Shown: positions 1-27,304 of the stretch, one piece after another
Layout of the letters: the number at the start of each line of letters is the position of its first letter
Position numbering within the stretch: the stretch's first letter is position 1
IMG/VR virus record: IMGVR_UViG_3300034062_004334
Location: 1 to 27,304 of that record
DNA: 27,304 nt
Direction: 5' to 3' (one strand)
DNA from: a virus
The notes under the pieces: model-generated
What the model saw: the letters and a program-made list of their open reading frames with translations, nothing else
Told to the model about the DNA's origin: nothing
Databases searched by the model: none
Translations under genes and position numbers: made by a program

Positions 1-230
1 ATATATTGTCCTAGCCCATCTATTCTGGTATAGGACAAATTGCCACTAATTTTGGACATTGGTATATTATCTGGTAAATCACTCCAGAGTATTTTTTCTG
101 TATTAACAATTTCAATATTAAAGCTATCGTATCTTTCAATTTCTAAATTATTAATATTCTCTATAAAACTAGTACTAACATCTAAATAGTGGACCGTAGG
201 CTCTAATATTTCAATAATGAAGTCACTCAT
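1..230 (-). CDS. virion-type hypothetical protein, 3' part beyond window
   Basis: The reading frame starts at ATG 230 and stays open to the window edge, so only about 76 N-terminal residues are seen (MSDFIIEILEPTVHYLDVST...). The start overlaps the stop of the upstream gene as ATGA, which implies translational coupling. The visible C-terminal stretch (IPMSKISGNLSYTRIDGL) resembles short linkers found in phage tail-fibre and other virion proteins; this is a family impression, not a domain hit. It is the last gene seen of the structural block. The function is not recognised. Confidence 0.7.
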   Translation of the reverse strand, partial: MSDFIIEILEPTVHYLDVSTSFIENINNLEIERYDSFNIEIVNTEKILWSDLPDNIPMSKISGNLSYTRIDGLGQY

Positions 231-649
231 GTGGCACAATCCAGATCGTTTGATGTTTGACTATATCGTTTAACAATGCTGATAGTGCCAAATAATAATC
301 TAATAGTATATTTACCTCCTTGATTTTCAGTACCGTCTCCATAAAATGGTTCATTAGACTGAAGTTCAAGATCATATTTAGCAGAATTAAACGAGAAGCC
401 ATTTGTCGTGTGGGAAGGTAACATAAATGTTATCTTTCCTTCTTCATCATTAATAATAAAACTATAAACATTTTGGCTAAATGCGTTATCAGAAGAAAAA
501 ACTTGTACCGATCCGGTATTAGTTTTCCATGTTATTCTAGCGCAATAATTAGCTAAATTAATAGGAGTACTATTAGAATCTTTATATATAATACTAAGTT
601 TAAATGATGTACCTTGTTCTATAGCAAAATCATACTTGCTAGCTGCCAT
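227..649 (-). CDS. putative virion protein, beta-rich (140 aa)
   Basis: This 140-residue protein begins with EQGTSFKLSIIYKDSNSTPI and later has YDLELQS and RLLFGTISI. That layout is common in small phage tail or baseplate-associated beta-sandwich proteins, where a polarised first strand is followed by 'YDLEL...' and 'LL.GTI.V' strands. No catalytic motif is seen. The ribosome site AAAGG lies 8 bases before ATG 649. The gene follows the capsid gene after a terminator and has its own TATAAT box about 40 bases upstream, so it is probably transcribed separately. It is coupled to the next gene by ATGA. The virion role is inferred from position and composition. Confidence 0.75.
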   Translation of the reverse strand: MAASKYDFAIEQGTSFKLSIIYKDSNSTPINLANYCARITWKTNTGSVQVFSSDNAFSQNVYSFIINDEEGKITFMLPSHTTNGFSFNSAKYDLELQSNEPFYGDGTENQGGKYTIRLLFGTISIVKRYSQTSNDLDCAT

Positions 650-686
650 AGTTAAACCTTTAAAAGATAATGCTGTCGATACCTAA

Positions 687-695
687 ATTATACAC
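687..695 (-). promoter_or_regulatory. candidate late promoter box GTGTATAAT
   Basis: On the minus strand this reads GGTGTATAATTT, about 40 bases before ATG 649 and just after the capsid terminator. The same GTGTATAA string occurs before the protease gene (3827-3834) and the portal gene (6063-6070). There is no TTGACA box upstream. Promoter function is inferred from the recurrence and position. Confidence 0.4.
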
Positions 696-702
696 CTAAA
701 AG

Positions 703-725
703 AAAAAAGCCGCGCAAGCGCGGCC
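703..725 (-). terminator. Rho-independent terminator after the capsid gene
   Basis: On the minus strand a perfect 7-bp stem GCCGCGC/GCGCGGC (709-715 with 718-724) is followed by TTTTTT (708-703). It lies 33 bases beyond the capsid stop. It separates the highly expressed capsid gene from the next virion genes, a common arrangement in phages. Confidence 0.9.
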
Positions 726-757
726 TTTTCCATAGATTAATTAAGAGATAACACGAA

Positions 758-1780
758 TCATAGTGATCCGAGTAGAACTCTACGGTTGTCAAGAACAGCA
801 AAACCTTGTTCTGCCCATCCGTAGAAACCGGCTCTCTTCTGACGATGTAGACTTTCATCTTCAAAGATTTGAACTTGTTCACGAACTGGCATTATGAAAC
901 TGTCTCTCTTGCGTAGATCAAGACCAATAACAATTTCGGTATCATTTCCGGTACCGCCTGTTGGTAGTGTTCCGCTAAGAACATTACTATAGAATAATTG
1001 ATATTGTTGACCAACACCAAGTTCATCTAGATCATGAAGATTAACACTGAATACTCTATTAAGAGTACCGTCAGCTGCTGTGTAAATCTCACGACGAGTA
1101 ATTTCATCAACCTGATCGACGCCCCAGTTGCGAATGTCTTCCATTGCTTCTGGACTAACATAAAGATCAGTTAGAAGACCACGATTATTACTAGCACTAT
1201 TACCACCACCGTTTCTGCGCATTACAGTTTTCATAAGAGAAACAAGTCTCTTTGTAAACTGACTTGGGGCAGCATCGCTATCATAAACTACGATATTACG
1301 ATCAACAGCAGCAGCAAGTAGTGTGTGCCAGCCATCATCGTTCATCTTTTTAACAAATGAACCTTCTAGAACTTCCATAGCACGACCAACAACGTCCCAA
1401 CGGGCGTCACGAGCATACTTTAGAAGATAGTCTATTGAAGCTCCTATATCATAGGTTGGAACCATGACGTAATCGCTTTCAACATGACGCTCTGGGATAT
1501 ATCCATGATTAGGAATTGTATATGCAACAAAATCCTTCTCAGTACCCGGAGACAAGAAATCTAGTGGAAATTCTGGTGTGGCACCCTGTTGAAGCTGAAT
1601 TGGCTCAAAGATACCATCAAGAATATCACCACTAAGAAGACCTTTTCTCAATGGAAGCTCTAGTGCCTTAGCAATTTCTGCATTGGCCGCTAGAGAAACT
1701 TCTCTATTTGCTGAACCAGAGCGAACTAAAAGTTCGGTAAGTTCTGCTGTTGGCTGAAATTTTTCTGTGTTAGCTGACAT
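758..1780 (-). CDS. major capsid protein (HK97-type candidate)
   Basis: The 340-residue protein sits directly after protease-scaffold and decoration-type genes and is followed by a strong terminator, the usual place of the major capsid protein. The sequence is acidic and soluble with no membrane segment. It has a long helical N-terminal part (residues 5-50), a middle rich in helix and beta, and a C-terminal part (about 275-320, ending near GFYGWAEQGFAVLD) resembling the P-domain strand ends of HK97-fold capsid proteins. The ribosome site GGGAGAATAAAATG is strong and matches those of the decoration and internal scaffold starts. It would form the shell after scaffold-guided assembly. The identification rests mainly on synteny. 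Confidence 0.75.
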   Translation of the reverse strand: MSANTEKFQPTAELTELLVRSGSANREVSLAANAEIAKALELPLRKGLLSGDILDGIFEPIQLQQGATPEFPLDFLSPGTEKDFVAYTIPNHGYIPERHVESDYVMVPTYDIGASIDYLLKYARDARWDVVGRAMEVLEGSFVKKMNDDGWHTLLAAAVDRNIVVYDSDAAPSQFTKRLVSLMKTVMRRNGGGNSASNNRGLLTDLYVSPEAMEDIRNWGVDQVDEITRREIYTAADGTLNRVFSVNLHDLDELGVGQQYQLFYSNVLSGTLPTGGTGNDTEIVIGLDLRKRDSFIMPVREQVQIFEDESLHRQKRAGFYGWAEQGFAVLDNRRVLLGSL

Positions 1781-1803
1781 TTTATTCTCCCTGTGATGAA
1801 AAA

Positions 1804-1809
1804 ATTATA
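1804..1809 (-). promoter_or_regulatory. candidate -10 box TATAAT before the capsid gene
   Basis: The minus strand reads CTATAATTTTTTC, 24 bases before the capsid ATG and immediately after the decoration stop. No -35 hexamer is seen. It belongs to the series of TATAAT/TATAAA boxes in front of structural genes. Confidence 0.35.
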
Positions 1810-2263
1810 GATTAACTGATACTTTTGCGTAGCCATCTGAGTCTTTTGCACTCAAGAATTGGCCAATCTTGACAGCATTCGTTGAACTGGTTCCAATCAA
1901 ACCACTAGCACCAACATAAGCGTCGGCTCCTGCTGATGGTACTGCATCAGAAACAATCTTGTTGGTTGTAACCTGACCGTTACGAAGAACGGTGACTTTG
2001 CCACCCTTCTGCATTTCGTCACGATACCAGTTAATATGCTGGCGAGTAAGATCATAATCAACAACATCATTGAGTAGAATGCCTACTGGTTTAGCGCCGG
2101 AAGCGACAGCAGCATAGGCAACAACAGCATTAGCATCATCCATGGATACGCCAACACCACTGGTTGCTGTAACAACACTAACTACGCCTCCTCTTTCTTC
2201 AGCGGTATTCATGAAGAATGAGATATCTGTTAATAGTTCAATACGATCTGGTTTAAGAGCCAT
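1805..2263 (-). CDS. putative head decoration protein (152 aa)
   Basis: This 152-residue protein is rich in Ala, Gly, Val and Ser and lies between the protease-scaffold gene and the capsid gene. In many tailed phages that is the position of a capsid decoration protein such as the lambda gpD type. It contains GGKVTVLRNGQVTTNKI and an Ala/Gly-rich SAGADAYVGASGLIG stretch, which suggest a beta-rich surface protein. The ribosome site is GGGAGAATAAAATG and the start follows the upstream stop by 11 bases. Other small structural roles are possible. Confidence 0.65.
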   Translation of the reverse strand: MALKPDRIELLTDISFFMNTAEERGGVVSVVTATSGVGVSMDDANAVVAYAAVASGAKPVGILLNDVVDYDLTRQHINWYRDEMQKGGKVTVLRNGQVTTNKIVSDAVPSAGADAYVGASGLIGTSSTNAVKIGQFLSAKDSDGYAKVSVNL

Positions 2264-2274
2264 TTTATTCTCCC

Positions 2275-2964
2275 TTATTTATAGTTTTTGCCGAGTCTGC
2301 TGGAAACGAAGTCTAATAGGGCCGCACGAGTAGCTTCAACTGTAGTGGTTTCTGCTTCTCCGCCGACTCCAAGATTAATATCTGTATCTACCTCTGCTGT
2401 TTCCAAAATTTCTGGATCAGCTTTTGGTGCTGTGCCTTCTTCTGATGCCATCTTTTTTGTCATCATTGCTTCTTCTTCTTTTTTCTTCTGCTTTTCCTTG
2501 TCTAACCAAGGTGGCATTTTGCCAGCAACAAGAGAAGTCATGGCTGCGAAGGTTTCGTCATCTAATGCTTCGAATTTGTCTACTGTAGCTTCTGCTGATT
2601 CATTATCAATACCAGCTTCGACTAAAGAGGCCATTCTTTTCATTTTCTTTTCTTTCTTCATCATCTCTTCTTCCTTACTTTTGTAAGCAGCAAGAGCTTC
2701 TAAAGCTGAATCTAATTCGGCCTTCATCTTTTTCATTTCTTCTTCTTTCATGGCCATTTTCTTTGCGGCTTCTTCTTTTTCTGTGCGAAGAGAAACAAGC
2801 TCTGTTGTGGCTTCTGAAAGTTGTGTTTCGTTAGCTTTAATTGTGGCTTCAAGCTCAGATATTTTAGCTTCAGAAGTTTCTATGCCAGTTTTGGATGTGG
2901 CAACTTCCTTTGTTAACTCTTCAACCTTAGCCTTTAGTTCTGTCATCTCGTTTTCTAAACTCAT
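2275..2964 (-). CDS. internal in-frame scaffold protein start (229 aa)
   Basis: Inside the protease-scaffold gene an ATG at 2964 is preceded by GGAGAATAAAACT, the same ribosome-site layout used by the capsid (GGGAGAATAAA) and decoration genes. It would produce MSLENEMTELKAKVEEL..., a 229-residue coiled-coil scaffold without the protease domain. This is the lambda C/Nu3 arrangement, in which a protease and a separately initiated scaffold share a frame. The codons before the start (IKVENKT) sit in a poorly conserved-looking linker. Translation from this site is inferred from the ribosome site. Confidence 0.65.
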   Translation of the reverse strand: MSLENEMTELKAKVEELTKEVATSKTGIETSEAKISELEATIKANETQLSEATTELVSLRTEKEEAAKKMAMKEEEMKKMKAELDSALEALAAYKSKEEEMMKKEKKMKRMASLVEAGIDNESAEATVDKFEALDDETFAAMTSLVAGKMPPWLDKEKQKKKEEEAMMTKKMASEEGTAPKADPEILETAEVDTDINLGVGGEAETTTVEATRAALLDFVSSRLGKNYK

Positions 2965-3801
2965 AGTTTTATTCTCCACTTTAATGTGTGATTGATTATC
3001 AAATACACCCGCAACAGAAAAAATCGTATTTTTTTCAGATTTATTATCTAAATTATTTTGAGCAAAATTGTCTTTAGTAAATATTATACTATCAGGATTA
3101 GCTGGCTTATTAACAAAACCCTTTCCGGAAAACGTTATATTTCTTAAAACTCTTCCAATCTTATAGTTTTCATGTTCTCCTATTCCGCCATATGATCTAA
3201 GATATTTTGTTAAATAAGCAGTTTCATTGTCTCTGGCTAATATTTTATATTCTCCATTTGACTTATTAAGAAGACCATAATCAAATCCTTTAAATAAACA
3301 CTCCATACTAACATATTTTTGACCATTCTCTATTTCAGATATTAGTTTTTCTGATCGGTCTCTTAAATCTTGATTAGAAAAAGCTTTATATATAACTGAT
3401 CCAGTTAATATATGAAATTTTTGTGGTAAATTATCTATTGGGGTATTTTCATCAATTAATATACCATCTTCTGTGATTGGCCAATTAGCAGTAATATGTC
3501 CTATAATTATATTTTCATCATGTTCTAAATTTGTTGGTTTATCTTCTGGAGTATTTCTGGCTGCCCAGACTTCTTCTTTATCAAATATATCATCATTTTT
3601 ATTCCAACTTGATGTTACAAGTATGGATTGAACATAATATAGATCTTGGTCGTTTAATGCTGCTAAGCTCTTAATATGACTTAAAGAACTAGCTAAAGCC
3701 TTATTAGCGCACGGCTCTACCAAACTGGCATAAGAGACTGATGCAGATGCTGATAGTATTTCGGCTAAACCATCGTCATATTCTTGTTGAAAGATATGCA
3801 T
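2275..3801 (-). CDS. prohead maturation protease fused to scaffold (508 aa)
   Basis: The N-terminal half (about residues 50-245) looks like a phage capsid maturation protease. It has WNKNDDIF, a conserved-looking His in TNLEHDENIIIGHI (about 93-106), a Ser in YVSMECLF (about 164-171) that could be the nucleophile, and the closing GKGFVNKPANPDS typical of these proteases. After residue 280 comes a long Glu/Lys-rich coiled coil (about 281-400) with Lys/Met clusters, then an acidic tail, as expected for a scaffold. An internal ATG with a strong ribosome site at 2964 would make the scaffold alone. The main start has GGAG 8 bases before ATG 3801. Exact catalytic residues need an alignment. Confidence 0.8.
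   Translation of the reverse strand: MHIFQQEYDDGLAEILSASASVSYASLVEPCANKALASSLSHIKSLAALNDQDLYYVQSILVTSSWNKNDDIFDKEEVWAARNTPEDKPTNLEHDENIIIGHITANWPITEDGILIDENTPIDNLPQKFHILTGSVIYKAFSNQDLRDRSEKLISEIENGQKYVSMECLFKGFDYGLLNKSNGEYKILARDNETAYLTKYLRSYGGIGEHENYKIGRVLRNITFSGKGFVNKPANPDSIIFTKDNFAQNNLDNKSEKNTIFSVAGVFDNQSHIKVENKTMSLENEMTELKAKVEELTKEVATSKTGIETSEAKISELEATIKANETQLSEATTELVSLRTEKEEAAKKMAMKEEEMKKMKAELDSALEALAAYKSKEEEMMKKEKKMKRMASLVEAGIDNESAEATVDKFEALDDETFAAMTSLVAGKMPPWLDKEKQKKKEEEAMMTKKMASEEGTAPKADPEILETAEVDTDINLGVGGEAETTTVEATRAALLDFVSSRLGKNYK
2276..2283 (-). promoter_or_regulatory. TATAAATA box overlapping the protease stop
   Basis: The minus strand reads ACTATAAATAAGGGAG: the octamer TATAAATA overlaps the last codons and stop of the protease-scaffold gene and lies just before the decoration gene ribosome site. 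TATAAATA equals the T4-type late promoter core, but the leader would be very short and the octamer also encodes Tyr-Lys-stop, so chance is possible. Confidence 0.25.
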
Positions 3802-3816
3802 TATTTTTCTCCATTT

Positions 3817-6018
3817 TTACAAAGAATTATACACCATAAAATAAAATGAAGCCTTTGCTTGTTTAATATCGTCAACAGATAGATCTTCTTCTAGTTCGGA
3901 TATTATATTTTTTAGCCAATTAGAATAGTAAGCAAATAATTGTTGGTTATTAGACCCATCAATATTAACAAATGTTTTTAAAATATTATCGTTAGATATT
4001 TTAGAATTGGGTTCTAATGCAAATAAAATTTTTGTTTTTATAGTATCTAATTCTTTATGTTCTGATGCAGTAAGGCTTCTTAAATTTTTTTTATTATAGA
4101 AGTCTAACATTACCGGATTGATAATTTCATTTATTCTTTCCTGGGCTTTATTTGCCCAAATCATTAACGATGCTCCCGTTTGAGGAGTAAATGTTTTTGT
4201 TTTTCTTTTGGTTTGGTCTGTAGAATTTTTGGGTCTTCCCTGCTGTGGTTGACCGGGCAAAGATTCTGGCGAATCTTTTGCCAACCTAGTTGGTAGTCCG
4301 GTAACTGGCGGAATCTTTTGTTCTATAGCTGTTTTTTCGCCGCTTTTTTTCTTATCCAATTCTAAGCCTATTTGACTTGGAGTGACAATACCTGTTTGTA
4401 AAGCGATTTTCTTTAATCCATTCTCAAATTCTGGATCATGCCATGGGCCAGATTTATTTACCATTCTATTACTATCTCTTTCTCTTTTTTCTCTATTAAG
4501 TCTACTCTTTTCCATATCTGGATCGAATCCGAATCGTGTTTGGATCAATTCATCACTGATAATATTTCTATCAGCTAATTGTATTAATAATGCTTTTTCA
4601 CTGTCTTCATTACTTAAATCCATTCTATCAAATTCGACTTTAGCTGGATATTTGAAACCCATAGCTTTTTGAACTAATGCTATTTCTTGTTCCCAAAATT
4701 GCATTAATACATCTCTACCATATTGTAGTCTTTGAGTTAATGTCTTAAGGCTTATAAAATTGTTTGTTGTCCCTGATGCTCCGAAGGTTCCGGTAAGTGT
4801 TGGTGGAATGCCTAGTCCGGCATAAACACTATTCAGATGTGGAACATATTTACTTTCTCCCAGAAAATTATGAACATTTGTATTACTTTCTAATAGCTCT
4901 ATATCTGGACCCCATATTAGATCCATTGTACCTCCACCAACATTGTTTCCTAGTATACTAGCTAATTTACTTGTTGCTGCTTTAGTTGGAGCTATTTTGT
5001 GTTCTAAATTACCTAATTTAAAAATTCTAATATTTGATATTGCTCCATCAAGAGCGGCCATATCTGCTAATTTTAATTTTTCTATAACTGTTATATCGTC
5101 CATAATAGCATAAATCATTGGATAGGCCCAGCTTTGCCAATCGTCTTTTTTATAGTTAAATACCAACGTTTTATTAGGATCTAGTGGATATCCACGTTTT
5201 GATTTAGCCGCATCTATGATCTGTGCTGGAAGCTGGTTAACTATTTCTTTTTCAGCATCTGTTTTGGGACTATTAATAATTTTTCTTAAGCTGGCCGGAA
5301 CTAATAATTCATATCTTTTGTTATCAACGAAAGAGGACAAAGATCCTGCTACAACATCAACAAATACCGGATCAATAAAAGTATATCTCCAAGGAATTTC
5401 TTTTTTTTCTATCTGAGGTAATACTATATCATTTACTATGACATCAGCATTTCCGAGAGACTGATAAAGTTTATCTGTTACTTTTAAACTAATTTTAGCT
5501 GTTCTTCTATCTATAATAATATTTCCGCTTTTATATAGATTATTTAAGAATCTTTCGCTACGATCTTTACCATTAATTTTTTTGAACCATCTTCTATAAA
5601 ATCTTTCTATTCTTTTATTTCTATGCACAAGCCTTATTCCTTGACTAGCAAAATCTCCCATAAGATCAATAACATTTTTTACTAGTCCTACTCTTTGATA
5701 TATTTCATCTGCTCGTCTTAAAATTCCTTTAATTTTTAGCGGAGTCGCTTCTTCTGGTCTGAAATTGTAATAGTCGCCCTTGGTCAGTCCTGGTCTGCTG
5801 CCATTTTGACCATCAAGATTAGAATAGTCTAGATTATATCTTCTACCGGCTCCGGCAGCAGTTGCTCTGTCTATAAGGGTAAATTCATCTAATGACGCTG
5901 AAGCTCTTTTTAGAGCATCTTGTTTACTAGATAAATCGTCGCCCCATGTAACATAAGCATCATCTGGTACGATAGGGGAGGACGATACAATTTCTTCTTT
6001 TGTTCTTTTTTTAGCCAT
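3817..6018 (-). CDS. portal protein (733 aa)
   Basis: The gene follows the terminase and precedes the protease, the standard portal position. The sequence has portal-type features: an N-terminal region with YYNFRPEEATPLKIKGILRR and VKNVIDLMGDFASQGIRLV (about 95-130), a middle with IDPVFVDVVAG, and a helical part with TGTFGASGTTNNFISLKTL and LMQFWEQEIALVQKAMGF, typical of the stem/crown region that lines the dodecameric ring. The C-terminal 150 residues are variable and Lys/Gln-rich. It would form the vertex channel that docks the terminase. The ribosome site at ATG 6018 is weak, but a TATAAA box lies about 45 bases upstream. Confidence 0.85.
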   Translation of the reverse strand: MAKKRTKEEIVSSSPIVPDDAYVTWGDDLSSKQDALKRASASLDEFTLIDRATAAGAGRRYNLDYSNLDGQNGSRPGLTKGDYYNFRPEEATPLKIKGILRRADEIYQRVGLVKNVIDLMGDFASQGIRLVHRNKRIERFYRRWFKKINGKDRSERFLNNLYKSGNIIIDRRTAKISLKVTDKLYQSLGNADVIVNDIVLPQIEKKEIPWRYTFIDPVFVDVVAGSLSSFVDNKRYELLVPASLRKIINSPKTDAEKEIVNQLPAQIIDAAKSKRGYPLDPNKTLVFNYKKDDWQSWAYPMIYAIMDDITVIEKLKLADMAALDGAISNIRIFKLGNLEHKIAPTKAATSKLASILGNNVGGGTMDLIWGPDIELLESNTNVHNFLGESKYVPHLNSVYAGLGIPPTLTGTFGASGTTNNFISLKTLTQRLQYGRDVLMQFWEQEIALVQKAMGFKYPAKVEFDRMDLSNEDSEKALLIQLADRNIISDELIQTRFGFDPDMEKSRLNREKRERDSNRMVNKSGPWHDPEFENGLKKIALQTGIVTPSQIGLELDKKKSGEKTAIEQKIPPVTGLPTRLAKDSPESLPGQPQQGRPKNSTDQTKRKTKTFTPQTGASLMIWANKAQERINEIINPVMLDFYNKKNLRSLTASEHKELDTIKTKILFALEPNSKISNDNILKTFVNIDGSNNQQLFAYYSNWLKNIISELEEDLSVDDIKQAKASFYFMVYNSL
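3826..3834 (-). promoter_or_regulatory. candidate late promoter box GTGTATAAT
   Basis: The minus strand reads TGGTGTATAATTCTTTG, 25 bases before the protease start, within the last codons of the portal gene. It shares GTGTATAAT with the box at 687-695. No TTGACA is present upstream. Confidence 0.35.
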
Positions 6019-6061
6019 ATTTTAATATAATCGTAATCGCATTACAAAGCAATCAATAATT

Positions 6062-6070
6062 TTTATACAC
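6062..6070 (-). promoter_or_regulatory. candidate late promoter box GTGTATAAA
   Basis: The minus strand reads TAGTGTATAAAAATT in the 51-base gap between terminase and portal, about 45 bases before ATG 6018. It is the third copy of GTGTATAA in front of a structural gene. Confidence 0.35.
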
Positions 6071-8103
6071 TAATTTCTATAAATTCCACCATATATATCG
6101 TCATTTGCCGCGCTTGTAAACCATTCTGGGCCTTTATACAAAGCTCCTGTATTTTTTTCTGTTGACCTGGCATTTGACCCTATTACATCATAATCTACCT
6201 GCTTAAGGGTTCTATTCATTTGGCGAGCTATCATATTAGCTATTAATAATGCGCTATAACGGTCTTTTCTCATTCGTCCTTTGCGTCCTCCTGGAAGTTT
6301 TGTTTCCGGAGTATCCCATCTATCTCTAGCGTTTGGTCCTGTGCTGGTTTGACTCATCACAATAGTTGTCAATTCATTTTTAAGTTCTTCTATTTCTAGA
6401 ACGCATTCGCTAAGATTATCATACAATGGATTTAAATCATCTGTAAAAATATTTCTATCATCACTTTCCATAGCTAAAGCTAGAGTTAAATTGTCAAATC
6501 TTGGAAATAATAGAGCTTTATCTTCTAAATCTTTTCTCAATCCGTGATTAGCTTGACTAGTCCAATCTGCTTTTGCAAACTGTACAAGTTCAAGGATATG
6601 AAGACCTTGCTGGCTATCAGTATCTCTATCTTTATCAAAATTAATTATCGGCCATATCAATTGTTCTCCTGGTTCTAACTTATCAGGATCATGTAACGCT
6701 TCTTCAATAGCTACGCCTCCTCCTTGAGCGTCTAATCCTATTCTTACTGGATTAAAAGTTTTCATTAAATTTCTAACTTTTCTTGTACAAAATCCATAAA
6801 AATCATGTTCTTTAATAAGTCCACTTTTTAATCTATCTTTAAAATTACTTCTATTAGTAGTCCAACAATATACTATTCTATTATGAGTAGGATTCATTTC
6901 CAATATAACTATACTAAAATTATCTTGTTCACTAGCAGGATCTATTCCGAAGACGTATTGCTTGTTTGGATCGCCTGCTACTGTAGCATCGAATACCAAT
7001 GGTTTGTCATTAACTAATATATTTGTATTATTAACAACACAACTTTCTATTAAACTCCTGCGAAAAAAACCTTCACTATCTTTAACAAAACATGCAGCAT
7101 ATTCCATATTATAGATTCCAATATGTATAGTAGCTTTTGCTCTACTAACTTGTTTATCGTCCATGAATCCTTTTGGAATTAATTCATATGGCATTCGTAT
7201 GATACTATAGTCTTTCCAATTAAAATTATCAGGAACCTCATCCTTAAATAATTCGGTTAGCTTTCTTATGTCTCCTTTACTTTCTATAATAGCTTTATAT
7301 CTTTTCCAATAACTAGCAAAATGCTTAAAGTCATAGTCTGCTGTTCCACTAATAATAGCTTGGTTACCCATTTTTACATTTAAAACTTCAAGATCATCAT
7401 TCCATAAACCAGCTTCTATCATAGCTTGTTTCTTAGCTTCTTCTTTTACATTCTGTATCGGACTAGCACTAACGGCAGCGAATCCTGAAACTACAGTCTC
7501 ATATATATCAGGACTAATACTAGCAAACTCATCAGCAATAATAACGTGTGCTCTTAAACCTCTAATTTTGCTACCATCGCCCATAGGAATAGCAACTGTC
7601 CAGCTATCTCCTAGTCTCATTGTGCATCGATCAACATCTCTTCTTGGCCCGTCATCATTACCACTAAAAATACTACGCAAAATAGGACTATTTCTCCAAA
7701 TCGTTTCCATATATTCAAATAAAATTTTACTTTGTCGAAATGCTGCTCCAACAACAACAATTTTACTACCAGGTTTAAACATCATTCTTAATATACAATA
7801 TAGTGCCATAATGAAGCTTTTACCAAAACCACGACTAGCAATAAACATTGGAAATGGTCTTATCCAAAATTCTTGTAAAATTGCAATTTGTATAGGATGA
7901 AGTTCGATATTAAATAGTAACTTACATGTTATGCCAAAATATTTGGGATTTTTTAACAATCTCATTAAGTGTAGATCGGGTAACTCTATTTCTTTTTCGC
8001 TCCTATGTATCATAGGATTGCTAAGAACTTGTAGAGCCGTTACGTCTCCAAGACCTAGCCAAGCATCATCGAACAATGATTTTACATCATTAGACTTTGG
8101 CAT
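6070..8103 (-). CDS. terL: terminase large subunit
   Basis: This 677-residue protein is the DNA-packaging motor ATPase and nuclease. The ATPase domain shows Walker A SRGFGKS (90-96) and Walker B HVIIADE (186-192). The RNase H-like nuclease domain shows FGIDPA (385-390, Asp 388), IGLDAQGGG (455-463, Asp 458) and a late DRYSALLIANMI acid near the C-terminus, the three-acid pattern of this family. Its length is on the long side of normal. The start overlaps the upstream gene by 14 bases. It would dock on the portal encoded next. Confidence 0.95.
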   Translation of the reverse strand: MPKSNDVKSLFDDAWLGLGDVTALQVLSNPMIHRSEKEIELPDLHLMRLLKNPKYFGITCKLLFNIELHPIQIAILQEFWIRPFPMFIASRGFGKSFIMALYCILRMMFKPGSKIVVVGAAFRQSKILFEYMETIWRNSPILRSIFSGNDDGPRRDVDRCTMRLGDSWTVAIPMGDGSKIRGLRAHVIIADEFASISPDIYETVVSGFAAVSASPIQNVKEEAKKQAMIEAGLWNDDLEVLNVKMGNQAIISGTADYDFKHFASYWKRYKAIIESKGDIRKLTELFKDEVPDNFNWKDYSIIRMPYELIPKGFMDDKQVSRAKATIHIGIYNMEYAACFVKDSEGFFRRSLIESCVVNNTNILVNDKPLVFDATVAGDPNKQYVFGIDPASEQDNFSIVILEMNPTHNRIVYCWTTNRSNFKDRLKSGLIKEHDFYGFCTRKVRNLMKTFNPVRIGLDAQGGGVAIEEALHDPDKLEPGEQLIWPIINFDKDRDTDSQQGLHILELVQFAKADWTSQANHGLRKDLEDKALLFPRFDNLTLALAMESDDRNIFTDDLNPLYDNLSECVLEIEELKNELTTIVMSQTSTGPNARDRWDTPETKLPGGRKGRMRKDRYSALLIANMIARQMNRTLKQVDYDVIGSNARSTEKNTGALYKGPEWFTSAANDDIYGGIYRN

Positions 8104-8662
8104 TTTTAGCTTTCATTTTTTTGGATGTTGCTATCGCTCGATTCACTATTAATCTTGCAACAGATTCTATAAAAGGAAGTTTTCTTTTGGCACTTTCTTC
8201 TTTGAGCCACCCTAAAATAGTATCTATATTATCTTCACACCATTGATTTCCTCTTTGATTCATTTCTATAGCATGTCTTTTACAACTACAATTAGCTGAT
8301 GAATTAATTCCTATATAAGATAACATGTTTGATAATACTGTTCCTGGACCATCGGGATCAGCATCAACAGTTATTGGAAAAAAAGCTTGTAAATACTTCT
8401 CTGGTTCATCTCCTAGTTGATTGGACAATATATGTTCAAAATCTTCAATGGTATACCATGAAATATCTTCTTGATTTTGCTCTGATGTTAAATTAATTAC
8501 TCCAGGAATATGAGTAATCTGTGCATAAGCCATATTTTGTTTTTTGCGAATAATATAAGAAACATCTAACTCTGTTAAGGTTATAGGATCAGGAACAATA
8601 AGATGCCCAGTGTCATTTCTATAAGGATATGGATATAAGGTAATTGGTTTATTTAGTATCAT
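8090..8662 (-). CDS. conserved-looking phage protein, terminase neighbour (190 aa)
   Basis: The function is not recognised. The N-terminal half (1-70) looks like a beta-rich fold. The C-terminal half has a cysteine cluster CSCKRHA followed by MNQRGNQWCEDNIDTILGWL and a basic helix with LIVNRAI, a pattern I associate with unnamed proteins of phages and environmental bacteria. It lies directly before terL and overlaps it, so a packaging role such as a small-terminase substitute is possible but unsupported by motifs. The ribosome site AGGAG lies 6 bases before ATG 8662, within the end of the upstream nuclease gene. Confidence 0.75.
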   Translation of the reverse strand: MILNKPITLYPYPYRNDTGHLIVPDPITLTELDVSYIIRKKQNMAYAQITHIPGVINLTSEQNQEDISWYTIEDFEHILSNQLGDEPEKYLQAFFPITVDADPDGPGTVLSNMLSYIGINSSANCSCKRHAIEMNQRGNQWCEDNIDTILGWLKEESAKRKLPFIESVARLIVNRAIATSKKMKAKNAKV

Positions 8663-9134
8663 TGGATCTCCTATTATTTTTTTCTATATAATATATCTTC
8701 TTAAATATATATTCAGCTAATTTTTCCGCATCATGACTATTTCCGCAAAAATAAACAATAATATTATGATTTAATTGTAATTCTAGTATGCTTTTTAATA
8801 AAAATGCGGGACTAATTTTAATTTTATTCCACATTCTTTTAGGAACAGTACTTCCAACAGGATATATTAAAATGTCTTGAAGATCGAATTCTAATAATAA
8901 AAATGAATATTTAAGCTGACTCATTCTCATCACAACATCTTTGAATCTACTTTCAACGATATTATTTGCAAATTCGCTAACGCTCTTTTTTCTTTCGACA
9001 CATAATAGATGCTCTAATCCTTCTATACTATAATCTCCAGTATCTAATTTTCTATTAGCAACAGCATAGTTACTAAATTCCCATGGCTGTTGTTCGCGCG
9101 TGTCTATAATTACTGTAAAATCTTGTTCTTTCAT
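8649..9134 (-). CDS. ERCC4/XPF-type nuclease (161 aa)
   Basis: The N-terminus carries the ERCC4 nuclease signature: DTREQQPW (11-18), TGDYSI (32-37) and ERKK (47-50), matching the GDX(n)ERKXXXD-like metal site, though the final Asp is not obvious (ERKKSVSEF). No helicase or helix-hairpin-helix domain is attached, so this is a stand-alone nuclease of the kind seen in some large phages and archaea. Branched or flapped DNA is the expected substrate, for example during recombination or before packaging. The start overlaps the HNH stop as ATGA. Confidence in the family is high; the role is inferred. Confidence 0.85.
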   Translation of the reverse strand: MKEQDFTVIIDTREQQPWEFSNYAVANRKLDTGDYSIEGLEHLLCVERKKSVSEFANNIVESRFKDVVMRMSQLKYSFLLLEFDLQDILIYPVGSTVPKRMWNKIKISPAFLLKSILELQLNHNIIVYFCGNSHDAEKLAEYIFKKIYYIEKNNRRSNDTK

Positions 9135-9406
9135 AGTTTTTTATTTTTTTTATCTAATAGTATTTTAAAAAACACAGATTCATAAATTTCTTCCATGTTA
9201 CCAATCATTTTATGATGTTGATAACATAGTGTAATTCCATTATCAACAATAAAACGTAGTCCAGGATAATTTGCCCATGTTTTAATATGATGAGCATTTA
9301 ATCTTTTTTTCTTGTTGCATCCTGGCCATTGACAAGTATGATTGTCTCGCGCGTATACTTTGTTTCTCCATTCTTTATATAAAGGATCATCATAATTTCT
9401 TTGCAT
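9131..9406 (-). CDS. HNH endonuclease (91 aa)
   Basis: This small protein shows the HNH layout: a Cys pair TCQWPGC (C25, C30), AHHIK (H39, H40), an Asn in VDNGITLC (N56, C61) and YQHHK (H64, H65). The cysteines can bind the structural zinc. The ATG at 9406 is preferred over a GTG 15 bases upstream because GGAT lies 6 bases before it. It overlaps the end of the dehydratase gene by 17 bases and is coupled to the ERCC4 gene. HNH proteins near terminases often assist cos/pac cleavage, but a free-standing homing nuclease is also possible. Confidence 0.85.
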   Translation of the reverse strand: MQRNYDDPLYKEWRNKVYARDNHTCQWPGCNKKKRLNAHHIKTWANYPGLRFIVDNGITLCYQHHKMIGNMEEIYESVFFKILLDKKNKKL

Positions 9407-10388
9407 ATTTATCCATATCACTATAAACCATATCTTTAACTAGTTGATCAAAAGATATTCTAGGATACCATCCTAAAATATTTCTAGCTTTGCTACTATC
9501 TCCCTTTAAATAATCAACTTCTGCTGGTCGATAAAACTCAGGATCAATATATGTATGTTCTTGATAGTTTAAGCCAACCAGTGAGAAAGCTTTTTCGCAA
9601 AAACTTTCTACGCTATATGCTTCTCCTGTGCTAATAACAAAATCATCAGGAGTTTCAGATTCTAACATTAAATGCATAGCATTAACATAATCTTTAGCAT
9701 GGCCCCAGTCTCTTTTAGCTATTAAATTGCCTAGTCCTAATTTTTCATTTTTATTTATTTTGCCATTCATTAACTTGCCAATATATGATGTTATTTTTCG
9801 TGTAACAAAATTTTCGCCACGACGAGGACTTTCATGATTAAATAGTATTCCGCTAGTAGCAAATAGATTATAAGCTTCACGATATATGCCTACCATTCGA
9901 TGAGACGCTAATTTAGCCACACCATAAGGACTCTGAGGCATAAAAGGAGTTTCTTCATTTTGATATTTGCCACGAAGAATATTTTCTGAATAATTTTTAC
10001 CAAACATTTCACTAGTACTAGCCTGATAAAAACGCGTTGATGGACTATAGTTTTTTATAGATTCAAGAACATTAATAACTCCTATAGTATCAATTTGAAA
10101 TGTTGTTATGGGTTGTTTAAAACTAGTTCCAACATGACTTTGAGCACCTAAATTAAAAAAGTTGTCAGGTTTGTATTTGCTAATTAAGCGATTGCATCCG
10201 CTACTATCTGTAAGATCAAATTCTTCTAATATGAAATGATTATCATTTATGTGAGAAATTCGTTCAAAATTGTTAGTACTATTACGTCTGTAAAGTCCAA
10301 CAACAATGTGTTTTTTATGCAGAAGAAGGTCGGCTAAATAGGATCCGTCTTGACCTGTTATTCCGGAAATTAGGCTAATTTTAGTCAT
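9390..10388 (-). CDS. gmd: GDP-mannose 4,6-dehydratase
   Basis: This 332-residue short-chain dehydratase has the nucleotide-binding motif GITGQDGSYLA (9-19), the catalytic segment STSEMFG (T125, E127) and YGVAK (Y155, K159), plus NHESPRRGENFVTRKI and GNLIAKRDWGHAKDYV, which are diagnostic of Gmd. The length is near the family norm of about 340-370. It converts GDP-D-mannose to GDP-4-keto-6-deoxymannose, the precursor of fucose, rhamnose and perosamine sugars. Several phages, including cyanophages, carry gmd, probably to alter host surface or virion glycans. Here it lies in the middle of the nuclease/terminase operon with no partner such as a GDP-fucose synthase in view. Confidence 0.93.
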   Translation of the reverse strand: MTKISLISGITGQDGSYLADLLLHKKHIVVGLYRRNSTNNFERISHINDNHFILEEFDLTDSSGCNRLISKYKPDNFFNLGAQSHVGTSFKQPITTFQIDTIGVINVLESIKNYSPSTRFYQASTSEMFGKNYSENILRGKYQNEETPFMPQSPYGVAKLASHRMVGIYREAYNLFATSGILFNHESPRRGENFVTRKITSYIGKLMNGKINKNEKLGLGNLIAKRDWGHAKDYVNAMHLMLESETPDDFVISTGEAYSVESFCEKAFSLVGLNYQEHTYIDPEFYRPAEVDYLKGDSSKARNILGWYPRISFDQLVKDMVYSDMDKYAKKL

Positions 10389-10390
10389 AA

Positions 10391-11212
10391 TTATTCAACA
10401 GTTTCTGGTGTTAGGAATGGTTTATCTAGAGTATTGTCTTGAAAGCTATGATATTCACTTAATTTATTTTTATATTTTTCAGTAGCAAGACTGAGAATCT
10501 CCATTTCTCTTCCTTCTTTTTCTCTTATTTCTTCGTCTTCTAACATTCTTATAAGGCCAATCCAAGAACTTTTACCATCTTCTATTCTTTTGATTCTTTG
10601 TTCTCTTGTGGCTTTTAGGTCTTTGCTAATTTTTTGTTGTTCATTGAGCAGCTTAGTATATTCGTTAGTATAATTAGCTATGCTATTCCTGGCGAAACTT
10701 AGTTGTGTTTCGAGGTTGGCCAGTTTTGGTATATCTCTTTGATCTTCACTTTTTTCATATTCTTTGTCTACTTGTCGTTGTAATTTTTCTGTTTCGGCAA
10801 TATGACGCTTTCGTTCTTTCATGCTTCGATTAATAAGAATGTCGATAGTGATAAATTGTTTGATCTGAAGTTCTTCGGCGGGTAAAACATCTTCTCGAAA
10901 TTGTTTAATTAATCCTATCCATGTATTTTCAAAGTATTCTAATTCTCCAGTATCAGCATCAAACTGACGTTTAATTTCACTCCAAAATGTTTTACTATGT
11001 AATTTATGTTTTAGTAGTTCGTTACCTTTAGACTCGTCAGATTCATTAATTAATAAAAGATTATTTTCATCAACATATCTTTTTACAGGATCAATATTTC
11101 TATTTAAAGCTTGAGCTATTTGCTCTAATGTGCTAGAAGCATAATTTTCTCTGATGAATTTTTCTTCATCTAAGCTTAATTGTCCTCGCTTTTTTGGGAT
11201 CTTTTGGTCCAT
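10391..11212 (-). CDS. HTH plus coiled-coil protein (273 aa)
   Basis: Residues 12-50 (SLDEEKFIRENYASSTLEQI...) look like a SANT/homeodomain-like helix-turn-helix, close in style to the small protein encoded at 12028. The rest is a long Lys/Glu-rich helical region with a clear coiled coil at about 125-215. An N-terminal HTH followed by an oligomerising coiled coil is the usual build of small terminase subunits. Together with its place upstream of terL, that makes it a TerS candidate, though four genes intervene. A regulator is the main alternative. It overlaps the sigma-like gene by 37 bases. Confidence 0.75.
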   Translation of the reverse strand: MDQKIPKKRGQLSLDEEKFIRENYASSTLEQIAQALNRNIDPVKRYVDENNLLLINESDESKGNELLKHKLHSKTFWSEIKRQFDADTGELEYFENTWIGLIKQFREDVLPAEELQIKQFITIDILINRSMKERKRHIAETEKLQRQVDKEYEKSEDQRDIPKLANLETQLSFARNSIANYTNEYTKLLNEQQKISKDLKATREQRIKRIEDGKSSWIGLIRMLEDEEIREKEGREMEILSLATEKYKNKLSEYHSFQDNTLDKPFLTPETVE

Positions 11213-11823
11213 TCGGCGCTCTCCATTAATTCTTTGATATGTTTTTGTAGTTTATTAAGTTTATTTTTATTCAATTTTTCGCCATGTTTTAATCTTAAGT
11301 AGTTTTCTCTATAATCAGCATGAATATTGTCATCTAAAAATTTAATAATCTCATTATTTTGTATAAGATAATCAAGATTATTTTTGTGTTCAATATCATA
11401 TTCTATATAACTAGGTTGCATAATATTTTTTTTATTTTCGTTTCGATTGCTCCATGATGCGTATAATTCACAATTTTTTTTATTAGAATATTCGCTACAT
11501 TGATTATTGCTGCATTTATAATTAGGATCAAAAAATGGACAATTTAAACATGGTTTATCGGGCCTTTGATAATTATTTCGTTTATAATTAAACAAACGAT
11601 TACGAACATGGGTCCACAAGAAGTTTTCTAATGGACGACTATTATCATATTTCTCTAAGCCTTCTAGAGCAAATATAGCAGCTTGTTGTTTCATGTCATC
11701 AATATCATGATATCCAAATTTAAATTTATGAACTAATCTTTTGCTAATATTATCTAATACTTCTAGAAATTCACTTTCGGAAACTCGATTATTTGTTGAT
11801 ATTATTTTTTTCTTTTTGCTCAT
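11176..11823 (-). CDS. sigma-factor-like protein with Cys-rich insert
   Basis: Residues about 20-82 resemble sigma-70 family region 2: FGYHDIDDMKQQAAIFALEG followed by FLWTHVRNRLFNYKRN. A cysteine cluster (C92, C95, C104, C109, C118) then looks like a zinc knuckle. The C-terminal part is helical and basic and ends in LMESAEWTKRSQK. It lacks an obvious region 4, as do phage late sigma factors of the T4 gp55 kind, which read only a -10-like box. It is at the head of the structural operon, so it may direct transcription from the TATAAT boxes seen there. It has no strong ribosome site and starts inside the upstream gene. Confidence 0.75.
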   Translation of the reverse strand: MSKKKKIISTNNRVSESEFLEVLDNISKRLVHKFKFGYHDIDDMKQQAAIFALEGLEKYDNSRPLENFLWTHVRNRLFNYKRNNYQRPDKPCLNCPFFDPNYKCSNNQCSEYSNKKNCELYASWSNRNENKKNIMQPSYIEYDIEHKNNLDYLIQNNEIIKFLDDNIHADYRENYLRLKHGEKLNKNKLNKLQKHIKELMESAEWTKRSQKSEDN

Positions 11824-11944
11824 TTAATAATTCTGCTATGCTTTTACCATCATCTAAATTAAGATCATCTAAAGGATCATGTTGCATGCCAGAGGCTTTT
11901 ACTTCTAGCACAGAAGCTACTATATTTAATGGTTGTTCGGTCAT
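11789..11944 (-). CDS. small leading protein of the minus-strand operon (51 aa)
   Basis: An ATG at 11944 with a perfect AAGGAG 6 bases upstream opens a 51-codon frame (MTEQPLNIVASVLEVKA..., ending NNINK). It is acidic in the middle (DPLDDLNLDDG) and Lys/Asn-rich at the end. It overlaps the sigma-like gene by 35 bases, so ribosomes finishing it could restart on that gene. No family is recognised. It is the first gene of the leftward operon. Confidence 0.7.
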   Translation of the reverse strand: MTEQPLNIVASVLEVKASGMQHDPLDDLNLDDGKSIAELLNEQKEKNNINK

Positions 11945-12027
11945 TTTTTCTCCTTGCGCAAAAGTTGCTAACTATTAGTATAGTAATGTTGATCGTTTTT
12001 GAGGCAATATAAAATAAAGGAAAAATT
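11945..12027 (+). promoter_or_regulatory. divergent intergenic region between the two arms
   Basis: These 83 bases separate the leftward and rightward operons. A leftward -10-like TATACT lies near 11980-11985, and a rightward AATATAAAAT with ribosome site AAAGGAAAAATT lies before ATG 12028. No convincing TTGACA partner is present for either, so promoters here may be activator- or phage-sigma-dependent. Confidence 0.35.
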
Positions 12028-12258
12028 ATGGCTAATTATAAAAAGTGGACAGAAAGCGAACTAAATTTTGTAAAAGAAAATTATAATACTATGAATGATT
12101 TGGAATTGAGCAGTAAGCTTAGTCAAATTACTGGACAAAATATTAGTACCGCCATGATTAGACGTCAAAGGCGCAAACTTAGTATTAAGAAAAATAGGGG
12201 GCGTCCAAGAAAGAATAATAATCAAAGTATCATTAATCAAACGGAAAGTATTGTATGA
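12028..12258 (+). CDS. small HTH / AT-hook DNA-binding protein (76 aa)
   Basis: Residues 6-50 (KKWTESELNFVKENYNTM..., AMIRRQRRKL) resemble a Myb/SANT-like three-helix HTH and are followed by an AT-hook-like RGRPRK (57-62) and a Lys/Asn-rich tail. It most likely binds AT-rich DNA. The HTH resembles the N-terminus of the protein encoded at 10391-11212 on the other side of the divergence, which suggests a shared origin. The ribosome site is AAAGG, and the stop overlaps the next start as ATGA. As first gene of the rightward block it may regulate the divergence region. Confidence 0.8.
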   Translation: MANYKKWTESELNFVKENYNTMNDLELSSKLSQITGQNISTAMIRRQRRKLSIKKNRGRPRKNNNQSIINQTESIV

Positions 12259-12560
12259 ATATTTTAAAATATAGTTTATTATTTGGTATTGTTTTATGCT
12301 GCTCTGGTGCTGGATATAGGCATCAATATAACACATATAATACATATAATAATGTTCCAGCAGCATATTCTTATGCTAATCAGATGTTTACTCCTGTTGT
12401 GGTGCAGACAACAAGGGTTAGTGTTGATATTGTAGCGTCTCAACCTGTGGTGCCTGCTTATACGCCAGTATATTATCCTTATGAATATTATAGCATAAGT
12501 AATAGACCTTATTATTGGGTATATCTTCATAATTATGGGTGGATTTGCAGATTTTATTGA
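12255..12560 (+). CDS. small tyrosine-rich secreted protein (101 aa)
   Basis: A signal peptide is visible (MNILKYSLLFGIVLCCSGA), with a likely signal peptidase I site after Ser-Gly-Ala near residue 19. The mature part is strongly enriched in Tyr (about 18 in 101), Val and Pro, with YNTYNTYNN and PVYYPYEYYS. It contains only one Cys after the signal. It could sit in the periplasm or on the surface, for example in superinfection exclusion, but no family is recognised. Similar low-complexity Tyr/Val/Pro secreted proteins occur in planctomycetes, which is only a hint about the host. Confidence 0.75.
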   Translation: MNILKYSLLFGIVLCCSGAGYRHQYNTYNTYNNVPAAYSYANQMFTPVVVQTTRVSVDIVASQPVVPAYTPVYYPYEYYSISNRPYYWVYLHNYGWICRFY

Positions 12561-12589
12561 TGATTAGATTTAAGGCATAAGAATCTAAG

Positions 12590-12621
12590 AAGACCGATGC
12601 TTATAGTGTCGGTCTTTTTTT
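12590..12621 (+). terminator. Rho-independent terminator
   Basis: An 8-bp stem AAGACCGA/TCGGTCTT (12590-12597 with 12609-12616) with an 11-base loop is followed by TTTTT. It ends the two-gene unit 12028-12560. A second small hairpin GTATCT/AGATAC (12622-12640) follows directly. Confidence 0.9.
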
Positions 12622-12778
12622 GTATCTGGATAAAAGATACAATAGCTATATTAGTAACAAAAGATAGTGATATGATAGGCGAATAGGAAGGTTTAGGTGA
12701 TACTTTTATATTTATGAGTGCCTATTGTGTTTGGATGTCCTTGCGATTTTTGAAAACGTTGGGTATTGGCTGGCGAAA
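12622..12778. other. non-coding gap before the cassette region
   Basis: No supported gene is present. Apart from the hairpin at 12622-12640, I see only AT-rich sequence that becomes GC-richer towards 12780. It marks the change from AT-rich sequence to the module-rich arm. Confidence 0.4.
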
Positions 12779-12941
12779 CAGAAAAACCCCCTGACTTGAC
12801 GTAAACTATTGTGGGATAAGACTTTACGACGAGCGATAATGCCCAGTGTTGATGTAAAGTCAATAGTGATAAGAGTTTAGGAAATCTTACGGTATTTTAA
12901 GAAAGTTTTTTGTTGACAGTTGAAGTTTGGGGTGGTAAAAT
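12779..12941 (+). promoter_or_regulatory. regulatory module copy 1 (atypical) with promoter
   Basis: This is the first and most aberrant copy. It has two successive box pairs, GTAAACTATTG...TAAGACTTTAC and GTAAAGTCAAT...TAAGAGTTTAG, instead of a hairpin plus one box pair. They are followed by the promoter TTGACA (12913-12918), a 17-base spacer and TAAAAT (12936-12941), then TGTCGATATAAG. It drives the gene at 12972. Confidence 0.7.
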
Positions 12942-12971
12942 GTCGATATAAGGAATAGAAACGGTATAAAA

Positions 12972-13148
12972 ATGAAAGAAATCGAAAAAAAACTCGAAAA
13001 ACTCGGATGTCGCCTGATCTCGACTAGATTCGGGATTCACGGAGATTGGTTGGTTGTAACCTTAGATGGTGAAGCCATATTTTTCCCCACATTAGGGGCT
13101 GTGAGTAGGTGGATTGACTACTATATGCAAAAGACTAGCGGCTCTTGA
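12972..13148 (+). CDS. hypothetical protein (58 aa)
   Basis: A 58-codon frame (MKEIEKKLEKLGCRLISTRF..., ending MQKTSGS) follows the module 1 promoter. A short basic/acidic helix is followed by a beta-rich, aromatic segment (GDWLVVTLDGEAIFFPTL). The ribosome site is weak (AAGGA about 18 bases upstream). The TGA stop lies inside the TTGACA box of the next promoter. No family is recognised. Confidence 0.65.
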   Translation: MKEIEKKLEKLGCRLISTRFGIHGDWLVVTLDGEAIFFPTLGAVSRWIDYYMQKTSGS

Positions 13149-13174
13149 CAAGTTCGTGATCGTAAGAGTATAAT
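13145..13174 (+). promoter_or_regulatory. promoter TTGACA-N18-TATAAT
   Basis: TTGACA (13145-13150) and TATAAT (13169-13174) are perfect sigma-70 hexamers 18 bases apart. The -35 box contains the TGA stop of the upstream gene. It serves the gene at 13202. Confidence 0.85.
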
Positions 13175-13201
13175 AGAAGCACTCTGAATAAGGAAACTCT
13201 G

Positions 13202-13369
13202 ATGCTCAATACCGATTGCCAAACAGAATCCGTGATTTATGTTAGTTCGTGCTGTTCTTGTGTGTTGTACGCAAAGAATGGAACATGCCCGCAATGCTTA
13301 AACGATTGCGAGCCTGTGGAAATGGCTATCGTCGAAGATGATGATGGCGAATCGTGGATTCTTGGATGA
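13202..13369 (+). CDS. cysteine-rich (zinc-ribbon-like) miniprotein (55 aa)
   Basis: This 55-residue frame starts MLNTDCQTESVIYVSS and has CCSC followed by CPQCLNDC, which could form a zinc ribbon, then an acidic tail (EDDDGESW). AAGGAA lies 7 bases before ATG 13202, and a perfect promoter is upstream. Zinc binding is inferred from the Cys spacing. A role in protein or nucleic-acid binding is possible. Confidence 0.65.
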   Translation: MLNTDCQTESVIYVSSCCSCVLYAKNGTCPQCLNDCEPVEMAIVEDDDGESWILG

Positions 13370-13512
13370 GACATAAGTTGTTGTTCTGCAACACTTTACA
13401 TCTTGGCGGCCCGCGACGAATTGACGTAAACTCTTATATTGTAAAGACTTGCGAACCTTACGGTATTTTAAGGAAGTTTTTTGTTGACAGTTGAAGTTTG
13501 GGATGGTAAAAT
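13370..13512 (+). promoter_or_regulatory. regulatory module copy 2 with promoter
   Basis: A hairpin AAGTTGTTG/CAACACTT (13375-13396, one bulge), GGCGGCCCGCG, GACGTAAACTCTTAT, AAGACTTGC and an AT tract lead to TTGACA (13484-13489), N17 and TAAAAT (13507-13512), followed by TGTCGATAA. The promoter spacer (GTTGAAGTTTGGGATGG) is almost identical to that of copy 1, and the preceding 30 bases also match, so the two are close duplicates. Confidence 0.8.
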
Positions 13513-13543
13513 GTCGATAACAGAGAAAGAAAGAGAGGATACG

Positions 13544-13759
13544 ATGGACAAGAACAAGGTGAACGACGCTCTCAAGGCTATCTGGGGTAGTGAGACGTAT
13601 CATGTGGTGTTGGTGTTCACGCCGGACGGTCGGCTGTTCGCGGAGTGTGACTTCACGGGTGATCGTCGCAGGCTCACGGAAAGCAACTTCGAGGCTGTGC
13701 TGAACGATATGTTCTACGATTACTGCGTTGAGAACGCGGCTTGGATGGGAGTTTCATGA
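13544..13759 (+). CDS. hypothetical protein (71 aa)
   Basis: ATG 13544 is chosen because GAGAGG lies upstream and the promoter -10 box falls inside the longer frame. The protein (MDKNKVNDALKAIWGSETYH..., ending AAWMGVS) is mixed alpha/beta with an acidic C-terminal part. Its codons are visibly GC-richer than those of the left arm. No family is recognised. Confidence 0.75.
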   Translation: MDKNKVNDALKAIWGSETYHVVLVFTPDGRLFAECDFTGDRRRLTESNFEAVLNDMFYDYCVENAAWMGVS

Positions 13760-13806
13760 TCCCCATATAAGGGGGGATTGACAGGCTGAAAAACTTTCGG
13801 TAGAAT
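13759..13806 (+). promoter_or_regulatory. hairpin fused to promoter TTGACA-N17-TAGAAT
   Basis: ATCCCC (13759-13764) pairs with GGGGAT (13773-13778), whose last base starts TTGACA (13778-13783); TAGAAT is at 13801-13806. The spacer carries GAAAAACTTTC, the mark of the module-free promoter class. It drives the HU-like gene. Confidence 0.8.
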
Positions 13807-13828
13807 AGCGACATCACCACTGGAGACG

Positions 13829-14113
13829 ATGAAAATGGTCGGAACGAAGCGAAGCATGGTTGAGGGTATCGCGGAGAAGGTTGGCGTGACGGGCGATCAG
13901 GCCCGCGAGATCGTGCAGGCTACGCTCGACAGCATGATCGAGACGCTCGCCACGACCGGTCGGATCGAACTGCGAAACTTCGGTGTGTTCACCGTGAAGG
14001 TTACCGCCCCTCGCAAGGCTCGCAACCCCCGAACGGGGGAGAGTGTGATGATCGGTGAGCGTCGGGTGGTGCGGTTCAAGGCTGGCAAGGTTATGGCCGA
14101 GCGGATCGGCTGA
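13829..14113 (+). CDS. HU/IHF family DNA-binding protein (94 aa)
   Basis: This is a clear histone-like DNA-bending protein: a helical dimerisation half (1-43), then IELRNFGVF (46-54), the DNA-contacting beta-arm with PRKARNPRTGE (61-71) and the closing VVRFKAGKVMAERI. The length equals the family norm. GGAG lies 5 bases before ATG 13829; a second ATG two codons on is possible. It would compact or bend DNA during replication, transcription or packaging. Phage HU proteins are known; this one is on the early-type arm with its own promoter. Confidence 0.93.
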   Translation: MKMVGTKRSMVEGIAEKVGVTGDQAREIVQATLDSMIETLATTGRIELRNFGVFTVKVTAPRKARNPRTGESVMIGERRVVRFKAGKVMAERIG

Positions 14114-14254
14114 CCTAAACCCTTTAGGCTATTGACTTTACGTCAAGCCGGGGCGCCCGCGTTTGCTGTAAACTCTTATATCACAAGCACTTACGAACCT
14201 TGCGAAACTTTCAGGAAACTTTTCACTTGACCCTAAAGGATTCGCTCGTATAAT
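14114..14254 (+). promoter_or_regulatory. regulatory module copy 3 with promoter
   Basis: Two hairpins overlap: CCTAAA/TTTAGG (14114-14128) and GGCT-TTGAC/GTCAAGCC (14127-14149). The GC block GGGGCGCCCGCG, GTAAACTCTTAT and CACTTACG follow. The promoter is TTGACC (14227-14232), N16 and TATAAT (14249-14254), with TGTCGATAATAG directly downstream. It serves the gene at 14287. Confidence 0.8.
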
Positions 14255-14286
14255 GTCGATAATAGAGTAAGAAAGAGAGAAAGAAA

Positions 14287-14511
14287 ATGGAAAAGACGAT
14301 TCACACTAACGACTTCATCAACAGCCTTCCGCGTATCGTGCAGAAGAAGGTTTGGAAAGTGACCGATGCCGATGGTACGGTTGTTCAGCACGTTGGTGCT
14401 ACCGACAACCGTAAGAGTACCGCACAGAGGTATATCGACGAGAAGTATCCTGGCAAGGTTCTCACGCTGACGTTCTCGCACTACAACGGACTGATTACGA
14501 TCCCCCGATGA
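14287..14511 (+). CDS. hypothetical protein (74 aa)
   Basis: MEKTIHTNDFINSLPRIVQK... continues with a likely beta-rich core (VWKVTDADGTVVQHVGA) and a basic helix (NRKSTAQRYIDEKYPGK). AGAGAAAG lies before the ATG. The next two genes also have short 'V.D..G....' strands, which may indicate distant paralogy. No family is recognised. Confidence 0.75.
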   Translation: MEKTIHTNDFINSLPRIVQKKVWKVTDADGTVVQHVGATDNRKSTAQRYIDEKYPGKVLTLTFSHYNGLITIPR

Positions 14512-14546
14512 GAGGGGATTGACAAGCCGGAAAAATCTGCTACAAT
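14500..14546 (+). promoter_or_regulatory. hairpin fused to promoter TTGACA-N16-TACAAT
   Basis: ATCCCC (14500-14505) pairs with GGGGAT (14514-14519), running into TTGACA (14519-14524) and TACAAT (14541-14546). The upstream stop codon lies in the hairpin loop. The leader CTATCCAACACAAGAG is shared with the promoters at 16177 and 16454. Confidence 0.8.
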
Positions 14547-14572
14547 CTATCCAACACAAGAGAAAGAGAATC

Positions 14573-14773
14573 ATGGAAAACTTTTGGATTGTTTCGGCAT
14601 TCTACGGTGAGAACGACGAGCGGAATAAGGATCGTCACTTCAGCACGTTGTTGGAGGCTAACTTTTTTGTGAATGCCGTGATCGATATCCAAATGGAAAA
14701 GAAAATGTACGGCGACTTGGTGTTGACCGTCAAGGATGCTCGCGGTAAGACCTATCACACTCACAATCTCTGA
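14573..14773 (+). CDS. hypothetical protein (66 aa)
   Basis: ATG 14573 is preferred because the promoter lies inside the longer frame. The protein starts MENFWIVSAFYGENDERNKD and has a helix HFSTLLEANFFVNAVIDIQ and a final strand LVLTVKDARGKTYHTHN. It may belong with its neighbours as a small alpha/beta protein. No function is recognised. Confidence 0.7.
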   Translation: MENFWIVSAFYGENDERNKDRHFSTLLEANFFVNAVIDIQMEKKMYGDLVLTVKDARGKTYHTHNL

Positions 14774-14785
14774 AAGAATACTAAA

Positions 14786-15001
14786 ATGTTCGGCACTGCC
14801 TACGCTAATCGGAAAAACAGCCTTAATACCATTTTCGCGTCCATGATTGCTGGTAAGTATACTAGCGTGATCGACCCGAAGGGCAGGGTGTATGCTGGCC
14901 TCGTCAACGGCGTGATGCGGGAAGATGGTAGTGGTCGTAACTGGATTGTTACCATCACAAATCAGACCAAGAGTGAACAGGTTTTCATCCACGCAACGTA
15001 A
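14786..15001 (+). CDS. hypothetical protein (71 aa)
   Basis: MFGTAYANRKNSLNTIFASM... is basic at the start and beta-rich later (SVIDPKGRVYAGLVNG, NWIVTITNQT). It starts 12 bases after the previous stop with only GAAAGA as a possible ribosome site, so it probably shares the upstream transcript. No family is recognised. Confidence 0.7.
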   Translation: MFGTAYANRKNSLNTIFASMIAGKYTSVIDPKGRVYAGLVNGVMREDGSGRNWIVTITNQTKSEQVFIHAT

Positions 15002-15002
15002 A

Positions 15003-15193
15003 CCAAAGAGCCACAAGACTTTACGTCGAGCCGGGCCGCCCGCGTTTTTCGTAAACTCTTATGTGACAACAACTTACGTCGATCTAGCAAATATCGTGCC
15101 AAAACGACAAGAAATGCTAAAAAGTTTTGTCAAAATTTCTTGACATAAAAATCTCTAGATTTTGCTTGCAACCTAAAGAATACGCTGTATAAT
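15003..15193 (+). promoter_or_regulatory. regulatory module copy 4 (extended) with promoter
   Basis: It contains CAAGACTTTACGTCGAG, the GC block CCGGGCCGCCCGCG, GTAAACTCTTATG and AACTTACG. About 60 extra AT-rich bases follow, with a small palindrome AAAATC/GATTTT. The promoter is TTGCAA (15166-15171), N16 and TATAAT (15188-15193), followed by TGTCGATATAAG. A spare TTGACA at 15140 has no matching -10. The spacer (CCTAAAGAATACGCTG) resembles copy 3. Confidence 0.75.
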
Positions 15194-15232
15194 GTCGATA
15201 TAAGAAGTAAGAGAGAAAGAGGAGAACGCAAG

Positions 15233-15418
15233 ATGTTCGAGATTGGCGATAAGGTTCGGCTCGGTGGTATCTCTGGCGTGATCGTCGGATGGTATTTCGA
15301 CGAGGGTGATGTGTGGGTGGTCGATCTGGCGGGTGTTCGCTGTGAGTGTTCGACCCAAGAGATTCTCAATGGCTATATTCCGCACGAATGGGAAGCGTCC
15401 TGCGGAAGTGGGGGTTGA
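15233..15418 (+). CDS. small SH3/KOW-like protein (61 aa)
   Basis: MFEIGDKVRLGGISGVIVGWY is a typical opening for a small five-stranded SH3/KOW-like barrel ('IGD.V...G..G.V'). The tail is acidic and ends in EASCGSGG. It has a good GAGGAG site. Similar openings occur in the products at 15986, 16233 and 21814, so this looks like a paralogous set. The stop TGA lies inside the next -35 box. The function is unknown. Confidence 0.75.
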   Translation: MFEIGDKVRLGGISGVIVGWYFDEGDVWVVDLAGVRCECSTQEILNGYIPHEWEASCGSGG

Positions 15419-15443
15419 CGCGGTAAAAAACTTTCTGTAGAAT
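15415..15443 (+). promoter_or_regulatory. promoter TTGACG-N17-TAGAAT
   Basis: TTGACG (15415-15420) and TAGAAT (15438-15443) flank a spacer with the A-tract GGTAAAAAACTTTC. The upstream TGA stop is embedded in the -35 box. It serves the gene at 15477. Confidence 0.8.
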
Positions 15444-15476
15444 CCTTTCATCACTACCACCAACAGGAAAACGACA

Positions 15477-15806
15477 ATGGCTACCAAGTTCAAGATCATC
15501 GAAGATGCCAAGCGTCAGGCTCGGTTGTGCTTTCTCGGCATCGCAATCCCTCACCAGCCGACCCTGGCCGATAGTGCGTATGGCCCGATCCGTAGCGAGA
15601 AGGTGCTGAAGTTCAATCGCAAGGCTCTCCGTCGTGCTGGTAAGACTAAGGCCGAAAAGGCCGATCCCCGCTACAAGGGGGGTGACGATTTGATGATCGT
15701 GAAGGTTGGCAAGCCCGGTTCGCCCGAACGCAAGGCGGCTCTGGCACAACAGTATGCCGCTATCCTTGACTGCGGCGAGGAAGTCTCCCCCTTCGCGGAG
15801 GGGTGA
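15477..15806 (+). CDS. hypothetical protein, basic (109 aa)
   Basis: The sequence MATKFKIIEDAKRQARLCFL..., with KFNRKALRRAGKTKAEKADP and SPERKAALAQQYAAIL, is strongly basic in the middle, which suggests nucleic-acid binding, and ends acidic. AGGA lies 9 bases before the ATG. No family is recognised. Confidence 0.75.
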   Translation: MATKFKIIEDAKRQARLCFLGIAIPHQPTLADSAYGPIRSEKVLKFNRKALRRAGKTKAEKADPRYKGGDDLMIVKVGKPGSPERKAALAQQYAAILDCGEEVSPFAEG

Positions 15807-15825
15807 CATCCGTACACTAATCGCA

Positions 15826-15959
15826 AAGCGTTGTGCCGTAAGACTTTACGGCGAACGCGGCCGCCCACGCTTGACGTAAACTCTTGTGACATAAGGATTT
15901 GCGACAAAAAAGATTTTTCAAGAAAAAGGTATTGACAGGACGATAATGTATGGTAGAAA
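15826..15959 (+). promoter_or_regulatory. regulatory module copy 5 with promoter
   Basis: A hairpin GCGTT..GCCGTAA/TTACGGC.AACGC (15828-15858) with loop GACT is followed by GCGGCCGCCC, GACGTAAACTCTTGTG, GGATTTGCGAC and AAAAAAGATTTTTCAAG. The promoter is TTGACA (15932-15937), N16 containing CGATAATG, and TAGAAA (15954-15959). Confidence 0.8.
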
Positions 15960-15985
15960 TAGTGGTACAGAAGAAAGAGAGGACG

Positions 15986-16180
15986 ATGATGTTCAACATT
16001 GGTGACCGGGTGCAGATTGGTAGTGATTTGGCATGGGCCACGGTGACGGACATTCTGCCCGCTATCGGTGATCGTGTCGCTATGTATCGGGTGCAGTTTG
16101 ACTCCGATGCTAGCCAGCGTTGGCTTGACGAGGGCATGATCTATGGTCCGTTTGTTGATCAGCCTTACGGGTGGGATTGA
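15986..16180 (+). CDS. small SH3/KOW-like protein (64 aa)
   Basis: ATG 15986 follows GAGAGGAC; upstream frame codons overlap the promoter. MMFNIGDRVQIGSDLAWATV and VAMYRVQFDSD match the barrel pattern of the product at 15233 and, more closely, the one at 16233 (both have 'AMYRV.F'). It probably arose by tandem duplication. The stop lies inside the next promoter. The function is unknown. Confidence 0.75.
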   Translation: MMFNIGDRVQIGSDLAWATVTDILPAIGDRVAMYRVQFDSDASQRWLDEGMIYGPFVDQPYGWD

Positions 16181-16204
16181 CAATCTGAAAAAATCGTCTA
16201 CAAT
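16177..16204 (+). promoter_or_regulatory. promoter TTGACA-N16-TACAAT
   Basis: TTGACA (16177-16182) contains the upstream TGA stop; TACAAT is at 16199-16204. The spacer has GAAAAAATCG and the leader CCATCCAACACAAAAG, as in the promoters at 14519 and 16454. Confidence 0.85.
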
Positions 16205-16232
16205 CCATCCAACACAAAAGAAAGAGCAAAAC

Positions 16233-16457
16233 ATGATCAACATCGGCAGCAAAGTTATGGTTGGTTCGCGGATCGGCAATCCTGACCAAAAGGCTGTGGT
16301 GGTCGATATCATCCCCGGCAATGAGTATCGGGAGGCTATGTACCGGGTTCGCTTCCCCGAAAATCCTTCTGTCGTTACCATCACACCAAACCCTAACGAG
16401 TGCTGGGTTGACGCTCCATTGGTGTGGCCAGATTTGACGAACAGTTATTGTGGTTGA
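16233..16457 (+). CDS. small SH3/KOW-like protein (74 aa)
   Basis: MINIGSKVMVGSRIGNPDQK and EAMYRVRFPENP mark it as a paralog of the product at 15986. The C-terminal part is more Pro/Trp-rich (CWVDAPLVWPDL). The chosen start lies downstream of the -10 box, which excludes the longer frame. AAGAG is a weak ribosome site. The stop TGA lies within the next TTGACA. Confidence 0.75.
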   Translation: MINIGSKVMVGSRIGNPDQKAVVVDIIPGNEYREAMYRVRFPENPSVVTITPNPNECWVDAPLVWPDLTNSYCG

Positions 16458-16482
16458 CAGGCCGAAAAAAATCTGCTACAAT
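16454..16482 (+). promoter_or_regulatory. promoter TTGACA-N17-TACAAT
   Basis: TTGACA (16454-16459) overlaps the preceding stop codon; TACAAT is at 16477-16482. The spacer GGCCGAAAAAAATCTGC and leader CCATCCAACACAAGAG are nearly those of the promoters at 14519 and 16177. Confidence 0.85.
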
Positions 16483-16509
16483 CCATCCAACACAAGAGAG
16501 AAAAAACAG

Positions 16510-16734
16510 ATGGATATTCGCAAGAGTGACATGATTCAGTTTCGCATGGGTGACACCTATGCTTACGGTAAGGTGGATAGCATCGCTCGCACCAACGACG
16601 GCGAAGTGATCGCATACTATGTGATCCCTGTTGACGGCGGAGAAAATATGTGGGTTGACTGTGACGACGCAGTATCGTATACTGCTCTCCGTGCTGCATT
16701 TGGTCCGATTCCCTCAGTTGAAAAGGCTCTCTGA
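16510..16734 (+). CDS. hypothetical small beta-rich protein (74 aa)
   Basis: ATG 16510 lies just after the promoter leader. The sequence MDIRKSDMIQFRMGDTYAYG, followed by VIAYYVIPVDGG, is beta-rich and may be a distant member of the SH3/KOW-like set, but the opening differs. The tail is neutral. No family is recognised. Confidence 0.7.
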   Translation: MDIRKSDMIQFRMGDTYAYGKVDSIARTNDGEVIAYYVIPVDGGENMWVDCDDAVSYTALRAAFGPIPSVEKAL

Positions 16735-16735
16735 A

Positions 16736-16957
16736 ATGCTTGGCCGAATCATTACCACTAACGAGATTCTCGACGCTGTCGATGAAATGATGCCAGACAA
16801 CACCATCGTTGCTATCTTGGCTTCTGGTGGTGGCGGATGGTTCGTGAGGCTGAACAATCATCCTGAAACCGTGCTGCTCCGCTCTGCCGACACGTTCTAC
16901 CAGAAACTGAACGATTACTGCGTGAAGGTAGAAGATCCCTCGTCGTGGGGCGATTGA
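16736..16957 (+). CDS. hypothetical protein (73 aa)
   Basis: The start lies 2 bases after the previous stop, with AAAGG about 11 bases upstream, so it is co-transcribed. MLGRIITTNEILDAVDEMMP opens with a helix. The middle is Gly-rich (LASGGGGWFVRLNNHPE) and the end has Tyr and acidic residues. No function is recognised. Confidence 0.75.
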   Translation: MLGRIITTNEILDAVDEMMPDNTIVAILASGGGGWFVRLNNHPETVLLRSADTFYQKLNDYCVKVEDPSSWGD

Positions 16958-16961
16958 TCCC

Positions 16962-17097
16962 AAGTCCTTGTCGCACAATACTTTGCGACGAGGCTCCGCG
17001 GCCACGCTCGACCTAAACTCTTATCGTTCAACGAGTTACAACAAAAAAGATTTTTTGAAGAAAAGGGTATTGACAGGCCGATAATAGTATGTAGAAT
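16962..17097 (+). promoter_or_regulatory. regulatory module copy 6 with promoter
   Basis: A 10-bp hairpin CCTTGTCGCA/TGCGACGAGG (16966-16975 with 16984-16993, one G-T pair) is followed by CCGCGGCC, GACCTAAACTCTTATC, CGAGTTAC, AAAAAAGATTTTTTGAAG, then TTGACA (17070-17075), N16 with CCGATAATAG, and TAGAAT (17092-17097). Confidence 0.85.
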
Positions 17098-17125
17098 CCA
17101 AGTATCACCCCAACGGAGAACGACG

Positions 17126-17350
17126 ATGCTCAACAACTTCGACGATGTGAACGGTATCCTGGCCGACCTTGCGGAGCAGGATATTCTGGAGCCGATGGTC
17201 GAGCCGATTGACGAGCCGACGTGTCACCCGATGGATTGGGCGGAAGTCACGGGTCTGGCCGATGAGATGGCCGATGAGGTTTATCCCGAAGACGATTTTG
17301 AACCCGTGCATATGATTGACGAGCGTGGTGCGGTGTGGTATACTTTCTGA
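17126..17350 (+). CDS. acidic protein (74 aa)
   Basis: The protein is strongly acidic, with about 21 Asp/Glu and almost no Lys/Arg in 74 residues. MLNNFDDVNGILADLAEQD opens with a helix; the middle has PMVEPIDEPT and the end VHMIDERGAVWYTF. GGAG lies 8 bases before the ATG. The next gene is even more acidic. A DNA-mimic or charge-shield role is possible but unproven. Confidence 0.75.
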   Translation: MLNNFDDVNGILADLAEQDILEPMVEPIDEPTCHPMDWAEVTGLADEMADEVYPEDDFEPVHMIDERGAVWYTF

Positions 17351-17363
17351 ACAGGAGAAAAGG

Positions 17364-17576
17364 ATGAGTCACCCAGATCCCCTTTATGACGATTATAACG
17401 ATTTTCACGACGACGATGATCGAAAGAATCATTTTGATGATTTTGAGGATGATTCGCCAGAGTTCGATGAAGACGACTACGATGATAGCATGGATGGCGA
17501 CCACGATTCTGCGATGGAATCGGCCGGTTGGGGAACGGATGAGGATTACGGTTATTTCGGCGGAGAGGACTACTAG
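17364..17576 (+). CDS. hyperacidic Asp-rich protein (70 aa)
   Basis: I count 23 Asp and 6 Glu against one Lys and one Arg in 70 residues. The acids are spread with Tyr, Phe and Gly (YDDYNDFHDDDD, DEDYGYFGGEDY), and no hydrophobic core is visible. It is probably extended or disordered. Phage proteins this acidic often mimic DNA or bind basic proteins such as HU. ATG 17364 follows AGGAGAAAAGG. Function is inferred from composition only. Confidence 0.75.
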   Translation: MSHPDPLYDDYNDFHDDDDRKNHFDDFEDDSPEFDEDDYDDSMDGDHDSAMESAGWGTDEDYGYFGGEDY

Positions 17577-17577
17577 C

Positions 17578-17715
17578 CCTAAAGCCTTGCCGCATAAGAC
17601 TTTGCGGCGAGGCGGGCCGCACAGGTTTGACGTAAACTCTTATCTGCTAATGACTTACAGCAAAAAATATTTTTTCAAGAAAACCTATTGACAGGCCGAT
17701 AATAGAGTGTAGAAT
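17578..17715 (+). promoter_or_regulatory. regulatory module copy 7 with promoter
   Basis: An 11-bp hairpin GCCTTGCCGCA/TGCGGCGAGGC (17584-17594 with 17603-17613) is followed by GGGCCGC, GACGTAAACTCTTATC, ATGACTTACAGC and AAAAAATATTTTTTCAAG. The promoter is TTGACA (17688-17693), N16 with CCGATAATAG, and TAGAAT (17710-17715), followed by TGTCGATAAGAG. This copy has CGATA on both sides of the -10 box. Confidence 0.85.
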
Positions 17716-17750
17716 GTCGATAAGAGAACATCACCCAGAAGGAAAAGAAC

Positions 17751-18074
17751 ATGACTCACGCCGAAGCGACTAAGATGGTTTTGGGCAAGCGAAATCGTGG
17801 CCAGCGTAAGATTGGCAATAATACCTACGCCTACATTCAGGCCGATGGTAGCGTTGCAATCGAGTTGCATGGTACGAACGTGGTGGTCATCTACCCTGAT
17901 GATAGCGTGATGCTGAATAGTGGCGGCTGGCATACAAGCACCACGAAGGATCGTATCAACAAGTATAGCCCGGTGCGAGTGTACCAGAAGAACTACGAAT
18001 GGTTCCTCAGCGATGGTACTCCGTTCGAGGATCGGATGATCGTGACCCCCGATTGGGTGGTTGCTCCCGTCTGA
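17751..18074 (+). CDS. conserved phage protein (107 aa)
   Basis: The segments RKIGNNTYAYIQADGSVAIE, HGTNVVVIYPDDSVMLNSGG and 'W.T.TTKDR.N.Y' match a widespread but uncharacterised phage and prophage protein pattern that I recognise from many unrelated tailed phages. The C-terminal part has WFLSDGTPFEDRM, also usual for it. It is probably a small beta-rich domain of unknown role. AAGGA lies before the ATG. The family recognition is from memory of the pattern. Confidence 0.8.
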   Translation: MTHAEATKMVLGKRNRGQRKIGNNTYAYIQADGSVAIELHGTNVVVIYPDDSVMLNSGGWHTSTTKDRINKYSPVRVYQKNYEWFLSDGTPFEDRMIVTPDWVVAPV

Positions 18075-18214
18075 GCCTAAAGCCTTGAAGCGTAACACTT
18101 TACGCCAAGGCCCGCCGCCCGCGTTTGACGCAAACTCTTACGTCTCAACACTTTACGACAAAAAACTTTTTTCTAATGCCAACCCTTGACAAATGCCGAT
18201 AATAGATGTAGACT
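18075..18214 (+). promoter_or_regulatory. regulatory module copy 8 with promoter
   Basis: The hairpin GCCTTG..GCGTAA/TTACGC.CAAGGC (18082-18111) is identical to that of copy 16. It is followed by CCGCCGCCCGCG, GACGCAAACTCTTACGTC, CACTTTACGAC and AAAAAACTTTTTTC. The promoter is TTGACA (18186-18191), N17 with CCGATAATAG, and TAGACT (18209-18214). Confidence 0.85.
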
Positions 18215-18242
18215 TGATGGTATTCAACAACGAGGAGAAGAT

Positions 18243-18446
18243 ATGAGCGATGCTGTGCTGGTTCCTGTGCGTCATGATAACGTGAGTTTCAAGTATCATG
18301 GTAAGGATTTCACCGGAGAGGTTCGTCGAGTGTACGACAAGCCCAAGGGTCATTTGATGATCGTGAAGATCGAAGAGGGTAAGTATAGGTCGTGCTATCT
18401 GGAACAGTGCGAAGGGTTGACCATCCACCTGTCTCACCCGATGTAA
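18243..18446 (+). CDS. hypothetical small beta-rich protein (67 aa)
   Basis: ATG 18243 follows GAGGAGAAGAT. The sequence MSDAVLVPVRHDNVSFKYHG, then FTGEVRRVYDKPKGHLMIVK, is beta-rich and basic. It has two Cys near the end (CYLEQCEG) and could be another small barrel. The C-terminal codons and stop lie next to a CCCGAT/ATCGGG hairpin (18437-18451). Confidence 0.75.
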   Translation: MSDAVLVPVRHDNVSFKYHGKDFTGEVRRVYDKPKGHLMIVKIEEGKYRSCYLEQCEGLTIHLSHPM

Positions 18447-18451
18447 TCGGG

Positions 18452-18517
18452 TTGCTAACTGTGCTGTAGTCAGCCAAATAGTCGGCTCTTGACAAAGGCT
18501 CTTTGAAAGGGTAAAAT
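18452..18517 (+). promoter_or_regulatory. GTAGTCAGC element and promoter, copy 1
   Basis: GTAGTCAGC (18466-18474) lies 23 bases before TTGACA (18489-18494), with TAAAAT at 18512-18517 (N17). The same nonamer lies 23-24 bases before the -35 boxes at 22384 and 26838. It is a second, unrelated promoter-linked repeat. Confidence 0.75.
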
Positions 18518-18607
18518 GTGTTTATACCGTATCTATTAGGATTGTTGGTAGTGATTACTTTTGGTGGTTTCGCTTGTGTAGTTTTGCAGATGGGTGAGGA
18601 TCTCTAA
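18518..18607 (+). CDS. possible membrane micropeptide (29 codons)
   Basis: A GTG at 18518 opens a 29-residue frame with one hydrophobic segment (YLLGLLVVITFGGFACVV) and an acidic end. The GTG touches the -10 box, so the true start may be a later TTG or GTG near 18541-18552, where AGGA precedes. It is included because three further small frames with ribosome sites follow directly. Low confidence. Confidence 0.35.
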   Translation: MFIPYLLGLLVVITFGGFACVVLQMGEDL

Positions 18608-18622
18608 ACTAAGGAGCCAGGG

Positions 18623-18733
18623 ATGGCCGATATTATAAATGTAGATTGGTGGTGGATGGGTGTGGGATTTGTTATTGGTATTGGTTGTTCTTGGGCTGTT
18701 TGTGATATTGTTTTTCCAACACTAAGGAAGTAA
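18623..18733 (+). CDS. single-pass membrane microprotein (36 aa)
   Basis: A perfect AAGGAG lies 6 bases before ATG 18623. MADIINVDWWWMGVGFVIGI, followed by GCSWAVCDIVF and a basic end (LRK), forms one transmembrane segment with a Trp-rich lip. No family is recognised. It is part of a run of micro-ORFs. Confidence 0.65.
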   Translation: MADIINVDWWWMGVGFVIGIGCSWAVCDIVFPTLRK

Positions 18734-18734
18734 A

Positions 18735-18809
18735 ATGACCAATAAGGATAAGATTGTGCTGTCTGTGGCGTTTATCTGTGGTTGTATCGCAACTTTTCTT
18801 GTGGGGTAA
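18735..18809 (+). CDS. membrane micropeptide (24 aa)
   Basis: AAGGAAG lies before ATG 18735, overlapping the end of the previous gene. After a basic start (MTNKDK) comes a single hydrophobic segment (IVLSVAFICGCIATFLVG). It probably inserts in the membrane. Existence is inferred from the ribosome site and tight packing. Confidence 0.5.
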   Translation: MTNKDKIVLSVAFICGCIATFLVG

Positions 18810-18812
18810 AAA

Positions 18813-18878
18813 ATGTTTTCTGGAATCCCTATGATTGTGGAAGCCTTAAAGAAAATGAACGACTCTAAGGGTAGATGA
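18813..18878 (+). CDS. micropeptide (21 aa)
   Basis: ATG 18813 lies 3 bases after the previous stop, with GTGGGG as a possible ribosome site. MFSGIPMIVEALKKMNDSKG is amphipathic and basic. The stop is next to module copy 9. Whether it is translated is uncertain. Confidence 0.35.
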   Translation: MFSGIPMIVEALKKMNDSKGR

Positions 18879-18879
18879 T

Positions 18880-19007
18880 CTAAAGCCCTGTGGCGTAACA
18901 CTTTACGCTGCAAGGCCACGGCCCCATTTTTCATAAACTCTTATCTGGTAACGACTTAGATTTTTTCAAGAAAATCACTTGACAATGCCGATAATAGGTA
19001 GTAGAAT
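18880..19007 (+). promoter_or_regulatory. regulatory module copy 9 with promoter
   Basis: The hairpin GCC.TGTGGCGTAA/TTACGCTGCA.GGC (18885-18916, one mismatch, wobble pairs) is followed by CACGGCCCC, CATAAACTCTTATC, ACGACTTAG and ATTTTTTCAAG. The promoter is TTGACA (18979-18984), N17 with CCGATAATAG, and TAGAAT (19002-19007). Confidence 0.85.
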
Positions 19008-19043
19008 ACGCTTATCACAACACCATCATCACAAGGATTCACA

Positions 19044-19478
19044 ATGGACACCATCGCCCTGACCCTTTCGATCACCAACGCCCTGCTGCTGCTGCGTAAC
19101 GTCACGCTCCCGCTGGATGTGAGGGACGATGTCGCCACCGCTATCGAGAACGCCTTCAAGGGACGCGGACTCAACGTCGGCAACACCAATCGCCTGAACC
19201 TGACGCTGCGATACGTTCCCAAGGATCACAAGGTTAGGGCTATAGCCGTGTTCAAGAATACGCTGAGATTCGGACTGCGTGAGGCAAAGGATTTCGTCGA
19301 GATTGTGCTGGGCAAGGACGGATACTACAATAACGAACACCGATGGAAGGATGGTGTGGCTGGCACCCCCGCCACCATCACGGGGGCAAAGGCAGATGTT
19401 CTCAAGGCCGTGAAGGAACTGGAGAATCTGGGTTGCGAAGTGGTGGTTGACGACTACGGCTGCTCTAATCTCAACTGA
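19044..19478 (+). CDS. ribosomal bL12 C-terminal-domain-like protein (144 aa)
   Basis: Residues 62-135 resemble the bL12 (L7/L12) C-terminal domain: KVRAIAVFKNTLRFGLREAK, with the conserved 'GL.EAK..VE' helix (76-86), then AKADVLKAVKELENLGCEVV, matching the last helix and strand. A 20-residue insert (about 91-111) separates the halves. The N-terminal 60 residues do not look like the bL12 dimerisation domain. The bL12 C-terminal domain contacts translation GTPases, so the protein could affect host translation. Viral bL12 genes are known; this divergent form is unusual. AAGGA lies 7 bases before the ATG. Codons are GC-rich. Confidence 0.75.
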   Translation: MDTIALTLSITNALLLLRNVTLPLDVRDDVATAIENAFKGRGLNVGNTNRLNLTLRYVPKDHKVRAIAVFKNTLRFGLREAKDFVEIVLGKDGYYNNEHRWKDGVAGTPATITGAKADVLKAVKELENLGCEVVVDDYGCSNLN

Positions 19479-19479
19479 C

Positions 19480-19608
19480 ATAAAGCCATGCGACGTAAGA
19501 CTTTACGTTGCAAGGCCACGCCCGCGTTTGACGTAAACTCTTGTCCGATAAGCAGTTGCAACAAAACAAAAAATACCTATTGACTTCTCAAGTTTCGCAC
19601 GGTAGAAT
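19480..19608 (+). promoter_or_regulatory. regulatory module copy 10 with promoter
   Basis: The hairpin GCC.TGCGACGTAA/TTACGTTGCA.GGC (19485-19516) shows compensatory changes relative to copy 9. GACGTAAACTCTTGTC, GCAGTTGCAAC and an A tract follow. The promoter is TTGACT (19580-19585), N17 and TAGAAT (19603-19608), then TGTCGATATAATC. The spacer has CTCAAGTTT, as in the promoter at 19792. Confidence 0.8.
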
Positions 19609-19635
19609 GTCGATATAATCTGTGGAGAAACAAAA

Positions 19636-19809
19636 ATGACAGATCATACATTTACCGTTGTGGTTTCTGATATGTGGACAGACGAGGAACTGGATCGACT
19701 GTCCGCTTCTACGTCTAATGAGGCGTGGGGAATGGCATGGGAAAAGTGGGGATGGCCCGATGGTATGGGTGCGGATGTAAAGTTTACGGAGTTGACAACT
19801 CAAGTTTGA
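19636..19809 (+). CDS. hypothetical protein (57 aa)
   Basis: GGAGA lies 9 bases before ATG 19636. MTDHTFTVVVSDMWTDEELD is followed by an unusually Trp-rich helix (NEAWGMAWEKWGWPDGMG) and a beta end. The next promoter lies inside its last codons. No family is recognised. Confidence 0.7.
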   Translation: MTDHTFTVVVSDMWTDEELDRLSASTSNEAWGMAWEKWGWPDGMGADVKFTELTTQV

Positions 19810-19820
19810 TCGTGTAGAAT
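19792..19820 (+). promoter_or_regulatory. promoter TTGACA-N17-TAGAAT
   Basis: TTGACA (19792-19797) and TAGAAT (19815-19820) overlap the end of the upstream gene. TGTCGATATAAG follows the -10 box. The spacer ACTCAAGTTTGATCGTG resembles that of copy 10, so the two promoters are duplicates about 210 bases apart. Confidence 0.85.
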
Positions 19821-19854
19821 GTCGATATAAGAGAAAAGAGAAAGAGGAAAGAAG

Positions 19855-20058
19855 ATGTTTATTAGTGACTGCTGCGGTGTTCCGGTGCATTGTCAGGATA
19901 TTTGCCCTCGGTGCGGAGAGCATTGTGAGAGTGGTGGAGATGAAGCCTACGAGGCTGCGGTTGATGCTTACAATATGGGATTTGGCCCTCCGGTGACTCG
20001 GCGTCAGCGTTGGGAAGAGCAGATGGAAGCGGATGAATATCGTCGTAATGGTTGGTAA
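19855..20058 (+). CDS. zinc-ribbon-like protein (67 aa)
   Basis: The N-terminus MFISDCCGVPVHC followed by CPRCGEHC gives two CxxC-type knuckles within 30 residues, as in short zinc ribbons of phage and host regulators. The remainder is an acidic then basic helix (RRQRWEEQMEADEYRRNGW). AGAGGAAAG lies before the ATG. A nucleic-acid or protein adaptor role is inferred. Confidence 0.75.
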   Translation: MFISDCCGVPVHCQDICPRCGEHCESGGDEAYEAAVDAYNMGFGPPVTRRQRWEEQMEADEYRRNGW

Positions 20059-20077
20059 TAACAAGGAGAAAGACAAG

Positions 20078-20317
20078 ATGAGACAACCTAAGTGTGTTGT
20101 AACGGTTACTGATACGTTTGGTGGAGAGGCTAACTATGGTTGGGTGAAGCGTTATGAGTTTTCTCCTCGTAATGCAGAGTCTCAGCGTAGCGTTGTTCGA
20201 CAGGCCAAGGCATTGGCGAACATGACCTCTGTGAAGGCCGACACCTACGATTATGGTGACGGATACACTGTGAAGCCGCGAGGATATAACCAGATTATCT
20301 TTGTGGATTTTGAGTGA
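20078..20317 (+). CDS. hypothetical protein (79 aa)
   Basis: ATG 20078 follows AAGGAG with 10 bases spacing. MRQPKCVVTVTDTFGGEANY and YEFSPRNAESQRSVVRQAKA suggest a small alpha/beta protein. The end is beta-rich (DGYTVKPRGYNQIIFVDFE). It shares the transcript of the zinc-ribbon gene. No family is recognised. Confidence 0.75.
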   Translation: MRQPKCVVTVTDTFGGEANYGWVKRYEFSPRNAESQRSVVRQAKALANMTSVKADTYDYGDGYTVKPRGYNQIIFVDFE

Positions 20318-20318
20318 G

Positions 20319-20457
20319 CCACAAACCCTTGCTGCATAAGACTTTGCGGCACGGGTGGCCGCCCCGATTTGACGCAAACTCTTACGCCGCAATACCTTAC
20401 AGCACAAAAGATTTTTCAAGAAATGGGGCTTGACATACCGATAATAGATAGTAGAAT
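20319..20457 (+). promoter_or_regulatory. regulatory module copy 11 with promoter
   Basis: The hairpin CCC.TGCTGCA/TGCGGCA.GGG (20326-20355) is followed by GGTGGCCGCCCC, GACGCAAACTCTTACG, ACCTTACAGC and AAAAGATTTTTCAAG. The promoter is TTGACA (20430-20435), N16 with CCGATAATAG, and TAGAAT (20452-20457). The ATG at 20464 lies about where transcription should start. Confidence 0.85.
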
Positions 20458-20463
20458 ACAAGC

Positions 20464-20670
20464 ATGAATATTCAGCCGATCAACGACAACAATAGCCGTT
20501 TCGACTTGGTGGAAATCAAGTCTACTCACGCCAAAGTGGCGGCTACTCCACACTGTAAGATTCATGGGGCCATGAACTGCGTGGCTATTCATGCAACTGG
20601 GAAGTTGTGGCGTTGTATCCAAAGTAACCAAGTCAAGGACTGTAGGGCTGGGTGCGAAGAGATTTCTTAA
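20464..20670 (+). CDS. Cys/His-rich protein from a leaderless message (68 aa)
   Basis: The ATG is 7 bases after the -10 box and no ribosome site exists, so the message is probably leaderless. After a polar start, CKIHGAMNCVAIH, WRCI and DCRAGC give a Cys/His pattern that could bind zinc. Similar 'C..HG..N....WRC' patterns occur in small phage proteins. The function is unknown. Confidence 0.7.
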   Translation: MNIQPINDNNSRFDLVEIKSTHAKVAATPHCKIHGAMNCVAIHATGKLWRCIQSNQVKDCRAGCEEIS

Positions 20671-20679
20671 AGATTGGTC

Positions 20680-20707
20680 TTGACAATGGTCGATAATAGA
20701 GTATACT
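20680..20707 (+). promoter_or_regulatory. promoter TTGACA-N16-TATACT
   Basis: TTGACA (20680-20685) and TATACT (20702-20707) carry GTCGATAATAG in the spacer but lack the upstream hairpin and boxes. It shows that the promoter part can stand alone. Confidence 0.85.
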
Positions 20708-20749
20708 AGGCGACGTAAGGTTTGGTTTTCACTACACGAAAGGGTTTCT

Positions 20750-21157
20750 ATGAACGATGTGATGTTGTTTGGTTCGATTGCTACGATTGTTGTTTGCTGC
20801 CTCGCTATGTTTGCTGTGTATGGCATCTATGGTGGTGCTTATGGTTCTCTCTCTACCGCAAGGCCAGGAGAGTTCTATAACTTTGAATATCTTCAGCCTA
20901 ACGCTGGTGATCCCGAGCGTTTTCTGGCAAAGGTACTGAGTGTTCATATTCTCGACGAAAATGCTATTCGCAGACTCAATGCTCGTAGCAACTATCGTCG
21001 CCATGATAGCCAGTTTGTGCGTACCAATCATCTGGTAACGTGCCAGACTGCCGATGGTAAGATTCGCAACTTCTATGCTGAGCGTACGGTGAACTGCCGT
21101 AGGCCATTGCTGGCTGGTGCAGCATTCAAGACCGGCTTGGCTAGTCTTCTCTTCTGA
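20750..21157 (+). CDS. membrane-anchored hypothetical protein (135 aa)
   Basis: One N-terminal membrane segment (FGSIATIVVCCLAMFAVYGI, about 7-26) precedes a soluble domain with RARSNYRRHD-like basic stretches (RRLNARSNYRRHDSQFVRT) and QTADGKIRNFYAERTVNCRR. The second half looks like a conserved small phage domain, but I cannot name it. AAAGGG lies before the ATG. It probably faces the cytoplasm or periplasm at the inner membrane. Confidence 0.75.
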   Translation: MNDVMLFGSIATIVVCCLAMFAVYGIYGGAYGSLSTARPGEFYNFEYLQPNAGDPERFLAKVLSVHILDENAIRRLNARSNYRRHDSQFVRTNHLVTCQTADGKIRNFYAERTVNCRRPLLAGAAFKTGLASLLF

Positions 21158-21179
21158 TTTTCTCGTGTTGGTGAAAAGG

Positions 21180-21316
21180 GTTCTCGCTCTAAGTTCTTGT
21201 ATCCCAAGAGTTTAGGGCGAGGCCCGCCGCACGGTTTTGACGTAAAGTCTTATCTGCCATAGACTTAGAAAAATCTCAAGCATTCTATTGACAAAACCCG
21301 ATACTGACAGTATATT
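21180..21316 (+). promoter_or_regulatory. regulatory module copy 12 with promoter (class II boxes)
   Basis: A long hairpin begins CTCGCTCTAA and closes with TTTAGGGCGAG (21183-21221), with CTTG/CAAG inside. GGCCCGCCGC, GACGTAAAGTCTTATC and TAGACTTAG follow. The promoter is TTGACA (21288-21293), N17 with CCGATACTG, and TATATT (21311-21316). Boxes are in the swapped form (AAGAGTTTA then TAAAGTCTTA). Confidence 0.8.
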
Positions 21317-21349
21317 GGCGACTGCTAACCAATCACACTTGGTGAAATC

Positions 21350-21817
21350 ATGTGTCCTATTAGCAGTATCAACGTAGAGGCTATTTCTTCCATCAACCTA
21401 AAAGGTAGGGGAGGAAAAGAGCAGATGCTTCATGATATTCTCACACGGAATAGTGGCTGGAAAAGAGATAGCCATATTCTGTATGATTATTCCAATGATT
21501 TGTTGGGATGTTTGGTCGAATGTAAAAAGCAACAGGACTTGCAATGGATTGACCCTAGTAAGTATCATGATATAACTGATGAACAGAAGCATATTGTGTT
21601 CTTGTTTCTGGTGATTAGCAAGAACGGAACTGTTGATATTGCGTTTACTGTGCGGGTTGGTGAGTTTGTTGACCGGATTTGGACAAGCGAACATATTAAG
21701 GATGCTTGGGAATATATTCAGAAGTATCCGAAAGATCAGATTAAATCGTCTGTGAAGGTGCGGACGTTCTATAAGAATAATCAAGATATTATCACTACAG
21801 TTTATAAGAGGGTATGA
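21350..21817 (+). CDS. possible PD-(D/E)XK nuclease (155 aa)
   Basis: The segment SHILYDYSNDLLGCLVECKK has an acid followed by an 'E-C-K' (E-x-K) on a beta strand, the core of the PD-(D/E)XK nuclease fold, and is preceded by a Gly/Lys-rich helix (GRGGKEQMLHDILTRNSGW). The remainder is alpha/beta with FLFLVISKNGTVDIAF. If correct, it would be a small restriction-like or repair nuclease. No specific family is recognised. The ribosome site is weak. The stop overlaps the next start (ATGA). Confidence 0.6.
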   Translation: MCPISSINVEAISSINLKGRGGKEQMLHDILTRNSGWKRDSHILYDYSNDLLGCLVECKKQQDLQWIDPSKYHDITDEQKHIVFLFLVISKNGTVDIAFTVRVGEFVDRIWTSEHIKDAWEYIQKYPKDQIKSSVKVRTFYKNNQDIITTVYKRV

Positions 21818-21972
21818 TGTATAAGATTGGCAATATTGTTCATGATATTATACAGGATGAGGATGTGATTATTATTGATGTATCGGATAAAACTAATCCT
21901 CCTATGTATCTTGTATTGAATCATGCTGACGATCAGTATTATGTATCGGGGGATGATATTGTGTTGACCTAA
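21814..21972 (+). CDS. small SH3/KOW-like protein (52 aa)
   Basis: ATG 21814 overlaps the previous stop. MMYKIGNIVHDIIQDEDVII, then PPMYLVLNHADDQYYVSGDD, follows the same barrel pattern as the products at 15233-16457 ('IG..V...', a central 'MY.V' strand). It is acidic. The codons are more AT-rich than those of the relatives, suggesting older divergence. The function is unknown. Confidence 0.7.
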   Translation: MMYKIGNIVHDIIQDEDVIIIDVSDKTNPPMYLVLNHADDQYYVSGDDIVLT

Positions 21973-22085
21973 AGTGTTTGTGGATAAGAGTTTAGGACAA
22001 TGGTGGGCGGCCCGATTTGATATAAAGTCTTATGGCATAAGGACTAAAGTTTATGCTTGACAATGCCGATATCATCTAGTAGAAT
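21969..22085 (+). promoter_or_regulatory. regulatory module copy 13 with promoter (class II boxes)
   Basis: The hairpin CCTAAA/TTTAGG (21969-21974 with 21991-21996) includes the stop codon of the upstream gene. GGGCGGCCCG, GATATAAAGTCTTATG and AAGGACTAAAG follow. The promoter is TTGACA (22057-22062), N17 with CCGATATCATC, and TAGAAT (22080-22085). This is the shortest copy. Confidence 0.8.
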
Positions 22086-22091
22086 GATGGG

Positions 22092-22247
22092 ATGAATACT
22101 TCATATTGCTATGCTGCCTTTTCATGGCGTGTTTTTCAAAATAATCGTTTTGTTGGTTATGTTGTTGCGTTTAGCCAGTATGACGCTTATAATAAGGCTC
22201 GTGATAAGTATGGCGATTATATCTGGTTAGAAAGAGTAATCGGTTAG
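22092..22247 (+). CDS. hypothetical protein from a leaderless message (51 aa)
   Basis: ATG 22092 is 7 bases after the -10 box with no room for a ribosome site. MNTSYCYAAFSWRVFQNNRF is followed by a Tyr/Asp-rich part (SQYDAYNKARDKYGDYIW). Its stop is 2 bases before the tRNA-Glu. No family is recognised. Confidence 0.65.
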   Translation: MNTSYCYAAFSWRVFQNNRFVGYVVAFSQYDAYNKARDKYGDYIWLERVIG

Positions 22248-22249
22248 AT

Positions 22250-22321
22250 GGCCCCATTGTATAACGGCTAGTACGCCACCCTTTCACGGTGGAGATCGGA
22301 GTTCGATTCTCCGTGGGGTCA
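22250..22321 (+). tRNA. tRNA-Glu(UUC)
   Basis: It folds as a normal 72-base tRNA: acceptor GGCCCCA/TGGGGTC, D-arm GTAT/GTAC, anticodon arm CCACC-CTTTCAC-GGTGG with anticodon TTC, variable AGAT, and T-arm CGGAG-TTCGATT-CTCCG. CCA is not encoded. It is downstream of the 51-aa gene in the same transcript. It serves as a control for the abnormal tRNA-like RNAs at 23.5-24.1 kb. Confidence 0.95.
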
Positions 22322-22331
22322 TTTGTTTCTG

Positions 22332-22412
22332 CTAATCCTTCGGATTTGGGCGGCGTGGGCGTAGTCAGCCAAAGTTTGTGGTCTTGACAACCGATAATAG
22401 AAGTAGTAGAAT
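22332..22412 (+). promoter_or_regulatory. hairpin, GTAGTCAGC element and promoter, copy 2
   Basis: A hairpin AATCC-TTC-GGATT (22334-22346) after the tRNA is followed by TGGGCGGCGTGGGC, GTAGTCAGC (22361-22369) and AAAGTTT. TTGACA is at 22384-22389, N17 has CCGATAATAG, and TAGAAT is at 22407-22412. The whole block recurs at 26785-26866. Confidence 0.85.
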
Positions 22413-22418
22413 CGCATT

Positions 22419-22622
22419 ATGGAAGTGAAAGCAAAACAGAACGCTCGCAAGTGGACAAAAGAGCGTTTGAAACGACATCCTGGCTTGTGGGAAGTTGAGC
22501 AGGAAGAAAAGTTTGTGACTTGTTGGCCGGGCGAATCGGCTATTATGCTGAAAAATACAACTGATGGTTGGAGTGGTTGGTTTCCGGTGGTGGATATTGA
22601 AATCATAAGGAAAGAAAAATGA
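22419..22622 (+). CDS. hypothetical protein from a leaderless message (67 aa)
   Basis: ATG 22419 lies 7 bases after the -10 box, with no ribosome site, so translation is probably leaderless. The start MEVKAKQNARKWTKERLKRH is strongly basic. A Trp-rich beta part follows (VTCWPGESAIMLKNTTDGWS). The stop overlaps the next start. It might bind nucleic acid. Confidence 0.7.
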   Translation: MEVKAKQNARKWTKERLKRHPGLWEVEQEEKFVTCWPGESAIMLKNTTDGWSGWFPVVDIEIIRKEK

Positions 22623-22825
22623 TTGCTTGTGAGACCGAACATGATAAGATGATGGCCGAAATCATGGTATTTACCCAAACGATTGTGGGTGTGGCCGAAA
22701 TGCGGTCTGTGCCCGCTACTGTGCGGGCTGAGACTATTATGATGGCCGAGAGAATCTTTCATGGGTTGATTATGAAAAAGATGTTGGAAAAGTGTGTGGA
22801 AAAGTCTATTCCCTGCAATAACTGA
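22619..22825 (+). CDS. hypothetical helical protein (68 aa)
   Basis: ATG 22619 overlaps the previous stop, with AAGGAAAG upstream. The protein is nearly all helical and Met-rich (MIACETEHDKMMAEIMVFTQ, MMAERIFHGLIMKKMLEKC). It could form a helical bundle or dimer. No family is recognised. Confidence 0.75.
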   Translation: MIACETEHDKMMAEIMVFTQTIVGVAEMRSVPATVRAETIMMAERIFHGLIMKKMLEKCVEKSIPCNN

Positions 22826-22832
22826 GGAAAAT

Positions 22833-23345
22833 ATGCCAAACTGGTGTTTGAACAACTTGACCGTTGAGCATGAAGATAGTGCTATGATTGACCGATTTGT
22901 GAACGCTTACAATGCTGGTAAGGCTTGTAATGAGTTTCTGCCTATGCCCGAAGGTATTGGTGATGGCTGGTATGATTGGTGCATAAACAACTGGGGAACT
23001 AAGTGGGATATTGGTGCTGATATTGGTACAGAAAAAGAAGAATGGCATGGGCTGAAGGCTACTAGAGTTGGAAATCAAGTGACTTGTTCGTTTGATAGTG
23101 CTTGGGCTCCTCCTGTTGGATTGTATGAAAAACTGGTAGAGTTGGATTATAATGTTCGTGCTACATACTTTGAGCCGGGAATGGCCTACTGTGGCATTTG
23201 GGATAATGGTATTGACAACTATATTGAATATGGTGATATTGTTACTTTGTCATGCACGATTGACAAGCGTGATGTCATTCCTGTAGCATTGTGGAATGAG
23301 TATGGTATGGACGAGTTCTTTGAGGATGATGAGATAGAAGCCTAA
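22833..23345 (+). CDS. DUF1281 (YubB/Api92-like) protein (170 aa)
   Basis: The start MPNWCLNNLTVEHED and the core PMPEGIGDGWYDWCINNWGT (about 37-56), with KWDIGAD and SFDSAWAPPVGLYEKL, are the signature of DUF1281-type proteins found on plasmids and phages, which have a ferredoxin-like fold and no known activity. The length is normal. The acidic tail ends DEFFEDDEIEA. TGAGGAAA lies before ATG 22833. Family assignment is from the motif pattern. Confidence 0.85.
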   Translation: MPNWCLNNLTVEHEDSAMIDRFVNAYNAGKACNEFLPMPEGIGDGWYDWCINNWGTKWDIGADIGTEKEEWHGLKATRVGNQVTCSFDSAWAPPVGLYEKLVELDYNVRATYFEPGMAYCGIWDNGIDNYIEYGDIVTLSCTIDKRDVIPVALWNEYGMDEFFEDDEIEA

Positions 23346-23499
23346 ACGGAAAGGTTCGCTCTAAGTTCTTGACTACCAAGAGTTTAGGGCAAACCGCCGC
23401 GGCCGGGTTCGACGCAAACTCTTGTGTTGTATAGACTTGCATCAAAAAAGATTTTTTCAAGGAATGGTGCTTGACAGACCGATAATAGGAGTGTAGAAT
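23343..23499 (+). promoter_or_regulatory. regulatory module copy 14 with promoter (mixed boxes)
   Basis: The hairpin GTT.GCTCTAA/TTTAGGGC.AAC (23354-23394) with inner CTTG/CAAG is followed by CCGCCGCGGCC, GACGCAAACTCTTGTG, TAGACTTGC and AAAAAAGATTTTTTCAAG. The promoter is TTGACA (23471-23476), N17 with CCGATAATAG, and TAGAAT (23494-23499). It drives an RNA, not a protein gene. Confidence 0.85.
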
Positions 23500-23514
23500 A
23501 CGAGAGTAAGACAT

Positions 23515-23600
23515 GGCGGGTGTAGCGTAATGGTAGCGCGTGTAAAATCGTTGGCAGAGATCTACTGTCTACACGAAATGGTTCGATCCCATTCCCCGCC
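23515..23600 (+). ncRNA. tRNA-like RNA 1, abnormal anticodon arm
   Basis: The acceptor GGCGGG/CCCGCC, a D-arm GCGT-AATGGTA-GCGC and a T-arm AATGG-TTCGATC-CCATT are tRNA-like. The anticodon region is not. GTGTA (23540-23544) pairs with TACAC (23570-23574), and between them AAATCGTT bulges out before a second stem GGCAG/CTGTC with loop AGATCTA, which lacks U33. The linker before the D-arm is one base too long. A promoter lies 16 bases upstream, and the next promoter begins 3 bases after its end. It may be an intron-like, decayed or specialised tRNA. Confidence 0.55.
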
Positions 23601-23602
23601 CC

Positions 23603-23630
23603 TTGACAAATAGAAAACATAGTGTAGAAT
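23603..23630 (+). promoter_or_regulatory. promoter TTGACA-N16-TAGAAT
   Basis: TTGACA (23603-23608) and TAGAAT (23625-23630) sit between tRNA-like RNAs 1 and 2. The initial transcript (ACGATAGTAAGACATGGC) is almost identical to that of RNA 1, so the promoter-leader unit was duplicated. Confidence 0.85.
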
Positions 23631-23645
23631 ACGATAGTAAGACAT

Positions 23646-23743
23646 GGCTAGAGTACGCGAAGTGGGACTTCGAATAGGGTCACCCCTATTGTATGATGAT
23701 CACATACCAGCCGTTCGACTCGGCCCTTTGCCTCTAGTCACCA
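23646..23743 (+). ncRNA. tRNA-like RNA 2 with extra hairpin, encoded ACCA end
   Basis: The 8-bp acceptor GGCTAGAG/CTCTAGTC is followed by ACCA. Inside lie, in order, hairpins CGAAGT-GGG-ACTTCG, AATAGGG-TCAC-CCCTATT, GTATG-ATGATCA-CATAC (a 7-base loop with U33 and GAT at the anticodon position) and GCCG-TTCGACT-CGGC (a T-arm loop). The second hairpin is additional to a tRNA, and seven extra bases separate the T-arm from the acceptor. It has its own promoter and the same leader as RNA 1. It may be an aberrant Ile(GAU)-type tRNA or a mimic. Confidence 0.55.
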
Positions 23744-23900
23744 ACGAAAATCCGATTCATTCGGTGTGCTACCCTCCATAATGAGATCATAGCCTATATT
23801 GGTGACACAATACAAACTTCCGTGGGTCCATGCGACGGGACTAGATTAGGATAAGCCATTACGATAAACCCTATGGCTGCTACGCTCATGCAGCGTGGGG
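23744..23900. other. ORF-free segment with inverted repeats
   Basis: No gene is supported. TTGGTGAC (23799-23806) is a perfect complement of GTCACCAA at the 3' end of tRNA-like RNA 2 (23737-23744). Hairpins CCGA-TTCAT-TCGG, TTCCGT/ACGGGA (23818-23840) and GCTGC/GCAGC (23876-23894) follow; the last is just before the next promoter and may act as a terminator. TTCCGTGGG and GATTAGGATA recur at 24189 and 24229. Confidence 0.45.
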
Positions 23901-23928
23901 TTGACAGCGGGCTTATACGCTGTATAGT
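23901..23928 (+). promoter_or_regulatory. promoter TTGACA-N16-TATAGT
   Basis: TTGACA (23901-23906) and TATAGT (23923-23928) lack the CGATA motif. They lie about 50 bases before tRNA-like RNA 3, and a GGAT-GGC-ATCC hairpin lies in between. Confidence 0.75.
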
Positions 23929-23975
23929 AGTGCTAATCTATGGGGGATGGCATCCTCACCACGAGTAATACAATA

Positions 23976-24111
23976 CGGGAGTAAAAGTCGTTCCCTTTGT
24001 AAGACTGATCATCTTACTAGGTAAATAGACCCATATGGTACGCAAAGATAACTAACGCTGGCGCCAGCAAACCTATCTTTGCGGGTGGTTCGATTCCTCT
24101 ACTCTCTTCCA
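23976..24111 (+). ncRNA. tRNA-like RNA 3 with giant variable region, CCA end
   Basis: GGGAGT (23977-23982) pairs with ACTCTC near the 3' end, and CCA is encoded at 24109-24111. The D-arm AAAG-TCGTTCC-CTTT lacks GG in its loop. The anticodon arm TAAGA-CTGATCA-TCTTA (24000-24016) is canonical, with GAT (Ile) and U33. About 65 bases then replace the variable loop, including a perfect 9-bp stem GCAAAGATA/TATCTTTGC (24042-24050 with 24074-24082). The T-arm has loop TTCGATT and one mismatch. It is the most tRNA-like of the three, yet about 60 bases too long. Confidence 0.55.
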
Positions 24112-24282
24112 TACAACCAGTAACCGTCGCCAAGAGCCAGACCAGAGCGGGTCTTGTGTGCTAGCAATGCCCGCTTTGCAGGGAGGATTTCCGTGGGCGG
24201 TTTCCACAGTTCCCTACTGATTAGGATAGACTGATAGGTAATAGAATCGGGGCGTAAAAGATTCGCTGGTAAAATAAAAAGG
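24112..24282. other. ORF-free segment with inverted repeats
   Basis: No gene is supported. AGACC/GGGTCT, AGCGGG/CCCGCT and GTGG/CCAC pairs are visible. TTCCGTGGG (24189-24197) and GATTAGGATA (24229-24238) repeat sequences at 23818 and 23844. GAATC/GATTC (near 24244-24264) may form a last hairpin. It could be the remainder of a longer structured transcript from the promoter at 23901. Confidence 0.4.
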
Positions 24283-24419
24283 GGTTCGCTCTAAATGCTT
24301 ACGCTGTAAGAGTTTAGGGCAAACTGCCGTGGCCGGATTCGTCGTAAAGTCTTATGCGACAAAGACTTAGGATTCTTAAAGAAAAGCCTATTGACAATCC
24401 GATAATAGTAGTGTAGAAT
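24283..24419 (+). promoter_or_regulatory. regulatory module copy 15 with promoter (class II boxes)
   Basis: The hairpin GTTCGCTCTAA/TTTAGGGCAAAC (24284-24324) with inner CTTAC/GTAAG is followed by CCGTGGCC, GTCGTAAAGTCTTATG, AAGACTTAGG and an AT tract. The promoter is TTGACA (24391-24396), N17 with CCGATAATAG, and TAGAAT (24414-24419). Confidence 0.85.
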
Positions 24420-24441
24420 GGTAGCACAAGGAGAGACGAAG

Positions 24442-24708
24442 ATGCTTGGAACACGATTTGCGTTTTCTGACAGGGTTACTCGTACTGTTAGTGCTGACGG
24501 ACAGGATGTGACGTTCTCTGGAGAGTGTTTGTTCGATAATCATCCGTTCAGTATCACTACCAAAATGAGAGATGCTAATCGCTGGATCAACGGCGAAAGT
24601 ATCCAAAACTGTTTTCCGCATCTTAGTGCGGATGATCGTGAGATTCTGTTGTCTGGTATTAGCCCTAATCATTGGAATACACTGTTTCCGCCGGAGGATG
24701 AAGAATGA
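24442..24708 (+). CDS. hypothetical protein (88 aa)
   Basis: ATG 24442 follows AAGGAGAGACGAAG; the upstream in-frame ATG overlaps the -10 box. MLGTRFAFSDRVTRTVSADG and DVTFSGECLFDNHPFSITTK suggest a beta-rich first half. The second half is helical (RDANRWINGESIQNCFPHLS) with an acidic end. It is coupled to the next gene. No family is recognised. Confidence 0.75.
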   Translation: MLGTRFAFSDRVTRTVSADGQDVTFSGECLFDNHPFSITTKMRDANRWINGESIQNCFPHLSADDREILLSGISPNHWNTLFPPEDEE

Positions 24709-24875
24709 GTGATCCATATTGGACATTTCCGCAGTTTCCTGAGAATAATACTTGGGAGATTCGTTATTTATGTTGGAGAGCGTGTGGTGAAACCAGAGAA
24801 CATAGCACACGACTTGCTAACGAAGGCTATATGCCTGCCTCTTGGTGGATGCTTTATAGGGATGATGGGAGATAG
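24705..24875 (+). CDS. hypothetical protein (56 aa)
   Basis: ATG 24705 overlaps the previous stop as ATGA. The frame reads MSDPYWTFPQFPENNTWEIR..., with WRACGETREHSTRLANEGYM and an end WWMLYRDDGR. A longer frame in another phase exists here but lacks coupling or a ribosome site. It is Trp-rich and polar. No family is recognised. Confidence 0.65.
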   Translation: MSDPYWTFPQFPENNTWEIRYLCWRACGETREHSTRLANEGYMPASWWMLYRDDGR

Positions 24876-24878
24876 ATT

Positions 24879-25007
24879 ATGGAAAATGAAATGAAAGAAG
24901 AAAAGACTGTCCCTCTCAAAGAAATAGTGTCATTTGAGATTTGGCAAACTATTTTTGAGAAGATGATGGAGAGGGAAGAGCAGAGATGGGAGGGAGAGGA
25001 ACAATGA
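24879..25007 (+). CDS. small acidic helical protein (42 aa)
   Basis: ATG 24879 lies 3 bases after the previous stop. MENEMKEEKTVPLKEIVSFE, then IWQTIFEKMMEREEQRWEGE, is Glu-rich and helical, perhaps a coiled coil. GGGAGA lies before the ATG. The stop overlaps the next start. The function is unknown. Confidence 0.6.
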   Translation: MENEMKEEKTVPLKEIVSFEIWQTIFEKMMEREEQRWEGEEQ

Positions 25008-25228
25008 CCGTTTCCGAACTGATTGAGCAGTTGAAGAACTATCCGGGTGATATGCGGGTATTGACTCTTGGGTATGAGGGTGGGTATAATGATACTCGAC
25101 TCAGTACCGATGAGGTTGTATTCAACTTCTCAAAGAATGATGCTTGGTATTATGGGTCTCATGAGAGTGTAAGGTTTACGGATAATGATAGTGGTACACA
25201 GTGTTTGATTATTACGAGGGCAAAATGA
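25004..25228 (+). CDS. phage hypothetical protein, MTVSELIEQL type (74 aa)
   Basis: The opening MTVSELIEQLKNYPGDMRVL, followed by GYEGGYNDT, matches a small, common phage protein pattern ('M.V.ELI..L...P.D..V...GYEGG') of unknown function. The C-terminal half is beta-rich. ATG 25004 overlaps the preceding stop and has AGGA upstream. It would be a soluble protein. Confidence 0.8.
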   Translation: MTVSELIEQLKNYPGDMRVLTLGYEGGYNDTRLSTDEVVFNFSKNDAWYYGSHESVRFTDNDSGTQCLIITRAK

Positions 25229-25431
25229 ACTGGCATTATGGTAATCCTATTGGGGAAGGACAATATCTTTGTTGTGTGATTGGCTATCGATATCCTGTCG
25301 TTACCGATTGGCATGATGGAGCATGGGGTAAATGGCATACAGGCAGAGAGAAGACATGGGTTCCTCTTGATGAAGAACAAGTTCTATGCTATATTGGTTT
25401 TGATGAGATTCCTATGCCGGAGGGTTGGTGA
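25225..25431 (+). CDS. hypothetical protein (68 aa)
   Basis: ATG 25225 overlaps the previous stop. MNWHYGNPIGEGQYLCCVIG and DWHDGAWGKWHTGREKTWVP show a Trp/Gly-rich beta protein. The end VLCYIGFDEIPMPEGW resembles DUF551-like small phage proteins, which often end in 'W...P.P'. The assignment is tentative. Confidence 0.75.
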   Translation: MNWHYGNPIGEGQYLCCVIGYRYPVVTDWHDGAWGKWHTGREKTWVPLDEEQVLCYIGFDEIPMPEGW

Positions 25432-25610
25432 TGAAAACTGAAACTCTTGAACTAACTAAGGTTGAACTTGATTATCTCCTTAGTATTGTTCATGAACATA
25501 TTGACTCTGGTGTTTCATGGGGCAATCATGCTCAGTTTGTAAAGATGCAAAACAGGGTTTTGGAAAAGATTGAGGAAGCATACGATATGGCTTTTGGTCA
25601 TAAAACGTAA
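25431..25610 (+). CDS. hypothetical protein (59 aa)
   Basis: The start shares one base with the previous stop (TGATG), with GGAGG upstream. MKTETLELTKVELDYLLSIV and MQNRVLEKIEEAYDMAFGHK are helical. The stop TAA already belongs to the conserved start of module 16. No family is recognised. Confidence 0.75.
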   Translation: MKTETLELTKVELDYLLSIVHEHIDSGVSWGNHAQFVKMQNRVLEKIEEAYDMAFGHKT

Positions 25611-25743
25611 AGCCTTGAAGCGTAACACTTTACGCCAAGGCCCGCCGCCAGCGTTTGACGTAAACTCTTACGTCATAAAGACTTGTAACACAAAAGATTT
25701 TTTCAAGAATATCGCTTGACAATACCGATAATAGTGGTAGAAT
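25608..25743 (+). promoter_or_regulatory. regulatory module copy 16 with promoter
   Basis: The hairpin at 25612-25641 is identical to that of copy 8, and the match continues with two changes through GACGTAAACTCTTACGTC, where the box itself forms a perfect 7-bp stem. AAGACTTGTAAC and AAAAGATTTTTTCAAG follow. The promoter is TTGACA (25716-25721), N16 with CCGATAATAG, and TAGAAT (25738-25743). Confidence 0.85.
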
Positions 25744-25761
25744 AGCAGCATAAGGAGAACC

Positions 25762-25999
25762 ATGATGAACGATGATCAAATGAAAGGCTATCTTCGCCTA
25801 CTGGCAGGATGAAACGTATTTTGAGTTTGGGGATTTTCTACAGAAGTATTCTTTGCCAAACTTTGCTGAAACCCATATAGGGTGGCATGAGGCGGCAAAC
25901 GAAGTGATGCATGAGCCGTTTGGCCTTCAAATGCCAAAACTGGTAGTGTGTCCTAAAAATGGTTCTATTATGCCAGAGTATTATCTGCAAAAGGAATAG
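25762..25999 (+). pseudogene. frameshifted small gene (two overlapping frames)
   Basis: ATG 25762, with AAGGAG upstream, starts a 16-codon frame that stops at 25812. A well-formed frame without its own start (KAIFAYWQDETYFEFGDFLQ...) runs from 25784 to the TAG at 25999. Removing one G from AAAGGC near 25784-25787 would join them as MMNDDQMKAIFAYWQDETYF. This may be a recent frameshift mutation, a sequencing error or a +1 programmed shift. The joined product would be about 78 residues, with no recognised family. Confidence 0.6.
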
Positions 26000-26001
26000 G
26001 T

Positions 26002-26259
26002 ATGGAATGGATTAGTTTTTTCGGTCCTAGACGCCCTATCAACGGCCAAAAGGTTTATTACTTTGGCGAGTATATTGGTGTGTGGCAGGGAAGGTACGAG
26101 ATTCATCGTGATGATCCGGTGAGCGAACATATCTTGATTTGTGAAGAAACTCCAGGTATAGTAGATCGTATGGATGCTCCGTGGTGGATGCCATATGAGG
26201 GACAACCAAAACCAAAACGACCAGAAAGTGACTACCCAAAGGATTATCCACATGGCTAA
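26002..26259 (+). CDS. hypothetical phage protein (85 aa)
   Basis: MEWISFFGPRRPINGQKVYY, then 'FGEYIGVWQGRYE' and DRMDAPWWMPYEGQPKPKRP, match a recurring small phage protein pattern with a Pro-rich tail (ESDYPKDYPHG); the function is unknown. AAAGG lies before ATG 26002. The end overlaps the next start by 8 bases. Confidence 0.75.
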   Translation: MEWISFFGPRRPINGQKVYYFGEYIGVWQGRYEIHRDDPVSEHILICEETPGIVDRMDAPWWMPYEGQPKPKRPESDYPKDYPHG

Positions 26260-26464
26260 AAACTTTAAGGATTTGCACACTATCGACGCGAAGGATATGA
26301 CACGCGATCAGGCTATGATCTATGTGATTAACTTCTTTAACTCTCGTATGGCTACTATGAGTAATAGCCATAGAAATAAAGTTAAAGAGGTTATTGGACT
26401 GCATGAGATTGGTACTAGCGAACTAGTTAACAAGTATCTGGAGTTAGTTCTTGAAAACTCTTGA
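26252..26464 (+). CDS. hypothetical helical protein (70 aa)
   Basis: ATG 26252 follows AAAGGA at 7 bases and lies inside the end of the previous gene; the longer frame has no ribosome site. MAKNFKDLHTIDAKDMTRDQ and HRNKVKEVIGLHEIGTSELV are helical and basic. No family is recognised. Confidence 0.7.
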   Translation: MAKNFKDLHTIDAKDMTRDQAMIYVINFFNSRMATMSNSHRNKVKEVIGLHEIGTSELVNKYLELVLENS

Positions 26465-26573
26465 CAATGTTTGTGCTTGTGGTAACTGTAATGAACTTTG
26501 CTATATGCTAGATAAGCATGAGGTTTTTTGGAGTTTTTGTGCCGATTGCTACTGGTGGTATCTAAAGTATTGA
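26451..26573 (+). CDS. possible Cys-rich miniprotein with TTG start (40 aa)
   Basis: A TTG at 26451 with GGAG 7 bases upstream opens a 40-codon frame: KTLDNVCACGNCNELCYMLD and VFWSFCADCYWWYLKY. Six cysteines in CxCxxCxxxC...CxxC spacing suggest zinc binding. It overlaps the previous gene by 14 bases, and its stop lies in the hairpin of module 17. The unusual start keeps confidence moderate. Confidence 0.5.
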   Translation: MKTLDNVCACGNCNELCYMLDKHEVFWSFCADCYWWYLKY

Positions 26574-26689
26574 AGCGTAAGACTTTAGAGAGAACCGGGG
26601 CGGCCGGATTTGACGTAAACTCTTATCTATCAACCACTTAGGATTTTTTAAAGAAAACCCTTGACACTGACCGATAATAGAAGTATACT
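26561..26689 (+). promoter_or_regulatory. regulatory module copy 17 with promoter
   Basis: Here the hairpin is CTAAAGT/ACTTTAG (26562-26568 with 26582-26588). CGGGGCGGCCGG, GACGTAAACTCTTATC, ACCACTTAGG and ATTTTTTAAAG follow. The promoter is TTGACA (26661-26666), N17 with CCGATAATAG, and TATACT (26684-26689). It drives the structured RNA at 26697. Confidence 0.85.
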
Positions 26690-26696
26690 TAGGGAA

Positions 26697-26784
26697 ACAA
26701 GTGGGTGGGCCGTTGGCAGAATGATATCAAAGAAGCCACGGTTAAATGGCGGTCGAGTATGGCTCAACCCAACGCTTGTCTTTC
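26697..26784 (+). ncRNA. candidate structured RNA
   Basis: Directly after the promoter, TGGGT-GGG (26702-26709) pairs with CTC-A-ACCCA (26763-26771, one bulged A). Inside, CCGTTGGC pairs with GCCACGG (26710-26717 with 26735-26741, one bulge). CGTTGGCAGA also occurs in tRNA-like RNA 1. A frame of about 45 codons crosses it but runs through the following repeat and promoter, so it is unlikely to be coding. The function is unknown. Confidence 0.4.
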
Positions 26785-26866
26785 CTAATCCTACGGATTT
26801 GGCTGGGGTGGCTGTAGTCAGCGAAAGTTTAAAGGTCTTGACAAGGTTTAGCCGATAAGGTATAAT
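26785..26866 (+). promoter_or_regulatory. hairpin, GTAGTCAGC element and promoter, copy 3
   Basis: The hairpin AATCC-TAC-GGATT (26787-26799), TGGCTGGGGTGGCT, GTAGTCAGC (26814-26822) and AAAGTTT are followed by TTGACA (26838-26843), N17 with CCGATAAGG, and TATAAT (26861-26866). It closely matches 22332-22412. Confidence 0.85.
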
Positions 26867-26890
26867 GATAGCACACTTACGAGAACAAAA

Positions 26891-27034
26891 ATGAAGATTA
26901 ATATTGTGATTGAATCTAGTAATATCTTTGATGCTGACCAGTTTATTGATTGGCTTAATGACGAGTTAAGTATGGGAAATATGGGTACTGACGCCGACAC
27001 TGTGGCTACTGGTTATACTATTATTGAAGAATAA
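26891..27034 (+). CDS. hypothetical protein (47 aa)
   Basis: MKINIVIESSNIFDADQFID, then WLNDELSMGNMGTDADTVAT, is acidic and mixed alpha/beta. GAGAAC is a weak ribosome site, but a perfect TATAAT promoter is 25 bases upstream. It is followed 1 base later by the next ATG. No family is recognised. Confidence 0.7.
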   Translation: MKINIVIESSNIFDADQFIDWLNDELSMGNMGTDADTVATGYTIIEE

Positions 27035-27035
27035 A

Positions 27036-27304
27036 ATGAAACAGAATAAACTACATGGAGAAGTTCGATTTCATTTGAGCAACGGGGCTCATTATATGCA
27101 CTGGCAAATAAAAGTTAAACAGGGTGGAGAAACAGTTGATGTATACTATGTTGACCCCAAAAAATATCAGTTAGAAATGCGGGGCTGTATATTGTGGAAT
27201 AGGCCGAATAAGGCTAAACAAGTATTTGAGAATGGTGTGCATGATGTTAGTGGGTGGGTGCGATGTGAAGAAGTTATGCTGAGGAAGGATTTTTATCCAT
27301 CTCT
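27036..27304 (+). CDS. phage hypothetical protein, 3' end beyond window
   Basis: The frame from ATG 27036 is open to the window end (about 89 residues). MKQNKLHGEVRFHLSNGAHY, then VYYVDPKKYQLEMRGCILWN and GWVRCEEVML, resemble a small family of phage proteins that carry 'M..C.L.N.P..A..I..G....V..WV.C'. The function is unknown. Confidence 0.75.
   Translation, partial: MKQNKLHGEVRFHLSNGAHYMHWQIKVKQGGETVDVYYVDPKKYQLEMRGCILWNRPNKAKQVFENGVHDVSGWVRCEEVMLRKDFYPS

Follow-up and report, generated by a model that had tools for sequence, protein, structure and literature searches.

Module copies and promoters in the right arm

The window, a stretch of 27,304 nucleotides of viral DNA (positions 1 to 27,304 of IMG/VR record IMGVR_UViG_3300034062_004334), carries 17 ungapped copies of one module between 12795 and 26645, confined to its right arm (Table 1). 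The copies lie where the initial annotation had placed them. Its statement that the left arm has none was likewise borne out; a repeat search of the whole window, in which 85 nt recurred without a gap, found no copy left of 12795. With a leave-one-out weight matrix of 90 nt, the copies scored 38-105 bits, and the best other plus-strand position in the window reached -8.4 bits. The similarity extends far beyond the -35 and -10 hexamers.

Table 1. Modules, promoters and two conserved genes in the window
Feature	Start	End	Strand	Promoter	Remarks
Protein with sub-threshold sigma-70 region 2 match	11176	11823	-		arm boundary; conserved
Small protein with AT-hook match, HTH-like look (by eye)	12028	12258	+		conserved
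Module 1	12795	12884	+	12913-12941	weakest; left-out score 38 bits
Module 2	13367	13456	+	13484-13512	repeat search and matrix
Module 3	14109	14198	+	14227-14254	repeat search and matrix
Module 4	14992	15081	+	15166-15193 (weak)	long linker
Module 4 extra element GCAAATATCGTGCCA	15087	15101			
Module 5	15817	15906	+	at 15932 (by eye)	TTGACA, 16, TAGAAA
Module 6	16954	17043	+	17070-17097	repeat search and matrix
Module 7	17573	17662	+	17688-17715	top matrix score
Module 8	18071	18160	+	18186-18214	repeat search and matrix
Module 9	18874	18963	+	18979-19007	repeat search and matrix
Module 10	19474	19563	+	19580-19608	repeat search and matrix
Module 11	20315	20404	+	20430-20457	repeat search and matrix
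Module 12	21183	21272	+	21288-21316	repeat search and matrix
Module 13	21963	22052	+	22057-22085	just 4 bp from module end to -35
Module 14	23355	23444	+	23471-23499	followed by tRNA-like RNA
Module 15	24285	24374	+	24391-24419	repeat search and matrix
Module 16	25601	25690	+	25716-25743	repeat search and matrix
Module 17	26556	26645	+	26661-26689	repeat search and matrix

The module is 90 bp long and consists of two 29-bp dyads, D1 and D2, both built from one 12-bp half-site. In every module D1 occupies positions 6-34 (centre 20); a GC block follows at positions 35-58 and D2 at positions 59-87 (centre 73). The centres of the dyads are exactly 53 bp apart, without gaps, while the linker from D2 to the -35 hexamer varies stepwise. 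The whole module is a pseudo-palindrome of four half-sites and scores high on both strands. The multi-box composition described earlier resolves into a single half-site that occurs four times, arranged as two dyads. GTAAACTCTTAT and ANGACTTAC, given as two boxes about 20 bases apart, start 17 bases apart and are the halves of a single dyad, and the hairpin covers the other dyad of the same half-site, D1.

A promoter of the form TTGACA-N16/17-TAGAAT had been described for each copy. Of the 17 copies, 15 are followed within 110 bp by a sigma-70-like promoter with a spacer of 16 or 17; copy 4, with its long linker, has TTGCAA, and for copy 5 the promoter, read by eye, closes with TAGAAA. The module region holds 66 sigma-70-like sites, compared with 24.9 +/- 4.6 in shuffles; every one of the 26 sites that match 11 or 12 of 12 positions is on the plus strand.

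Promoters and stop codons were also counted in related phages. A promoter followed 148 of 174 modules, with per-genome scores of 7.0-9.9 against 2.3-3.2 in shuffled sequence. Stops were counted in a set of 176 modules from the window and 11 contigs; G001 and G006, which repeat the modules of the window and of G005, and G015, with one module, were left out of this set. An ORF stop fell at module positions +3 to +10 in 79/176 modules (5.2% of 3411 random nearby positions) and within -80 to +25 of the module in 165/176 (56% of random nearby positions).

Folding of the two dyads

Real D1 copies folded better than within-genome half-swaps in 12/12 genomes (z -3.0 to -6.7), although these 12 tests, like the helical steps described below, are not independent because copies and genomes share descent. 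Since the arms are matched within each copy throughout these genomes, D1 is a selected hairpin. The minimum free energy was -10 or lower in 131/176 modules; the swap test for class C D1 (see below) was not significant (z -1.2, 32 pairs), and G-U pairs showed no coding-strand bias (270 vs 277). For D2, the same test in the same genomes gave z -0.6 to +2.3, and real copies folded worse than half-swapped ones both between half-sites b and c (z +0.2 to +3.4) and over the element in full (z +0.6 to +2.9). With its arms unmatched and whole-element folding disfavoured, D2 looks like a DNA site.

D1 is not followed by a U tract, and none of the 10 terminator-like T-run sites found (10.6 in shuffles) coincides with a module. 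D1 is thus not a standard intrinsic terminator: it is a stable, selected hairpin but lacks the U run. The earlier proposal that the module ends one transcript and starts the next holds in that a hairpin stands at the unit end and a promoter before the next unit; D1 may end transcription.

A pseudo-palindrome of four half-sites that scores high on both strands, next to small genes that differ between relatives, might also be expected of integron attC-like sites for site-specific recombination, with the small genes as exchangeable cassettes. However, attC sites would need the opposite of the poor folding seen for b with c and for the whole element. The constant 90-nt length also speaks against such sites, although the copies were collected with an ungapped matrix. 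No tyrosine or serine recombinase exceeded the cut-off in 11 contigs (0/11 for PF00589; one sub-threshold match, in G007), and alignment ends between class A phages were not enriched inside the module (17, with 15.4 expected). The attC-like reading was rejected on folding and recombinases and is extremely improbable. Alignment ends were enriched in the promoter and linker (27/132, with 9.9 expected), an excess that may only reflect shared promoters. The evidence for the cassette exchange by recombination suggested in the initial annotation is weak, at the module itself as well.

Operator classes in related phages

In 2.41 Mb of fetched loci, many of them from the same contigs, 433 matrix matches exceeded 15 bits (199 distinct sequences), and the same DNA read backwards gave 0. 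Relatives carry up to 24 modules per contig (contigs up to 244 kb), and the modules form one cluster in each large contig read. Within their clusters, 161/176 modules agree in orientation and 15/176 point the other way. Partition, replication and packaging loci, too, typically contain clusters of repeated dyads at a fixed spacing, a layout the module clusters share. If they were such DNA-handling sites, the promoters would be there by chance of compactness; however, a promoter follows 148/174 copies at stepped distances and 161/176 copies share the direction of their cluster, which makes this very unlikely.

Each phage has one consensus, which differs between relatives; loci L215 and L227 score as mixtures of classes A and B. 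Among 126 non-redundant of 198 copies, the strongest covariation joins half-site b (positions 27-29) to half-site c (positions 64-66), with MI-APC up to 0.64 (SD 0.034). These two half-sites repeat a single recognition sequence and vary in concert.

A third class, C, was discovered through k-mer counts in the contigs G009 and G010. Its palindrome, CTGCCAAAATGGCAG, is likewise paired around a GC block before the same promoter type, at a D1-D2 spacing of 29 bp, which is not a whole number of helical turns. Class A/B and class C modules occurred together in 0/204 loci (four overlapping locus sets). The phage-specific operator of the initial annotation was upheld as one specific to each phage group. 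A full module was lacking in 1/14 loci with the class A pattern. G014 and G015 each hold one single class C-like palindrome (at most two mismatches). When 53-bp double dyads were sought de novo, one place was hit in each of G009 and G010, and 1 in shuffled G010.

Window positions 1-25000 gave no megablast match in 50,697 phage records; terminase relatives were present in 42 phage records, with 22-30% identity among the 15 listed. A GTDB scan with the terminase returned two MAG contigs (Flavobacteriales and SAR202), neither a trustworthy host pointer. The available part of PMC12619734, on a lineage of large aquatic phages, offered no link to this phage.

Helical spacing and a proposed regulator

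The D2 to -35 distances are stepped helically, at about 15, 26 and 36 bp, with most D2 centres 33-57 bp upstream of -35. Among 63 non-redundant of 130 linkers, which share descent, R was 0.66 (p 2e-4 vs jitter). The steps were present in class A (R 0.70, p 3e-4, phase 1.8 bp), class B (R 0.58, p 0.004, phase 1.6 bp) and class C (R 0.50, p 0.002, phase 0.3 bp), the last in nearly the same helical phase as A/B; the best period was 11.6 in class A (R 0.72) and 10.1 in class C (R 0.55). The control distance, from -10 to the first ATG, gave R 0.11 (A, n=37) and 0.32 (B, n=17). The distance to the promoter therefore runs in helical steps, as in a class I upstream activator site.

We propose, with a probability of roughly 0.45, that the module is a transcription-unit boundary at which one class-specific regulator contacts RNA polymerase, most likely as an activator. 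D1 would serve twice, as the hairpin that closes one small-gene unit at its 3' end and as a dyad to which a protein binds; D2, centred 53 bp further along, would be a second dyad for the same protein, on a preferred helix face upstream of a near-consensus sigma-70 promoter. Placed on this face, the bound protein would touch host RNA polymerase in a class I-like manner and most likely switch on the entire small-gene region in concert. Every phage would have one specificity class for its modules, and regulator and sites would be swapped as a set among related phages. The separation of A/B from C, taken with the paired palindrome of class C, its shared promoter type and its nearly identical phase, points to one trans-acting regulator per phage working through RNA polymerase, and the different sites throughout related phages suggest a single regulator of the whole region. 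Against activation, the promoters are near consensus already, a poor fit with the need for an activator.

The main rival is a phage repressor that binds D1/D2, shuts off early small genes and perhaps blocks elongation from the upstream gene, as stoperators do. The many like intergenic sites per genome, whose consensus varies from relative to relative, are reminiscent of immunity systems, and strong promoters would need control. However, D2 lies mostly upstream of the promoter rather than over it, and HTH_3, tyrosine integrase and resolvase were all below the cut-off in 11 large contigs (sub-threshold matches: integrase in G007, PF00589, 24.2 of 27.1 bits; HTH_3 in G021), so there is no clear sign of temperate life. 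We regard repression as possible, with activation as the preferred reading. Tentatively, the regulator at paired dyads could close the upstream unit (roadblock plus hairpin) and, always from the same side of the helix, drive or gate the promoter that follows; lineages would exchange all their operators, a dozen or more modules, along with the regulator, but retain the architecture and many genes.

The module belongs to a kind already known, the repeated phage operators. Promoter-early stem-loop cassettes of T4-type phages also repeat a promoter and stem-loop between small genes, as mobile units; for the module, mobility is at most weakly suggested. They are not known to contain operator dyads, and, unlike theirs, the stem-loop of the module lies ahead of the promoter and is at the same time a dyad. 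Class I activators such as CRP, and p4 of phage phi29, use sites upstream of -35 at helical-repeat steps, as D2 does, whereas the module spans a phage region in up to 24 copies with paired dyads and a 3' hairpin. Stoperators, in the available parts of the sources, are many sites of one specificity across a cluster A mycobacteriophage genome (PMC6550527), and both the site consensus and the specificity of the repressor vary among related phages (PMC6550527, PMC9283540). The module shares both traits, but stoperators are 13-bp asymmetric sites, whereas its 29-bp dyads are symmetric, paired at fixed spacing, accompanied by a hairpin and, in most copies, linked to a promoter at distances that follow helical steps, in phages with no integrase over the cut-off. 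SPBRE of SP-beta, a 15-bp motif at 9-10 promoters, is likewise repeated in promoter regions of many phage genes under the master regulator MrpR, which has a tyrosine-recombinase fold (PMC10516654, available part). Paired dyads, a hairpin and class replacement, which mark the module, do not figure in the available account of SPBRE, and no tyrosine recombinase, integrase or resolvase exceeded the cut-off in the 11 contigs. No description of this module was found in the available portions of the literature.

If the proposal is right, a single switch controls dozens of small genes in large, abundant water phages, and this water-dwelling family, whose small genes are separated by many copies of one control module, offers a natural experiment in which a regulator is replaced jointly with every one of its sites. 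Because three operator classes show helical steps, contact with RNA polymerase could be tested directly and cheaply, and the module is a marker for sorting these uncultured phages into regulatory classes.

Pfam searches revealed no regulator among two ten-protein sets from the window, which overlap by one protein. The proteins at 11176-11823, found in the window and 16/16 contigs of all classes, and at 12028-12258, with relatives in 16/16 contigs of all classes, are for that reason not class-specific regulators; both keep their sequence across classes (alignments, by eye). A few short ORFs track class, for example G012 144246-144428 and G014 129224-129469, each in 5/5 A/B and 0/5 C contigs; the G012 relative of the latter also matches one class C contig. 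Ten class-tracking proteins had no convincing DNA-binding match in Pfam and PHROGs, other class-tracking ORFs were judged by eye, and no recognisable DNA-binding gene tracked class in 10 large contigs. The regulator may be host-encoded. A host transcription factor, with classes reflecting different hosts, would fit this result and the lack of class C sites (at most one mismatch) outside the cluster in G009 and G010, which means that no autoregulated phage gene was seen elsewhere there. We consider it unlikely: class C locus L214 carries a 90% identical homologue of the 79-aa protein of the window (20078-20317), suggesting recent exchange between phages of different classes.

This 79-aa protein is present in 13/14 A/B contigs (not G015) and absent from G009 and G010. 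Its homologues stand among A/B modules in 37/45 loci and among class C modules in 5/45, so that different sites surround homologous genes; the five class C loci ruled it out as the regulator. The other three loci (L218, L233 and L255) are without a full module, and by eye L218 and L233 have module-like single dyads.

Architecture of the right-arm module

The window, an IMG/VR virus record 27,304 bases long, consists of a left arm of minus-strand genes, terminase among them (30-41% GC), and a right arm of small plus-strand genes (41-50% GC across 13.5-27 kb). A repeat search of the window found 17 copies of one element, 85 nt without gaps, in the right arm and none in the left arm. In scores from a matrix built from the copies, a gap of more than 40 bits parted the 17 from every other plus-strand position of the window. 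The element comprises four half-sites, a to d, which are variants of a single sequence, and it therefore also scores well on the opposite strand with a 2-base shift. Half-sites a and b form dyad D1 (centre 20), and c and d form dyad D2 (centre 73). Downstream lie an A/T-rich linker and a promoter resembling TTGACA-N16/17-TAGAAT.

A second inverted repeat, near CTTACGATATTGTAAGGAAA, was seen between D2 and -35 in several modules and relatives. Base composition shifts markedly between the arms (30-41% GC over 1-12700 vs 46-50% over 13500-21000, in 1.5-kb steps). The window also encodes a protein with an ERCC4-type nuclease domain, whose family occurs in the window and 15/16 contigs, a small-gene product matching the ribosomal protein L7/L12 C-terminal domain, and an HU-family protein.

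Coordinates of module parts, other features and module clusters (module position 1 is window 12795 in copy 1; G-numbers are related large contigs)
Feature	Location	Sequence or number
Half-site a	module 6-17	CCTAAAGYCTTG
Gap between a and b	module 18-22	5 bases
Half-site b	module 23-34	YAAGACTTTACG
GC block	module 35-58	
Half-site c	module 59-70	CGTAAACTCTTA
Gap between c and d	module 71-75	5 bases
Half-site d	module 76-87	YAANGACTTACG
Second inverted repeat (examples)	window 12883-12905, 13454-13476	
ERCC4-type nuclease domain protein	window 8649-9134 (-)	
HU-family protein	window 13829-14113 (+)	
L7/L12 C-terminal domain match	window 19044-19478 (+)	
GCAAATATC(A/G)TGCCA element	window 15087-15101	
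GCAAATATC(A/G)TGCCA element	G009 39026-42740; G010 6916-8566	
GCAAATATC(A/G)TGCCA element	G011 57836-62263; G015 60100-64912	
Modules per cluster	G007 (243.8 kb)	18
Modules per cluster	G011, G012, G020	15 each
Modules per cluster	G005, G025	16 each
Modules per cluster	G014; G016	19; 24
Fewer modules, contig end cuts cluster	G019; G008; G015	6; 7; 1

Folding of the two dyads

Within each genome, the halves of each dyad were swapped between module copies and the resulting folds compared with the real ones, using 176 modules. For D1, swapped folds were worse than real in 12/12 genomes (z -3.0 to -6.7, p ≤0.005), which are related and some of which share copies. The same genomes gave z values of -0.6 to +2.3 for D2, and of +0.2 to +3.4 when b-c or the entire element was swapped. 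Thus, the module does two jobs: selection keeps a local hairpin at D1 but not at D2, and the long fold is avoided. In 58/176 copies the predicted stem has the same centre as the dyad (position 20), and in 107/176 it is shifted to 24-32, showing that the hairpin is not simply the RNA form of the dyad. The module also often supplies a stop codon, as an ORF ends at module positions 3-10 in 79/176 modules vs 5.2% of random nearby positions. As no U run was found after the D1 hairpin at the modules and its wobble pairs did not tell the strands apart, we only infer that this hairpin ends transcription.

Specificity classes among related phages

Terminase relatives in IMG/VR amounted to at least 598 confirmed stretches. 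Among the 80 kept as loci, each extending at most 10 kb from terminase, 31 carried class A or B modules, four carried class C and 45 neither. Contigs, which were fetched as pieces, had one module cluster each. Within the module, covariation is strongest between b positions 27-29 and c positions 64-66, with the b/c pair AAGACTTTA/TAAACTCTT in class A and AAGGACTTA or AAGCACTTA/TAAGTCCTT in class B. Most contigs are clearly A or clearly B; the loci L215 and L227 are exceptions that score as mixtures. G009 and G010, both without this module, instead contain CTGCCAAAATGGCAG 40 and 29 times (≤2 mismatches). These class C copies come in pairs with a spacing of 29 bp and a GC block in between; downstream of most pairs lie an A/T-rich linker and a promoter of the type seen in classes A and B. 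A scan found the exact class C pair in 65 stretches, and three further large contigs were class C only (8, 14 and 12 pairs). CGATA occurs in the promoter spacers of all classes (A, 63/90; B, 32/40; C, 30/53).

No locus combined A/B with C modules among 204 loci (four sets, contigs overlapping). Homologues of the 79-aa gene (window 20078-20317) were found at 45 loci: 37 amid A/B modules, five with class C and three without a full module. Genes are common to the classes and sites are not, the pattern that a putative trans-acting factor with exchanged specificity would predict. When the window's right arm was aligned with six class A contigs, alignments of 200 nt or longer gave 132 ends, of which 27 fell in promoter or linker (9.9 expected) and 17 in the module (15.4 expected). 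This fits exchange through shared promoters only weakly, because shared promoters also lengthen the alignments.

Repeated phage operators are already known, for example stoperators (PMC6550527) and SPBRE (PMC10516654). Searches of openly licensed papers turned up no system that combines fixed paired dyads with a 3' hairpin, helically stepped distances and replacement of the whole set.

Promoter spacing, candidate regulators and further elements

Distances from module end to -35 clustered at 15-16, 24-28 and 34-39, plus some longer distances. From 130 promoters, a non-redundant set of 63 gave R = 0.66 at a period near 10.4-10.5 bp (jitter null p 2e-4). The steps were also present when each class was taken separately (A, n=40; B, n=23; C, n=28). 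Across the classes, the phase from D2 centre to -35 (A, 1.8; B, 1.6; C, 0.3) agreed within 1.5 bp. The best period was 11.6 in class A and 10.1 in class C, and the data therefore support steps of roughly one helical turn rather than exactly 10.5. For the control distance, -10 to first ATG, R was 0.11 in class A (n=37) and 0.32 in class B (n=17). Most D2 centres are found roughly 33, 42-46 and 52-57 bp upstream of -35, distances at which class I activators act and at which a repressor would leave the promoter uncovered. For both reasons we prefer an activator in contact with polymerase, with a probability slightly below one half. Its main rival is a repressor, or a roadblock of the stoperator kind, acting at D1/D2.

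Several short ORFs were present in A/B and absent in C contigs, or the reverse, in up to 10 large, perhaps incomplete contigs searched with a simple ORF caller. For ten such ORFs, neither Pfam nor PHROGs gave a convincing match to a DNA-binding family; the others were judged by eye only. The boundary proteins, one resembling sigma-70 region 2 (window 11176-11823 (-)) and the other HTH/AT-hook proteins (window 12028-12258 (+)), are kept in all classes and could serve the parts common to them. In 11 contigs searched for HTH_3, tyrosine recombinase and resolvase families, no match passed the cut-off; HTH_3 and tyrosine recombinase each had a single sub-threshold match. Action of a host factor at the modules is possible.

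A tRNA-like RNA at window 23516-23600 (+) scored 28.7 against the Rfam cut-off of 29 bits, was missed by ARAGORN and has, by eye, a long insert at the expected anticodon loop; the class C locus L214 has a comparable RNA, whose insert is larger, at about 7890-7990. Between modules 14 and 15, window 23640-24250 holds no convincing genes and has the look of a gene for a non-coding RNA; the tRNA-like RNA was the sole Rfam match up to E 1. By eye, a stretch near 9000-9130 of L215 resembles this region. Another repeated element, close to GCAAATATC(A/G)TGCCA, often stands at one cluster end. Its opposite strand resembles the sigma-54 promoter TGGCAY-N5-TTGC, with 0 in reversed controls.

Follow-up and report, generated by a model that had tools for sequence, protein, structure and literature searches.

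Y RNA-like RNAs of the YrlA type, found in bacteria and phages, contain a tRNA-like module and are non-decoding mimics of tRNA. A tRNA body can also serve as a scaffold, in designs that place a foreign structured RNA within the anticodon arm. Engineered tRNA scaffold RNAs are described for expression in E. coli (PMC3753655). Phage tRNAs with altered anticodon loops have been proposed to evade anticodon nucleases (PMC10264068), and phage tRNAs are reported to help evasion of retrons and Septu (PMC11555353, PMC13096335).

Here we analyse a freshwater phage fragment from IMG/VR (the window, all 27,304 nt of it) that carries three unusual tRNA-like RNAs, RNA1, RNA2 and RNA3. The terminase of this phage has relatives at 76–100% identity in at least 80 viral contigs; homologue counts throughout are among the matches listed in viral-contig scans. 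The RNAs, and the related M-tRNAs described below, resemble ordinary phage tRNAs in their cloverleaf, TTCGA T-loop and D-loop GG, and in the position of several M-tRNAs inside tRNA arrays, but differ in having an absent or rebuilt anticodon loop, their own promoters (RNA1 and RNA2), extra arms, and no CCA amid CCA-bearing neighbours (M-tRNAs). Like YrlA they appear to be non-decoding RNAs that mimic tRNA, but we identified no Ro-binding stem, and no Y-RNA family is among the Rfam matches in the window or in 15 related regions. With engineered scaffolds they share a structured insert in the anticodon arm, whereas here the RNA is natural and phage-borne and the insert is conserved (in the M-tRNAs). 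They have tRNA-like ends as tmRNA does, but no tag reading frame, and are shorter than 140 nt; ARAGORN calls no tmRNA in the window. A search of open-access papers yielded no description of these RNAs, and BLAST of the region against named phages found no real homologue.

The RNAs occupy a stretch (23346–24417) without + strand ORFs of at least 60 aa, between + strand ORFs at 22794–23345 and 24418–24708 (Table 1). The acceptor-like helices and TTCGA T-loops assigned to them by a first-pass annotation are present there on the + strand, as are the extra hairpin and altered anticodon arm that it described (the RNA2 hairpin at 23673–23690 and the RNA1 insert of 25 nt) and the 9-bp stem that it placed in a 65-base variable-region insertion (24042–24050/24074–24082 in RNA3). 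That the phage keeps a normal tRNA-Glu is likewise correct: this tRNA, at 22249–22322, is called by both ARAGORN and Rfam and has no encoded CCA. ARAGORN calls nothing else in the window, and at gathering score Rfam likewise matches nothing else, leaving RNA1, RNA2 and RNA3 without a family. The relaxed covariance-model check that the annotation had suggested (Rfam tRNA, RF00005, E ≤ 5) recovered RNA1 at 23516–23600, with 28.7 bits against a gathering score of 29 and the insert placed in the anticodon loop, but left RNA2 and RNA3 undetected. RNA2 (z = −2.88) and RNA3 (z = −3.14) are more stably folded than their dinucleotide shuffles, whereas RNA1 is not (z = −0.42).

Table 1. Features of the tRNA-like RNA locus (window coordinates).
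Feature	Position	Strand	Basis
Promoter of RNA1, TTGACA-17-TAGAAT	23471–23499	+	11/12 sigma-70-type consensus
RNA1, tRNA cloverleaf with rebuilt anticodon arm	23515–23601	+	RF00005, model R1, homologues L083/L089
RNA1 25-nt anticodon-arm insert	23545–23569	+	Read from sequence
Promoter of RNA2, TTGACA-16-TAGAAT	23603–23630	+	11/12 sigma-70-type; −35 box immediately 3′ of RNA1
RNA2, tRNA-like with extra hairpin	23646–23732	+	Homologue L309
Stem element W, closed by GTCACCAA/TTGGTGAC	23737–23806	+	Also 3′ of RNA1-type RNAs in L083/L084/L127
ATACAA linker W/X	23810–23815	+	
RNA X, structured, closing stem CGTGG/CCACG	23821–23963	+	At least 71 viral stretches; covarying helices (32-sequence alignment)
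False RNA3 promoter (RNA X helix)	23901–23928	+	Covarying helix in relatives
ATACAA linker X/RNA3	23968–23973	+	
RNA3, tRNA-like with long variable arm	23977–24106	+	Homologues L105 group and L184; model R2
ATACAA linker RNA3/Y	24111–24116	+	
RNA Y, structured, closed by CCAG/CTGG	24117–24275	+	Near-identical in L085/L121

RNA1 has an acceptor stem GGCGGG/CCCCGCC, a D-stem GCGT/GCGC with loop AATGGTA, and a T-arm AATGG-TTCGATC-CCATT. Its insert consists of a bulge, AAATCGTT, followed by the hairpin GGCAG-AGATCTA-CTGTC, and is flanked by the stem strands GTGTA (23540–23544) and TACAC (23570–23574); it has no U33 and no seven-nucleotide loop offering an anticodon that could be used. Among the matches listed, homologues of this arm are near-identical only, and it has no covariation support. 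An equivalent promoter and the leader GAGTAAGACAtGG are kept upstream of the close homologues of RNA1 in other phages. One leader and tRNA body carry three anticodon-arm inserts: that of the window, nearly unchanged in L083 and L089; the L084 type, L084, L085, L086, L088 and L090 keeping the promoter, leader and body of RNA1 with a different insert; and that of L087, which opens with the 8-nt palindrome AGTATACT before the contig ends.

This slot led to a family of tRNA bodies, which we term M-tRNAs, in which a fixed motif stands in for the anticodon loop and which is undescribed in Rfam 15 and the open-access literature. Traced across viral contigs with DNA patterns, the ~38-nt M motif (AAGU(U)CCGA(GA), a short hairpin, then (G)AGUAGGCANRCAAAUG) lies between the two anticodon-stem strands in more than 20 viral contigs. 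The surrounding tRNA bodies show no sequence kinship between members, and the anticodon stem varies freely (GGG/CCC, AGG/CCT, CTC/GAG, CCAG/CTGG, GCGC/GCGC, AGAG/CTCT). Across 18 diverse M-tRNAs UCCGA, AGUAGG and AAUG are invariant, and the loop bases beside the insert (AAG...AAAUG) are identical in all bodies (18 sequences); a single M-tRNA, L270, departs slightly from the motif. We take the CC-GAA/AGUA-GG portion to resemble the bulged-G (sarcin-ricin/loop E) motif. In the 28-pair cloverleaf 87.5% of cells are paired and 22 of the 28 pairs show two-sided changes, with a covariation score of 0.497 compared with 0.178 ± 0.016 for shuffles and at most 0.18 for slid controls. M-tRNA members score 78–107 bits on model R1 and ordinary tRNAs at most 43 bits. 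RNA1, which lacks the motif, scores 48.0 bits (L083, 47). No ordinary tRNA searched alongside it exceeds 43.4 bits, but the margin is small, so that the case for its kinship with M-tRNAs lies mainly in the common leader, slot and body.

M-tRNAs are single-copy and sporadic, occurring in 7 of 49 records, four of which were included for an already known M-tRNA. The window terminase has no match in M-tRNA contigs of 323, 251, 191 and 98 kb (which may be incomplete), suggesting that the class crosses phage groups. Several M-tRNAs are positioned inside phage tRNA arrays, and in the arrays of L449, L464, L456 and L468 the CCA encoded in all sampled neighbouring tRNAs (36/36) is absent from the M-tRNA; one M-tRNA, in L469, does encode CCA. 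A histidine identity, with an extra G pairing with C73, was rejected because M-tRNAs vary too widely at their acceptor ends. Three M-motif matches in genome contigs had no tRNA context and were judged to be chance. BLAST of M-tRNAs and the M core against named phages found no real homologue, the match in Vibrio nt-1 being the variable arm of a tRNA-Ser and those in S-CRM01 and Gordonia T-arms only, and inspection by eye of the ORFs flanking M-tRNAs gave no functional hint. At slightly short of even odds, we read M-tRNAs as a new phage RNA class, spread across unrelated phages, whose fixed ~38-nt tertiary motif would be presented, on an uncharged scaffold, as a ligand to a single conserved target in the host, for example a translation factor, a site on the ribosome or a defence enzyme that acts on tRNA; under the same tentative reading, RNA1 would be a variant carrying another ligand in the M-tRNA scaffold.

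RNA2 follows RNA1 head to tail with its own promoter, a layout also present in L085, L309, L451 and L463. Its extra hairpin, AATAGGG/CCCTATT, lies between the D-like and anticodon-like arms; the 7-nt loop ATGATCA is at 23696–23702 and the T-arm at 23710–23724. The search pattern for RNA2 drew mostly chance matches, and support comes from one homologue, L309, which keeps GTACGCGAAGTGGGACTTCGAA, the loop and the T-arm, has four two-sided compensatory changes in the extra hairpin, anticodon stem and acceptor, and gives 112 bits with model R3. The acceptor is GGCGAT/ATTGCC in L309 and GGCTAG/TTTGCC, with one U-U mismatch, in the window. An 8-bp acceptor, GGCTAGAG/CTCTAGTC followed by ACCA, was rejected: L309 favours GGCGAT/ATTGCC, and TAGTCACCA is part of element W, whose closing stem shows a T-A to C-G compensation in L309. 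Such an 8-bp, CCA-ended helix, probably the one that the first-pass annotation had in view, uses bases of W.

RNA3 comprises an acceptor GGGAGTA/TACTCTC, an arm GTAAGA-CTGATCA-TCTTAC (23999–24017), TAAATAGACC (24022–24031), the variable arm and a T-arm with loop TTCGATT. A first search pattern gave mostly chance matches and a tighter one the true set, in which the order acceptor, GTYGTTCSC, hairpin, TAAATAGACC, variable arm, T-arm is common to RNA3 of the window, the L105 group and L184, a 204-kb contig in which the window terminase is unmatched. Between the L105 group and L184 all 28 pairs are kept, none is broken, and nine show compensation on both sides. As MAFFT did not align the window RNA3 correctly, model R2 was built from the two homologues with the window left out and then tried on it; 23972–24108 came out first there, with 19.8 bits (E = 0.0046) against 13.3 bits for the runner-up. 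Because the homologues were retrieved with window-derived strings, this result is support rather than independent discovery, and two short conserved strings and the layout tie RNA3 to the family.

Between the tRNA-like RNAs lies RNA X (~143 nt), which is better conserved than any other part of the locus. It looks like a separate new RNA family, and no Rfam family matches it in the regions scanned. BLAST of X against named phages found no real homologue. The first-pass annotation had given each tRNA-like RNA its own sigma-70-type promoter. This holds for RNA1 and RNA2 (both 11/12), but the match proposed for RNA3 (TTGACA...TATAGT in the window) lies in an RNA X helix that reads ACAGCG/CGCTGT, CCAACG/CGTTGG or ACAGTGC/GCACTG in other phages; as the helix covaries and TTGACA is lost, no RNA3 promoter lies there, and RNA3 is instead bounded by linkers. 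The linker sequence ATACAA occurs at 2.70 per kb on the RNA strand near X, compared with 0.27 per kb elsewhere in those contigs and 0.37 per kb antisense, and is found within 16 nt 3′ of X in 43 of 58 X copies. In L085 and L121, X directly adjoins Y without RNA3, which makes RNA3 an inserted module; W, X, RNA3 and Y together form an array of RNAs separated by ATACAA linkers.

Homologues also bear on the sequence details of the first-pass annotation. Its two encoded CCAs do not survive: that of RNA2 (23741–23743) belongs to the W stem GTCACCAA/TTGGTGAC, that of RNA3 runs into the ATACAA linker, and neither is kept in homologues (L309 for RNA2). GATC is present in all three apical loops of the window (AGATCTA, ATGATCA and CTGATCA in RNA1, RNA2 and RNA3) and is kept in the RNA2 homologue and the near-identical RNA1 ones, but the RNA3 homologues have GAAGGCCAA, in which the palindrome is reduced to GGCC. 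The proposal of a new RNA family has gained ground, in that the alignments support three families, one for each RNA and each with compensatory changes, and none reaches an Rfam gathering score in the window. Homologues compared for decay without compensation carried compensatory changes.

Further elements accompany these arrays. RNA X (window, L256–L323) shows loop–loop complementarity of AUGC with GCAU or GCGU, as judged by eye. RNA Y (window, L085, L129, L135) contains a hairpin GAATC-GGGGCGTAAAA-GATTC, with two copies in L135. The last part of the L132 array is ACAATACAA, after which come a Shine-Dalgarno sequence and an ORF. L130, L132 and L134 have an RNA with a GATAG/CTATC stem and exchangeable tRNA-like domains (RF00005 34–35 bits in L132 and L134; a different domain in L130), and a conserved module 'U', GCAGATGAGGG...CCCTATCTGC (L129–L134), lies upstream of X in many phages. 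About eight copies of an ~83-nt intergenic repeat, with a TAAA..CTTTA hairpin and GCGTTTGACGTAAACTCTTA, are found over 18072–26640 of the window; it precedes many promoters of the form TTGACA-N-CCGATAATAG and is probably a regulatory or terminator unit. A 55-nt repeat with GCGTAGTCAGCCAAAG occurs directly 3′ of the tRNA-Glu (22323–22377) and again 4.4 kb on (26776–26830), the copies being 82% identical.

We consider it probable (roughly 0.6) that RNA1, RNA2 and RNA3, none of which has a standard anticodon loop, are small RNAs on a tRNA scaffold that do not decode and that the phage carries as exchangeable cassettes, with the altered arm binding a host factor. RNA1 and RNA2 are promoter–RNA units placed head to tail, and RNA3 is a module of a polycistronic W–X–RNA3–Y array in which the ATACAA linkers probably mark cleavage sites. 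The retained tRNA acceptor, T-arm and elbow (modified in RNA3) may provide for processing by host RNase P and end-trimming enzymes and for stability. The RNAs would be uncharged, and the anticodon arm, no longer decoding, would display the special structure. Most likely it competes for, or lures away, a host factor directed at tRNA or at the apparatus of translation. Our leading guess is a decoy for such a factor, and a decoy for tRNA-acting defence is attractive in view of the known evasion of such defences by phage tRNAs (PMC10264068, PMC11555353). The proposal of the first-pass annotation, decoys for anticodon nucleases or synthetases, may thus hold.

A role against host tRNA-cleaving defences, with the RNAs as decoys or insensitive substrates that resemble tRNA to a nuclease reading the elbow or acceptor but lack the cleavable anticodon loop, seems less likely, if worth weighing. 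Rapid exchange of arms within one slot fits an arms race, and altered-loop phage tRNAs are proposed nuclease evaders (PMC10264068; for retrons and Septu, PMC11555353 and PMC13096335), but the near-invariance of the M motif across unrelated phages suggests that it binds one precise partner and has not simply lost a site for cutting, and no nuclease is named by sequence. That palindromic apical loops form kissing dimers, pairing the RNAs with themselves or each other, is improbable: the loops do contain the 6-nt palindromes AGATCT, TGATCA and TGATCA, and the L087 insert an 8-nt one, but the RNA3 homologues retain GGCC only and M-tRNAs have no such loop. Still less probably, RNA2 and RNA3 are unusual working tRNA-Ile(GAU). 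Their 7-nt loops carry U33 and GAU at 34–36, and L309 keeps the RNA2 loop though the stem has changed; however, position 37, a purine in tRNAs, is C in both, the RNA3 homologues have GAAGGCCAA, an additional arm is present in RNA2, and RNA1 lacks U33.

In favour of decaying tRNA pseudogenes, ARAGORN calls none of the three RNAs, RNA1 falls slightly below the Rfam cut-off, and the extra parts look irregular, but the covariation in these alignments already contradicts this reading, which we regard as very improbable: all three families show compensation, promoters are kept, and the motif is invariant in 18 M-tRNAs. Least probable is the intron-like tRNA of the first-pass annotation, in which a small anticodon-loop intron would be excised to yield normal tRNAs, because, although the insert falls precisely within the anticodon arm and the remainder of the RNA is a cloverleaf, the sister M-tRNAs keep one insert and constant AAG...AAAUG flanks in all bodies, so that splicing would restore no variety of anticodons, and no Rfam intron matches at E ≤ 1 in 15 related regions.

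It has long been asked why phages carry tRNAs, and a conserved non-decoding tRNA shape within full tRNA arrays points to a role beyond translation. Arrays in which structured RNAs can be swapped between copies of one linker are a type of phage RNA locus that has gone unstudied, and the invariant M motif offers a defined sequence for expression, deletion and bait experiments.
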